Shown here one piece after another: positions 1 through 43,898 of a stretch of DNA of 43,898 nucleotides. How positions within the stretch are numbered: position 1 is the first letter of the stretch; each line of letters opens with the position of its first letter. The position numbers were made by a program, and so were the translations under genes. Source of the stretch: Bacteroidales bacterium (lineage in GTDB: Bacteria; Bacteroidota; Bacteroidia; Bacteroidales; Muribaculaceae); NCBI GenBank assembly GCA_014800605.1, contig JAAVFS010000066.1:1-43898 (forward strand). The letters run 5' to 3'. The notes under the pieces were generated by a model that made no database searches, was not told the origin of the DNA, and saw only the letters and a program-made list of their open reading frames with translations.

Positions 1-2
1 CA

Positions 3-137
3 TTCTTCCTCAAGAGCCCGATGCACGATTACACCAAGGGCGAGGTACCCGTCAACCACCTCTTCCAGCAGTATGTGATGCTCAAGAATGCCATCCGCGA
101 GATGGGCGGCTACCCTGCCGACGAGCCCATCGACTGA
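3..137 (+). CDS. C-terminal end of a CDS truncated by the window edge (product unknown)
   Basis: Open frame from position 3: FFLKSPMHDYTKGEVPVNHLFQQYVMLKNAIREMGGYPADEPID*, followed by a terminator-like hairpin. Confidence 0.7.
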   Translation, partial: FFLKSPMHDYTKGEVPVNHLFQQYVMLKNAIREMGGYPADEPID

Positions 138-170
138 TCAATCGTCCACTCATAATCTTTATACCTCCGC

Positions 171-205
171 GAGGCTGGGTCAGAATACGATATTGACTCA
201 GCCTC
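171..205 (+). terminator. Putative terminator hairpin after the first CDS
   Basis: gaggctgggtca ... tgactcagcctc inverted repeat followed by a pyrimidine/T-rich stretch. Confidence 0.55.
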
Positions 206-474
206 CCTCCTTTATCCTCACACTCATGGTTGGTCTGAGGATGTTTATTAGCCGGAATAGAGATTTCAGCTAACCATAATGATCGCCCGGAAGTGGGCTT
301 ACAACTGATGTAAAGTTTTATGGCGACAAAATAGCGATTGTTTTTACTTTTATCGGCAAAAATATTATTTTTGTCGCTGATGTAAAAGCAGTTGTGGCGT
401 TATGCCGGATGTATCCTCCATTCGGGTCGCACACCAAGCAAGCCAACATGAATAATACCTTAAACCTATCATAC

Positions 475-916
475 ATGATTCGTAAATTCTCTCCATTACT
501 GACTATCGTCACCGCGCTCTCAGCAAGCGCCGCCGCATGGATGTCGGAACTTCCCGACTTCCGCCGCATACGTCAAATGTCAATCCCCGTCGCTCATGAT
601 GCCGCCACATCTTCGGTAAGCGGTCTATACAGCAAATGTCAGTATCTGACCATCGCCCAACAGTGGGATAAAGGGGTCCGCGCAACCTCCGTCCCCGCGT
701 ACAAGGTAGCACGCTGATGATATACCATGGCTCAGTAGCTACCGGAGTCTCGCTCGAAGATGCCACAATCGACAGCGACGGCTCATCCTCCGACGCTGCT
801 GACGACCGCGTATTCAATCTCTACGGCATCCCGGTTGGCACCGGTGCCGACGCGCTCCGCACCCTCGCCCCGGGCATATATATATCCTCAACGGGAAAAA
901 GCACCTTGTCCGCTGA
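475..916 (+). pseudogene. Decayed phosphatidylinositol-specific phospholipase C (PI-PLC X domain)-like gene with a T9SS-like C-terminal sorting tail
   Basis: Signal peptide plus WMSELPDFRRIRQMSIPVAHDAATSS...CQYLTIAQQWDKGVR, then a frame change into LRPRVQGSTLMIYHGSVATGVSLEDA, then RVFNLYGIPVGTGADALRTLAPGIYI and, in another frame, LNGKKHLVR*. The catalytic-domain middle is missing. Confidence 0.75.
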
Positions 917-1016
917 CATTCCCCAACCAAAGAAAAACTTCTTTAACGCGAGCTCGATAAAATAGAACACAAGGTTGGGGTAATAACTATCAGATACAAA
1001 GACTAATGTCCAGCCA

Positions 1017-1120
1017 GGACACCGATTAACCCGTAGCCCGGTACATGGAGCGCTTTAGCGCGACATGTGCCGGGTATTTGATTCCAACAGAAGTGGTGTC
1101 CGGCCGAGGACTCCGATTAA
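1017..1120. repeat. REP-like imperfect palindrome with flanking near-direct repeats
   Basis: tagcccggtacatggagcgct/agcgcgacatgtgccgggta hairpin, enclosed by ggacacc/ggtgtcc, with ggacaccgattaa (1017-1029) and ggactccgattaa (1108-1120) matching at 12/13 positions. Confidence 0.5.
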
Positions 1121-1445
1121 AGCGGTTCAGGTCAAAGTCGTTTACTACGGAATTGTCTGCTGTCAGTTGTCCGCGCCCTGTCAGTCGTCGAAGCAGCACG
1201 GATAGGTGTTCATCTTTTTCATGTTGCCTGTGTTTTGTACTGAAATTAATGCGACCTTATCAACAATCATTCCGTCCCAAAAAGTGACAGTTCCCCGACA
1301 TTTTAACGACTTTTATTATTTTAATGGCATATATGCTCTTCTGCATCACCAACAAAATCAGGGCGGCTTTTATAGTGATAAAAAAAAGAGACTGCCTAAC
1401 TTTAGTTGTTAGATAGTCTCTCAGGTGGGTATGTGATTTAGAATT

Positions 1446-2117
1446 TTACCAAGACCTGCCCACGCTCATTATGAGAATTCCCTCCGGTATATCTTTCGGA
1501 TTTATAGGACATAATCCAAAATTGTAAACCTCCGGGTTATAACTCTTAAACGAAACACAATAGTCATCTCTATTATTGGAATATGTTTTTCTTCCATATC
1601 TTGATTCCTTGTTATAGAACTCAATGCGTTCAGGATGAAAGTCGTAGTATGCTCTGTCGATTATTTTGAATAATTCCCTATCGGTAATTTTGTCTTTATT
1701 TCCGTTTAAATAGTCTACAATCCCTGTAATCATAGTCGGAATGAATTGCAGATATTGTTCGTCGCTATACGAATCCCAATAATTATACCAAGAGCAGTAA
1801 TAGTGGACTCTATCAATAAAATAAACCAGTGGACAACCGCTTAAATAGCTGGCATCATTATTAAATAAAGGAGCTTGACCATTCTTGTCTATAAGAATCA
1901 TACCCATAAGGATGCGCATGTCGCCGACGACTGTCCTATCGGTAAACGGTATTATGGATAGGCCTTCAACCATATCTTTAAAGGGCATTAGGATGGGTGA
2001 CATATTCTCATATTCAGTTTCTGATGATGCGGAGTTGTCGCCACTATTGGTCTTGCTGTTAGAACACGAGAACATGGAAAGCCCGAGAATACAGCTTAGA
2101 ATTAATTTTGTATTCAT
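1446..2117 (-). CDS. Hypothetical lipoprotein
   Basis: 223-aa ORF with lipoprotein signal MNTKLILSCILGLSMFSCSNSK; no family recognised. Confidence 0.8.
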   Translation of the reverse strand: MNTKLILSCILGLSMFSCSNSKTNSGDNSASSETEYENMSPILMPFKDMVEGLSIIPFTDRTVVGDMRILMGMILIDKNGQAPLFNNDASYLSGCPLVYFIDRVHYYCSWYNYWDSYSDEQYLQFIPTMITGIVDYLNGNKDKITDRELFKIIDRAYYDFHPERIEFYNKESRYGRKTYSNNRDDYCVSFKSYNPEVYNFGLCPINPKDIPEGILIMSVGRSW

Positions 2118-2152
2118 ATAAGTAATAGTGATTTAAATGAAGCTTTTTGAAA

Positions 2153-2575
2153 TCAAAATAGAAGTTTAAGTATTTGGTCGACGAGTTTATCTTCAAGCCT
2201 ATCTCGCTCGTCATCGCTTTCACAAGAAGATAAGGTAAGCCACTCAATGCTATCCTTTTCCGGTATTAATTCTTCATTAATCGGCCGATTGTATTTGATT
2301 CCGGTACTTACGGCCGCGATTAATATATCACATTTATTTTCATGCCCGAATCTGAGCGCTTCCCTAAGATAGCGGCTTCCGTCTCCAACTGAATAGACTC
2401 CAATCAGCTTTTCATCGTTGATGAAAATGGATCTGAAATCATTTTCCCATTTAAAGGTGCTGAAAGAAATCTCCGGTATAGCGTGTTTTAATAAAAATCC
2501 GCGTATCTTTTGACATACGGTGGTTTTGCCGACATCCTTGTCGCCGTAAATGAAATATACTTTCATTTTATTCAT
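2153..2575 (-). CDS. Small P-loop NTPase-like protein
   Basis: Start trimmed to MNKMKVYF; Walker A-like motif GDKDVGKTT close to the N-terminus; 36 bp upstream of the lipoprotein start, same strand. Confidence 0.75.
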   Translation of the reverse strand: MNKMKVYFIYGDKDVGKTTVCQKIRGFLLKHAIPEISFSTFKWENDFRSIFINDEKLIGVYSVGDGSRYLREALRFGHENKCDILIAAVSTGIKYNRPINEELIPEKDSIEWLTLSSCESDDERDRLEDKLVDQILKLLF

Positions 2576-2609
2576 TACCTTTGGGCTCACGTCATCGGCA
2601 GTTTCATAA

Positions 2610-2936
2610 TATTTAAAACAAAAGCGTGAGAGCCACACTGCTGCTCGTCCCACGGTTAGAGGCTCTGGCATACGCCCATCTCAGTTGAACGAGCAAACAT
2701 GCAGAAGCCTCACGCAGAATATGCGTAAATACGTCAAAAGCCTGCGCTCACGTGCTTGCTAAAGTAACGCATATACATATCCACAAAGGGCATCTACCGT
2801 TTGCTTCAGTCCTGACTGAGATTTGAAACTGCCAGATTTCTAACCGTCAAGAAAGAGCGTCGAGTAAACGCTTTTCAAAATGTCTGCTGACCCGCCCGCA
2901 TAGCCCATGACCGGGCTTCTGCAGTGCGGTCTGCAT
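2610..2936 (-). ncRNA. Putative structured non-coding RNA of about 320 nt (family unknown)
   Basis: Minus-strand promoter ATTG-N20-TATCTTTG at 2971-2940; at least six inverted-repeat stems inside (listed in findings); T-rich run (ttttgtttt) right after the last stem. Confidence 0.5.
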
Positions 2937-2939
2937 ACG

Positions 2940-2971
2940 CAAAGATAGATATTAGTTTTTAGTTATGCAAT
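2940..2971 (-). promoter_or_regulatory. Bacteroidota-type promoter of the putative ncRNA
   Basis: Plus-strand caaagata at 2940-2947 (= TATCTTTG on minus) and caat at 2968-2971 (= ATTG on minus), spacer 20 nt. Confidence 0.55.
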
Positions 2972-3215
2972 AGCGGGTGTCTTTAGCGGATAGTGTTTTT
3001 TTGTGAGTGAGACGGAATGACAACCTTTGTAAATAAATACATACTTTTATTAAGATACCGATTATCGCATTTACGCTTTGCGCGGTAGCTGGACTGTCGG
3101 CCACCTCTATACAGGTCGACATGACGCCATCAGGGGATTAAACAAATTCTTACAAAAAATTCGTTGGTAAATTAAAAAAAATTAAAAATAGACTTTTTAT
3201 TATCGAATAAATAGC

Positions 3216-3223
3216 TATATTTG
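3216..3223 (+). promoter_or_regulatory. -7 element TATATTTG upstream of the DUF4434-like gene/PUL
   Basis: Matches the TAnnTTTG consensus; about 110 nt upstream of the ATG at 3334. Confidence 0.5.
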
Positions 3224-3333
3224 TGCGATAAATGCGCTCATACGCCCCGTTCACAGCGGGCGCCAAGCGCACCAAAACATAAGAGTGTAGACTTAAAACT
3301 AATTATATCATAGAATTACTGAATAATACCATT

Positions 3334-4431
3334 ATGACCGACCGTAGACAATTTCTTAAGAGCATGGCTATGATGGGTGCAGCTGCAGCCGCCGCTACTC
3401 CTATCGCCAAAGCTGCTCAGGGTGTACTCTCCACCACTCCCTCCAAAATAATTATGCCCCCATCGGCCGGCGACCTTCTCATAAAGAATGCCGGGCTCCC
3501 CATCACGGGCACATTCCTCGATGAAATCTCGCACGACATCCCTCACCAGAACTGGGGAGAGAAAGAGTGGGAGCAGGACTTCCTCAACATGAAAGCCATC
3601 GGCATCGACACCGTCATCATGATTCGCTCTGGCTACCGTAAGTTTATCACTTACCCGTCGCCCTACCTGATGAAGAAGCATAACTGCTATATGCCTTCCA
3701 AAGACCTCCTGGACATGTTCCTGCGTCTGGCCGATAAGCACAACATGAAGTTCTACTTCGGACTCTACGACTCAGGCCGCTACTGGGACACCCACGACAT
3801 GTCATGGGAAGTAGAGGACAACAAGTATGTCATCGACGAAGTATGGGAAAATTACGGACAGCATCACCCCAGCTTCCAGGGTTGGTATATCAGCGGTGAA
3901 ATCAGCCGTGCCACCAAGGGAGCTATCGACGCCTTCCACACCATGGGCAAGCAGTGTAAGGACGTATCCAACGGCCTTCCCACCTTCATCTCCCCCTGGA
4001 TCGACGGTAAGAAGGCTGCTATGGCAGCCTCTGACAAGCTGACAAAGGAAGAGGGCGTATCTGTAGCCGAACACGAAAAAGAGTGGAACGAAATCTTCGA
4101 CGGCATCCACGATGTAGTCGATGCTTGCGCCTTCCAGGATGGCCACATCGACTATGACGAGCTCGACGCCTTCTTCGAAGTCAATAAAAAGCTCGCCGAC
4201 AAGTATGGAATGCAGTGCTGGACCAATGCCGAGTCATTCGACCGCGACATGCCGATCCGCTTCCTCCCCATCAAGTTTGACAAGCTGCGCATGAAGCTCG
4301 AAGCCGCCAAGCGCGCCGGCTACGACAAGGCGATCACATTCGAATTCAGCCACTTCATGAGCCCCCAGTCAGCCTACCTGCAGGCCGGCCATCTCTACGA
4401 CCGCTACAAAGAATACTTTGAGCTCGGCTAA
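3334..4431 (+). CDS. Tat-signal DUF4434-like (glycosidase-like) protein
   Basis: MTDRRQFLKSMAMMGAAAAAATP twin-arginine signal; GTFLDEISHDIPHQNWGEKEWEQDFLNMKAIGIDTVIMIRSGY and a TIM-barrel-like pattern resembling DUF4434. Confidence 0.8.
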   Translation: MTDRRQFLKSMAMMGAAAAAATPIAKAAQGVLSTTPSKIIMPPSAGDLLIKNAGLPITGTFLDEISHDIPHQNWGEKEWEQDFLNMKAIGIDTVIMIRSGYRKFITYPSPYLMKKHNCYMPSKDLLDMFLRLADKHNMKFYFGLYDSGRYWDTHDMSWEVEDNKYVIDEVWENYGQHHPSFQGWYISGEISRATKGAIDAFHTMGKQCKDVSNGLPTFISPWIDGKKAAMAASDKLTKEEGVSVAEHEKEWNEIFDGIHDVVDACAFQDGHIDYDELDAFFEVNKKLADKYGMQCWTNAESFDRDMPIRFLPIKFDKLRMKLEAAKRAGYDKAITFEFSHFMSPQSAYLQAGHLYDRYKEYFELG

Positions 4432-4651
4432 GCCGTCCCCCACGGATAGCGGTTCACGCCTAACACATTGACTTCAATATCGACAGCCTTAAAAACCAAC
4501 CTACCGACCATGAAGCTATCAGGCAATGACATAACAGGTCAGACTGCCGGCGCAAGCATCGACTTTATGAGCGCCGCAGGCCACCCGTATATCCTGACAG
4601 CCTATTTTATGGAAGGTTGGCAAAGCGAAGACTATACACTGACATAACTGA

Positions 4652-4696
4652 ATATTGCCCGCACAAGGAGCCGAGAACTCCGCCTGCGGGCAATAT
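4652..4696. terminator. Strong hairpin between the DUF4434-like and MFS genes
   Basis: atattgcccgca...tgcgggcaatat near-perfect inverted repeat. Confidence 0.5.
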
Positions 4697-4744
4697 CATA
4701 TTATCTGATACACAACAACTAAACCAACTTATCACAGTAAAATA

Positions 4745-6184
4745 ATGAAAGAAGACAAAGACTATCGCTTCGGCTACATCCTGCTGCTGTCGATCATCGC
4801 AGCAATGGGCGGCTTCCTCTTCGGCTATGACGAAGCAGTCATCTCCGGTACAGTCGAGGAAGTACAGTCGCAGTTCGGACTGAACTCACTCATGAAAGGA
4901 TGGTTTGTCAGCAGCGCGCTGCTCGGAGCCACCTTCGGCGCCCTTCTCGGAGGCGGCCTCAGCGACTACTTCGGCCGCAAGCGCACAATGATCACCTCGG
5001 CAATCCTCTTCGCCATCTCGATGGTAGGTTGCGCATTTGCCGGCAACTTCACCCTTCTCGTAGTCTTCCGCATCATAGGCGGCATGGGCATCGGCGTGGC
5101 CTCAATCGTCTGCCCGATGTATATCTCCGAGATCGCCGTAGCCCGTTCACGCGGCATGCTCGTAGCCCTCTATCAGCTCGCCGTAACAATCGGAGTGCTT
5201 GGCGCTTACGTCTCCAACTTCTACCTGCTCAAATACGCTCAGACAGCCGTCGCTACCGAAGGCTGGACAAGCTATATCTTCGTCAGCGAGTGGTGGCGCG
5301 GAATGCTCGGCGTCGGCGTCGTACCCTCACTGATCTTCCTCATCTGCGTCCTCTTCCTCCCCGAGTCGCCCCGCTGGCTCGTGCTCAAAGGCCGCACACA
5401 GCGCGCCGAAGGCATCCTCGGACGCATCTACACCAACCTTTCTGAGATCAAGCATCAGATCCGCGAGACCCTCGACGTAGCAGCCAACTCTACCAGTGTG
5501 GGCTATGCAGCACTCTGGAAACCCGGCATCCGCCGCGCCGTCATCATCGGCGTCTGCATCGCGATGCTCGGCCAGTTCATGGGCGTCAACGCCGTGCTCT
5601 ACTACGGTCCAACCATCTTCAAGGACGCCGGCATCGCACAGGACAACGCCTTCCTCTATCAGGTGCTCATCGGCGCCGCCAACACCATCACCACCATCGT
5701 GGCCATGTTCATCATCGACCGTGTAGGCCGTAAGGCGCTCATCTACTATGGCGTCAGCGGCATGATCATCGCCCTTCTGGCCATCGCAGCCTACTTCCAG
5801 TGGGGCACTGCCCTCGAGATCAGCAGCGCTTGGCTTCTGGCCTTCTTCATCATTTACATCGTCTGCTGCGCCGGATCTATCTGCGCCATCATCTTCGTAA
5901 TACTCAGCGAGATGTATCCGCTGGCAGTGCGCGGTGTGGCAATGTCCGTAGCCGGCATCGCCCTGTGGATCGCCACCTTCCTCGTAGGCCAGCTGACCCC
6001 CTGGATGCTCTCTACCCTCACCCCCCAGGGCACATTCCTCATCTTCGCCTTCTGCTGTATCCCCTATGTATGGATCATGTGGAAGCAGGTGCCCGACACC
6101 ACCGGCAAGTCGCTCGAAGAGATCGAAGCCTACTGGCTCAAAGACGACCTCAAGCGCACAGCACGCGACATCGAGAAACAGTAA
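4745..6184 (+). CDS. MFS sugar porter family transporter
   Basis: 479 aa, GGFLFGYDEAVISG, DYFGRKRTM, PESPRWLVLKGR, RVGRKALI, PDTTGKSLEEIE motifs. Confidence 0.92.
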   Translation: MKEDKDYRFGYILLLSIIAAMGGFLFGYDEAVISGTVEEVQSQFGLNSLMKGWFVSSALLGATFGALLGGGLSDYFGRKRTMITSAILFAISMVGCAFAGNFTLLVVFRIIGGMGIGVASIVCPMYISEIAVARSRGMLVALYQLAVTIGVLGAYVSNFYLLKYAQTAVATEGWTSYIFVSEWWRGMLGVGVVPSLIFLICVLFLPESPRWLVLKGRTQRAEGILGRIYTNLSEIKHQIRETLDVAANSTSVGYAALWKPGIRRAVIIGVCIAMLGQFMGVNAVLYYGPTIFKDAGIAQDNAFLYQVLIGAANTITTIVAMFIIDRVGRKALIYYGVSGMIIALLAIAAYFQWGTALEISSAWLLAFFIIYIVCCAGSICAIIFVILSEMYPLAVRGVAMSVAGIALWIATFLVGQLTPWMLSTLTPQGTFLIFAFCCIPYVWIMWKQVPDTTGKSLEEIEAYWLKDDLKRTARDIEKQ

Positions 6185-6226
6185 ACCGTAGAAATTATAT
6201 CATATCACAATTAATTCGTAATAACA

Positions 6227-7411
6227 ATGGCAGATTTTAAAGCGCTTGCACAGCAGTATAAGTCTGAGCTCCTCGACAATGTGCTCCCCTTCTGGCTGCA
6301 GAACTCGCAAGACAAAGAATTCGGAGGATATTTCTCCTGCCTCAACCGCGACGGTAGCGTCTATGACACCGACAAATTCATCTGGCTCCAGGGCCGTGAA
6401 GTATGGATGTTCGCTATGCTCTACAACAAGGTTGAGAAGCGTCCCGAATGGCTCGAAGCAGCCGTGCAGGGCGGTGAATTCCTCAAAAAGTATGGCCACG
6501 ACGGCAACTTCAACTGGTACTTCTCGCTGACACGTGACGGCCAGCCCATCGTCGACCCCTACAACATCTTCAGCTACACCTTTGCTACCATGGCATTCGG
6601 CCAGCTCGCCATCGCCACCGGCAACAAGGAGTATGCCGAAATCGCCAAAAAGACATTCGACATCATCCTCTCCAAAGTCGACAATCCCAAAGGCAAGTGG
6701 AACAAGCTCCACGCCGGCACTCGCCCCCTGAAGAACTTCGCCCTGCCGATGATCCTCTGTAACCTCGCTCTTGAGATCCAGGACCTCCTCGACGAAGAGT
6801 TCCTCCAGAAGACTATCGACACCTGCATCTCAGAAGTCGAGCAGTTCATCCGCCCCGAGCTCGGTGGCCTCGTTGTCGAGAACATCGGTGTCGACGGCTC
6901 ACTCGTTGACTGCTACGAAGGACGCCACATGAATCCCGGCCACTCTATCGAGGCTATGTGGTTTATGATGGACCTGGGCAAGCGCCTCAACCGCCCCGAA
7001 CTCATCGAAGCCGCCAAGAACACAGCCCTCAAGATGGCTGAATACGGCTGGGACAAGGAATTCGGCGGTATATTCTACTTCATGGACCTCAAAGGCTTCC
7101 CCCCGCAGGAGCTCGAATGGGACCAGAAGCTCTGGTGGGTACACATCGAGACACTCATCACCATGATCAAGGGCTACCAGATGACAGGCGATCCCAAATG
7201 CCTCGAATGGTTTGAGAAGGTACACAACTACGCCTGGGAGCACTTCAAAGACAAAGAGTATCCCGAATGGTTCGGCTACCTCAACCGTCGCGGTGAAGTC
7301 CTCCTCCCCCTCAAGGGCGGCAAATGGAAAGGCTGCTTCCACGTTCCGCGCGGCATGTATCAGTGCTGGCAGATCCTTGAAGAGCTCGCCTCTCGCCCCG
7401 AGAACGCCTGA
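6227..7411 (+). CDS. AGE family epimerase/isomerase (N-acylglucosamine 2-epimerase-like)
   Basis: 394 aa; GGYFSCLNRDGSVYDTDKFIWLQGREVW, GRHMNPGHSIEAMWFMM, WWVHIETL, CFHVPRGMYQCW. Confidence 0.9.
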   Translation: MADFKALAQQYKSELLDNVLPFWLQNSQDKEFGGYFSCLNRDGSVYDTDKFIWLQGREVWMFAMLYNKVEKRPEWLEAAVQGGEFLKKYGHDGNFNWYFSLTRDGQPIVDPYNIFSYTFATMAFGQLAIATGNKEYAEIAKKTFDIILSKVDNPKGKWNKLHAGTRPLKNFALPMILCNLALEIQDLLDEEFLQKTIDTCISEVEQFIRPELGGLVVENIGVDGSLVDCYEGRHMNPGHSIEAMWFMMDLGKRLNRPELIEAAKNTALKMAEYGWDKEFGGIFYFMDLKGFPPQELEWDQKLWWVHIETLITMIKGYQMTGDPKCLEWFEKVHNYAWEHFKDKEYPEWFGYLNRRGEVLLPLKGGKWKGCFHVPRGMYQCWQILEELASRPENA

Positions 7412-7654
7412 TCACCATCACATCACAATTGCTTACAACAGGGACGCGACACAGTGAGCTGACCCCTCTCCACCTAAAGGACACATTGACACTGAACGCT
7501 CTTCCTCCCTCCCCATCAGGAATTTCAATGACTTTTACCATCACTGATACCATATAAAACCCTGCTCCCGCAGTTGTCAGCATCAGCTAATCAGCAACAA
7601 CGCAAATAACTATTTATAAACCAAAACAATTATCAAACGCTAATCCTTAAACTT

Positions 7655-10600
7655 ATGGTAAAGCAAATGAAATCATCTGCCACGGGCATGATTTGTAAGC
7701 TATCGCTGTGGGTCGTGATGGTCTGCGTGGGGGCTTTAGCCTCTTGGGCGCAGGTCACAGGTACCGTAGTCGATACTAATGACGATCCATTACCCGGCGT
7801 ATCTGTGCTCATCAAGGGCTCAAATGCAGGCGTGTCTACCAACATCGATGGTGAATACTCTATCGATGCTGCTCCCGACGCGACCCTCATCTTCCGCTAC
7901 GTCGGCATGGAAGAACAGACTGTCAAAGTTGCCGGCCGCAAAGTCGTCAACGTTGTAATGCAGAACTCTGACGCTACTCTCGACGAAGTCGTTGTAGTAG
8001 GCTACGGTCAGCAGAAACGTGGTACCATCACCGGTGCCGTATCCTCAGTAAGCGGTTCAGAACTTCTGAACGCTCCCACAATGTCAGTCTCCAACCTCGT
8101 TGGCTCTCGCGTAGCAGGTGTGTCATCACTCCAGTCGTCAGGCCAGCCCGGTGCCGATAATGCTACCCTCTACCTCCGCGGTCAGTCAGGCATTATCTAT
8201 GTGATCGACGGCGTGAAGCGTACTTCCGAAGACTTCAACCAGCTCGACCCCAACGACATCGATCAGGTATCTATCCTTAAGGACGCTGCTTCGGTAGCCA
8301 TCTACGGTCTTGATGCCAACGGTGTAATCATCGTCACCACCAAGCGCGGTAACACTAACGAAAAGACCACTATCAAATATACCGGTTCAGTAGGTATCTC
8401 TCAGAACGCCGAAGACCAGGAATGGCTCGACGGCCCCGGCTACGCCTACTGGTTCAACCGCGGTCTCGAAATGGACGGACTCTCTCCCATCTTCACCGAA
8501 GAACATGTCCGCAAGATGCAGCTCGGAATCGACGGATGGGGCAACACCAACTGGTATAAGAAAGTGTTCGGCACCGGCTTCCGCACATCTCACAATGTCA
8601 GCGTAGAAGGCGGTAGCGAAAAGGTTAAATTCTTCGCATCTGTCAGCTACCTCAAGGAAGACGGTAACGTCGACAACTTCTCATTCGACCGCTGGAACGT
8701 ACGCTCCAACCTCGACGCCAACATCGGCTACGGCCTCAAATTCTCTCTCGGCGTATCAGGCCGCATGCAGAAGCAGGACAACCCCTACTACTCTGCAAAC
8801 CCCGATGCCTACGGTAACATCGGCGCACAGATGGTACGCGCACTCCCCTACCTCCCCGAGACAGTAGAATATCAGGGCAAGTCTTACTATGTAGGTAACA
8901 TCTCTAACGGTATGAACTCATCTGTTCTCGCCTCTATCTACGATAGCGGCTACACCCGTTATGACTACAACAACTTCCAGACCACAATGTCACTCCAGTG
9001 GGATACCCCCTTCCTCAAGGGTCTTACCGCTAAGTTCACAGCTGCCTACGATGCCAACTTCAACTTCTCCAAGCAGCTCAACAACCCTGCCAACATCATG
9101 CTCTACAAGAATGGTGCCGCATCATTCGTAGCTCCCGATGTCCTGGAGTATATGCCCTATGTCAACTTCAACAATGGCTACATTGCCCTGAATGAAGGTG
9201 CCTCCAAAAACAGCACTCTCACCACCCTGACAACTCTCGCCTACAACAACAATTTCGGCGACCACCACATCGACGCCCTCTTCCTCGCTGAGACTCGCGA
9301 CTACCGCACCAACAGCCTCGCTGCCTACGGTTACGGTCTCGACTTCATCGAGCTCGACGAGCTTGACAAAATCTCCAACCTCACATTCAAGGGCGAGCAG
9401 AAGAACCCCGCCGTCGGTGGTAACAGCAGTTCTTCTCGCGTAGCCGGCTTCGCTGTTCGCGCCAACTATAACTATGCCGACCGCTACTTCGTAGAGGCTT
9501 CCGTACGTCGCGACGGTAGCTATCTCTTCGGCGGTATGAACAAGCGCTGGGTCAACCTCCCCGGTGTATCTCTCGGCTGGCGTATCGACCGCGAAGACTT
9601 CTTCACTGCCGATTTCGTCCAGATGCTTAAGATCCGCGCAGGCTTCGGTCAGACCGCTACCTCAGGCATCAGCCCCTTCCAGTGGCGTAACACAATGGGC
9701 CTCAACAAGAATGGAGTCGTTCTCGGCGGCGCTTCTCAGCCCTACATCTCAGCCTCAGTACTTGGCAACCCCCATCTGACATGGTCTAAGTGCGACAACT
9801 ACAACGTAGGTTTCGATGCTACTCTCTGGAATGGCCTCCTCGGCGCCGAGTTTGACGTATTCTACAAATACGCCTATGACCAGCTCACCGGCGCTACCGG
9901 ATCATATCCCCCCTCAATGGGTGGCTACTACTACTCAGCTGCCAACCTCAACAAGACCGACTACCGCGGTTTCGACGTGACACTTACTCACAACAACAAG
10001 GTAGGCGACTTCAGCTATGGCGTCAAGCTCATCTGGTCATACGCCTACGGCCGATACCTCTATGTAGCATCTGACTCTGACAATGACCCCGACTATCAGC
10101 GCCTGACCGGCAAGCAGGTAGGCTCTAAGCTCGGCTTCATCTCCAACGGCCTCTTCCAGACTCAGGAAGAAATCGACAACGCTCCCTATCCCGAAATCTC
10201 CAACACCCGCGGCGTACTGCTCGGCAACATCAAGTATATCGACCGCAACGGCGACGGTAAGATCACCTACGACGGCGATATGGGCTATGTAGGCAAATCA
10301 AGCATGCCTACCCACTCAGGCTCGCTCAACCTCTTCGGCCAGTGGAAAGGCTTCGACTTCGACCTCCTCTTCTCTTGGGGTCTCGGCCACGAAGTAGCTC
10401 TGACCGGTGTCTACACAGCTACCGGTTCTGAAGGCTACATGGACCACACCTCTTACACTCTTCCCTTCAAGTGGTATGGTAACTCTCCCGTCTACCTCGT
10501 AGAGAACTCTTGGACTCCTGAGAATCCCAACTCAGTCTTCCCCCGTCTGTGTGCTACTCCCCAGAACAACAACGACGCTTACGCATCTACATTCTGGTAT

Positions 10601-10831
10601 AAGAACGGCGACTACCTCCGTATGAAGTCAGCCCAGATTGGCTATACCATCCCCCAGAAACTCATCCAGAAGGCCGGCATCACTCGCCTCCGTATCTTCG
10701 CCGAGGGTTACAACCTCTTCACCGTCAGCGGCCTCTCCAACTACAACATCGACCCCGAAGCTCCCGCTGTTAACAACGGTTACTACCCCCAGCAGCGTAA
10801 GTTCTCGTTCGGTATCAACCTTTCATTCTAA
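7655..10831 (+). CDS. SusC/RagA family TonB-linked outer-membrane protein
   Basis: 1058 aa; carboxypeptidase-regulatory-like N-domain VTGTVVDTNDDPLPGVSVLIKG, TLDEVVVVGYGQQKRGTITGAV plug, C-terminal beta-barrel ending FSFGINLSF. Confidence 0.95.
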   Translation: MVKQMKSSATGMICKLSLWVVMVCVGALASWAQVTGTVVDTNDDPLPGVSVLIKGSNAGVSTNIDGEYSIDAAPDATLIFRYVGMEEQTVKVAGRKVVNVVMQNSDATLDEVVVVGYGQQKRGTITGAVSSVSGSELLNAPTMSVSNLVGSRVAGVSSLQSSGQPGADNATLYLRGQSGIIYVIDGVKRTSEDFNQLDPNDIDQVSILKDAASVAIYGLDANGVIIVTTKRGNTNEKTTIKYTGSVGISQNAEDQEWLDGPGYAYWFNRGLEMDGLSPIFTEEHVRKMQLGIDGWGNTNWYKKVFGTGFRTSHNVSVEGGSEKVKFFASVSYLKEDGNVDNFSFDRWNVRSNLDANIGYGLKFSLGVSGRMQKQDNPYYSANPDAYGNIGAQMVRALPYLPETVEYQGKSYYVGNISNGMNSSVLASIYDSGYTRYDYNNFQTTMSLQWDTPFLKGLTAKFTAAYDANFNFSKQLNNPANIMLYKNGAASFVAPDVLEYMPYVNFNNGYIALNEGASKNSTLTTLTTLAYNNNFGDHHIDALFLAETRDYRTNSLAAYGYGLDFIELDELDKISNLTFKGEQKNPAVGGNSSSSRVAGFAVRANYNYADRYFVEASVRRDGSYLFGGMNKRWVNLPGVSLGWRIDREDFFTADFVQMLKIRAGFGQTATSGISPFQWRNTMGLNKNGVVLGGASQPYISASVLGNPHLTWSKCDNYNVGFDATLWNGLLGAEFDVFYKYAYDQLTGATGSYPPSMGGYYYSAANLNKTDYRGFDVTLTHNNKVGDFSYGVKLIWSYAYGRYLYVASDSDNDPDYQRLTGKQVGSKLGFISNGLFQTQEEIDNAPYPEISNTRGVLLGNIKYIDRNGDGKITYDGDMGYVGKSSMPTHSGSLNLFGQWKGFDFDLLFSWGLGHEVALTGVYTATGSEGYMDHTSYTLPFKWYGNSPVYLVENSWTPENPNSVFPRLCATPQNNNDAYASTFWYKNGDYLRMKSAQIGYTIPQKLIQKAGITRLRIFAEGYNLFTVSGLSNYNIDPEAPAVNNGYYPQQRKFSFGINLSF

Positions 10832-10845
10832 TCGCATTTCCTAAT

Positions 10846-12465
10846 ATGAAAAAAATAACTAAATATCTATCAGCCGCCCTGCTGACCCTCTCGCTGGCTT
10901 CATGCAACGACTGGCTTAACGATGTTGACAATAAGTCATCGGTCGACGACGTCACCGTATTCAATACGGCTGAGACCATCGACCTCTATGTCAACGGCTT
11001 CTACACATGGCTCAACTCCTACGGCCAGTTTGGCGAGCGTCAGTTCTCAGGTTCTTGGACCGAGGCAATGACTGAAATCTTCAAATATTCAGGCTCTAAC
11101 CAGACTGCACGCGGCGGCCAGCCCAACATCTACTCACAGCTCGCTATACCCATGTCGCCCGGCGGCAACCTCTATGGCGTGTGGGATAATGCCTACTCTT
11201 GCATCCGCCGTATCAACCAGTTCCTCGAACTCGAGAATACCTATGCCACCTCCTACACCGCTCAGCAGCGTGCACAGTGGCAGGCACAGGCTCGCTTCTT
11301 CCGCGCATTCATGTATTTCCAGCTCGCTCGCCGTCATGGTGGCGTAATCCTCTACACAGAGCTCCCCACCGGCCCCAATAAGGCTCGCTCTACTGCCGAT
11401 GAGACATGGGATCTGATCGCCGAAGACCTCGACTTCTGTATCGCCAACCTCCCCGAGACCTGGACAGGCGCTAATGTTGGACGCACCACCAAGTATGCTG
11501 CCGCTGCCCTCAAGTCACGCGCCATGCTCTATGCAGAACGCTGGCAGGACGCAAGCGACGCTGCCGACCTCGTGATCAAGTCAGGCAAATACGCTCTCGT
11601 AGCTAACTACGCACAGGCATGGAAAGGCGACAACTCAGAGTCAATCCTCCAGTTCAGCTACAACCGCACACTTGGCCCCAACACCCAGTTTGATGCCAAC
11701 TACGCTCCCTCTACCGACAAGTCTACCGCATCCTGCGGACCGGCTCCCACACAGGAGCTCGTAGAAAGCTACGAGAAGAAGGACGGCACAAAGATGGACT
11801 GGACCCCCTGGCACGGCACAACTCAGACCCCTCCCCCCTACGATCAGCTCGAGCCCCGCTTCGCCGCTACCGTGATCTATCCCGGATCAATGTGGAAAGG
11901 TCTGAAGATGGACTGCTCCATACAGGGCCCCAACGGCTACTTCTTCGCCTATGGCACACAGGCTCTCTCAGAGGGTAACACCTGCTCAGGCTACTTCCTC
12001 CGCAAACTCCTCGACGAGTCTAACACCGACGTCGTAACTCAGCGAAGCATCCAGCCCTGGGTTGAGCTCCGATATGCTGAAGTACTCCTCAACAAGGCTG
12101 AGGCTGCATTCCGTCTTGGCAACATCGCAGATGCTCAGAATGCTATGAACCAGGTGCGCGCTCGTGTAGGTCTTCCCGCCAAGACCTCTACCGGCGACCA
12201 GTTCTGGGCCGACTATCGCAACGAGCGCAAGCTTGAGCTCGCTTTCGAAGGCCACCTCTTCTGGGACATGAACCGCTGGCGTCTCTGCCACATCGAGTAT
12301 AACAACTACCGCCGTCACGGTATGAAAGTCGACAACGGCTCTTACGAATACGTTGCTATCGACAATCAGAACCAGATGTTCGATCCTAAGTGTTACGTTC
12401 TCCCCATCCCTCAGGAAGAGCTCAACAATAACAATCTGATCGTACAGTATCCCGAGTGGCTCTAA
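10846..12465 (+). CDS. RagB/SusD family nutrient-uptake outer-membrane lipoprotein
   Basis: 539 aa; lipobox LASCNDWLN; ARFFRAFMYFQLARRHGGVIL; C-terminal NERKLELAFEGHLFWDMNRWR. Confidence 0.95.
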   Translation: MKKITKYLSAALLTLSLASCNDWLNDVDNKSSVDDVTVFNTAETIDLYVNGFYTWLNSYGQFGERQFSGSWTEAMTEIFKYSGSNQTARGGQPNIYSQLAIPMSPGGNLYGVWDNAYSCIRRINQFLELENTYATSYTAQQRAQWQAQARFFRAFMYFQLARRHGGVILYTELPTGPNKARSTADETWDLIAEDLDFCIANLPETWTGANVGRTTKYAAAALKSRAMLYAERWQDASDAADLVIKSGKYALVANYAQAWKGDNSESILQFSYNRTLGPNTQFDANYAPSTDKSTASCGPAPTQELVESYEKKDGTKMDWTPWHGTTQTPPPYDQLEPRFAATVIYPGSMWKGLKMDCSIQGPNGYFFAYGTQALSEGNTCSGYFLRKLLDESNTDVVTQRSIQPWVELRYAEVLLNKAEAAFRLGNIADAQNAMNQVRARVGLPAKTSTGDQFWADYRNERKLELAFEGHLFWDMNRWRLCHIEYNNYRRHGMKVDNGSYEYVAIDNQNQMFDPKCYVLPIPQEELNNNNLIVQYPEWL

Positions 12466-12502
12466 GCGAATTTCATCAACAAATCTGAATATGTACTAAA
12501 AA

Positions 12503-12579
12503 TCGTAAAATAGTGGGTTTGCTACACAATAGGCCCATATAGGTGTCGTTATTAAGTAGCAAACACACTTGATTTACGA
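12503..12579. promoter_or_regulatory. Intra-operonic hairpin between susD and the downstream lipoprotein gene
   Basis: Nested arms tcgtaaa/tttacga (12503-12509/12573-12579), agtg/cact, gtttgctac/gtagcaaac (12517-12525/12556-12564). Confidence 0.55.
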
Positions 12580-12623
12580 AACACACTACTAATCATTAGA
12601 CATATTCTTAATCAACCAAAGCA

Positions 12624-14393
12624 ATGAAAACCAAGATTTTATCATTAGCATCCGCAGTCGCACTCCTCCTCGGCGTGTCAGCCTGTCAGGATCCACACGA
12701 ATTCTCGCCTACAAAGTATGACGAGCATTTCGACTCGATGACCGCATCTTTCCCCGATGACGATCGCGACGAGAATAAATTCTTAGCCGAATTTGACTAT
12801 GACAATCATATCGTCACAATCGTTGTCCCCTACACCTATCCCAACAATTCGGATAGCTACCTTGAGATGGCCGACCTCACCAACATGAAAGTGCAGTGCA
12901 ACCTTAAGAAAGGCCTCACCCTCGAGCCCGCACTCACTAACATCGACCTCACCAAGGACACCTATGTTACCATCACCGATGGCTACGGCGTCAAGACCCC
13001 CTACACCATCCGTGGCGAAATCCGCAAGAGCAACGCCTGCGACATTCTCGACTTCAACATCCCCGAATTAGGTGTTCCCGGCGTTATCAGCCTCGAAAAT
13101 CACACCGTATCGCTCGTGACTGTCGACGAGATCGGCGAGCAGCTCGCTGAGATTGACCTCAGCTTCGGCGCGACCATGTCACCCGACCCCCGCGTTGAGC
13201 CCGTCAACTGGGACAATGAGCCCGTCATCACCGTAATCGCTCAGGATGGCACTACCAAAGTAGACTACACCTTCATCAAGGCCAACCCCGAAAAGCTTGC
13301 ATTCGGTCTCCGCGCCGGCAGCGAAAAGATCCTCTGGACTAAAAAGCAGAGCGAGCTCGGTATCCAGGTCTACTCCAACGCTGAAATGGAAGCCGGCGAC
13401 CTGCGCTTCAACGGCTCAGCAGGTCTCGCCGTAATCGATGGCAATCTAATCCTCAACGATGCAGGCACCAACAAGGCCTACGTCATGAACATGAAGAGCG
13501 GCAACCTCATCTCTACCATCGACCTCTCAGCCCTCGGCACCAACAGCGTAGGCTTGGGCAACAACCACCGAATGACCTATGACAAACATGGCAACCTCCT
13601 CTTCTCTGTCTTCCCCGGCTTCAACGGCAACAAGCTCCAGCTCTGGAAGATGAAAGGCCTCGACGGCCAGCTCGTCAAGATCGCTGAATATGCTAACGGC
13701 GCAGCTGTCGGCAACAGCATCTCAGTAATAGGCGACCTCGATGGCGACGCTATCATCACCTCAGGCACCAACGGAACTCTCCAGTTCTACCGCTGGATTG
13801 TCAAAGGCGGTCAGATCCAGAGCCAGACTCCCGAGATCATCGTTCCAGGTGGATATGCAGCAGGTAGCTGCTGGGGCAACATGGACATCATCTACACCGA
13901 TGGCTCTAATCCCAACAGCAACTACTTCACAATGGGCTACATGGCTCACAACCCCGTTCCTGAAAATGCTAACGGCGCTGACAACCGCACCTGCCAACTC
14001 CTCAACGGATCAAACAACGAGGTAATAAGCCAGGGCGTATGCATCACCTCCAACTCTGTTGAAAATGCTGTCGACTACATCGAATTCAACAACTCGAAGT
14101 ATTTCATCCACAACGTAATGAATACTCTCGGCTATGGCCACGGCGCTTCTCTGTTCATGTACGACGTGACAGCACGAAACCTCGAAACCATTGCAGTCGA
14201 CTTCAACAGCGGTGAGACCATCAACTTCAAAGACCAGTTCGGAGCAGCAGCTGCCAACGGTACACACGACCGTGCTGCCAACGGTAGCGACGTATGCTTC
14301 CACGCTTCTGAGGATGGCTACTACCTCTACATCTTCTTCGAATTCCGCAACGGATATGTAGGCTGCGTCCGCACCGACTGCATCGACATGTAA
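12624..14393 (+). CDS. DUF5018-like surface lipoprotein (putative glycan-binding)
   Basis: 589 aa; lipobox LLGVSACQD; Ig-like N-terminal half and repetitive, possibly propeller-like C-terminal half; placed directly after SusCD. Confidence 0.75.
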   Translation: MKTKILSLASAVALLLGVSACQDPHEFSPTKYDEHFDSMTASFPDDDRDENKFLAEFDYDNHIVTIVVPYTYPNNSDSYLEMADLTNMKVQCNLKKGLTLEPALTNIDLTKDTYVTITDGYGVKTPYTIRGEIRKSNACDILDFNIPELGVPGVISLENHTVSLVTVDEIGEQLAEIDLSFGATMSPDPRVEPVNWDNEPVITVIAQDGTTKVDYTFIKANPEKLAFGLRAGSEKILWTKKQSELGIQVYSNAEMEAGDLRFNGSAGLAVIDGNLILNDAGTNKAYVMNMKSGNLISTIDLSALGTNSVGLGNNHRMTYDKHGNLLFSVFPGFNGNKLQLWKMKGLDGQLVKIAEYANGAAVGNSISVIGDLDGDAIITSGTNGTLQFYRWIVKGGQIQSQTPEIIVPGGYAAGSCWGNMDIIYTDGSNPNSNYFTMGYMAHNPVPENANGADNRTCQLLNGSNNEVISQGVCITSNSVENAVDYIEFNNSKYFIHNVMNTLGYGHGASLFMYDVTARNLETIAVDFNSGETINFKDQFGAAAANGTHDRAANGSDVCFHASEDGYYLYIFFEFRNGYVGCVRTDCIDM

Positions 14394-14418
14394 ACAATCA
14401 TTATCTCTGATTTACGCA

Positions 14419-15852
14419 ATGAACATTTCTAAAATACTGAAGCTTAATCTCGCCGCCATCGCGGCGGCGGGATTATTCTCCCTCTCATCCTGCTCGGACG
14501 ATTCCGACGGATTCAAGCTCTGGGGCGATGCCGAAACCAACGTTCCAGTCCTCAAGCCCCGCTACATCTGGGTTGACGCAGCTTCCAACTTCGTCGACTT
14601 CGCCAATAGCCAGGACAACATCAAGCGCGACCTCACCCTCGCCAAGGAGTCAGGATTTACCGACATCGTAGTCGACGTACGCACTACCAGCGGCAACATC
14701 CTATTCAAGTCCGACCTTGCCCCCCAGGTGACAGCCGTATACACTTGGGCATATCTGGACGAGAACGGCGAACGCAACACACGCAAGCGCACTGTATATC
14801 GCACAGCCAACTTTGACTATCTCCAGACATTCATCGAAGAAGGTCACAAGCTCGGACTCAAGATCCACGCCGGATTCAACACCATGACCGGTGGGCACGC
14901 CGAAGCCGGACCGGAAGGCTCCCCCACAGGCGTGCTCTTCACCGACCCCGCCAAAAAGGAGTGGGCTACCTGGGGCTGGAACAACGGCCAGCCTAAGACC
15001 GTCATGGAGCTCAGCCAGGCAGAAAAATTCTTCAACCCCGGTCACCCCGAAGTTCAGGAATACATCTGCGACCTCCTCAGAGACCTCGCCAAGTACGACC
15101 TCGATGGTATCGTACTCGACCGTGGCCGCTACAACGACCTCTACAGCGACTTCTCTCCTCTGAGCCAGAAGCAGTTTGAGGAATATATCGGCGTGAAACT
15201 CGCCAAGTTCCCCGGCGACATCCTCCCCAAAGGCTCTCAGGCAGCCACTCTCGGCAAGGAATACGGCCCATACACCACCAAGTGGCTCGAATTCCGCGCC
15301 AAGACCATCCACGACTTCATGGCCAAGGCTCGCGATGCTGTCAAGGGCGTTAACCCCAACATCACCTTCGGCGTATATGTTGGCGGCTGGTACAACAGCT
15401 ACTACAACACCGGTGTCAACTGGGCATCAAAGAAATTTGACCCCTCTAAGACCCTCGCATGGGCATCCACCGGCTATAAGAAATATGGCTATGCCGACCT
15501 GATGGACCAGATCCTCATCGGCGCCTACGCTAACCCGACCGCTGTCAACGGCACAACAGAATGGACAATGCAGGGATTCTGCAGCCAGGCTAAAATGAAG
15601 ATCGGCGACGCTTGTCCCCTCGTGATCGGTGGTCCCGATGTCGACTGGCGCTGGGAAGGCTCAAGCGCTCAGTATAGCAAGGACCAGATTCTTAACGCCA
15701 TCAAGAACTCCGTAGTTGCTTGCGCATCCGCTTGCGACGGCTACTTCCTCTTCGACATGATCCACCTCAAGATCGACCCCGAGAAGTGGGATGCAATAGC
15801 TGAAGGCAACAACGGCTACGTCAAGGACTGGGAGGATACCTACGGAAAATAA
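14419..15852 (+). CDS. GHL10/DUF187-like family 10 glycosylhydrolase-like lipoprotein
   Basis: 477 aa; LSSCSDDSD lipobox; KPRYIWVDA...IKRDLTLAKESGFTDIVVDVRTTSG, HPEVQEYICDLLRDLAKYDLDGIVLDRGRY. Confidence 0.8.
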   Translation: MNISKILKLNLAAIAAAGLFSLSSCSDDSDGFKLWGDAETNVPVLKPRYIWVDAASNFVDFANSQDNIKRDLTLAKESGFTDIVVDVRTTSGNILFKSDLAPQVTAVYTWAYLDENGERNTRKRTVYRTANFDYLQTFIEEGHKLGLKIHAGFNTMTGGHAEAGPEGSPTGVLFTDPAKKEWATWGWNNGQPKTVMELSQAEKFFNPGHPEVQEYICDLLRDLAKYDLDGIVLDRGRYNDLYSDFSPLSQKQFEEYIGVKLAKFPGDILPKGSQAATLGKEYGPYTTKWLEFRAKTIHDFMAKARDAVKGVNPNITFGVYVGGWYNSYYNTGVNWASKKFDPSKTLAWASTGYKKYGYADLMDQILIGAYANPTAVNGTTEWTMQGFCSQAKMKIGDACPLVIGGPDVDWRWEGSSAQYSKDQILNAIKNSVVACASACDGYFLFDMIHLKIDPEKWDAIAEGNNGYVKDWEDTYGK

Positions 15853-15889
15853 ACCCAATTACATCCTTCTTACTATCTAATTACCACAC

Positions 15890-15927
15890 ATCCGCCTGCG
15901 GCCTAACCCCGCAGGCGGATTTTTTTT
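15890..15927 (+). terminator. Rho-independent terminator
   Basis: atccgcctgcgg-cctaacc-ccgcaggcggat followed by a T8 run. Confidence 0.85.
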
Positions 15928-16022
15928 GTCCCTTGACGTGCCTGACTTTTGAAAAAATTTTAGTAAATTCGGCCTCAAATTATATCATCTTATATTAATT
16001 CAAAATTACCAATCATCTCATC

Positions 16023-17462
16023 ATGAAAAAATACATCCTCGCTGCGCTCGCACTAGCCTCAGCTATGGGCATCACCGCCTCAGCTCGCACCCTGATCGGT
16101 CGTGTCAACTCCCCCGACGGCCCCCTCACCGGAGTCACCGTATCCGATGGCTTCACCTGCACTCTGACCGACGATGCCGGACAGTTTGTCATCGACGCTG
16201 ACCCCGACGCCAACTTCGTCTACGTCTCCACCCCCGCAGGCTATCTGCCACCCGTCGACTCCCTCTGCCACCCCCACTTCTATATCCCCGTCACCGAGGA
16301 GACCGAAATCTACGAATTCAATCTCCTGAAAAATCCGCGCGACGACCGCCATCACGCCTTCATGACTCAGGCCGACATCCAGGTCGTAGCCGAAGAGGAG
16401 CTGGTCGAATATGACCGCCAGGTTGCCGATGCCCGAGAGTATATGAGTTCCCTGGGCGACCTCGACATCTTCGCACTCGACTGCGGCGACATCGTAGGCG
16501 ACCACCCCGAGCTCTATCCCTCAAGTCTCCGCCACAGAGCAGCCCTCGGATTCCCCGTCTACTACGTGATGGGCAACCACGACATGGAGTACACCGGTCG
16601 CACCCACGAGACCTCGCGCCACCGCTTCGAGCGCAACATCGGCCCCAGCAACTACTCATTCAACCGCGGCGACGTACATTACGTCGCTGTCGACAACTGC
16701 TTCTATATCGGCCGCGACTACTTCTACATGGGCTACCTTGACGAGCGCACCCTCCGCTGGCTCGAGCAGGATCTCGCCAATGTCCCCGAAGGCTCTACTG
16801 TAGTGATGTTCATGCACATCCCCTTGAAAAACGAGGCAGGCACACAACCCTTCCGCTACGACGGCAAGTCCGTTTCGCAGGAGACCGTCAACGCCAACGC
16901 CCTCATCTCGCTACTCCAGCCCTACAACGTCCACATGATCACCGGCCACCAGCACTGGAACAACAACGTCGAGCATGCCGACAACCTCTATGAGCACAAC
17001 ACAGCTGCTGCTTGCGGCCTCTGGTGGCAGACACCCGTATGCGAGGACGGCACCCCCCGCGGCTATGGCGTCTACAATGTCAACGGCTCCGACATCGACT
17101 GGCTCTTCAAGTCGACCGGCTTCCCCGCCGACCATCAGATGCGCGTCTACCTCCCCGGCGCCACCAAGGCTGCTCCCGAAAGCGTCGTAGCCAACATCTG
17201 GAATGCCGACTCAGCCTGGAAAGTAGAGTGGCTTGAAGATGGCAAGGTCATGGGCGAAATGGAACGCTTCACCGCCACCGACCCCCTGACACTCTCGATG
17301 ATCGCCGACCGCTCCAAACTCAAATACCCTTGGACAGCCGCATCTCCCACCAACCACATGTACAAGGCTACACCCGTCAACCCCGACGCCAAGATCAGCG
17401 TACGCGCCACCGACCGCTTCGGTCGCGTCTTCCAGGCTGACGCTCAGGCTATCACAGAATAA
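16023..17462 (+). CDS. Calcineurin-like metallophosphoesterase with N- and C-terminal accessory domains
   Basis: 479 aa; signal peptide; LDCGDIVGDHPELY, YYVMGNHDMEY, MFMHIPL, ITGHQHWNNN metallophosphoesterase motifs. Confidence 0.88.
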   Translation: MKKYILAALALASAMGITASARTLIGRVNSPDGPLTGVTVSDGFTCTLTDDAGQFVIDADPDANFVYVSTPAGYLPPVDSLCHPHFYIPVTEETEIYEFNLLKNPRDDRHHAFMTQADIQVVAEEELVEYDRQVADAREYMSSLGDLDIFALDCGDIVGDHPELYPSSLRHRAALGFPVYYVMGNHDMEYTGRTHETSRHRFERNIGPSNYSFNRGDVHYVAVDNCFYIGRDYFYMGYLDERTLRWLEQDLANVPEGSTVVMFMHIPLKNEAGTQPFRYDGKSVSQETVNANALISLLQPYNVHMITGHQHWNNNVEHADNLYEHNTAAACGLWWQTPVCEDGTPRGYGVYNVNGSDIDWLFKSTGFPADHQMRVYLPGATKAAPESVVANIWNADSAWKVEWLEDGKVMGEMERFTATDPLTLSMIADRSKLKYPWTAASPTNHMYKATPVNPDAKISVRATDRFGRVFQADAQAITE

Positions 17463-17473
17463 CAATCCCCGCC

Positions 17474-18955
17474 ATGAAACGTGCAGACTCACTCGACACA
17501 ATGCGCGGACTGACCATCGGCATGATGGTGCTCTGCGGCTCAATAATTACATCCGTTCTACCCGACTGGATGGCCCACTGTCAGGTGCCCCCCGGCCGCG
17601 GATTCGACCCCTCGATCTACGGAATCACCTGGGTCGACCTCGTCTTCCCCTTCTTCCTCTTCGCCATGGGTGCCGCGATGCCCTTCTCTGTCGGCTCGAG
17701 AATGGAGCGCGGTGCCTCAGGCTTCCGTGTGCTCCGCGACGCCATCTGGCGCGGACTTAAGCTCGCTTATTTCGCCATATTCATCCAGAACTGCTACCCC
17801 TGGATAGTCAAAAACTACCTCGATCGACCCGCCGACCCAGGCATCTGGGCCTTTACCATCTGTGCATTCATAGTCCTCTTCCTCCTGTTCATGCGCCTGC
17901 CCGCCGGCGCCCCAAAATGGATTCGCCGACTGATGCCCGTCGCCGGCCTGCTGATCTCATGCAGCATGATGGGTTGGCTCGAAAGCCATGTCACCCTCTC
18001 GGCCGACTATCTCGCTACCGACCCGTCAGCATTCGACATCTTCATCAAGCACGTCAACAATGTCCTCTACAAGAGCAACATCATCATCCTCGTCCTTGGC
18101 AACATGGCCGCCTTCGGCACTGTCATCTATATCCTGACCATGAACAAACCGATGGCCCGCATCGCCATCCTCCCCTTCATCATGGCCATCAACCTCGGCT
18201 CCGCCACTGCCGACTCATGGCAGCAGGCCGTCTTCAACTGGACCCCCTGCGGATGGCTCTACCGATTTGACTTCCTCAAATACCTCTTCATCATCATCCC
18301 CGGCACCATCGCCGGCGAATACCTCCGCAACTGGATCCGCCAGTCCGAAGATGAAGCCCACCGCCAGATCAAGGGGAGCAGCAACGACGGCGTCTCGACA
18401 GCCACCGTCGCATTCCTCTCGCTCGCAGTCATCGCAGTCAATGTCATCCTGCTCTTCGGCCGCCATCTCGTGGCCAACCTCTTCGTGACAGCAGCCATCA
18501 TCGTCCTCATCAACGGAGGCGCACGTCGCGTCGGCGCCAACCTGCGCGTCATCCCCTCCCTTGTCAAAGCCGGAGCCTACCTGCTGATGCTCGGACTCTT
18601 TTTTGAAGCCTTCGAGGGCGGCATCCGCAAAGACCACGCCACCTATAGCTACTACTTCGTCACCTCCGGACTGGCCTTCTACTGCCTGACCCTGCTGTTC
18701 ATCATCTGCGATGTCTACGGATGGCGCAAACTGATGTCGCCGCTGACCCTCGCCGGACGCAACCCGATGATAGCCTACGTCGCCACATCAATGTTCTTCG
18801 GCCCGATCTTCATGATCCTCGGCATCTACGACCCCCTCGTAGAGTGGGGATGCACATCATGGGTCACCTCGATGCTCTTCGGCCTCATGTTCACCGCCCT
18901 TGCCCTCGGCCTCGCAGCCATCTTCTCACGTCTCCGCCTCTACTGGCGCACATAA
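17474..18955 (+). CDS. DUF5009/HGSNAT-like multi-TM acyltransferase
   Basis: 493 aa; KRADSLDTMRGLTIGMMVLCG, ITWVDLVFPFFLFAMGAAMPFS; about 10 hydrophobic segments. Confidence 0.82.
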   Translation: MKRADSLDTMRGLTIGMMVLCGSIITSVLPDWMAHCQVPPGRGFDPSIYGITWVDLVFPFFLFAMGAAMPFSVGSRMERGASGFRVLRDAIWRGLKLAYFAIFIQNCYPWIVKNYLDRPADPGIWAFTICAFIVLFLLFMRLPAGAPKWIRRLMPVAGLLISCSMMGWLESHVTLSADYLATDPSAFDIFIKHVNNVLYKSNIIILVLGNMAAFGTVIYILTMNKPMARIAILPFIMAINLGSATADSWQQAVFNWTPCGWLYRFDFLKYLFIIIPGTIAGEYLRNWIRQSEDEAHRQIKGSSNDGVSTATVAFLSLAVIAVNVILLFGRHLVANLFVTAAIIVLINGGARRVGANLRVIPSLVKAGAYLLMLGLFFEAFEGGIRKDHATYSYYFVTSGLAFYCLTLLFIICDVYGWRKLMSPLTLAGRNPMIAYVATSMFFGPIFMILGIYDPLVEWGCTSWVTSMLFGLMFTALALGLAAIFSRLRLYWRT

Positions 18956-18989
18956 TCCCCTCCTGCATACCAATAACATATCTACCAAG

Positions 18990-20120
18990 ATGAAAAAAGT
19001 CATATTTTCACTCCTCTCAGCCGTAGCCATCACTTCATCGGTTTTCGCTGCTGACAACAACACCGTCTGGCACTCAGCCGACACACTCCCCCTCCTCGGC
19101 AAAGGGATCGACCCCGCCTCAACAGTCATGCGCTATCAGCGTCTTCCTGACTCGATGAAGACCAAGGTGAAGCGCGACGCCGTCTACTACCTCGGCACCA
19201 ACTCCGCCGGCATGGCCATCCGCTTCGCATCCGACGCCCCCGCCATCGACATCAAGTGGAAATCGCTCTATAAGAACCTGATGAACCACCAGACCCCGAC
19301 AGGCACCCGTGGTCTCGACCTCTACACCCTCCTTCCCGACTCAACCTGGACATTCGTCAATAGCGCGCGCCCCGATGTCAACAACCACTTCACATCGGCC
19401 AATGTCATCTCCAACATGGACCCCGTCATGCGCGAATACCTCCTCTACCTCCCTCTCTATGACGGCATTGACTCACTCTATATCGGAACCGGACGCGACT
19501 ATGTCGTGACCGCGCCCAAAGTCGATGTGCTCATCCCCGGCTCGGCAGCTACACCCAAACCCATAGTCATGTACGGCACCAGCCTCCTCCAGGGCGGCTG
19601 CGCCAACCGTCCCGGCATGGCTCACTCCAACATCATCACCCGCCGACTCAATCGCCCCGTGCTCAACTTCGGTTTCAGCGGCAATGGTCAGCTCGACCTT
19701 GAGATCGCCGAGATCCTTGCCGCCATCCCTGATCCCGCGATGTACGTCCTCGACTTCGTGCCCAATGTCAATGAGCAGCAGATCGAGGAGCAGATGATCC
19801 CCTTCGTCGAGATCATCGAGAAAGCCCACCCCGGTGTGCCCATCCTCTTCCCCGAAGACCCCCGCTTCCCCCACGCACGCTTCGACAAGAAGATGCGCCA
19901 CGAAGTCGACTATCGCAACCTGCTCATGAAGGAGAAATTTGACATCCTCTCTCAGCAGTACCCCAACCTGGTCTTCCTCCCCTCGATCGACTTCGCCGGC
20001 CACGACCATGAGGCCTTTGTCGACGGCATCCACTACACCGACCTCGGCTTCGTGCGCTATGCCAATGTCCTTGAGCCGATCCTCCGCGAAATGATTGCCA
20101 ACTCTGAATCCAAAAAATGA
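18990..20120 (+). CDS. SGNH/GDSL hydrolase with N-terminal GxDLY domain, paralog 1
   Basis: Start trimmed to MKKVIFSLLSAV; GTRGLDLYTLLPDSTW, YGTSLLQGGCANRPGM, FSGNGQLDLE, DGIHYTDLG. Confidence 0.88.
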   Translation: MKKVIFSLLSAVAITSSVFAADNNTVWHSADTLPLLGKGIDPASTVMRYQRLPDSMKTKVKRDAVYYLGTNSAGMAIRFASDAPAIDIKWKSLYKNLMNHQTPTGTRGLDLYTLLPDSTWTFVNSARPDVNNHFTSANVISNMDPVMREYLLYLPLYDGIDSLYIGTGRDYVVTAPKVDVLIPGSAATPKPIVMYGTSLLQGGCANRPGMAHSNIITRRLNRPVLNFGFSGNGQLDLEIAEILAAIPDPAMYVLDFVPNVNEQQIEEQMIPFVEIIEKAHPGVPILFPEDPRFPHARFDKKMRHEVDYRNLLMKEKFDILSQQYPNLVFLPSIDFAGHDHEAFVDGIHYTDLGFVRYANVLEPILREMIANSESKK

Positions 20121-21214
20121 TGAGACGCATCTCATTGATAGTCACTGCGGCACTCGCCGCACTCACAGCCTCAGCCGGCACCCGTTGGGTGTCGGCTGAC
20201 TCGCTTCCCCTCCTGGGTAAATGTGTCGACCCCACCTCGACTTCCTATCGCTACCAGCGCATTCCGGACTCGCTCGAGCACAAAGTCAAGCGCCCCGACC
20301 TCTTCCGCCTTGGCCGCAACTCGGCCGGCATGGCTATCCGCTTCGCCACCGATGCCCCCGCCATAAGTCTCAAGTGGAAGTCGACCCAGCGCAACCTGAT
20401 GAACCACATGACCCCGACAGGCACCCGCGGCCTCGACCTCTACACCCTCCTGCCCGACTCCACCTGGACCTTCGTGCAGTCAGGTCGTCCCGACCCCACG
20501 AAAGCTGTGACCGAGACATGTGTCATCAAAAACATGACACCCGAGCAGCGCGAATACATGCTCTACCTGTCACTCTATGACGGCGTCGACTCCCTCTTTA
20601 TCGGCGTCCCCGACGGCTACACAATCTCAGTCCCCGCCGTCCCGCTCCCCCGGGCCGAAAAGCCTATCATCTACTACGGCACAAGCCTAACTCAGGGAGG
20701 CTGCGCCAACCGCCCCGGCATGGTCCACACCAATATCATCGGACGCCGACTCAATCGCGACGTAGTCAACCTCGGCTTCAGCGGCAATGGTCAGCTCGAC
20801 CTCGAGATAGCAGATGTCATGGCAGCCGTCCACGATCCGGCGCTCTACGTACTCGACTTCCTCCCCAACGTCAACAATCAGCAGCTTGACACCCTCTTCA
20901 TACCCTTCGTCGACATCCTGCGTAACGCCCATCCGACAGTGCCGATCCTCGTCATCGAGGATCCCGACTACCCCTACAAGCGCTTCGACTGCACAGCTCA
21001 GGCCCGCGTCGAGAGCCGCCGCGAGCTCCTCAAGCAGATCATGGACCGCCTGCTCGCAGCCGACCCCAACGTCTACTTCCTCCCCTCGCCCGGACTGATC
21101 GGCGACGATGGCGAGCCCTCAGTCGACGGACTCCACTTCACCGACATAGGCTTCACCCGCTATGCCGACAATATTCTCCCCACAATCATCCAAATCCTCA
21201 ACCCGAATGAATAG
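20117..21214 (+). CDS. SGNH/GDSL hydrolase with N-terminal GxDLY domain, paralog 2
   Basis: Overlaps the previous stop by 4 bp (ATGA); GTRGLDLYTLLPDSTW, YGTSLTQGGCANRPGM, DGLHFTDIG. Confidence 0.88.
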   Translation: MMRRISLIVTAALAALTASAGTRWVSADSLPLLGKCVDPTSTSYRYQRIPDSLEHKVKRPDLFRLGRNSAGMAIRFATDAPAISLKWKSTQRNLMNHMTPTGTRGLDLYTLLPDSTWTFVQSGRPDPTKAVTETCVIKNMTPEQREYMLYLSLYDGVDSLFIGVPDGYTISVPAVPLPRAEKPIIYYGTSLTQGGCANRPGMVHTNIIGRRLNRDVVNLGFSGNGQLDLEIADVMAAVHDPALYVLDFLPNVNNQQLDTLFIPFVDILRNAHPTVPILVIEDPDYPYKRFDCTAQARVESRRELLKQIMDRLLAADPNVYFLPSPGLIGDDGEPSVDGLHFTDIGFTRYADNILPTIIQILNPNE

Positions 21215-22301
21215 ACTCCTCTCTCTGCTGCTCATCACCCTCTCGGCCATGGCAGCCTCAGCAGGCTCCATCAAGTGGCACTCCGCCGACTCGCTCCCCC
21301 TGCTGGGCAAAGCCGTCGACGACGCCTCGACCTCATCACGATTCCAGCGTCTCCCCGACTCGCTCGAGCACAAAGTCAAGCGCCCCGTACTCTTCGGCCT
21401 CGGCCGCCACTCTGCCGGCATGGCTATCCGTTTCACATCTGATAGCCCCGAGATCCATGCCCGCTGGAAATCGCGCTTCAAGAGCATCATGGACCACATG
21501 ACCCCCACAGGCACCCGCGGCCTCGACCTCTACGTAATGCTCCCCGACTCCTCATGGACATTCGCCCAGACAGCGCGTCCCGACCTCGCCTCACACACCA
21601 CCGAGACCTGCGTCATCAGCAATATGCCCGCAGGTCAGCATGAATACCTGCTCTACCTGTCGCTCTACGACGCTGTCGACTCCCTCTATATCGGTGTCCC
21701 CCGGGAGTATAGCCTTACCGCACCGGCCATCAACCATCCCCGCGCCGAGGCGCCGATAGTCTACTACGGTACGAGCCTCGTACATGGCGGATGCGTCAAC
21801 CGTCCCGGCATGGCCCACACCAACATCCTGCGCCGGCGCCTCGACCGCGATGTCATCAACCTCGGCTTCGGCGGCAACGGCCAGCTCGACCTCGAGATCG
21901 CCGACGTCATCGCCGCCGTCAAAGACCCCTCGCTGGTTATCCTCGACTTCGTGCCCAACTGCTCCAGCGCCCAGATCGACACCCTCATGATCCCCTTTGT
22001 CGACAAGATCCGCGCTGCCCACCCCTCAGTGCCCATCCTCTTCGTCGAGTGCCTCCCACACCCCCGATGCCGGTTTGACAACGTGATGAAAGCCGCCGTC
22101 GAGCGCCATAACGCCATGATGCGACGCCGCTACGACGACCTGACCGAACGCTACGACCACCTCTACTACATGCCGACAGCCGACATCTTCGGCGACGACA
22201 ATGAGCACACCGTCGATGCCCTCCATCTCACTGACATGGGAGCCCTCCGCTTTGCCGATGCCATGGAGCCCGTCATCCGCGAGATCCTCGCCAAGGAGTA
22301 G
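21207..22301 (+). CDS. SGNH/GDSL hydrolase with N-terminal GxDLY domain, paralog 3
   Basis: Start trimmed to MNRLLSLLLITLSAMAASAG, overlapping the previous stop; GTRGLDLYVMLPDSSW, YGTSLVHGGCVNRPGM, FGGNGQLDLE, DALHLTDMG. Confidence 0.87.
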   Translation: MNRLLSLLLITLSAMAASAGSIKWHSADSLPLLGKAVDDASTSSRFQRLPDSLEHKVKRPVLFGLGRHSAGMAIRFTSDSPEIHARWKSRFKSIMDHMTPTGTRGLDLYVMLPDSSWTFAQTARPDLASHTTETCVISNMPAGQHEYLLYLSLYDAVDSLYIGVPREYSLTAPAINHPRAEAPIVYYGTSLVHGGCVNRPGMAHTNILRRRLDRDVINLGFGGNGQLDLEIADVIAAVKDPSLVILDFVPNCSSAQIDTLMIPFVDKIRAAHPSVPILFVECLPHPRCRFDNVMKAAVERHNAMMRRRYDDLTERYDHLYYMPTADIFGDDNEHTVDALHLTDMGALRFADAMEPVIREILAKE

Positions 22302-22382
22302 CGTTAACATTTATTGTCCGAGCCACGACGGGATTTGTCGCCGAGTTTTCTTAACTTTGTCACCTGACCCTCCCCACTGTCA

Positions 22383-23093
22383 ATGAAGAAATTTACACTC
22401 TATATGCTCGCGGCGCTGACGGCCATGATCATCATGACTTCGGCCAAATCATCCAAGCGCAACTCGATGCCCAAAGGCATCGACCTGGAACAGGTGCGCG
22501 CCGAGGTCAACGATCCAAAGTCCGAATTCTTCTACGACTCGCTGATGGCAGCCTTTGAGCGCGTCGACACGTCGATGACCCTCGAAGACTATCGATACCT
22601 CTACTTCGGGACCATGTTTCGCGAAGACTATAACCCCTATCGCCGCAACGCCTATACCGACATCATCAACCCGCTGACCCACAAAGCCACCCACACCCGC
22701 GCCGAGTGCGACACGCTGATGAAGTACACACAGCTCGCCCTGCTTGACACCCCCTTCGATCTTGCGCAGATCAACTTCCTCATCTACGCCCTCCGCTCCA
22801 AGCAGAAATACAATGAAGCCGACATCTGGCAGTATCGCCTCAACCATCTGCTGCAAGCTATCGTCTCCACCGGCTCAGGGGCCGATACCACCTCAGCGTG
22901 GTATGTCATCTACCCGCGCGATGAAGCCACGATAGTCAATATCGGCAAGAACGTGCAGACCCTCCGCCCCACCTTCATCGAGCCCTACTACGACTGCATC
23001 GAGGTGACCGACGATCAGGGCAAGAAGCAGGACTTCTACTTCAACATCTCCCCCGTCCTCGACGAATACTACCTCAAGTTTCCCGAAGACTGA
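22383..23093 (+). CDS. DUF4919-like protein
   Basis: 236 aa; signal peptide; FERVDTSMTLEDYRYLYFGTMFREDYNPYRRN. Confidence 0.75.
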   Translation: MKKFTLYMLAALTAMIIMTSAKSSKRNSMPKGIDLEQVRAEVNDPKSEFFYDSLMAAFERVDTSMTLEDYRYLYFGTMFREDYNPYRRNAYTDIINPLTHKATHTRAECDTLMKYTQLALLDTPFDLAQINFLIYALRSKQKYNEADIWQYRLNHLLQAIVSTGSGADTTSAWYVIYPRDEATIVNIGKNVQTLRPTFIEPYYDCIEVTDDQGKKQDFYFNISPVLDEYYLKFPED

Positions 23094-23160
23094 TCCCCCT
23101 CCGATCAAAGTATTAGACTAAAGCCATGTGCGCAGCGTATGGCAAGTCGATGCAAGTGCT

Positions 23161-23172
23161 GGGGGGGGGGGG
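23161..23172 (+). repeat. Homopolymeric G12 tract
   Basis: gctGGGGGGGGGGGGatg read directly from the sequence. Confidence 0.9.
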
Positions 23173-23187
23173 ATGTTTGGATAAACG

Positions 23188-23232
23188 GCTGAGAGAGGCT
23201 GCGGCGTATGCGATACGGCGCAGTCTCTCTCA
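23188..23232. terminator. Long hairpin between convergent genes, putative bidirectional terminator
   Basis: ctgagagaggctgcggcgtat-gcg-atacggcgcagtctctctcag, about 20 bp near-perfect stem. Confidence 0.6.
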
Positions 23233-23285
23233 GACTATATCCGGCCTAACCTATTATGACCGGAACCTACTATATATATTTTCGA

Positions 23286-24035
23286 TTATTTCTCCACGGC
23301 ATAACCACGGCGGTGGAGGGCGTCGAGCATCTGATAGTTCATTCCCTCGCGGTAGTAGCCGAGCATCTCGCCGATCCAGTCGGAGTCAGACGGATTGGAC
23401 TCGCGGCTGAGGTGGTACCGGCGGATCGTCTCGTCATAGTCGAGCAGGCGCCGGGCCATATCGTCGACGCCATATTTCTCGCGGAAGATGACGAGCTCCC
23501 GGGGCTGTTTGGGCTTGAGCTGAGGCACTTCGCGGGGCACGCCGACTGCAAGGGCACACACGAGGTAGACTCCCTGCGGCAGACCAAGGAGCTCGGAGAT
23601 GGCGGCAGGGTCGACAGTGCGGGCATAGCCGATGGGACAGCAACCCAGACCGCGCGACTCGGCTGCTGCAATGGCACTCATCATAGCCAAGGCGGCGTCG
23701 ACTGTGCCTACGATAAGGCCGTCGGCAGTGTTTTGAAACGGAGGCATCTCGAGACCTTTAGCTTTGGCTGCCACCGAGATCTTGTTGAAGTCGCTCAGAA
23801 AGACAAAGACACGATTGCAGGTCTTGAACTGCTTCTGATGGGCGAGTGCCTCGAGCTTTTCCTTAAGAGTCTGATCGGCGATCTCAATGACGGAGAATTG
23901 CTGGCCATTGTAGCTCGTGGGTGTGCTGCGGATAGCCTCGCGGATAAAATCGAGGTCGGCTTCAGGGATCGGTTCACGCTCATAGCGGCGCACGCTGCGG
24001 CGTTCGAGGAGTGTCTGTTCTACTGTCTTATTCAT
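23286..24035 (-). CDS. Nitroreductase family protein
   Basis: 249 aa; MNKTVEQTLLERRSVRRYEREPIPEADLDFIREAIRSTPTSYNGQQFSVIEI; ESRGLGCCPIGYAR. Confidence 0.92.
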   Translation of the reverse strand: MNKTVEQTLLERRSVRRYEREPIPEADLDFIREAIRSTPTSYNGQQFSVIEIADQTLKEKLEALAHQKQFKTCNRVFVFLSDFNKISVAAKAKGLEMPPFQNTADGLIVGTVDAALAMMSAIAAAESRGLGCCPIGYARTVDPAAISELLGLPQGVYLVCALAVGVPREVPQLKPKQPRELVIFREKYGVDDMARRLLDYDETIRRYHLSRESNPSDSDWIGEMLGYYREGMNYQMLDALHRRGYAVEK

Positions 24036-24202
24036 ATCAAAGGTGAATTTTTTACTAATTTTGTGAGAAATCTATTCTGAAAACACCTCAATAGGGGGAA
24101 ATGTTCCCCCCGGGCACCAACTTTAGCCCCAAGAAAGGCGTTATTAACCATAGATGTGACCACTCATAACGGAATCAAGTAACACAATATACATAAAGCA
24201 TT

Positions 24203-25966
24203 ATGACAACAGATATCAATCTCGAAGAAATCAAGTCGCCGGCCGACATCCGCACGATGACCGACGCGCAACTAAAGCAGCTCGCCAAGGAGCTCCGTCA
24301 GACCCTCATCACCAAGCTCTCGAAGCATGGCGGCCACGTGGGTCCCAACCTCGGTATGGTCGACGCGATAATCGCCCTCCACTATGTATTCAACACTCCG
24401 GAGGATAAGGTGGTATTCGACGTATCCCACCAGACCTACCCCCACAAGATGCTGACCGGACGTATGGATGCCTTCACCCAAGAGGCTCACTACGACGATG
24501 TCACCGGCTACACCAACCCGTCGGAAAGCCCCTACGACCTATTCTCGCTCGGTCACACCTCATCGGCCGTAGCGCTCGCCGCCGGCATGGCCAAGGCGCG
24601 CGACCTCAAGGGGGAGAAGCATAATGTGATAGCCGTCATCGGCGACGGATCGCTCAGCGGAGGCATCGCCTTTGAGGGCCTCGACTACGGCGCCACCTTA
24701 GGGTCAAACTTCATCGTCATCGTCAACGACAACGACATGAGTATAGCCGAGAATCATGGCGGCATCTATGCCGACCTGCGACTGCTGCGCAACAGCAAGG
24801 GTGAGGCCGAACCCAACCTCTTCCGCTCTATGGGCTATGCCTACAGATATGTACACAACGGCAACGACATCCCCTCTCTGATCGAAGCGTTCCGCTCGGT
24901 CAAGGATATCAACTACCCTGTCGTGGTCCACATCAACACCGAGAAGGGTATGGGCCTCCCCGTGGCCGAAGCTCACAAGGAGCAGTTCCACTACTCGGGT
25001 CCGTTTGACCCCAAGACCGGCGAGGCAACATACAGTAGCGACGCTGAAGACTACTCCGACATCTTTGCCTTGGAGACTCTCCGCCGCATCGAGGAGGACA
25101 AGCGCGTCGTAGCCATCACGGCCGGCACCCCCGGCGTCTTAGGGTTCACCCCCGAGAAGCGCCGCCAGGCAGGTCGCCAGTTTGTCGACGTGGGTATCGC
25201 CGAGCAGGCAGCCGTCGACGTAGCATCCGGTCTGGCCAAAGGTGGCGCGCGCCCTGTGGTAGGTCTGGCAAGCACATTCCTACAGAGAGCCTTCGACCAG
25301 TTCAGCCAGGACATCGCCCTCAACCGTCAGCCGGCCACATTCGTAGTCTTCTACGGCGGTCTGTACGGTCTGACCGACGAGACTCACCTCGGCTTCTTCG
25401 ACATCTCGCTCCTGGCCAACATCCCCGGACTCGAGGTGCTCGTTCCGACCTGCAAGGAAGAGTTCGTCGACATGCTCCGCTGGGCTACACTCCACTCCAC
25501 AGTGCCCACTGTAGTGCGCGCCCCCTCAGGCGCCGTCGTTTCGCGCAAGGATGTGCGCCTGCTCTCCGACTACACCGCAGCCCGCTATGACATCGTGCGC
25601 CACGGCAGCCGTGTAGCGCTGATCGGTGCCGGTACATTCTTCCCCCTCATGTCCGAAGCAGCCGACGAGCTCGCCAAGCAGGGAGTCGACGCCACACTGA
25701 TCAATCCTCGCCAGCTCTCGACCCTCGACAAGGAGACCCTCGACACCCTGGGCGACTATGACATCGTCATCACAGCTGAAGATGGCATCGTAGAGGGCGG
25801 ATTCGGCCAGAAAGTAGCCTCATATCTGGGTCAGGCACCTGTCAAGGTGGTCAACCTCGGCCTCCCCAAGGCGTTCCTCAACCGCTACAATCCGCGCCTT
25901 GTTGCCGAGCAGTGCAATCTGACCGTGCCGCAGATCGTAGCCCTTGCTACCGACAACCTCCGCTAA
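24203..25966 (+). CDS. 1-deoxy-D-xylulose-5-phosphate synthase-like (transketolase-family) enzyme
   Basis: 587 aa; GHVGPNLGMVDAIIALHYVF, VFDVSHQTYPHKMLTGR, IGDGSLSGGIAFEGLDY, VNDNDMSIAEN, C-terminal transketolase domain. Confidence 0.88.
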   Translation: MTTDINLEEIKSPADIRTMTDAQLKQLAKELRQTLITKLSKHGGHVGPNLGMVDAIIALHYVFNTPEDKVVFDVSHQTYPHKMLTGRMDAFTQEAHYDDVTGYTNPSESPYDLFSLGHTSSAVALAAGMAKARDLKGEKHNVIAVIGDGSLSGGIAFEGLDYGATLGSNFIVIVNDNDMSIAENHGGIYADLRLLRNSKGEAEPNLFRSMGYAYRYVHNGNDIPSLIEAFRSVKDINYPVVVHINTEKGMGLPVAEAHKEQFHYSGPFDPKTGEATYSSDAEDYSDIFALETLRRIEEDKRVVAITAGTPGVLGFTPEKRRQAGRQFVDVGIAEQAAVDVASGLAKGGARPVVGLASTFLQRAFDQFSQDIALNRQPATFVVFYGGLYGLTDETHLGFFDISLLANIPGLEVLVPTCKEEFVDMLRWATLHSTVPTVVRAPSGAVVSRKDVRLLSDYTAARYDIVRHGSRVALIGAGTFFPLMSEAADELAKQGVDATLINPRQLSTLDKETLDTLGDYDIVITAEDGIVEGGFGQKVASYLGQAPVKVVNLGLPKAFLNRYNPRLVAEQCNLTVPQIVALATDNLR

Positions 25967-25985
25967 GGCGTAAAAGATAAGACGT

Positions 25986-26025
25986 AAAAATCCCACTGTT
26001 GCACGTTGGTAGCAGTGGGATTTTT
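25986..26025 (+). terminator. Rho-independent terminator of the DXS-like gene
   Basis: Perfect 13-bp stem aaaaatcccactg/cagtgggattttt with a 14-nt loop. Confidence 0.85.
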
Positions 26026-26026
26026 G

Positions 26027-26034
26027 TATCTTTG
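26027..26034 (+). promoter_or_regulatory. -7 promoter element TATCTTTG immediately before the ATG
   Basis: TAnnTTTG match ending 6 nt before the ATG at 26041. Confidence 0.65.
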
Positions 26035-26040
26035 CACTTT

Positions 26041-28362
26041 ATGAAGCGGACACATTGGCTCGTATGGCTCACCATCACTATGGCTCTCCTGGCAGTAGCG
26101 GGATGCAGCTCGTCGCGCCATGTCCCGGCCGGAAGCTATCTGCTCGACAAGGCCACCATCCGCGTAGAGGGAGCCGACGAGGTAAGACCCTCATCGCTCG
26201 ACAACTACCTCCGCCAGCACCCCAATACCAAGGTGCTCGGCTTTGCCAAGCTGCAATTAGGGGTCTACAACATGTCGGGGCGCGACACGACCAAATGGTA
26301 CAACCGCTGGGTGCGCCGCTTAGGAGCACCCCCGGTCATCTACAGCCCGGCGCTGACCGAGCAGTCGGCCCATCAACTCCAGCTGGCGATGATCAACAAG
26401 GGATATACCCACGCCACCGTCACGGTCGACACACTCCTCGACGCGAAAAAACGCAAGGCCCGCGTAGAATACACGGTCAAGGCCGGTAAGCCGCACATAC
26501 TGCGGAGCGTCAATTACTCGATCGCTGACACGACCGTCCGGCGGATCGTCCTGGCTGACTCGGCCTCGATGACCCTCGTCCCGGGCGGATTCTTTGACCG
26601 CGACAACCTCGACAGCGAGCGTCAGCGACTGACCACCCTCCTGCGCAATAACGGCTACTACAGCTTCACGCGCGACTACATCACCTTTGTGGCCGACACG
26701 GCCGTCGGCAGCCAGGCGGTCGACCTCGAGATGATGCTCCGCTCCCCTGCGCCGGGGTCCGACTCCATCGCGGCCACACATCAGCGATACATGATCAATG
26801 ATGTCTACTTCAACACCGCCGCCGAGGCTCCAGCCCGGGAGGCGCGCGACACGGTGGCAACCCGCGGCTACTACGTAATCTACGCCAAAGACCGATATAT
26901 CCGCCCGTCGATTCTGATCGAAAAGTGCTTTCTCAACCCGGGCGACGTCTACTCGGCAGCCAATGTGGACCGCACCTACGAGGGGCTGTCGCAGCTCAGC
27001 ATCCTGAAATTCATCAGCATCAACTTCACCGAGGCAGGTACAGGCCCGGACGGGATGCGCCTGCTGAATGTCGAGATCGGGATGTCGCGCACCCGCACGC
27101 AGACCCTCCAGCTACAGCTCGAGGGTACCAACTCCGAAGGTGACCTTGGTGTGGGAGCCGGGCTGACCTATCAGCATCACAACCTGGCGAAGCACTCCGA
27201 GCTGCTGACCGCAAAGATACACGGCTCCTACGAGTCACTGTCGGGTAACCTCGAGGGGCTCATCAACGACCACTTCACGGAGATAGGGGCCGATGTCAGC
27301 ATCACGTTCCCGAAATTTGAGGCGCCGATCCTGCGCCGCAGCTTCCGCCAGAAAGTCAAAGCGTCGACGGAATTCAATGTGTCATTCAATCATCAGGAGC
27401 GCCCGGAATATACCCGCATCATAGCCGGCGCGGGCATGAAATACAAGTGGGCAGACCGCGCCAACACGCGCCGTCGCACATTCGACCTGATCGACGTCAA
27501 TTTCGTCTATCTCCCCCGAAGCACCATCGACTTCATCAACACCATCGCGCCGACTAACCCCCTGCTGCGCTACAGCTATGAGGACCACTTCATCATGCGC
27601 ATGGGCTACTCCTACTATAAGACCAATCGGCGGGCTATCGCGCCGATGCCGGGGCGAACCAACACGTCGCTGAGAGACATCTACAATTTCCGCTATCAGG
27701 TGGAGATGGCCGGCAACCTGCTCTACCTCATCTCCAAAGCTACCGACATGAAGCGCCACGAGGGTGCCTACAAGATATTCGGTATCCAGTATGCGCAGTA
27801 TCTCAAGGGGTCAGCCTCCTACACCTACAATCACTTCTTCAACACCCGCACGTCGATAGCGTTTCACGCCGACGGCGGAATAGCATTCCCCTATGGCAAC
27901 TCGTCGATGGTCCCCTTCGAGAAGCGATTCTATGCCGGAGGAGCCAACGGCGTCAGAGGCTGGAGCGTCCGCACGCTCGGCCCGGGTGCCTATGACTCAC
28001 ACAACTCGGTGACCGACTTCATCAATCAGTGTGGCGACATCTCGCTCTACTTGAGCATGGAGTATCGCGCCAAGCTGTTCTGGCGCTTCGAGGGGGCGCT
28101 GTTTGTCGATGCCGGAAACATCTGGACCATACGCAACTACGAGACGCAGCCACATGGCGTCTTCACATGGGACCGCTTCTACCGCCAGATAGCCCTGGCC
28201 TACGGAGGCGGCATCCGCGTCGACTTCACCTACTTCCTGCTCCGCCTCGACCTGGGCATGAAAGCCCACAACCCGGCTATCGGCCAGGAGCCGTGGCCAC
28301 TCGTACATCCGCGCTGGAGCCGCGACGCCTCGTTTCACTTCTCGGTGGGCTACCCGTTCTGA
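26041..28362 (+). CDS. BamA/TamA-family outer-membrane protein with N-terminal lipobox (TamL-like)
   Basis: Start trimmed to MKRTHWLVWLTITMALLAVAGCSSSRHVP; POTRA-like repeats; C-terminal FYAGGANGVRGWSVRTLGPG and barrel ending HFSVGYPF. Confidence 0.87.
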   Translation: MKRTHWLVWLTITMALLAVAGCSSSRHVPAGSYLLDKATIRVEGADEVRPSSLDNYLRQHPNTKVLGFAKLQLGVYNMSGRDTTKWYNRWVRRLGAPPVIYSPALTEQSAHQLQLAMINKGYTHATVTVDTLLDAKKRKARVEYTVKAGKPHILRSVNYSIADTTVRRIVLADSASMTLVPGGFFDRDNLDSERQRLTTLLRNNGYYSFTRDYITFVADTAVGSQAVDLEMMLRSPAPGSDSIAATHQRYMINDVYFNTAAEAPAREARDTVATRGYYVIYAKDRYIRPSILIEKCFLNPGDVYSAANVDRTYEGLSQLSILKFISINFTEAGTGPDGMRLLNVEIGMSRTRTQTLQLQLEGTNSEGDLGVGAGLTYQHHNLAKHSELLTAKIHGSYESLSGNLEGLINDHFTEIGADVSITFPKFEAPILRRSFRQKVKASTEFNVSFNHQERPEYTRIIAGAGMKYKWADRANTRRRTFDLIDVNFVYLPRSTIDFINTIAPTNPLLRYSYEDHFIMRMGYSYYKTNRRAIAPMPGRTNTSLRDIYNFRYQVEMAGNLLYLISKATDMKRHEGAYKIFGIQYAQYLKGSASYTYNHFFNTRTSIAFHADGGIAFPYGNSSMVPFEKRFYAGGANGVRGWSVRTLGPGAYDSHNSVTDFINQCGDISLYLSMEYRAKLFWRFEGALFVDAGNIWTIRNYETQPHGVFTWDRFYRQIALAYGGGIRVDFTYFLLRLDLGMKAHNPAIGQEPWPLVHPRWSRDASFHFSVGYPF

Positions 28363-28395
28363 CACAATCACTTTCAACCTACAATATTTCTGACA

Positions 28396-28869
28396 ATGAA
28401 GACACTGACTCTCACGACTACTATCACCGAAGCTACATACGATGAGCTCGACCCGACCGACCGCCGCCTGGTCGACCTCGCACGCGAAGCTACCTACAGG
28501 AGCTACGCCCCCTACAGCCATTTCTGCGTCGGCGCAGCCATCCTGCTCGATAACGGTGAAATCATCGAAGGCTCCAATCAGGAGAATGTAGCCTATCCGT
28601 CGGGCACATGCGCCGAGCGCTCAGCCTGCTACTACGCCGGTGCCCGCTATCCCGAAGCGCGATTCCGCACGATAGCTATCGCGGCACGTGGCACGGATGG
28701 CAAATTCACCACGGATGCCACCGCTCCCTGCGGCGCATGCCGCCAGGCGCTTCTCGAATATGAGACACTGGCCGGAGCACCCGTCAGAGTGCTCCTCGCC
28801 GCTGCTGACAAAGTGCTGATACTGCCATCAGTAACATCACTTCTGCCGCTCGCATTCTCCGAATTCTGA
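28396..28869 (+). CDS. cdd: Cytidine deaminase
   Basis: 157 aa; AYAPYS-like SYAPYSHFCVGAAIL, GSNQENVAYPSGTCAERSA, APCGACRQ zinc site. Confidence 0.93.
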   Translation: MKTLTLTTTITEATYDELDPTDRRLVDLAREATYRSYAPYSHFCVGAAILLDNGEIIEGSNQENVAYPSGTCAERSACYYAGARYPEARFRTIAIAARGTDGKFTTDATAPCGACRQALLEYETLAGAPVRVLLAAADKVLILPSVTSLLPLAFSEF

Positions 28870-28951
28870 CCGCACAGGTCGCCAAAAACAGCGACCGGGA
28901 GATACAAAAACAGTTAATTGCATAATATACATTAATTTTTAAAAAAATTTG

Positions 28952-28982
28952 TTTGTAGATTATCAACAAATAACTACCTTTG
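28952..28982 (+). promoter_or_regulatory. Consensus Bacteroidota promoter TTTG-N19-TACCTTTG
   Basis: tttg at 28952-28955, tacctttg at 28975-28982, spacer 19 nt; upstream of the ATG at 29024. Confidence 0.8.
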
Positions 28983-29023
28983 CACCCAAATCAGAACAAC
29001 TAACCAATTTAATCACAACCAAA

Positions 29024-29287
29024 ATGAAAAAATTACTTTATTCTGTAGCTATCGTAGCTGCTTGCGCATTCGCTTCTTGCGGCAGCAAGGAAGCTAAAGC
29101 AACCGAAGAAGTTCCCGCAACCGAAAACACCGAAGTAGTTGACACAACTGCTTGCACAAACGAAGAGTGCAAAAACGACAGCACAAAATGCTGCACCGAA
29201 GGCGAAGCTTGCGTAAACGAAGAGTGCAAAAACGACAGCACTTGCACAGCAGCAGCTTGCCAGACAGAAGAAGCTAAGGCTGAATAA
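29024..29287 (+). CDS. Small Cys-rich lipoprotein with internal repeat
   Basis: MKKLLYSVAIVAACAFASCGSKEAK lipoprotein signal; CTNEECKNDSTKCCTEGEACVNEECKNDSTCTAAACQ. Confidence 0.8.
   Translation: MKKLLYSVAIVAACAFASCGSKEAKATEEVPATENTEVVDTTACTNEECKNDSTKCCTEGEACVNEECKNDSTCTAAACQTEEAKAE
29158..29241 (+). repeat. Two perfect 27-bp direct repeats within the Cys-rich lipoprotein gene
   Basis: aaacgaagagtgcaaaaacgacagcac at 29158-29184 and 29215-29241, 57 bp apart (in frame). Confidence 0.9.
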
Positions 29288-29315
29288 TTTCTGACTGAAT
29301 ATTACATCTCATAGA

Positions 29316-29348
29316 GTGCCGGTGTCAAAAGTCTTTTGACACCGGCAC
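29316..29348 (+). terminator. Terminator hairpin
   Basis: gtgccggtgtcaaaag-t-cttttgacaccggcac perfect inverted repeat followed by T-rich sequence. Confidence 0.75.
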
Positions 29349-29443
29349 TTCTTATATATGTATCATTGCCTATCCCGGCATAAACTTTTCGGCGGCAGGA
29401 GTCATTATATTAATATATGTATGACCTTTAAAACTGAAACACT

Positions 29444-30088
29444 ATGAGCAAGACATTATACTGGGGCTACATCGATCGCGAGGGCGAGATGGTGGTAGAG
29501 CCCGGATTTGACGATGCCGGCGACTTCCACGAAGGGCTGGCAATGGTAAAAGTGGACTGGCGTCGCGGATTTATCGACCGCGAGGGCAACTATGCTATCG
29601 AACCGCAATTTCAGGCCGCTGGCGACTTTGTCGAAGGACTGGCCCGCGTCATGGACGACGACCGATGGGGCTATATCGACCAGGAAGGTAAATACATAAT
29701 CGAGCCGCAATTCGAGCAGGCCGACGACTTCCACGAGGGGCTGGCGCGCGTCAAGAGCGGCGATGAGTGGATCTTCGTGGACCGCACCGGGATGAAGGTG
29801 GGCGACGCACCCGAGAAAGCCGAGACTGAGCGATGGGCCAACGATGCAGCTCTGTCGCCTTCACTCGCAGGGGATGAATATGGCTATGCCGACCGCGAAG
29901 GAATCATGGTGATCGAGCCGAAATATTGCGAAGCGGGTCCCTTCCGCGAGGGGCTGGCCAGAGTCAAGCAGACGGCCAACGGCAAGTGGGGCTACATCAC
30001 CGAGGAGGGCAAATATGCCTTCAAGGACAAGTTCAAGCAGGCCGGAGACTTCAGCGAAGGCCGTGCGCGCGTGCTCGTCGAGGAGTAG
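29444..30088 (+). CDS. WG repeat-containing protein
   Basis: Repeated WGYIDxEGxxxIEPxFxxAxDFxEGLARV units. Confidence 0.93.
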   Translation: MSKTLYWGYIDREGEMVVEPGFDDAGDFHEGLAMVKVDWRRGFIDREGNYAIEPQFQAAGDFVEGLARVMDDDRWGYIDQEGKYIIEPQFEQADDFHEGLARVKSGDEWIFVDRTGMKVGDAPEKAETERWANDAALSPSLAGDEYGYADREGIMVIEPKYCEAGPFREGLARVKQTANGKWGYITEEGKYAFKDKFKQAGDFSEGRARVLVEE

Positions 30089-30111
30089 GAGTCGGTGATA
30101 GATATACGAAA

Positions 30112-30148
30112 GAAGGTGCCTCAAAGCTACTGAGCTTGAGACACCTTC
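30112..30148. terminator. Hairpin between convergent WG-repeat and pnp genes
   Basis: gaaggtgcctcaaagct...agcttgagacaccttc inverted repeat followed by tctttattt. Confidence 0.7.
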
Positions 30149-30176
30149 TCTTTATTTCAAGCGGTCGGGGCGCCTA

Positions 30177-32432
30177 TTATTCTTCAGGAGCTGACTCGCG
30201 GCGGGGCTGACGGTCGCCACCTTCGCGACGTCCGCCCTCACGACGGGGACGGTCGCCATCACGGCGGGGACGATCACCTTCGCGACGGGGCTGACGCTCA
30301 CGACGCTGGGGCTCTACGTAGCCTTCGGGCTTGGGCTGGAGGGCACGCATTGAGAGGCGGTATTTACCTGTCTTCTTGTCAATCTCGATGAGCTTGACTT
30401 CAACGGTATCGCCTTCCTTGAGGCCTGATGCCTCCATGTTTTCGAGGCGTTCCCATGAGATCTCTGAGATGTGGAGGAGACCGTCACGGTTGGGCATGAA
30501 CTCTACGAATGCACCGAAATCGAGGATAGAGCGGACCTTGCCGGTGTAGACTTTGCCCTCTTCGGGGAGCTGCACGATAGCGTTGATCATCTCGAGAGCC
30601 TTGTCGATAGAAGCCTTGTTGGCAGCTGCGACTTCGATATGACCGCCCTCCTCTACTTCGTCGATAGAGACGGTGGCGCCACTGGCTTCCTGGATACCCT
30701 GGATGACCTTTCCGCCCGGGCCGATTACAGCGCCGATAAGCTCTTTGGGGATGAGCATTGAGACGATGCGGGGAACATTGGGCTTATAGTCTTCGCGGGG
30801 AGCGGGGATAGTCTGCTCGATGATGTCGAGGATATGGAGACGGCCGTCGCGTGCCTGATTGAGGGCGCGCTCAAGTATCTCGTAGCTGAGGCCATCGACC
30901 TTGATATCCATCTGAGTGGCTGTGATACCATTGCGTGTACCGGTCACCTTGAAGTCCATGTCGCCGAGGTGGTCTTCGTCGCCGAGAATGTCGGAGAGGA
31001 CTGCATACTTCTCTCCGTCGGAGATGAGACCCATAGCGATACCGCTGACGGGGCGCTTCATCTTGACACCTGCGTCGAGCAGCGAGAGTGTACCGGCGCA
31101 GACGGTAGCCATAGAAGATGAGCCGTTAGACTCGAGGATATCGCTGACGATACGGCATACATAGGGGAAGTCATCGGGGAACATACGCTTGAGAGCGCGA
31201 TGGGCGAGGTTGCCGTGACCCACTTCGCGACGGCCTACGCCGCGGGGTGCGCGTGCTTCGCCGGTAGAGAAGGGAGGGAAGTTGTAGTGCAGGAGGAAGC
31301 GCTCGCGACCCTGATTGAGCACGTCGTCGAGGATCTTCTCATCGAGCTTGGTGCCGAGGGTTACGGTAGCAAGGCTCTGGGTCTCGCCGCGGGTGAAGAC
31401 GGCTGATCCGTGAGGGCCGGGGATATAGTCGGTCTCGCACCAGATGGGGCGGATCTCATTGGTCTTACGGCCATCGAGACGTACGCCTTCGTCGAGCACG
31501 CAGCGACGCATTGCTTCTTTCTCTACGTCGTGGTAGTAGCGCTTGACAAGGGGCGCCTTTTCGTCACGCTCCTCTTCGGGGAGTGACTCGATATATTCCT
31601 TGCAGATGGCGTCGAATGACTCCTGGCGCCAGTGCTTGTCGGCAGAACCGGCCTTAGCGACGGCGTAAGCTTTGTCGTAGCACTTTTCGCGAACGTCCTT
31701 GCGGAGCTCTTCGTCATTGACTTCGTGGCAGTATTCGCGCTTGACTGTAGCACCGGCAGCCTCGGCGAGCTCGAGCTGAGCCTGACACTGCACCTTGATA
31801 GCTTCGTGAGCTACGCGGAGTGCTTCGAGAAGGTCAGCCTCGCTGACTTCGTTCATCTCGCCTTCGACCATCATGATGTTGTCGTAGGTAGCGCCTACCA
31901 TGAGCTCCATGTCAGCACGCTCACACTGTTCGAAAGTGGGGTTGATGACAAACTTGCCGTCAACGCGTGCCACGCGCACCTCGGAGATGGGGCCATTGAA
32001 AGGTATATCGCTGACTGCCATAGCTGCAGAGGCAGCGAGGCCGGCCAGAGCATCGGGCATGTCTTCGCCATCGGCAGAGTACATTGTTACCTGTACGATG
32101 GTGTCGGCATGATAGTTGTCAGGGAAGAGGGGACGAAGCGCACGGTCAACGAGACGTGAAGTCAGGATCTCGTAGTCGCTTGCACGGCCTTCGCGACGGG
32201 TAAAGCCGCCGGGGAAGCGTCCGTTGGAGGAGAATTTTTCTTTGTACTCGACTGTCAGAGGCATGAAGTCAACACCCTCGCCGGCTTCCTTAGCGGAGCA
32301 GACAGTAGCGAGAAGCATGGTGTTGCCCATGCGGAGTTCTACCGCTCCATCGGCTTGCTTGGCTAACTTGCCGGTCTCGAGAGTGATCTCACGACCGTCG
32401 GGCAGCGCGATGGTTTTTTTGATTGGATTCAT
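30177..32432 (-). CDS. pnp: Polyribonucleotide nucleotidyltransferase
   Basis: 751 aa; RNase PH repeats, KH ([21 protein letters not shown]) and S1 ([30 protein letters not shown]) domains; Arg-rich C-terminal tail. Confidence 0.97.
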
Positions 32433-32474
32433 AAAAATGTGATTATATAATTTCTTGTAACGTCTAAATTAGCG

Positions 32475-32482
32475 CAAAGATA
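32475..32482 (-). promoter_or_regulatory. -7 element TATCTTTG upstream of pnp
   Basis: Plus-strand caaagata, about 42 nt upstream of the pnp start. Confidence 0.6.
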
Positions 32483-32586
32483 AGTAATATTTCTGTAATA
32501 TAATAATGTCACTTCAATTATTGTAGAGACAAAATGTAACCCGCAATAAATGTTAACATCAGGCGCGAAATGTCTGCACTTTTCAC

Positions 32587-32594
32587 TACCTTTG
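32587..32594 (+). promoter_or_regulatory. -7 element TACCTTTG upstream of cysE
   Basis: TAnnTTTG match 27 nt before the ATG at 32622. Confidence 0.55.
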
Positions 32595-32621
32595 CACTAC
32601 AATATTTTCATCAAACAATTG

Positions 32622-33530
32622 ATGCTCATGGAAAGCATTGATAATCACGGCACTAATTCTATACAGGCCGCTCTCGACGGGCTGTCGAAGCCTCCGTGTG
32701 CCATGCCGCGCCGCCATCACGCCCCTCTGCTGTCGCAGGATGAGGTCAGGGAGATAATCGATCTTTGCCGGTCGATGCTCTTCCCGGGCTACTTCGGTCC
32801 GGCTGATGTCAACTACGAAAACCTGTATTTCCGCATCGGTGTGGCTCTCGACGAGCTGCGCGAGAAGCTTGAGCGCCAGGTCACAGCGGCACTATGCTAT
32901 CTGGTCGACAATGTGACTATCGGCGAGCTGTCGGCCCTGCGCCACAAGAGCTCGATCATCGTCGACAACTTCATAGGCTCGCTGACCGAGATCCGCCGCA
33001 CTCTGATGACCGATGTGTCGGCCATCTATGCCGGCGACCCGGCCGCCGACTCCGAAGCCGAAATAATTATCTGCTATCCCGGCGTCAAGGCCATCATAAA
33101 CTACCGCATCGCCCACAGACTGCTGGAGCTGGGGGTGCCTGTCATCCCGCGCCTGATCTCCGAGCAAGCTCACTCCGAGACCGGTGTCGACATACATCCG
33201 GCCGCCTCGATCGGCCACAGCTTTATGATCGACCACGGCACGGGCATCGTCATCGGCGCAACTGCCATCATAGGCCATCACTGCCGCCTCTATCAGGGTG
33301 TAACCCTCGGAGCCCGCAGCTTCGCCAAGGATGATAGCGGCAACATCATCAAGGGAGAGCCGCGCCACCCCATCCTTGGCAACAACGTCACTATCTACTC
33401 CAGCTCGACAATCCTGGGCCGAATCACCATCGGCGATGACGCTGTCATCGGAGGCAACCTGTGGGTCACTCGCGACGTGGCTCCGGGCGAACGCCTTGTG
33501 CAGCAATCGGCCGTCAACAATCGCAAATAA
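32622..33530 (+). CDS. cysE: Serine O-acetyltransferase
   Basis: Start trimmed to MLMESIDNHG downstream of the promoter; left-handed beta-helix: GVDIHPAASIGHSFMIDHGTGIVIGATAIIGHHCRLYQGVTLGA. Confidence 0.9.
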   Translation: MLMESIDNHGTNSIQAALDGLSKPPCAMPRRHHAPLLSQDEVREIIDLCRSMLFPGYFGPADVNYENLYFRIGVALDELREKLERQVTAALCYLVDNVTIGELSALRHKSSIIVDNFIGSLTEIRRTLMTDVSAIYAGDPAADSEAEIIICYPGVKAIINYRIAHRLLELGVPVIPRLISEQAHSETGVDIHPAASIGHSFMIDHGTGIVIGATAIIGHHCRLYQGVTLGARSFAKDDSGNIIKGEPRHPILGNNVTIYSSSTILGRITIGDDAVIGGNLWVTRDVAPGERLVQQSAVNNRK

Positions 33531-33553
33531 TATAATAACACATATATACATCT

Positions 33554-35116
33554 ATGTCACAGCAATTTGAAATGGTAGCAAAGACCTTCAGCGGACTCGA
33601 AGATGTCCTCGCCGAAGAGCTTCGCAACCTCGGAGCGCTCAATGTAGAGCCCGGCAAGCGTATGGTATCGTTTGAAGGTGACCTGGCTATGCTTTACAAG
33701 TCCAACCTCTGCTGCCGCACAGCACTGCGCATCCTCAAACCCATATACAAGTTTATCGCAACCGATCCCGACACGCTCTATCAGATGACGAAGGAGTATG
33801 ACTGGGGCTCAATCCTATCGCCAGACAAGACCTTCGCCATCGACACCGTCACCTATAGCGACGAGTTCACCCACTCACGCTTCGTGACCTATCGCGTCAA
33901 GGACGCCATCGTCGACTGGTTTACCGACCGACTCGGCGAGGGTAAGCGCCCCGGAGTGCGCCTTCAGGATGCTGATGTGATGATCAATGTGCATATCGCC
34001 GGCGACCGTGTCTCTCTCTCGCTCGACTCCTCAGGCGAGTCGCTCCACCGCCGTGGCTGGCGTGTAGCCCAGACAGAGGCTCCTATAAATGAGGTACTTG
34101 CAGCCGGCATCATCCTCAAGAGCGGATGGCGCGGCGACAAGCCCTTTGTCGACCCGATGTGCGGCTCAGGGACATTCCTGATCGAAGCCGCTCTGATCGC
34201 TGCAAACATCAATCCCGGCATCTACCGCAAGGGATTCGCTTTCGAGCAGTGGCCCGACTTCGACCGCGACCTCTACGACTCGATCTACAATGACGACTCT
34301 GCCGAGCGTACCCCTACCCACCCCATCATCGGCGCAGACATGTCGCCCAAGGCGCTGGCTATCGCCACAGAGAATGTCAAGAACTCCGGCATGTCGCGCT
34401 ACATCGACCTGCAGCTCAAGCCGCTGTCACAGTGGACCGAAGCTCCCAAAGACGGCGTGATGGTCACCAACCCGCCCTATGGCGAGCGCATCAGCGTGGC
34501 CGACATGGAGGGCCTCTATGAGCTGATCGGTAATAAGCTCAAGAATGTGTTCACCGGCTACCACGCCTGGATCATATCAAGCAACATCGAGCTGTTCAAC
34601 GCCATACACCTCTCCCCCTCTGCCAAATACCCGATGCTCAACGGCTCGCTCGAATGTGAGCTCCGCGAGTATATCATCTTTGAAGGTGACTATAAGAGCT
34701 ATCGCGCTCAGGGCAATAAACTCCACCGCGGCGACGAGCGCCCCGACAGTGACAAGGCTCCACGCAGCCGCCTGACCGATACCGAATGGAAGCGCGACGC
34801 GCGACGCAAAGGATTCGGAGGCAAGGATGGCCGCAGCGCCGACCGCGATGACCGAAAGGACTTCAAGCGCAGCTACGACCGTCCCGGCAAGGATCACAAG
34901 CCGTTCGGCGACCGCAAACCCTTCGGCGACCGCAAGCCATTCGCACCCCGCCGCGACAATGACGCCCGCCCCGATGCCGCCGACAGCGAAAATCCGCTCT
35001 TCGCACGCCGCAATCCCAAGGCGCTCTCGATGCTCCAGGGCAAGGCTCCATCACTCCCGCCCACAGAAGGCCCGCTGATGCGTCCGCGCCGAGGCTGGAA
35101 AAAGAAATCTGAATAA
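33554..35116 (+). CDS. THUMP-domain class I SAM-dependent 23S rRNA methyltransferase (RlmL-like) with Arg/Lys-rich tail
   Basis: 520 aa; MVAKTFSGLEDVLAEELRNLGA, KPFVDPMCGSGTFLIEAAL, VMVTNPPYGERI; tail GKDHKPFGDRKPFGDRKPFAPRR. Confidence 0.92.
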   Translation: MSQQFEMVAKTFSGLEDVLAEELRNLGALNVEPGKRMVSFEGDLAMLYKSNLCCRTALRILKPIYKFIATDPDTLYQMTKEYDWGSILSPDKTFAIDTVTYSDEFTHSRFVTYRVKDAIVDWFTDRLGEGKRPGVRLQDADVMINVHIAGDRVSLSLDSSGESLHRRGWRVAQTEAPINEVLAAGIILKSGWRGDKPFVDPMCGSGTFLIEAALIAANINPGIYRKGFAFEQWPDFDRDLYDSIYNDDSAERTPTHPIIGADMSPKALAIATENVKNSGMSRYIDLQLKPLSQWTEAPKDGVMVTNPPYGERISVADMEGLYELIGNKLKNVFTGYHAWIISSNIELFNAIHLSPSAKYPMLNGSLECELREYIIFEGDYKSYRAQGNKLHRGDERPDSDKAPRSRLTDTEWKRDARRKGFGGKDGRSADRDDRKDFKRSYDRPGKDHKPFGDRKPFGDRKPFAPRRDNDARPDAADSENPLFARRNPKALSMLQGKAPSLPPTEGPLMRPRRGWKKKSE

Positions 35117-35139
35117 TAACTCCATTTATCTCCCTGAAT

Positions 35140-36420
35140 ATGAATATACTCCTTCTTGGTTCCGGCGGTCGCGAATCAGCTCTCGCGTGGAAAATGTCAC
35201 AAAGCCCCCTGACCGACAATCTCTATATAGCTCCAGGCAATGGTGGCACCGACGCCTATGGTGTCAATGTAGCCATGAGCCCCACTGACTTTGAGGCCAT
35301 CGACAAATTTGTGGCCGACAATGCCATTGACATGATTGTCGTAGGCAATGAAGACCCGCTTGTAGCCGGCATCTACGACTATTTCGAGAGCAAACCTGTG
35401 CTTGTAGTAGGCCCCTCCAAGGCCGGAGCAGCGCTCGAAGGGAGTAAGGATTTTGCCAAGGACTTCATGACACGCCACGGCATCCCCACAGCACGCTATC
35501 GCAGTTTCACCGCTCAGACCATCGAGGAGGGATATCGCTTCCTCGAGACGTTGACACCTCCCTACGTGCTTAAGGCTGACGGACTTGCAGCCGGCAAAGG
35601 GGTGCTGATCATCGACTCGCTCGAAGAGGCCAAAAAGTCGCTCCGCGAGATGCTCGACGGCATGTTTGGCGGAGCCTCGGCTACAGTGGTCATCGAGGAG
35701 TTCCTTTCCGGCATCGAGTGCTCGGTATTCGTGCTGACCGACGGCAACGGTGGCTATCGCGTGCTCCCCGTGGCAAAAGACTATAAGCGCATCGGCGAGG
35801 GAGATACAGGCCTCAACACCGGCGGCATGGGCGCTGTCAGCCCCGTACCCTTTGCTGACGAGGCATTCATGAAGAAGGTGACCGAACGTATCATCGAGCC
35901 GACCATCAAAGGGCTGATAGCCGACCGAATCACCTATCGAGGATTTATCTTCCTGGGTCTCATCAACGTAGGTGGTGAGCCTATGGTGATCGAATACAAT
36001 GTGCGCATGGGCGACCCCGAGACCGAGGCTGTAATGCTTCGCGTCGACTCCGACCTCGTAGAGCTGATGAAGGCTGCCGCTGAGGGCTCGCTCGGCGACC
36101 TGCCGCTCCACCATGACCCCCGCACAGCGGTGACCGTCATGATGGTGTCAGGCGGCTATCCCGGCTCATATTCCAAGGGAAAGACCATCACAGGTCTCGA
36201 TGGCGTCAAGGACACTATCCTGTTTCACGCCGGCACCCGCCGAATTGATGACGGCACACTCGTCACCTCCGGTGGCCGCGTGATCGCAGCCAGCTCCTAT
36301 GGCAAGTCGATAGCTGAAGCGCTCGAAAACAGCTTCAAAGCTGTATCTGCAGTAGACTTCGACGGAAAGTATTTCCGCCGCGACATCGGCCGTGACCTGA
36401 TGGCTTTAGAGAACGCATAA
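35140..36420 (+). CDS. purD: Phosphoribosylamine--glycine ligase
   Basis: 426 aa; MNILLLGSGGRESALAWKMSQSP, LKADGLAAGKGVLI, EYNVRMGDPETEAVM. Confidence 0.96.
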   Translation: MNILLLGSGGRESALAWKMSQSPLTDNLYIAPGNGGTDAYGVNVAMSPTDFEAIDKFVADNAIDMIVVGNEDPLVAGIYDYFESKPVLVVGPSKAGAALEGSKDFAKDFMTRHGIPTARYRSFTAQTIEEGYRFLETLTPPYVLKADGLAAGKGVLIIDSLEEAKKSLREMLDGMFGGASATVVIEEFLSGIECSVFVLTDGNGGYRVLPVAKDYKRIGEGDTGLNTGGMGAVSPVPFADEAFMKKVTERIIEPTIKGLIADRITYRGFIFLGLINVGGEPMVIEYNVRMGDPETEAVMLRVDSDLVELMKAAAEGSLGDLPLHHDPRTAVTVMMVSGGYPGSYSKGKTITGLDGVKDTILFHAGTRRIDDGTLVTSGGRVIAASSYGKSIAEALENSFKAVSAVDFDGKYFRRDIGRDLMALENA

Positions 36421-36448
36421 CCCACCGCTCGAATCGGCGCTACTGACA

Positions 36449-37426
36449 ATGACCGCTCGCTCCATCACCGACTTCCTTCACTCCCGGCCCGGCGCACGCC
36501 TGATATGCCTGGCTGAACTGCTGCTGATAGCCGGGAGCTACGTTATGGGCTCCAATCGGTGTCCCGATGGGGTAGTGCCCTCCCTGAATGGGTGGGCGGG
36601 AGCGGGTTGCGCTCTGACTCTCACGGTCGCAGTCATGGCCATGCTCCGATTGCTCAACAAGCAGTTCAATCTGATGCGCCATGACAGCTCGCTCGGCACG
36701 CCGATATTCGCGGCTATGACCACGTCGCTCCCATGGGTGGCCACCACGCTCTGGCCCGGATGGATGCTGCCGGTCATGCTGCTGATAGTGGGGTATCTAC
36801 TGTTCACCTCATTCAGCGACCCGACGTCGACCCGCACTATCTACCAGATATTCACGCTGACTACAGCTTCGGCATTTATCGTCCCGCAGTCGTTATTCTT
36901 CCTCCCCATCCTCCTGATAGGGTGCGCCCAAATGCGAATCCTCACCCTGCGGGTGGTCATAGCCGCCATCCTCGGCATCATCACGCCGGGCTGGATTGCA
37001 ATTGGGTTTGATCTCTGCGAGCCGGCCGACCTCCCGCTGCCGACAATCGAGTTTGCGAGCGACATCTTCTCGCAGACACTCGTCGAACCGCAGACGCTGG
37101 CCAGTGTGGCCGTCATAGCCCTGCTTGGCCTGATAGCCATGGGAGCCAACCTCTACAAGCTGCTGAGCTACAATGCTGTCACACGCGCCACCAACGGATT
37201 CTTAACCATCCTATTTATGTCGACGCTCCTGCTTCTGATCGTCGACTTCATCAATATGACCGTCTATCTCCCCCTCTTGATTACCCTTGCAAGCTATCAG
37301 GTGACGCTCTTCCTCGTCACCCGACGCACCGACCGCGGCTGGATCGCGATAGTGACAGTAATGGTTATCTTCTGGGGTCTATTTTTCTGGAATCTATGGA
37401 CATCGCTCCCCTCAGCAACGGCCTGA
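36449..37426 (+). CDS. Multi-pass membrane protein of unknown function
   Basis: 325 aa with about 8-9 hydrophobic segments; between purD and pdxB. Confidence 0.75.
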   Translation: MTARSITDFLHSRPGARLICLAELLLIAGSYVMGSNRCPDGVVPSLNGWAGAGCALTLTVAVMAMLRLLNKQFNLMRHDSSLGTPIFAAMTTSLPWVATTLWPGWMLPVMLLIVGYLLFTSFSDPTSTRTIYQIFTLTTASAFIVPQSLFFLPILLIGCAQMRILTLRVVIAAILGIITPGWIAIGFDLCEPADLPLPTIEFASDIFSQTLVEPQTLASVAVIALLGLIAMGANLYKLLSYNAVTRATNGFLTILFMSTLLLLIVDFINMTVYLPLLITLASYQVTLFLVTRRTDRGWIAIVTVMVIFWGLFFWNLWTSLPSATA

Positions 37427-38430
37427 GACCTCGCGTCATAGCCGACGCCAACATCCCGTTTCTGCCCGAACTGCTCGGCGACTCAGTCAAACTCGTCAGA
37501 CTCCCCCCGGCCGAGATTACACCGGAGGCTGTCCGCGACGCCGATGCGCTGATCACCCGCACACGCACCCGCTGCGACGCGCATCTGCTCGACAACTCGC
37601 GCTGCCAATTCATAGCCACCGCTACAATAGGTACCGACCATATCGACTACCCCTACTGCCATGAGCGCGGCATTGCCGTAGCCAGCGCACCGGGATGCAA
37701 CGCACCCGCCGTAGCTCAGTATGTACTCTCCTCCGTGCTTCGCCTGACAGGCGACCGCAACCCCGCTGAGCTGACGCTCGGCATCGTAGGCGTAGGCCAT
37801 GTCGGCTCCATCGTGGAGCGCTGGGGGCGTGCCCTCGGCTTCAACCTGCTGCTATGCGACCCTCCGCGCGCCGAGTCCGAAGGGAGCGACAAGTTTGCGA
37901 CACTTGATGAGATAGCCCGCCGGGCCGACATCGTGACATTCCACACACCGCACACCCTCGATGGCCCCCATGCCACTCACCATCTGGCCGACAAGAGATT
38001 CTTTGAGGCAATCGAGCGCCGCCCGATTATCATCAACTCCGCTCGCGGCCCGATAGTCGATACTCCGGCCCTCATCGAAGCCATCAATGCCGGAAAAACC
38101 GGTCCGGTAGTCATCGACTGCTGGGAGGGAGAGCCCGACATCAACCTCCGGCTACTCGAAAAGGCCACCTTCGCAACGCCCCATATCGCCGGCTACTCAG
38201 CCGAAGGGAAGGCTCGCGCATCGCTGATGGCAGCCAGAGCTCTATGCATGCACTTCGGACTCCCGTTCAATCCGTCAATCCCCGTCCCGGCAGATGCGCC
38301 GGCCACAGTCAGCGCCCGGCAGCTGCTCGAGAGCTACAATCCGGCCATCGACACCGCAGCCCTGCGTGCCCACCCCGCCGATTTCGAAGCCCTCCGCAAT
38401 CACTACCCCCTCCGCCCCGAACCGAAATAA
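37396..38430 (+). CDS. pdxB: 4-phosphoerythronate dehydrogenase
   Basis: 344 aa; RVIADANIPFLPELLG, LGIVGVGHVGSIVERW, INSARGPIVDTPALIEAI, TPHIAGYSAEGK. Confidence 0.9.
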   Translation: MDIAPLSNGLRPRVIADANIPFLPELLGDSVKLVRLPPAEITPEAVRDADALITRTRTRCDAHLLDNSRCQFIATATIGTDHIDYPYCHERGIAVASAPGCNAPAVAQYVLSSVLRLTGDRNPAELTLGIVGVGHVGSIVERWGRALGFNLLLCDPPRAESEGSDKFATLDEIARRADIVTFHTPHTLDGPHATHHLADKRFFEAIERRPIIINSARGPIVDTPALIEAINAGKTGPVVIDCWEGEPDINLRLLEKATFATPHIAGYSAEGKARASLMAARALCMHFGLPFNPSIPVPADAPATVSARQLLESYNPAIDTAALRAHPADFEALRNHYPLRPEPK

Positions 38431-38448
38431 ACACCCCCACGATATGGC

Positions 38449-38488
38449 AGAAGGCCATGCTGAGATTGTTCTCTCGGCATGGCCTTCT
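38449..38488. terminator. Bidirectional terminator hairpin between pdxB and serS
   Basis: agaaggccatgctgaga...tctcggcatggccttct. Confidence 0.7.
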
Positions 38489-38511
38489 GATGTATTGTGA
38501 GGTTACTCCTA

Positions 38512-39783
38512 TCAGTTGATGATGTCGAAGCCGGTATATTTGCGGAGACAGTCGGGGACGATGATTCCCTCGGGGGTCTGATTGTTCTCAAGTAGAGCCG
38601 CCATGATGCGGGGGAGTGCAAGGGCTGAGCCGTTGAGAGTGTGCACGAGGTGGGTTTTCTTGTCGTCGCCACGATAGCGGCACTTCAGGCGGTTGGCCTG
38701 ATAGGTCTCGAAATTGCTGACAGATGACACTTCGAGCCAACGCTTCTGAGCTGCTGAGAACACCTCAAAGTCAAATGTGATGGCTGATGTGAAGCTCATG
38801 TCGCCGCCGCAGAGACGCAGGATGTGCCATGGGAGACCGAGCGAGTCGAGCAGCCCCTGCACATGGTCTTTCATCTCCTCGAGAGCTGCGTATGGGTTTT
38901 CGGGCTTTTCGATGCGGACGATTTCCACCTTGTCAAACTGATGGAGGCGGTTAAGGCCGCGCACATCCTTACCATAGCTGCCGGCTTCGCGGCGGAAGCA
39001 TGCTGAGTAGGCGCAGTTCTTTATGGGGAGCTGGGCATCGGTCAGGATCACATCGCGATAGAGGTTAGTGACGGGCACTTCGGCGGTCGGGATGAGGTAG
39101 AGGTTGTCGAGCTGACAGTGATACATCTGGCCTTCTTTGTCGGGGAGCTGACCTGTACCGTAGCCTGAAGCTTCATTGACCACATAGGGAGGCTGGATCT
39201 CCAGATAGCCTGCCTCGCCGGCACGATCGAGGAAGAACTGGATCAGGGCACGCTGCAGGCGAGCGCCCTTGCCGATGTAGACGGGGAATCCCGCGCCGGT
39301 GATCTTCACGCCGAGGTCGAAGTCGATGAGATTGTATTTCTTGGCAAGATCCCAGTGGGGAAGCGCATCCTCGGGGAGGTCGGGCATCGGTCCGCCGGTC
39401 TTTTCAACTACATTGTCAGCTGCGGTCTTGCCCTCGGGCACCATGTCACAGGGGAGGTTGGGGATAGTCAGGAGTATGTCGCGAATCTCAGTCTCAGTGG
39501 CTGCCAGACGGTCGGCGATCTCCTTCTGCGACTCCTTGATGGCGGCTACAGCAGCTTTGGCGTCGTCGGCCTCAGCGCGCTTTCCATCCTTCATCAGCCG
39601 GCCGATTTCGGCTGCTTTGCGGTTGAGCTCAGCCGCCTGATTGTCGTTGTTGAGCTGGAGTTCGCGGCGGCGGGTGTCAAGGTCGAGTACACGGCCTATG
39701 AGTTCGGCTCCGTCGAAGCCCTTGACGGCCAGGCGCTCGACAGTGCGCTTGGGATCGTCCTTAATCTGTTGAATTGTAAGCAT
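38512..39783 (-). CDS. serS: Serine--tRNA ligase
   Basis: 423 aa; MLTIQQIKDDPKRTVERLAVKGFD, class II motifs RREAGSYGKDVRGLNRLHQFDKVEIV, HTLNGSALALPRIMAALLENNQ. Confidence 0.97.
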   Translation of the reverse strand: MLTIQQIKDDPKRTVERLAVKGFDGAELIGRVLDLDTRRRELQLNNDNQAAELNRKAAEIGRLMKDGKRAEADDAKAAVAAIKESQKEIADRLAATETEIRDILLTIPNLPCDMVPEGKTAADNVVEKTGGPMPDLPEDALPHWDLAKKYNLIDFDLGVKITGAGFPVYIGKGARLQRALIQFFLDRAGEAGYLEIQPPYVVNEASGYGTGQLPDKEGQMYHCQLDNLYLIPTAEVPVTNLYRDVILTDAQLPIKNCAYSACFRREAGSYGKDVRGLNRLHQFDKVEIVRIEKPENPYAALEEMKDHVQGLLDSLGLPWHILRLCGGDMSFTSAITFDFEVFSAAQKRWLEVSSVSNFETYQANRLKCRYRGDDKKTHLVHTLNGSALALPRIMAALLENNQTPEGIIVPDCLRKYTGFDIIN

Positions 39784-39788
39784 ATCCT

Positions 39789-40241
39789 CTATGAGTTTAA
39801 TAATTCTTTTACTTTAGCCGAGATAGCGCGGCCATCGGCACGTCCTGCCAGAGCCTTGGTAGCAACGCCCATGACGCGGCCCATCTGTGAAGGCTCGCTG
39901 ACACCGAGCTCGGCGATGATGCGCTTGAGCTCAGCGGTCAGTTGCTCGTCAGAAAGCTGCTTGGGAAGATACTCCTCGATGACGGCCACCTCAGCGAGCT
40001 CAGCCTCGGCGAGGTCGGGGCGGTTCTGCTCAGTGTAGATGGCAGCACTCTCGCGGCGCTGCTTGGCCATCTTGACCAGGACGCGGGTAGCGGCCTCATC
40101 GGTCAGCGTGCCGTCAGAGCCCTTGGCTGTCTTGGCTTCGATAAATTCCTTTTTGATGCCGCGCAGAGCTTCGAGTCTGACACGGTCCTTAGCGAGCATT
40201 GCCGACTTGATATCGGCTGATATTTTATCAAATAAGTCCAT
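39789..40241 (-). CDS. GatB/YqeY-domain protein
   Basis: MDLFDKISADIKSAMLAKDRVRLEALRGIKKEFIEAKT; EEYLPKQLSDEQL. Alternative upstream start at 40259 (MGNTEQ). Confidence 0.9.
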   Translation of the reverse strand: MDLFDKISADIKSAMLAKDRVRLEALRGIKKEFIEAKTAKGSDGTLTDEAATRVLVKMAKQRRESAAIYTEQNRPDLAEAELAEVAVIEEYLPKQLSDEQLTAELKRIIAELGVSEPSQMGRVMGVATKALAGRADGRAISAKVKELLNS

Positions 40242-40268
40242 TTGTTCAGTATTTCCCATTTAATACTG

Positions 40269-40276
40269 CAAAGGTA
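40269..40276 (-). promoter_or_regulatory. -7 element TACCTTTG upstream of the yqeY-like gene
   Basis: Plus-strand caaaggta, 9 nt from the upstream-most ATG. Confidence 0.55.
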
Positions 40277-40321
40277 AGCAGAATATCCAAAAACCATAAC
40301 GCGCCCGATAGTTTTTTTCGC

Positions 40322-40329
40322 TACTTTTG
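40322..40329 (+). promoter_or_regulatory. -7 element TACTTTTG upstream of the acyltransferase 3 gene
   Basis: TAnnTTTG match, divergent from the yqeY-like promoter. Confidence 0.45.
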
Positions 40330-40405
40330 CATAAAATGTATCTCCAGCCATAGCTCCGGCCTCTCGCCGGACATCTTCAACCAATCAGTCATTAACCCAC
40401 CACCC

Positions 40406-41572
40406 ATGACCGACCCCGTCTCCCCCTACCCGCTGCCGACCTCCGGCAAGCCAAAACCACGCTACGAGCTCCTCGACGGGCTCCGCGGCATAGCAGCCAT
40501 ACTCGTCATCTGGTATCACTTCTTCGAGGGATTTGCCACGTCGCCCGTCGACCAGATGATGAATCACGGCTATCTGGCCGTCGACTTCTTCTTCGTCCTC
40601 TCTGGCTTCGTCATCGGCTATTCCTACGACGACCGCTGGCGCGGCGGACTGACAGCCCGCCGCTTCATGCTCCGTCGCATAGTCCGCCTGCAACCGATGG
40701 TGGTGCTGGCCGCACTGCTCGGCGCCCTGGCGTGGATCCTCCAGGGGTCTGTCCACTGGGACGGCACCCCCTCACCCCTCTCCTCGCTCCTGATAGCCCT
40801 GGTGCTCGGCCTGGTACTGATCCCAGTCATCCCCGGCGCCGAGGCCGACGTCAGAGGCAACGGCGAGATGTTCCCCCTCAACGGACCCAGCTGGTCGCTA
40901 TTCTTCGAGTATATAGGCAGCTTGCTCTACGCCCTCATCCTGCGCCGACTCTCCGACCGCTGGCTCAGACTCGTAGTCATAGCCTCCGGAGCCGCCTTGG
41001 CTGCTACCGCATTCTGCAACGCCTCGGGAGCCTACCACCTGGGCGTGGGCTGGTCGATGGCCGACGGAGGGTTCTTCGGCGGACTCGCCCGCCTGACCTT
41101 CTCCTTCTCCGTCGGGCTGCTCATCTCCCGCCACTTCCGCCGGCGCACCATCCGCGGCGCCTTCTGGATCTGCTCCGCCCTGATGGCCACCCTCATGGCG
41201 ATGCCCTACATCGGCGGAGATACCATATCTGCCTGGAATGCCCTCTACGACTCCACAGCCACCCTGATTATCTTCCCGCTGATAGTCTACATCGGAGCCT
41301 GCGGCGTGACCACCGACCGCCTCTCCACCTCCCTCTGCAACACCCTCGGCGAGCTCTCCTACCCCGTCTACATCATCCACTACCCCATCATGTACCTGTT
41401 CTACAGCTGGGTGTGGGCTCACGGCTATAGCTTCTCACAGGTTTGGCCCGCCTGCTGCGCGCTCTTCATCCTCATCATCCTCCTCGCCCGTACAGCCCTC
41501 CGCTACTACGACGCCCCCCTCCGCCGCTACCTCTCAGCCAAGTGGCTCAGCCGCCCCGCCAATAAGAACTAA
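40406..41572 (+). CDS. Acyltransferase 3 (OafA-like) family membrane protein
   Basis: 388 aa; RYELLDGLRGIAAILVIWYHFFEGF, LAVDFFFVLSGFVIGYSY; multiple TM segments. Confidence 0.92.
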   Translation: MTDPVSPYPLPTSGKPKPRYELLDGLRGIAAILVIWYHFFEGFATSPVDQMMNHGYLAVDFFFVLSGFVIGYSYDDRWRGGLTARRFMLRRIVRLQPMVVLAALLGALAWILQGSVHWDGTPSPLSSLLIALVLGLVLIPVIPGAEADVRGNGEMFPLNGPSWSLFFEYIGSLLYALILRRLSDRWLRLVVIASGAALAATAFCNASGAYHLGVGWSMADGGFFGGLARLTFSFSVGLLISRHFRRRTIRGAFWICSALMATLMAMPYIGGDTISAWNALYDSTATLIIFPLIVYIGACGVTTDRLSTSLCNTLGELSYPVYIIHYPIMYLFYSWVWAHGYSFSQVWPACCALFILIILLARTALRYYDAPLRRYLSAKWLSRPANKN

Positions 41573-41584
41573 CCCCCACCGACC

Positions 41585-42355
41585 ATGATAACACCCGACA
41601 TACGCGAACTCCTCGACACCGAAGCCGCACGCATCAACAACCCCGACTTCATCCCCCACGACCCCGTACAGTTCCCCCGCCGCTACACCGCCGAAGCCGA
41701 CATCGAGATAGCAGCCCTCCTCTCGGCCACCATCGCCTGGGGCAACCGCAAGATGATATGCCGCGACTGCGACCGGCTCCTGACCTCCATGGACTCCTCC
41801 CCCGCCGCCTATACCCTCGACGGAGCCTTTGAAGATCTCGACCCCGACGCCAACATCCACCGCACATTCTTCAATCGCAACCTCATCCACTACCTGCGCG
41901 GACTCCGCACCATCCTCCGCGACCACGGCACCATCGGCGCCTGGGCCCACAAGACGGGCATCGCCGCCACCGAAGCCCCCGCATGGGAATTCGCCCGACA
42001 GCTCTCCGCCGTCATCACCCAAGCCAACGACGGCATCCCCGACAGCCGCTGCCTCCCCGGCAACATCGACAAGACAGCCCTCAAGCGCATCAACATGGCC
42101 TTCCGCTGGCTCGTGCGCCGCGACGGCATCGTCGACATCGGCATCTGGCGATTCCTCTCACCCTCACAGCTCTACATCCCCCTCGACGTCCATGTCGGCA
42201 ACGTCTCCCGCCAGCTCGGCCTCATCACACGCCGCCAGGACGACCGCCGCGCCGTCAACGAGCTGACCGCCCGGCTCCGCACCATCCGCCCCGACGACCC
42301 GGCCCTCTACGACTACGCCCTCTTCGGCATCGGCATCACCTCCAAAACCTCCTAA
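41585..42355 (+). CDS. TIGR02757 (DUF2400) family protein
   Basis: 256 aa; RYTAEADIEIAALLSATIAWGNRKMI, MAFRWLVRRDGIVDIGIW, PLDVHVGNVSRQLGLI. Confidence 0.9.
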   Translation: MITPDIRELLDTEAARINNPDFIPHDPVQFPRRYTAEADIEIAALLSATIAWGNRKMICRDCDRLLTSMDSSPAAYTLDGAFEDLDPDANIHRTFFNRNLIHYLRGLRTILRDHGTIGAWAHKTGIAATEAPAWEFARQLSAVITQANDGIPDSRCLPGNIDKTALKRINMAFRWLVRRDGIVDIGIWRFLSPSQLYIPLDVHVGNVSRQLGLITRRQDDRRAVNELTARLRTIRPDDPALYDYALFGIGITSKTS

Positions 42356-42494
42356 CCCGCCACCAAGAGATGGGAGAAATGCGAGGGTTGGACGGGGTGA
42401 TTTCGGGATTTTTGTGTATCTTTGTCAGGTGGAATGGAGGAGTAGACGTAATTCGGCTGCTCTGCGCCTACTCCACTCAAAAATAAATCGATCA

Positions 42495-43538
42495 ATGTCA
42501 CGCCCCGAAAGCAAATCGACAACCCGCCGCCTGCTCGGCTTCTTTCTGAAGATCATCGTCCCGATGGCAGTCAGTCTGGGGCTGTGCTGGATCCTCTTCC
42601 GCGGCGACAGCCTGGAGGAGATGACGACCATCATGAGAGACCACTGCGACTATCGCTGGATCCTGGCCATGACTCTGCTGCTCGCTCTGACATATCTGAT
42701 CCGCGCCGTCCGCTGGGGTCAGCAGCTCGACGCTGTCGGCGTGCACGCGTCGCTCTGGACCCGCGTTCAGAGCATTTTCGGCACATACGCTGTCAATCTC
42801 GTTTTCCCGCGTCTGGGAGAGGTATGGCGATGTGGATTCGTGGCTCAAAGGGAGAAGGCACAATTCTCGGTCGTGGCAGGCACGGTCATCGCCGACCGCC
42901 TGGCCGACCTGCTGTCGGGCCTCAGCTTCATCGTGGCGACCCTCATCTTCGGCCATGACGCCATCCAGCGGTTTATCGTGCGCTATCCTGATTTCTATGA
43001 ATCTGTCGCGGGGCTCATCTCCTCGCCGTGGCTTTGGCTAGGCGTGGCCGCACTTATAGTCGGCACGATATGGTTTCTGCGCAGCAGTGGCGGGGGAGCG
43101 GTCATGAGCCGGATGCGCGCATTCGGCCGTGGCATGTGGAACGGCTTCTACGGCATACGCCTCATCCGCCACAAGTGGCGCTGGCTCGCCCTGACGATAG
43201 CCCTCTGGGGATGCTACTTCACGCAGATGATACTTGCCTTTCAGGCATTTGAGCTCACGCAGGAGATCTTCGCCGAGCATGGCATCGTGGCTGTCCTCGT
43301 CTGCTTCACGCTCGGCTCCATAGCTATGGGGGTCCCGAGCAATGGCGGCATCGGCCCCTACCAGATAGCACTGATCTTCGGGTTGAGCCTCTACATGCCT
43401 CAGGGTGCTGATGCCGGCGTCTTCGATATGGAGTCGAAGGCGTTTGCCAATGTAGTCCTGGGCGCATCCACCCTCCTCCCCATCGTCCTGGGCTTCGTGG
43501 CCTTCATCTCTATCGCCCTCTCCCGACGCAGCCGCTGA
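42495..43538 (+). CDS. Lysylphosphatidylglycerol synthase TM-region/flippase-like domain membrane protein
   Basis: Start trimmed to MSRPESK; AVRWGQQLDAVGVHASLWTRVQSIFGTYAVNLVFPRLGEVWRCGFVAQREKAQFSVVAGTVIADRLADLL, PSNGGIGPYQIAL. Confidence 0.9.
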   Translation: MSRPESKSTTRRLLGFFLKIIVPMAVSLGLCWILFRGDSLEEMTTIMRDHCDYRWILAMTLLLALTYLIRAVRWGQQLDAVGVHASLWTRVQSIFGTYAVNLVFPRLGEVWRCGFVAQREKAQFSVVAGTVIADRLADLLSGLSFIVATLIFGHDAIQRFIVRYPDFYESVAGLISSPWLWLGVAALIVGTIWFLRSSGGGAVMSRMRAFGRGMWNGFYGIRLIRHKWRWLALTIALWGCYFTQMILAFQAFELTQEIFAEHGIVAVLVCFTLGSIAMGVPSNGGIGPYQIALIFGLSLYMPQGADAGVFDMESKAFANVVLGASTLLPIVLGFVAFISIALSRRSR

Positions 43539-43627
43539 GACAGCTCCACAATGGGAGCTGCCAACTATTAAAAATATATGCCCGGAGCAGTAATTCCGAA
43601 TTATTCGGCGCTCATAAGCGAATCCTA

Positions 43628-43771
43628 TTATCCGCATATGAGCCGTTTTGTCTGATCAAGTTCTTTCCGGAAGATAGGTTTTTTCACAGTATCATCGAAT
43701 ACCAGATCAACTCGACGCCCAAAGAAGATATCAGCCCGATCAAGCCCCTCGCGACTTAATCGTTTCCGCAT
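43628..43771 (-). pseudogene. Possible fragment of an MNT-type nucleotidyltransferase (antitoxin-like) gene
   Basis: 47-codon minus-strand frame MRKRLSREGLDRADIFFGRRVDLVFDDTVKKPIFRKELDQTKRLICG*; GRRVDLVFDDTVKKPI resembles the C-terminal segment of minimal nucleotidyltransferases. Confidence 0.35.
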
Positions 43772-43898
43772 CAAAATTCGGGTCAATGTAAAAAAGCGGT
43801 TGTTAATTTCTGAGATTTAGGGATAGATGGGCGTATCGCTAACTGAATTAGGGAAGTCTAATCATCATAAGCACTTGTTATATAGTAGATTCCCGAAG

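Follow-up and report, generated by a model that had tools for sequence, protein, structure and literature searches.

The described RNAs closest to the one presented here fall into several groups. Large leaders that work as riboswitches or attenuators (T-box and cobalamin leaders) share with it a position in the 5' leader, pseudoknots, a terminal stem followed by a U-run, competing pairings and many copies per genome; in contrast to them, our RNA measures about 320 nt, has no match in Rfam, precedes genes without a common pathway, and is followed, after the U-run, by a loop that pairs back onto the RNA itself. OLE, GOLLD, ROOL and HEARO are comparable in size, complexity and conservation, and also in that the mechanism is not established, whereas our RNA is restricted to Bacteroidales as sampled and is fixed to the start codon that follows it. 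The put element of phage HK022 and EAR of Firmicutes are likewise RNAs of the early leader that precede unrelated operons, but ours is far larger, carries a U-run of its own and shows leader-loop pairing. Finally, human microbiomes have yielded candidates for structured RNAs (PMC8040213), one of which, HMP2_1881, is an expressed RNA of Bacteroidetes, 108 bp long and near radical SAM genes; it comes from the same phylum and may match a fragment of our RNA, and radical SAM operons also lie behind some of our copies (L127 and L276). No description of the present RNA was found in the literature that we searched, in which subscription papers and supplementary motif sets are little covered.

The window, that is, the whole stretch of 43,898 nucleotides that was analysed, corresponds to contig C66 in a Bacteroidales genome bin of 2.0 Mb. 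Its minus strand carries, in this order, a promoter of Bacteroidales type (2971-2940, with TTG at -33 and TATCTTTG at -7), about 320 nt without a protein, a T-run (2623-2615), 39 nt, and a pair of genes. The copy of the RNA in the window occupies 2936-2615 (RNA position p corresponds to window position 2937-p), and from the placement of the promoter transcription is predicted to start near 2933. The first gene (2153-2575, start at 2575 or 2566) encodes a small P-loop NTPase of about 140 aa, and the second (1446-2117) a putative lipoprotein of 223 aa without a Pfam family, both on the minus strand. A preliminary description of this DNA had already pointed to the promoter (ATTG...TATCTTTG) and to a structure-rich stretch ended by a T-run, and these are indeed present in the sequence.

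The RNA belongs to a family. Blastn detected divergent copies in the source genome, and 72 of the 147 relatives have matches, several in each. A pattern derived from the core retrieved 120 stretches in a scan of named genomes, and among 162 loci (these stretches together with other loci) 152 matched the profile, mostly near full length. The covariance model of the core finds 6 copies in the source genome and 1 to 16 copies in each of 25 out of 41 relatives; it matches 45 of 295 genomes in a sample of the order, several other families among them, and 3 of 398 in a sample of the phylum, the source genome being one of the three. The promoter recurs in full-length homologues as well: of 143 copies, 115 have TAnnTTTG 12-13 nt upstream of RNA position 1, and 125 have it anywhere within -25 to +12, against 2/143 for the reverse-complement control.

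That the region is a conserved structured RNA seems to us practically beyond doubt. Mutual information with background correction (MI-APC), computed on 190 non-redundant copies, reveals three long-range helices, 90-98/277-285, 101-107/267-273 and 116-120/254-258, with values up to 1.09 over a background whose MAD is 0.012; since these helices cross the local helix 85-91/121-127, the core is pseudoknotted. Pairs were counted on a separately built alignment of 60 sequences, a subset of the same copies. A core model of 51 pairs has a covariation score of 0.437 (0.178 when shuffled, 0.07-0.09 when slid), and the proportion of paired cells falls to 82.2% on shuffling and to 37-47% on sliding from the value given below. 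The window copy folds more stably than its shuffles (z of -7.6, equalled by 0 of 100 shuffles). An 80-codon open stretch exists in only 7 to 20 of the 190 copies, depending on the frame, and no conserved open frame was found; this rules out a protein-coding gene in the region and agrees with the "no credible protein" of the preliminary description. Judged by its homologues, which show as much, the region is under selection as RNA.

The 5' domain (RNA 1-65, window 2872-2936) is variable, with modest support for a helix GACC/GGTC at 6-9/25-28. In the core (2790-2871), H1 (66-74/139-147, window 2871-2863/2798-2790) encloses H2 (85-91/121-127, window 2852-2846/2816-2810); both have 97.9-98.0% of cells paired, and in 2 and 4 of their pairs, respectively, the two sides have changed. 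The long-range helices H3, H4 and H5, supported by covariation, have their 5' strands (92-97, 101-107 and 116-120) within window 2817-2845 and their 3' strands (278-283, 267-273 and 254-258) within 2654-2683; 95-99% of their cells are paired, and both sides have changed in 6/6, 6/7 and 5/5 pairs, respectively. An arm that is variable in the alignment (2716-2789) is capped in many copies, those of type A, to which the window copy belongs, by a hairpin with a GNGA (GNRA-type) loop, which in the window is GCACGTGAGCGC. The 3' domain (2624-2715) is closed by H6 (222-229/306-313, window 2715-2708/2631-2624; 98.2% paired) and contains H7 (241-245/292-296; 93.3% paired). A candidate ninth helix (260-262/274-276) was dropped at 60.6% paired.

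The pairs 92-96/279-283 (window 2845-2841/2658-2654) form a hypervariable helix of 5 bp, with near-uniform base use, in an otherwise conserved RNA; this might prevent cross-pairing among the copies of one cell, or the helix might drift freely.

The preliminary description had proposed a promoter-driven structured RNA of an unrecognised class, to be checked by an Rfam search and a test of covariation. Both checks uphold it: no family was found for the window or for 10 homologues, and covariation is strong, with 95.4% of cells paired and 28 of the 51 pairs changed on both sides. Rfam 15 gives nothing at gathering score in the window, where E<=10 yields chance matches only, and no match at lax limits to the RNA of 10 homologous loci; the SRP RNA and tRNA in the flanks of these loci were detected, so the search itself works, and a known Rfam class is ruled out. 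The individual stems fared unevenly. The terminal GCGTGAG/CTCACGC and TGCTCGT/ACGAGCA are kept wholly or partly in homologues, and GAAAgAGCGT/ACGCTTTTC survives as its AGCG/CGCT core, which pairs invariantly across copies, and not in its remainder. CCGCA/TGCGG is paired in 66-87% of copies at four positions and in 0% at the fifth, and shows no covariation; for TCAGT/ACTGA the paired share is 13-60% at four of its five positions, and for the ATATGCGT arm it is 19-81%. None of these three is conserved. A local core fold combining the AGCG/CGCT hairpin with TCAGT/ACTGA was rejected, as the latter is not conserved and covariation favours 66-74/139-147 over the former. The best-supported helices of all (92-97/278-283, 101-107/267-273 and 116-120/254-258) had been missed.

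We turn now to the 3' end. The terminator-like U-run TTTTGTTTT (2615-2623) lies 3' of the terminal stem, and at least 6 T are found in the 10 nt beyond this stem in 164 of 190 homologues. Of 196 copies, 188 are followed by a gene on their own strand, and the first ATG of an open frame falls mostly 45-60 nt past the U-run. A hairpin lies in this gap in many copies; its stem varies, and its loop is of GGGAGUC type. In the window the mRNA leader is 2576-2614, and its loop GAGCC (2588-2584) complements the RNA's GGCTC (2634-2630) across the U-run. Over 195 copies, the complementarity between the leader and the 12-nt segment that precedes the RNA's final CGC is 14.99 for a copy's own leader and 12.60 for swapped ones (sd 0.23), an excess of about 10 sd, and along 300 nt of the RNA this 12-nt segment is the leader's best partner. 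Subtype A shows a strong effect and subtype B a small one, and the commoner leader of subtype B (GGGGAUGACC) pairs weakly (12.87 versus 12.04). Since the 3' strand involved is also part of the terminal stem, leader pairing and terminal stem partly compete; and the near-constant spacing of the ATG, together with a pairing that spans the U-run, means that the conserved unit extends past the U-run into the mRNA leader. On this comparative evidence the RNA is likely to be a cis-acting leader of the mRNA.

A distant low-GC family (L265-L274, in G752) has a shorter RNA in which a hairpin CACGA/UCGUG competes with the stem CGUGGGAC/GUCCCACG that precedes the U-run; by eye, its leader pairing is AAGTCCC:GGGACTT, and it is a good test system for a switch. 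Some leaders contain GAGGGGAUGACCGCGG, which resembles a T-box stretch; as the Rfam T-box model does not match the RNA, we take this to be probably coincidental.

The preliminary description saw instead a free-standing transcript ending at the T-run. A trans-acting RNA gene of this kind (comparable to OLE, ROOL or GOLLD, or a large sRNA), which would merely adjoin the gene, would account for the promoter and U-run of most copies, and its size and complexity are those of large bacterial RNAs. However, a free-standing RNA would not be expected to keep a near-constant, same-strand distance to the ATG (188/196 copies) or to pair, across the U-run, with the mRNA leader, and we regard this possibility as unlikely.

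We think it likely, with fair confidence, that these Bacteroidales RNAs, about 320 nt long and pseudoknotted, are a so far undescribed family of large cis-acting leaders, which would act as a conditional gate. Comparison among copies shows that the RNA, which has a conserved core and long-range helices, follows a housekeeping-type promoter and precedes an accessory gene or operon; its 3' end is a stem with a U-run, after which come a second hairpin, whose loop is complementary to the 3' strand of the RNA, and a start codon at near-constant distance. The mechanism that we prefer, if tentatively, is attenuation of transcription through two alternative folds. Transcription would halt at the terminal stem and U-run in one state; in the other, readthrough would let the leader loop (GGGAGUC type) bind the RNA's 3' strand, and expression of the gene would follow. 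The helices 133-137/241-244 and 140-148/228-236, each of which can pair in 85-99% of copies, would together make up a continuous rod, with which neither 66-74/139-147 nor the inner and terminal stems could coexist; the switch could then lie between two mutually exclusive conserved pairings, H1 with H6 and H7 on one side and the rod 133-148/228-244 on the other, with the reservation that the existence of two subtypes, and not base pairing, may account for some of the signal for the alternative pairs. The signal for the gate could be a metabolite, a protein or an RNA. Against this reading, a domain of some 90 nt lies within the terminal stem, which is unusual in an intrinsic terminator, the commoner leader of subtype B pairs weakly, and the diversity of the genes offers no hint of a ligand.

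Processive antitermination, as in put and EAR, would have the nascent RNA modify RNA polymerase, so that it passes its own U-run and later terminators. The position just after the promoter, the unrelated downstream operons and the terminator-like end all fit this idea; but many of the operons are one or two short genes, and known elements of this type are much smaller, which counts against it, so that we hold it to be improbable. Self-cleavage or self-splicing, by which the RNA would process the mRNA leader, is a still more doubtful proposal: pseudoknots, an arm with a GNRA-type cap and a strongly conserved core do look like a ribozyme, but no Rfam ribozyme or intron model matches, and the promoter directly abuts the RNA, which leaves no upstream exon. 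Least credible is a mobile or repeat element (MITE-like, retroelement or bridge-RNA-like) inserting upstream of genes, since the several copies per genome, and the absence of the RNA-plus-genes block of the window from the site in the nearest relative, are set against copies only 34-70% identical within a genome, with no near-identical ones and hence no recent spread, the lack of a conserved 3' end or a transposase, the fixed strand and gene spacing, and the fact that no copy was found in plasmid or phage collections.

The same divergence between copies makes the family old, and not a recent repeat. One contig of a virus collection (L160) carries a full copy, with a terminase-like gene and a BspA-type leucine-rich-repeat gene. 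At the syntenic site of the nearest relative (G007), window ~923-3103 is replaced by about 160 nt; RNA and both genes are missing, and a search for terminal inverted repeats and target duplications found that the sites differ without clean ends. The RNA-led genes are thus accessory at least at this locus. To the left of the block, at window 370-965, a gene is split into short frames where G007 (L286) has an open frame of 368 aa.

The genes behind the RNA are diverse. The 173 distinct first genes fall into 116 sequence clusters, of which 94 are singletons, and no shared pathway that would point to a ligand was found among them; 149 downstream proteins contain 48 Pfam families. The NTPase of the window shares 41% identity with the gene that comes first after another copy (L014), but its family accounts for only 3 of the 173 first genes, one of at least 116 clusters, and the functional link with the NTPase suggested by the preliminary description does not hold as a general partnership. 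A specialisation in anti-phage functions was likewise discarded, restriction-modification and similar matches being few and scattered among the 149 proteins. BspA-type leucine-rich-repeat proteins are enriched, with 20 of 137 genes in RNA-led operons against 9 of 448 other genes of the same loci (odds ratio 8.3).

The same RNA ahead of so many unrelated, mostly accessory genes would place them under one common control. It is possible, although we would not press the point, that a single class of large RNA sensor serves horizontally acquired Bacteroidales genes as a plug-in regulatory leader. If so, BspA-type surface proteins, restriction-modification, peptide-maturation operons and small NTPases would share one RNA-sensed signal, and incoming unrelated accessory genes would be brought under control by placement behind the same pseudoknotted gate. 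It is rare for a conserved RNA so large and complex to occur in many copies across dominant gut bacteria and to be missing from Rfam; its position ahead of dozens of unrelated accessory genes predicts a common signal and an RNA-defined regulon, directly testable in cultured Muribaculaceae, and the RNA would supply a functional context for many uncharacterised genes.

Some arrangements recur behind the RNA. Restriction-modification genes (type III mod/res, an EcoRI-type methylase) and an AAA ATPase block follow some copies (L262, L263, L261, L245); operons resembling radical-SAM peptide maturation follow others (L127, L135, L276, L278, L230), some with small precursor-like genes rich in Cys or Asp. 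At a further set of loci (L053, L054, L056, L116, L148, L231, L243) the RNA is immediately followed by a small variable protein and then, at most of them, by a large BspA-type leucine-rich-repeat protein.

Follow-up and report, generated by a model that had tools for sequence, protein, structure and literature searches.

Among the orphan PULs known in Bacteroidota is the BT0446-BT0453-type locus of Bacteroides thetaiotaomicron, which is reported to be induced in vivo, in the host, by an unidentified glycan (PMC6989115). In the literature on its substrate, no enzyme of this locus was found with a tested substrate. With reference to Briliute et al. 2019, a passage of PMC7531118 describes BT0451-BT0461 as a 'recently characterized N-glycan PUL', and this span would include the orthologues of the SusC and SusD genes described below. 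Two other described systems are relevant through the GHL10 protein that such loci encode: according to excerpts of PMC6016235 and PMC5765458, Cwp19 and PgaB both act on GlcNAc-containing polymers.

The window analysed here is the whole of a stretch of 43,898 nucleotides from a Muribaculaceae bacterium (contig JAAVFS010000066.1). Its ORFs and their Pfam/NCBIfam matches define a SusC/SusD locus at 3334-22301, all genes of which are co-directional on the + strand, with inter-ORF distances of 11 to 313 bases or overlaps. The locus begins with a DUF4434 protein carrying a TAT-type signal (3334-4431; PF14488, E 8.3e-89), followed by a sugar-porter-family MFS transporter of the inner membrane (4745-6184; PF00083, E 1.9e-104; TIGR00879, 352.3 bits against a cut-off of 237.8) and an N-acyl-D-glucosamine 2-epimerase (AGE; 6227-7411). 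The SusC/RagA outer-membrane TonB-dependent transporter (7655-10831; TIGR04056, 821.6 against 368.25 bits) and the SusD-family outer-membrane lipoprotein (10846-12465; PF07980, E 1e-54; PF14322, E 5.5e-21) are adjacent, 14 bases apart, as is characteristic of a PUL. Downstream lie a DUF5018 lipoprotein (12624-14393; PF16410, E 2.8e-78), a GHL10 protein with a DUF4985 C-terminus (14419-15852; PF16373, 96.6 against 39.3 bits), a secreted three-domain metallophosphoesterase (MetallophosN/Metallophos/MetallophosC; 16023-17462; PF16371/PF00149/PF16370), a DUF5009 polytopic membrane protein (17474-18955; PF16401, E 4.8e-60) and three GxDLY plus SGNH (Lipase_GDSL_3) esterases, at 18900-20120 (PF14606, E 3.6e-55; PF14607, E 4.9e-39), 20117-21214 (PF14606, E 5e-55; solved relative 4lhs, E 2.7e-52) and 21162-22301 (PF14606, E 9e-52). 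Because signal-peptide-like sequences begin near 18990 and 21207, the first and third esterases probably start at internal ATGs near these positions. The first-pass annotation had described a co-directional run around the SusC/SusD pair with these components, and every part that it named is identified on the + strand, the MFS, AGE, DUF4434, GHL10, metallophosphoesterase and three SGNH proteins all by Pfam/NCBIfam models. Its statement that the locus has no standard GH or PL agrees with the Pfam scan, in which no protein of the run matches a classical family; the carbohydrate-active candidates linked to SusC/SusD are GHL10, DUF4434 and esterase families only. The annotated span ran on to 23093 and took in a DUF4919 gene (22383-23093, + strand; PF16266, E 8.3e-56); none of the gene clusters that recur across the related loci contains this gene, and it probably lies outside the locus proper.

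Relatives were sought with GHL10 as the only seed, and the best 80 of 149 across Bacteroidota were analysed; together with one further locus (L044) and the window they formed the clustering set of 82 loci. Clusters were named from one Pfam-scanned representative each or from the window member, and ORFs were picked as the longest non-overlapping ones, which are sometimes antisense, for example the long antisense ORFs over SusC. With loci ending at contig ends or at the 10 kb flank, all counts are lower bounds: SusD is present in at least 69 of the 82 loci, DUF5018 in at least 68, SusC in at least 64, the phosphoesterase in at least 51, DUF4434 in at least 42, AGE in at least 37, DUF5009 in at least 36, NAGPA in at least 26, MFS and the window-type SGNH in at least 20 each, ROK in at least 10 and SASA in at least 9. 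Since searching by GHL10 alone brings up this set again and again, the gene association exceeds chance, and the locus represents a PUL type that is conserved and recurring, not a newly assembled one. The first-pass annotation had taken the gene set as the mark of an uncharacterised glycan substrate, a view that an identical characterised PUL would overturn, and the N-glycan label in the passage of PMC7531118 bears on this point; the claim holds, with the amendment that the locus belongs to a recurring type whose substrate class can be narrowed.

Within the best 80 of 149 loci, a NAGPA phosphodiester glycosidase is found in 29 and GH20 in 8; ROK/NagC-like regulators are present in some related loci, and the esterases come from unrelated families (SGNH, CE2, SASA, GDSL). 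In the same 80 of 149, DUF4855 (1/80), MurU-like (2/80), AmgK/RapZ-like (1/80) and GDPD (0/80) neighbours are rare and constitute weak leads. The window locus itself carries neither NAGPA nor GDPD. Elsewhere in its own genome, NAGPA, DUF4855 and GH20 stand together on one contig, and GDPD, GH89 and a SASA-GHL10/GH20/ROK cluster are also encoded; Bacteroides relatives have a twin locus with GH89 plus DUF4855-GDPD.

DigH is a GHL10 protein. The window member belongs to the same family by its PF02638 match (66.4 bits against a gathering cut-off of 27.9) and the TIM-barrel fold of its predicted model (mean pLDDT 92.0). The closest solved structure is Cwp19 (Z 32.7, rmsd 2.8, 325 aligned), followed by the C-terminal domain of PgaB (Z 27.7, rmsd 3.4, 332 aligned, 14% identity). 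The proposed catalytic Asp196 of Cwp19 aligns with R235 of the window family, which is Arg in 49 of 51 sequences; transfer of the lytic transglycosylase mechanism of Cwp19 to this protein was therefore rejected. Its lipobox, followed by acidic residues, suggests that the lipoprotein is probably surface-exposed. A new finding in the relatives is that GHL10 shares a polypeptide with other enzymes: 10 full-length proteins join it to the phosphoesterase, and 4 join it to a SASA esterase.

The closest solved structure of the DUF4434 protein is 4h41, labelled 'putative alpha-L-fucosidase' (E 2.4e-193 over 317 residues). Recent transfer of this gene was considered and rejected, as its GC of 0.54 is like that of its neighbours and plain sequence conservation accounts for the similarity of the protein (75-81% in other loci, among the tblastn matches listed). 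The AlphaFold model of DUF5018 (mean pLDDT 87.5) predicts a beta-rich N-terminal part and a C-terminal beta-propeller, with Foldseek matches to 4ftd (DUF4623) and the levan utilisome chain 8aa2_G and propeller matches of Z about 22, which makes it a probable surface glycan-binding protein. The phosphoesterase has the conserved metal-binding motifs of calcineurin-like enzymes: D118, Q120, D156, N185, H186, H265, H309 and H311 form the metal site, and the motifs D118, Q120, G155-D156, G184-N-H-D187, H265, G308-H309 and H311 are invariant in 14 of 14 aligned sequences. For DUF5009, annotated at first pass as a HGSNAT-like acyltransferase, a weak match to PDB HGSNAT chains was recovered (E 1.9e-8), but the resemblance is remote and the score against the NCBIfam NagX model NF046061 (41.9 bits) is far below its cut-off of 480.

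The AGE has solved relatives and passes the NCBIfam equivalog cut-off for N-acylglucosamine 2-epimerase (NF052547, 694 against 600 bits). In 80 Bacteroides genomes, two AGE classes differ in their nanA linkage, a new finding: the window-type class has a nanA-like gene within 25 kb in 0 of 31 cases and the phosphoesterase within this distance in 16 of 31, whereas the second class has a nanA-like gene within 1 kb in 25 of 28. A sialic-acid label thus misfits the window AGE. The scanned window proteins include no nanA, and in the window's own assembly (85% complete) there is no BNR_3 sialidase match, while the single match to the nanA model scores 106.4 bits, below the cut-off of 382, and is interpreted as DapA-like. 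Given these results and the 0/80 count of nanA-like DHDPS in the best 80 of 149 loci, a role of the AGE in sialic-acid catabolism was rejected.

With moderate confidence, we read the run as a BT0446-BT0453-type orthologue joined to a DUF4434-MFS pair, most likely taking up and degrading an O-acylated N-acetylhexosamine glycan whose phosphate is present as esters or diesters. At the cell surface, DUF5018 and SusD would capture this glycan and the GHL10 lipoprotein would cleave it, and oligosaccharides would enter via SusC. In the periplasm, the metallophosphoesterase would strip phosphate, the SGNH proteins would strip acyl esters, and DUF4434 may serve as an additional glycosidase-like enzyme. 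DUF5009 would handle amino sugars in the inner membrane, the freed sugar would be taken in by the MFS porter, and the cytoplasmic AGE would interconvert ManNAc and GlcNAc. This reading draws on the conserved set, the two kinds of GHL10 fusion and the nanA-free AGE class, as well as on the proximity of the GHL10 fold to two enzymes of GlcNAc-containing polymers. It is further supported by NAGPA, GH20 and ROK/NagC-like proteins in relatives, by GH89 and DUF4855-GDPD in Bacteroides, and by the corresponding sets in the window's own genome. Counted against it are the lack of NAGPA and GDPD in the window locus and of GDPD in the best 80 of 149, the Asp196 to R235 replacement, the N-glycan label in the passage of PMC7531118, and the fact that lipid or nucleotide phosphates could equally be the target of a phosphoesterase in a PUL.

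The teichoic-acid linkage unit is ManNAc-GlcNAc-1-phosphate on MurNAc. A PUL for bacterial cell-wall glycopolymers, namely this linkage unit and the attached peptidoglycan, is a tentative possibility at best. GHL10 would then cut the glycan, and NAGPA, encoded in relatives and elsewhere in the own genome, would open the GlcNAc-1-phosphodiester. Phosphates would be removed by the phosphoesterase and GDPD, acyl or alanyl esters would be cleaved by the esterases, and ManNAc would be channelled into GlcNAc metabolism by AGE. Such a substrate would account for an epimerase without nanA and for the fusion of phosphoesterase and glycosidase. It would likewise fit the MurU-like and AmgK/RapZ-like neighbours and the occurrence of the locus in bacteria that are not host-associated.

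A serious rival, though an unlikely one on present evidence, is that the substrate is host sialylated N- or O-glycans. AGE and MFS would handle sialic-acid-derived ManNAc, SASA/SGNH would de-O-acetylate sialic acid, and the locus would extend a neighbouring sialidase/N-glycan PUL. The N-glycan label is consistent with this, as are the naming of BT0433 as NanR, 'sialic acid; N-acetylglucosamine' (PMC3878776), the detection of BT0439 in hMOS and GOS supernatants (PMC5238430), and the Bacteroides pyogenes version, which adjoins a sialidase-type BNR protein and has a DHDPS-AGE-MFS set within 20 kb. However, the AGE and own-assembly results above argue the other way, sialidase is found in only 2 of the best 80 of 149 loci, and an excerpt of PMC5583593 describes B. 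thetaiotaomicron itself as without Neu5Ac catabolism genes. The carriers also include Labilibaculum, Maribellus, Sunxiuqinia and Niabella, genera chiefly known from non-host habitats.

A poly-N-acetylglucosamine-type biofilm exopolysaccharide is rather improbable. Here GHL10 would act like the PgaB glycosidase domain, GH20 would be dispersin-like, DUF5009 would re-acetylate glucosamine and the esterases would remove acyl groups, in line with the PgaB fold match, the GH20 genes and the presence of a HGSNAT/NagX-like protein; yet that fold is shared at low identity, and the GHL10-phosphoesterase fusion, NAGPA and the GlcNAc/ManNAc epimerase are left unexplained.

Very unlikely is a glycosaminoglycan or GPI-like glycan with alpha-glucosamine, whose terminal GlcN DUF5009 would acetylate as HGSNAT does, with GH89 removing alpha-GlcNAc and phosphoesterases removing phosphate groups. 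GH89 does adjoin AGE in the B. thetaiotaomicron relative, and DUF5009 does weakly match HGSNAT, but GH89 occurs in only 2 of the best 80 of 149 loci and the window locus has no Pfam match to a lyase, sulfatase or GH88. Moreover, passages of PMC8225759 report Bt0438, Bt3590 and Bf0576 as alpha-N-acetylglucosaminidases but single out Bt3590, and not Bt0438, for its high activity on oligosaccharides of heparosan. The least probable reading, unrelated functions in one transcription unit for general envelope-sugar salvage, would fit the differing accessory content and the varied esterase types, but the domain fusions and the common core order across Bacteroidota favour one pathway.

With its epimerase set apart from sialic-acid metabolism and its glycosidase physically linked to a phosphoesterase, this orphan PUL can be assigned testable substrate classes. 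Should it target bacterial cell walls, Gram-positive envelopes would join diet and host glycans among the materials that gut Bacteroidales graze on.

Among known systems, the B. thetaiotaomicron PUL (BT0453-BT0449/BT0446) is the nearest. The order AGE-SusC-SusD-DUF5018-GHL10-phosphoesterase-(SASA-GHL10)-DUF5009 was found in a close relative (the Bacteroides stretches L163/L164), in agreement with the BT names in PMC10434189, and the window follows it when set against these and a third stretch (L165); the Bacteroides stretches were chosen by phosphoesterase matches (29/80 genomes) or a pattern match (2/158) and are not a random sample. In the B. thetaiotaomicron type, phosphoesterase and DUF5009 flank a SASA-GHL10 fusion that the window locus lacks, and a GH89/DUF4855-GDPD PUL lies alongside; in their place, the window locus has a DUF4434-MFS pair on its upstream side and three SGNH esterases on its downstream side. 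Bacteroides nan operons likewise pair an AGE-family epimerase with an MFS transporter, but the window AGE is of the other class. Cwp19, a peptidoglycan lytic transglycosylase of C. difficile, shares the GHL10 domain and TIM-barrel fold but bears CWB2 repeats where the window protein has its DUF4985 C-terminus. Finally, the glycoside hydrolase domain of PgaB is similar in fold despite its distant sequence, and PgaB carries a deacetylase domain that the window GHL10 protein does not have.

The locus belongs to a genome of 2.02 Mb in 135 contigs (~85% complete by estimate), in which the window is the whole of contig C66. ORF and profile searches bore out, on the + strand, the parts of the first-pass annotation: DUF4434 (3334-4431), a sugar-porter MFS transporter (4745-6184), an AGE epimerase (6227-7411), SusC (7655-10831), SusD (10846-12465), DUF5018 (12624-14393), GHL10+DUF4985 (14419-15852), a three-domain metallophosphoesterase (16023-17462), DUF5009 (17474-18955) and three GxDLY-SGNH esterases (18900-22301). 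That annotation had also seen no classical GH or PL in the run, and none was matched in Pfam among its proteins. DUF5009, the HGSNAT-like acyltransferase of that annotation, bears only a distant likeness to NagX/HGSNAT. DUF4919 (22383-23093) has no counterpart among the recurrent clusters of related loci (82 loci clustered, 80 of them the best 80 of 149). Ordinary genes lie 3' of the locus, such as those for a 1-deoxyxylulose-5-phosphate synthase family protein, Omp85, PNPase, seryl-tRNA synthetase and others; the ORF at 23256-24080 has no Pfam match, is mostly overlapped by an opposite-strand ORF (23286-24035) and may not be a gene. Positions 1-3300 have a GC content of ~0.45, against 0.52-0.61 elsewhere in the window, and the small minus-strand ORFs at 1446-2117 and 2153-2671 matched no trusted family.

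Relatives were collected in one scan of genome contigs with a three-sequence GHL10 alignment as query, and the best 80 of 149 were taken. Their hosts are Muribaculaceae, Bacteroides pyogenes, Tannerella, Hoylesella, Hallella, Alistipes, other Rikenellaceae, Proteiniphilum, Prolixibacteraceae, Labilibaculum, Maribellus, Sunxiuqinia, Niabella and MAGs. When the ORFs of these 80 loci, a Bacteroides stretch (L044) and the window were clustered (n=82), the loci held GHL10 (79), SusD (69), DUF5018 (68), SusC (64), the phosphoesterase (51), DUF4434 (42), AGE (37), DUF5009 (36), FAD_oxidored (27 and 10, in two clusters), NAGPA (26), CE2 (21), MFS (20), window-type SGNH (20), GDSL_2 (18), ROK (10), SASA (9), SSF (9) and GH20 (4). 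Because the loci were picked by GHL10 alone, the recurrence of the other genes is independent evidence for a functional unit. Six-frame tblastn over the best 80 of 149 loci found NAGPA in 29/80, SASA in 9/80, GH20 in 8/80, sialidase and GH89 in 2/80 each and DUF4855 in 1/80; GDPD and nanA-like DHDPS were each found in 0/80. A PF12831 FAD-dependent oxidoreductase (clusters c8 and c14; e.g. L116 17051-18892) stands alongside the module in 44/80 of these loci. The DUF4434 protein is much better kept than the other locus proteins, at 75-81% in the tblastn matches listed from many loci, and a second DUF4434 type, ~60% identical, adjoins SusC in relatives such as L040.

GHL10 is repeatedly fused to other enzymes. 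Ten full-length proteins carry it N-terminal to the phosphoesterase (L040, L069, L073, L079, L084, L086, L094, L153, L162 and L167), with a truncated one in L161, and SASA-GHL10 fusions occur in L046 (contig C27 of the same genome), L151, L163 and L165. These counts are of proteins and not of independent events, since certain carriers come from one species or from near-identical ones: L040 and L086, both on a contig 241,890 long, are apparently one and the same B. pyogenes contig, L094 is a further B. pyogenes record, and the two relatives matched by pattern (see below) supplied L163 and L165. Bacteroides versions of the locus also hold a DUF4855-GDPD fusion (L163 10098-11903) and a GDPD-3keto-disaccharide-hydrolase fusion (L150 15657-17132). 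The metal-site motifs of the phosphoesterase are kept in 14/14 aligned sequences; one Bacteroides copy has an in-frame TAG stop (G238:C2:763142-764506).

Elsewhere in the genome, GH89 lies on C120, GDPD on C122, and NAGPA, DUF4855 and GH20 together on C14. On C27 (L046 1195-13561), two GH20 genes, the SASA-GHL10 fusion and a ROK regulator are clustered. A second PUL, on C76 (L047 1-13311), has GHL10, SusC, SusD, a DUF5018-like protein, GHL10+DUF4985, GH97 and a phosphoesterase of the locus type; the L044 stretch, from Bacteroides genome G238, shows this arrangement plus an AGE-MFS pair.

AGE matches in 80 Bacteroides genomes formed two groups, 31 above the NF052547 cut-off of 600 and 28 at ~300-356 bits; the window AGE reaches 694 bits. 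Their positions were set against nanA-like and phosphoesterase matches. Above the cut-off, a nanA-like gene lay within 25 kb in 0/31 and the phosphoesterase in 16/31; below it, a nanA-like gene lay within 1 kb in 25/28 and the phosphoesterase within 25 kb in 3/28. Two of these three are short fragments (G492, G498) that may belong to the above-cut-off group, and the third is from B. pyogenes (G230), at 17 kb. The classes split cleanly by nanA-like linkage across the 80 genomes, where "nanA-like" denotes the DHDPS family plus position, no Bacteroides match having passed the TIGR00683 cut-off. In the genome of the window, the sole TIGR00683 match (106.4 against a cut-off of 382) reads as DapA-like, and no BNR_3 sialidase was found in the ~85% present, ~15% of the genome being missing. 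An excerpt of PMC5583593 describes Neu5Ac catabolism genes as missing from B. thetaiotaomicron. By these results the common label "NanE" is a poor match for the window-type AGE, and public labels of this kind may be wrong for one of the two classes.

We lean towards an N-acetylhexosamine glycan, acylated and phosphate-bearing, as the substrate, because GHL10 is repeatedly fused to the phosphoesterase and accompanied by several unrelated esterase types, a GlcNAc/ManNAc epimerase stands outside the sialic pathway, NAGPA occurs in about one third of relatives, and there are ROK/NagC-like regulators. Signal peptides, read at the N-termini, suggest that the phosphoesterase and SGNH proteins are periplasmic, and a lipobox with acidic residues suggests a surface-exposed GHL10. 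DUF5018 has a beta-rich predicted structure with a C-terminal beta-propeller and Foldseek matches to 4ftd (DUF4623) and levan-utilisome chain 8aa2_G (204 alignment columns), consistent with a putative surface glycan binder.

A teichoic-acid linkage unit plus peptidoglycan is an unlikely substrate, offered as a hypothesis because its basis is background chemistry and rare neighbours (six-frame tblastn, MurU-like in 2/80 and AmgK/RapZ-like in 1/80 of the best 80 of 149 loci); the GDPD behind it comes from Bacteroides stretches only. Host N-/O-glycans are likewise improbable, and are kept in view because BT0451-BT0461 is described in an excerpt of PMC7531118 as a characterised N-glycan PUL, with reference to Briliute et al. 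2019, and because of the NanR (PMC3878776, BT0433) and supernatant (PMC5238430, BT0439) reports. The worth of the locus lies in the sharper substrate hypothesis.

For the GHL10 model, built from a 51-sequence alignment (mean pLDDT 92.0), the nearest fold is that of Cwp19 (Z 32.7, rmsd 2.8, 325 aligned). The C-terminal domain of PgaB comes second (Z 27.7, rmsd 3.4, 332 aligned), with GH42 and other TIM barrels behind. D86, D234 and R237 are invariant (51/51); D407 is Asp in 31/31 first members and 2/20 others, hinting at two specificities in the family. DigH we take to be a GHL10 protein. Excerpts describe DigH as a hydrolase of denuded peptidoglycan (PMC12288456) and Cwp19 as a peptidoglycan lytic transglycosylase (PMC6016235), with Asp196 as its proposed catalytic residue (PMC5765458). 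A simple carry-over of the Cwp19 mechanism is countered by R235 of the window GHL10, which takes the position of Asp196 and is Arg in 49/51.

The 20-base start of BT0438, as printed in PMC8225759, was matched in 2/158 Bacteroides genomes by pattern search, the relatives that supplied L163 and L165. One stretch (G498:C31; L163, L164) encodes AGE, GH89, SusC, SusD, a BT_3987-like/F5-F8 protein, the DUF4855-GDPD fusion, a 418-residue protein without Pfam match and CE2, then, on the opposite strand, DUF5009, SASA-GHL10, phosphoesterase, GHL10, DUF5018, SusD, SusC and AGE. The names given to BT0438-BT0451 in PMC10434189 agree with this order, so the second half corresponds to the B. thetaiotaomicron orphan PUL BT0446-BT0453; for BT0450, BT0452 and BT0453, unnamed there, we infer the assignment. 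The window differs from this type in having no SASA-GHL10, but the gene order is common to both. The observation of the first-pass annotation was correct, and the locus is a fresh example of an already known orphan PUL type.
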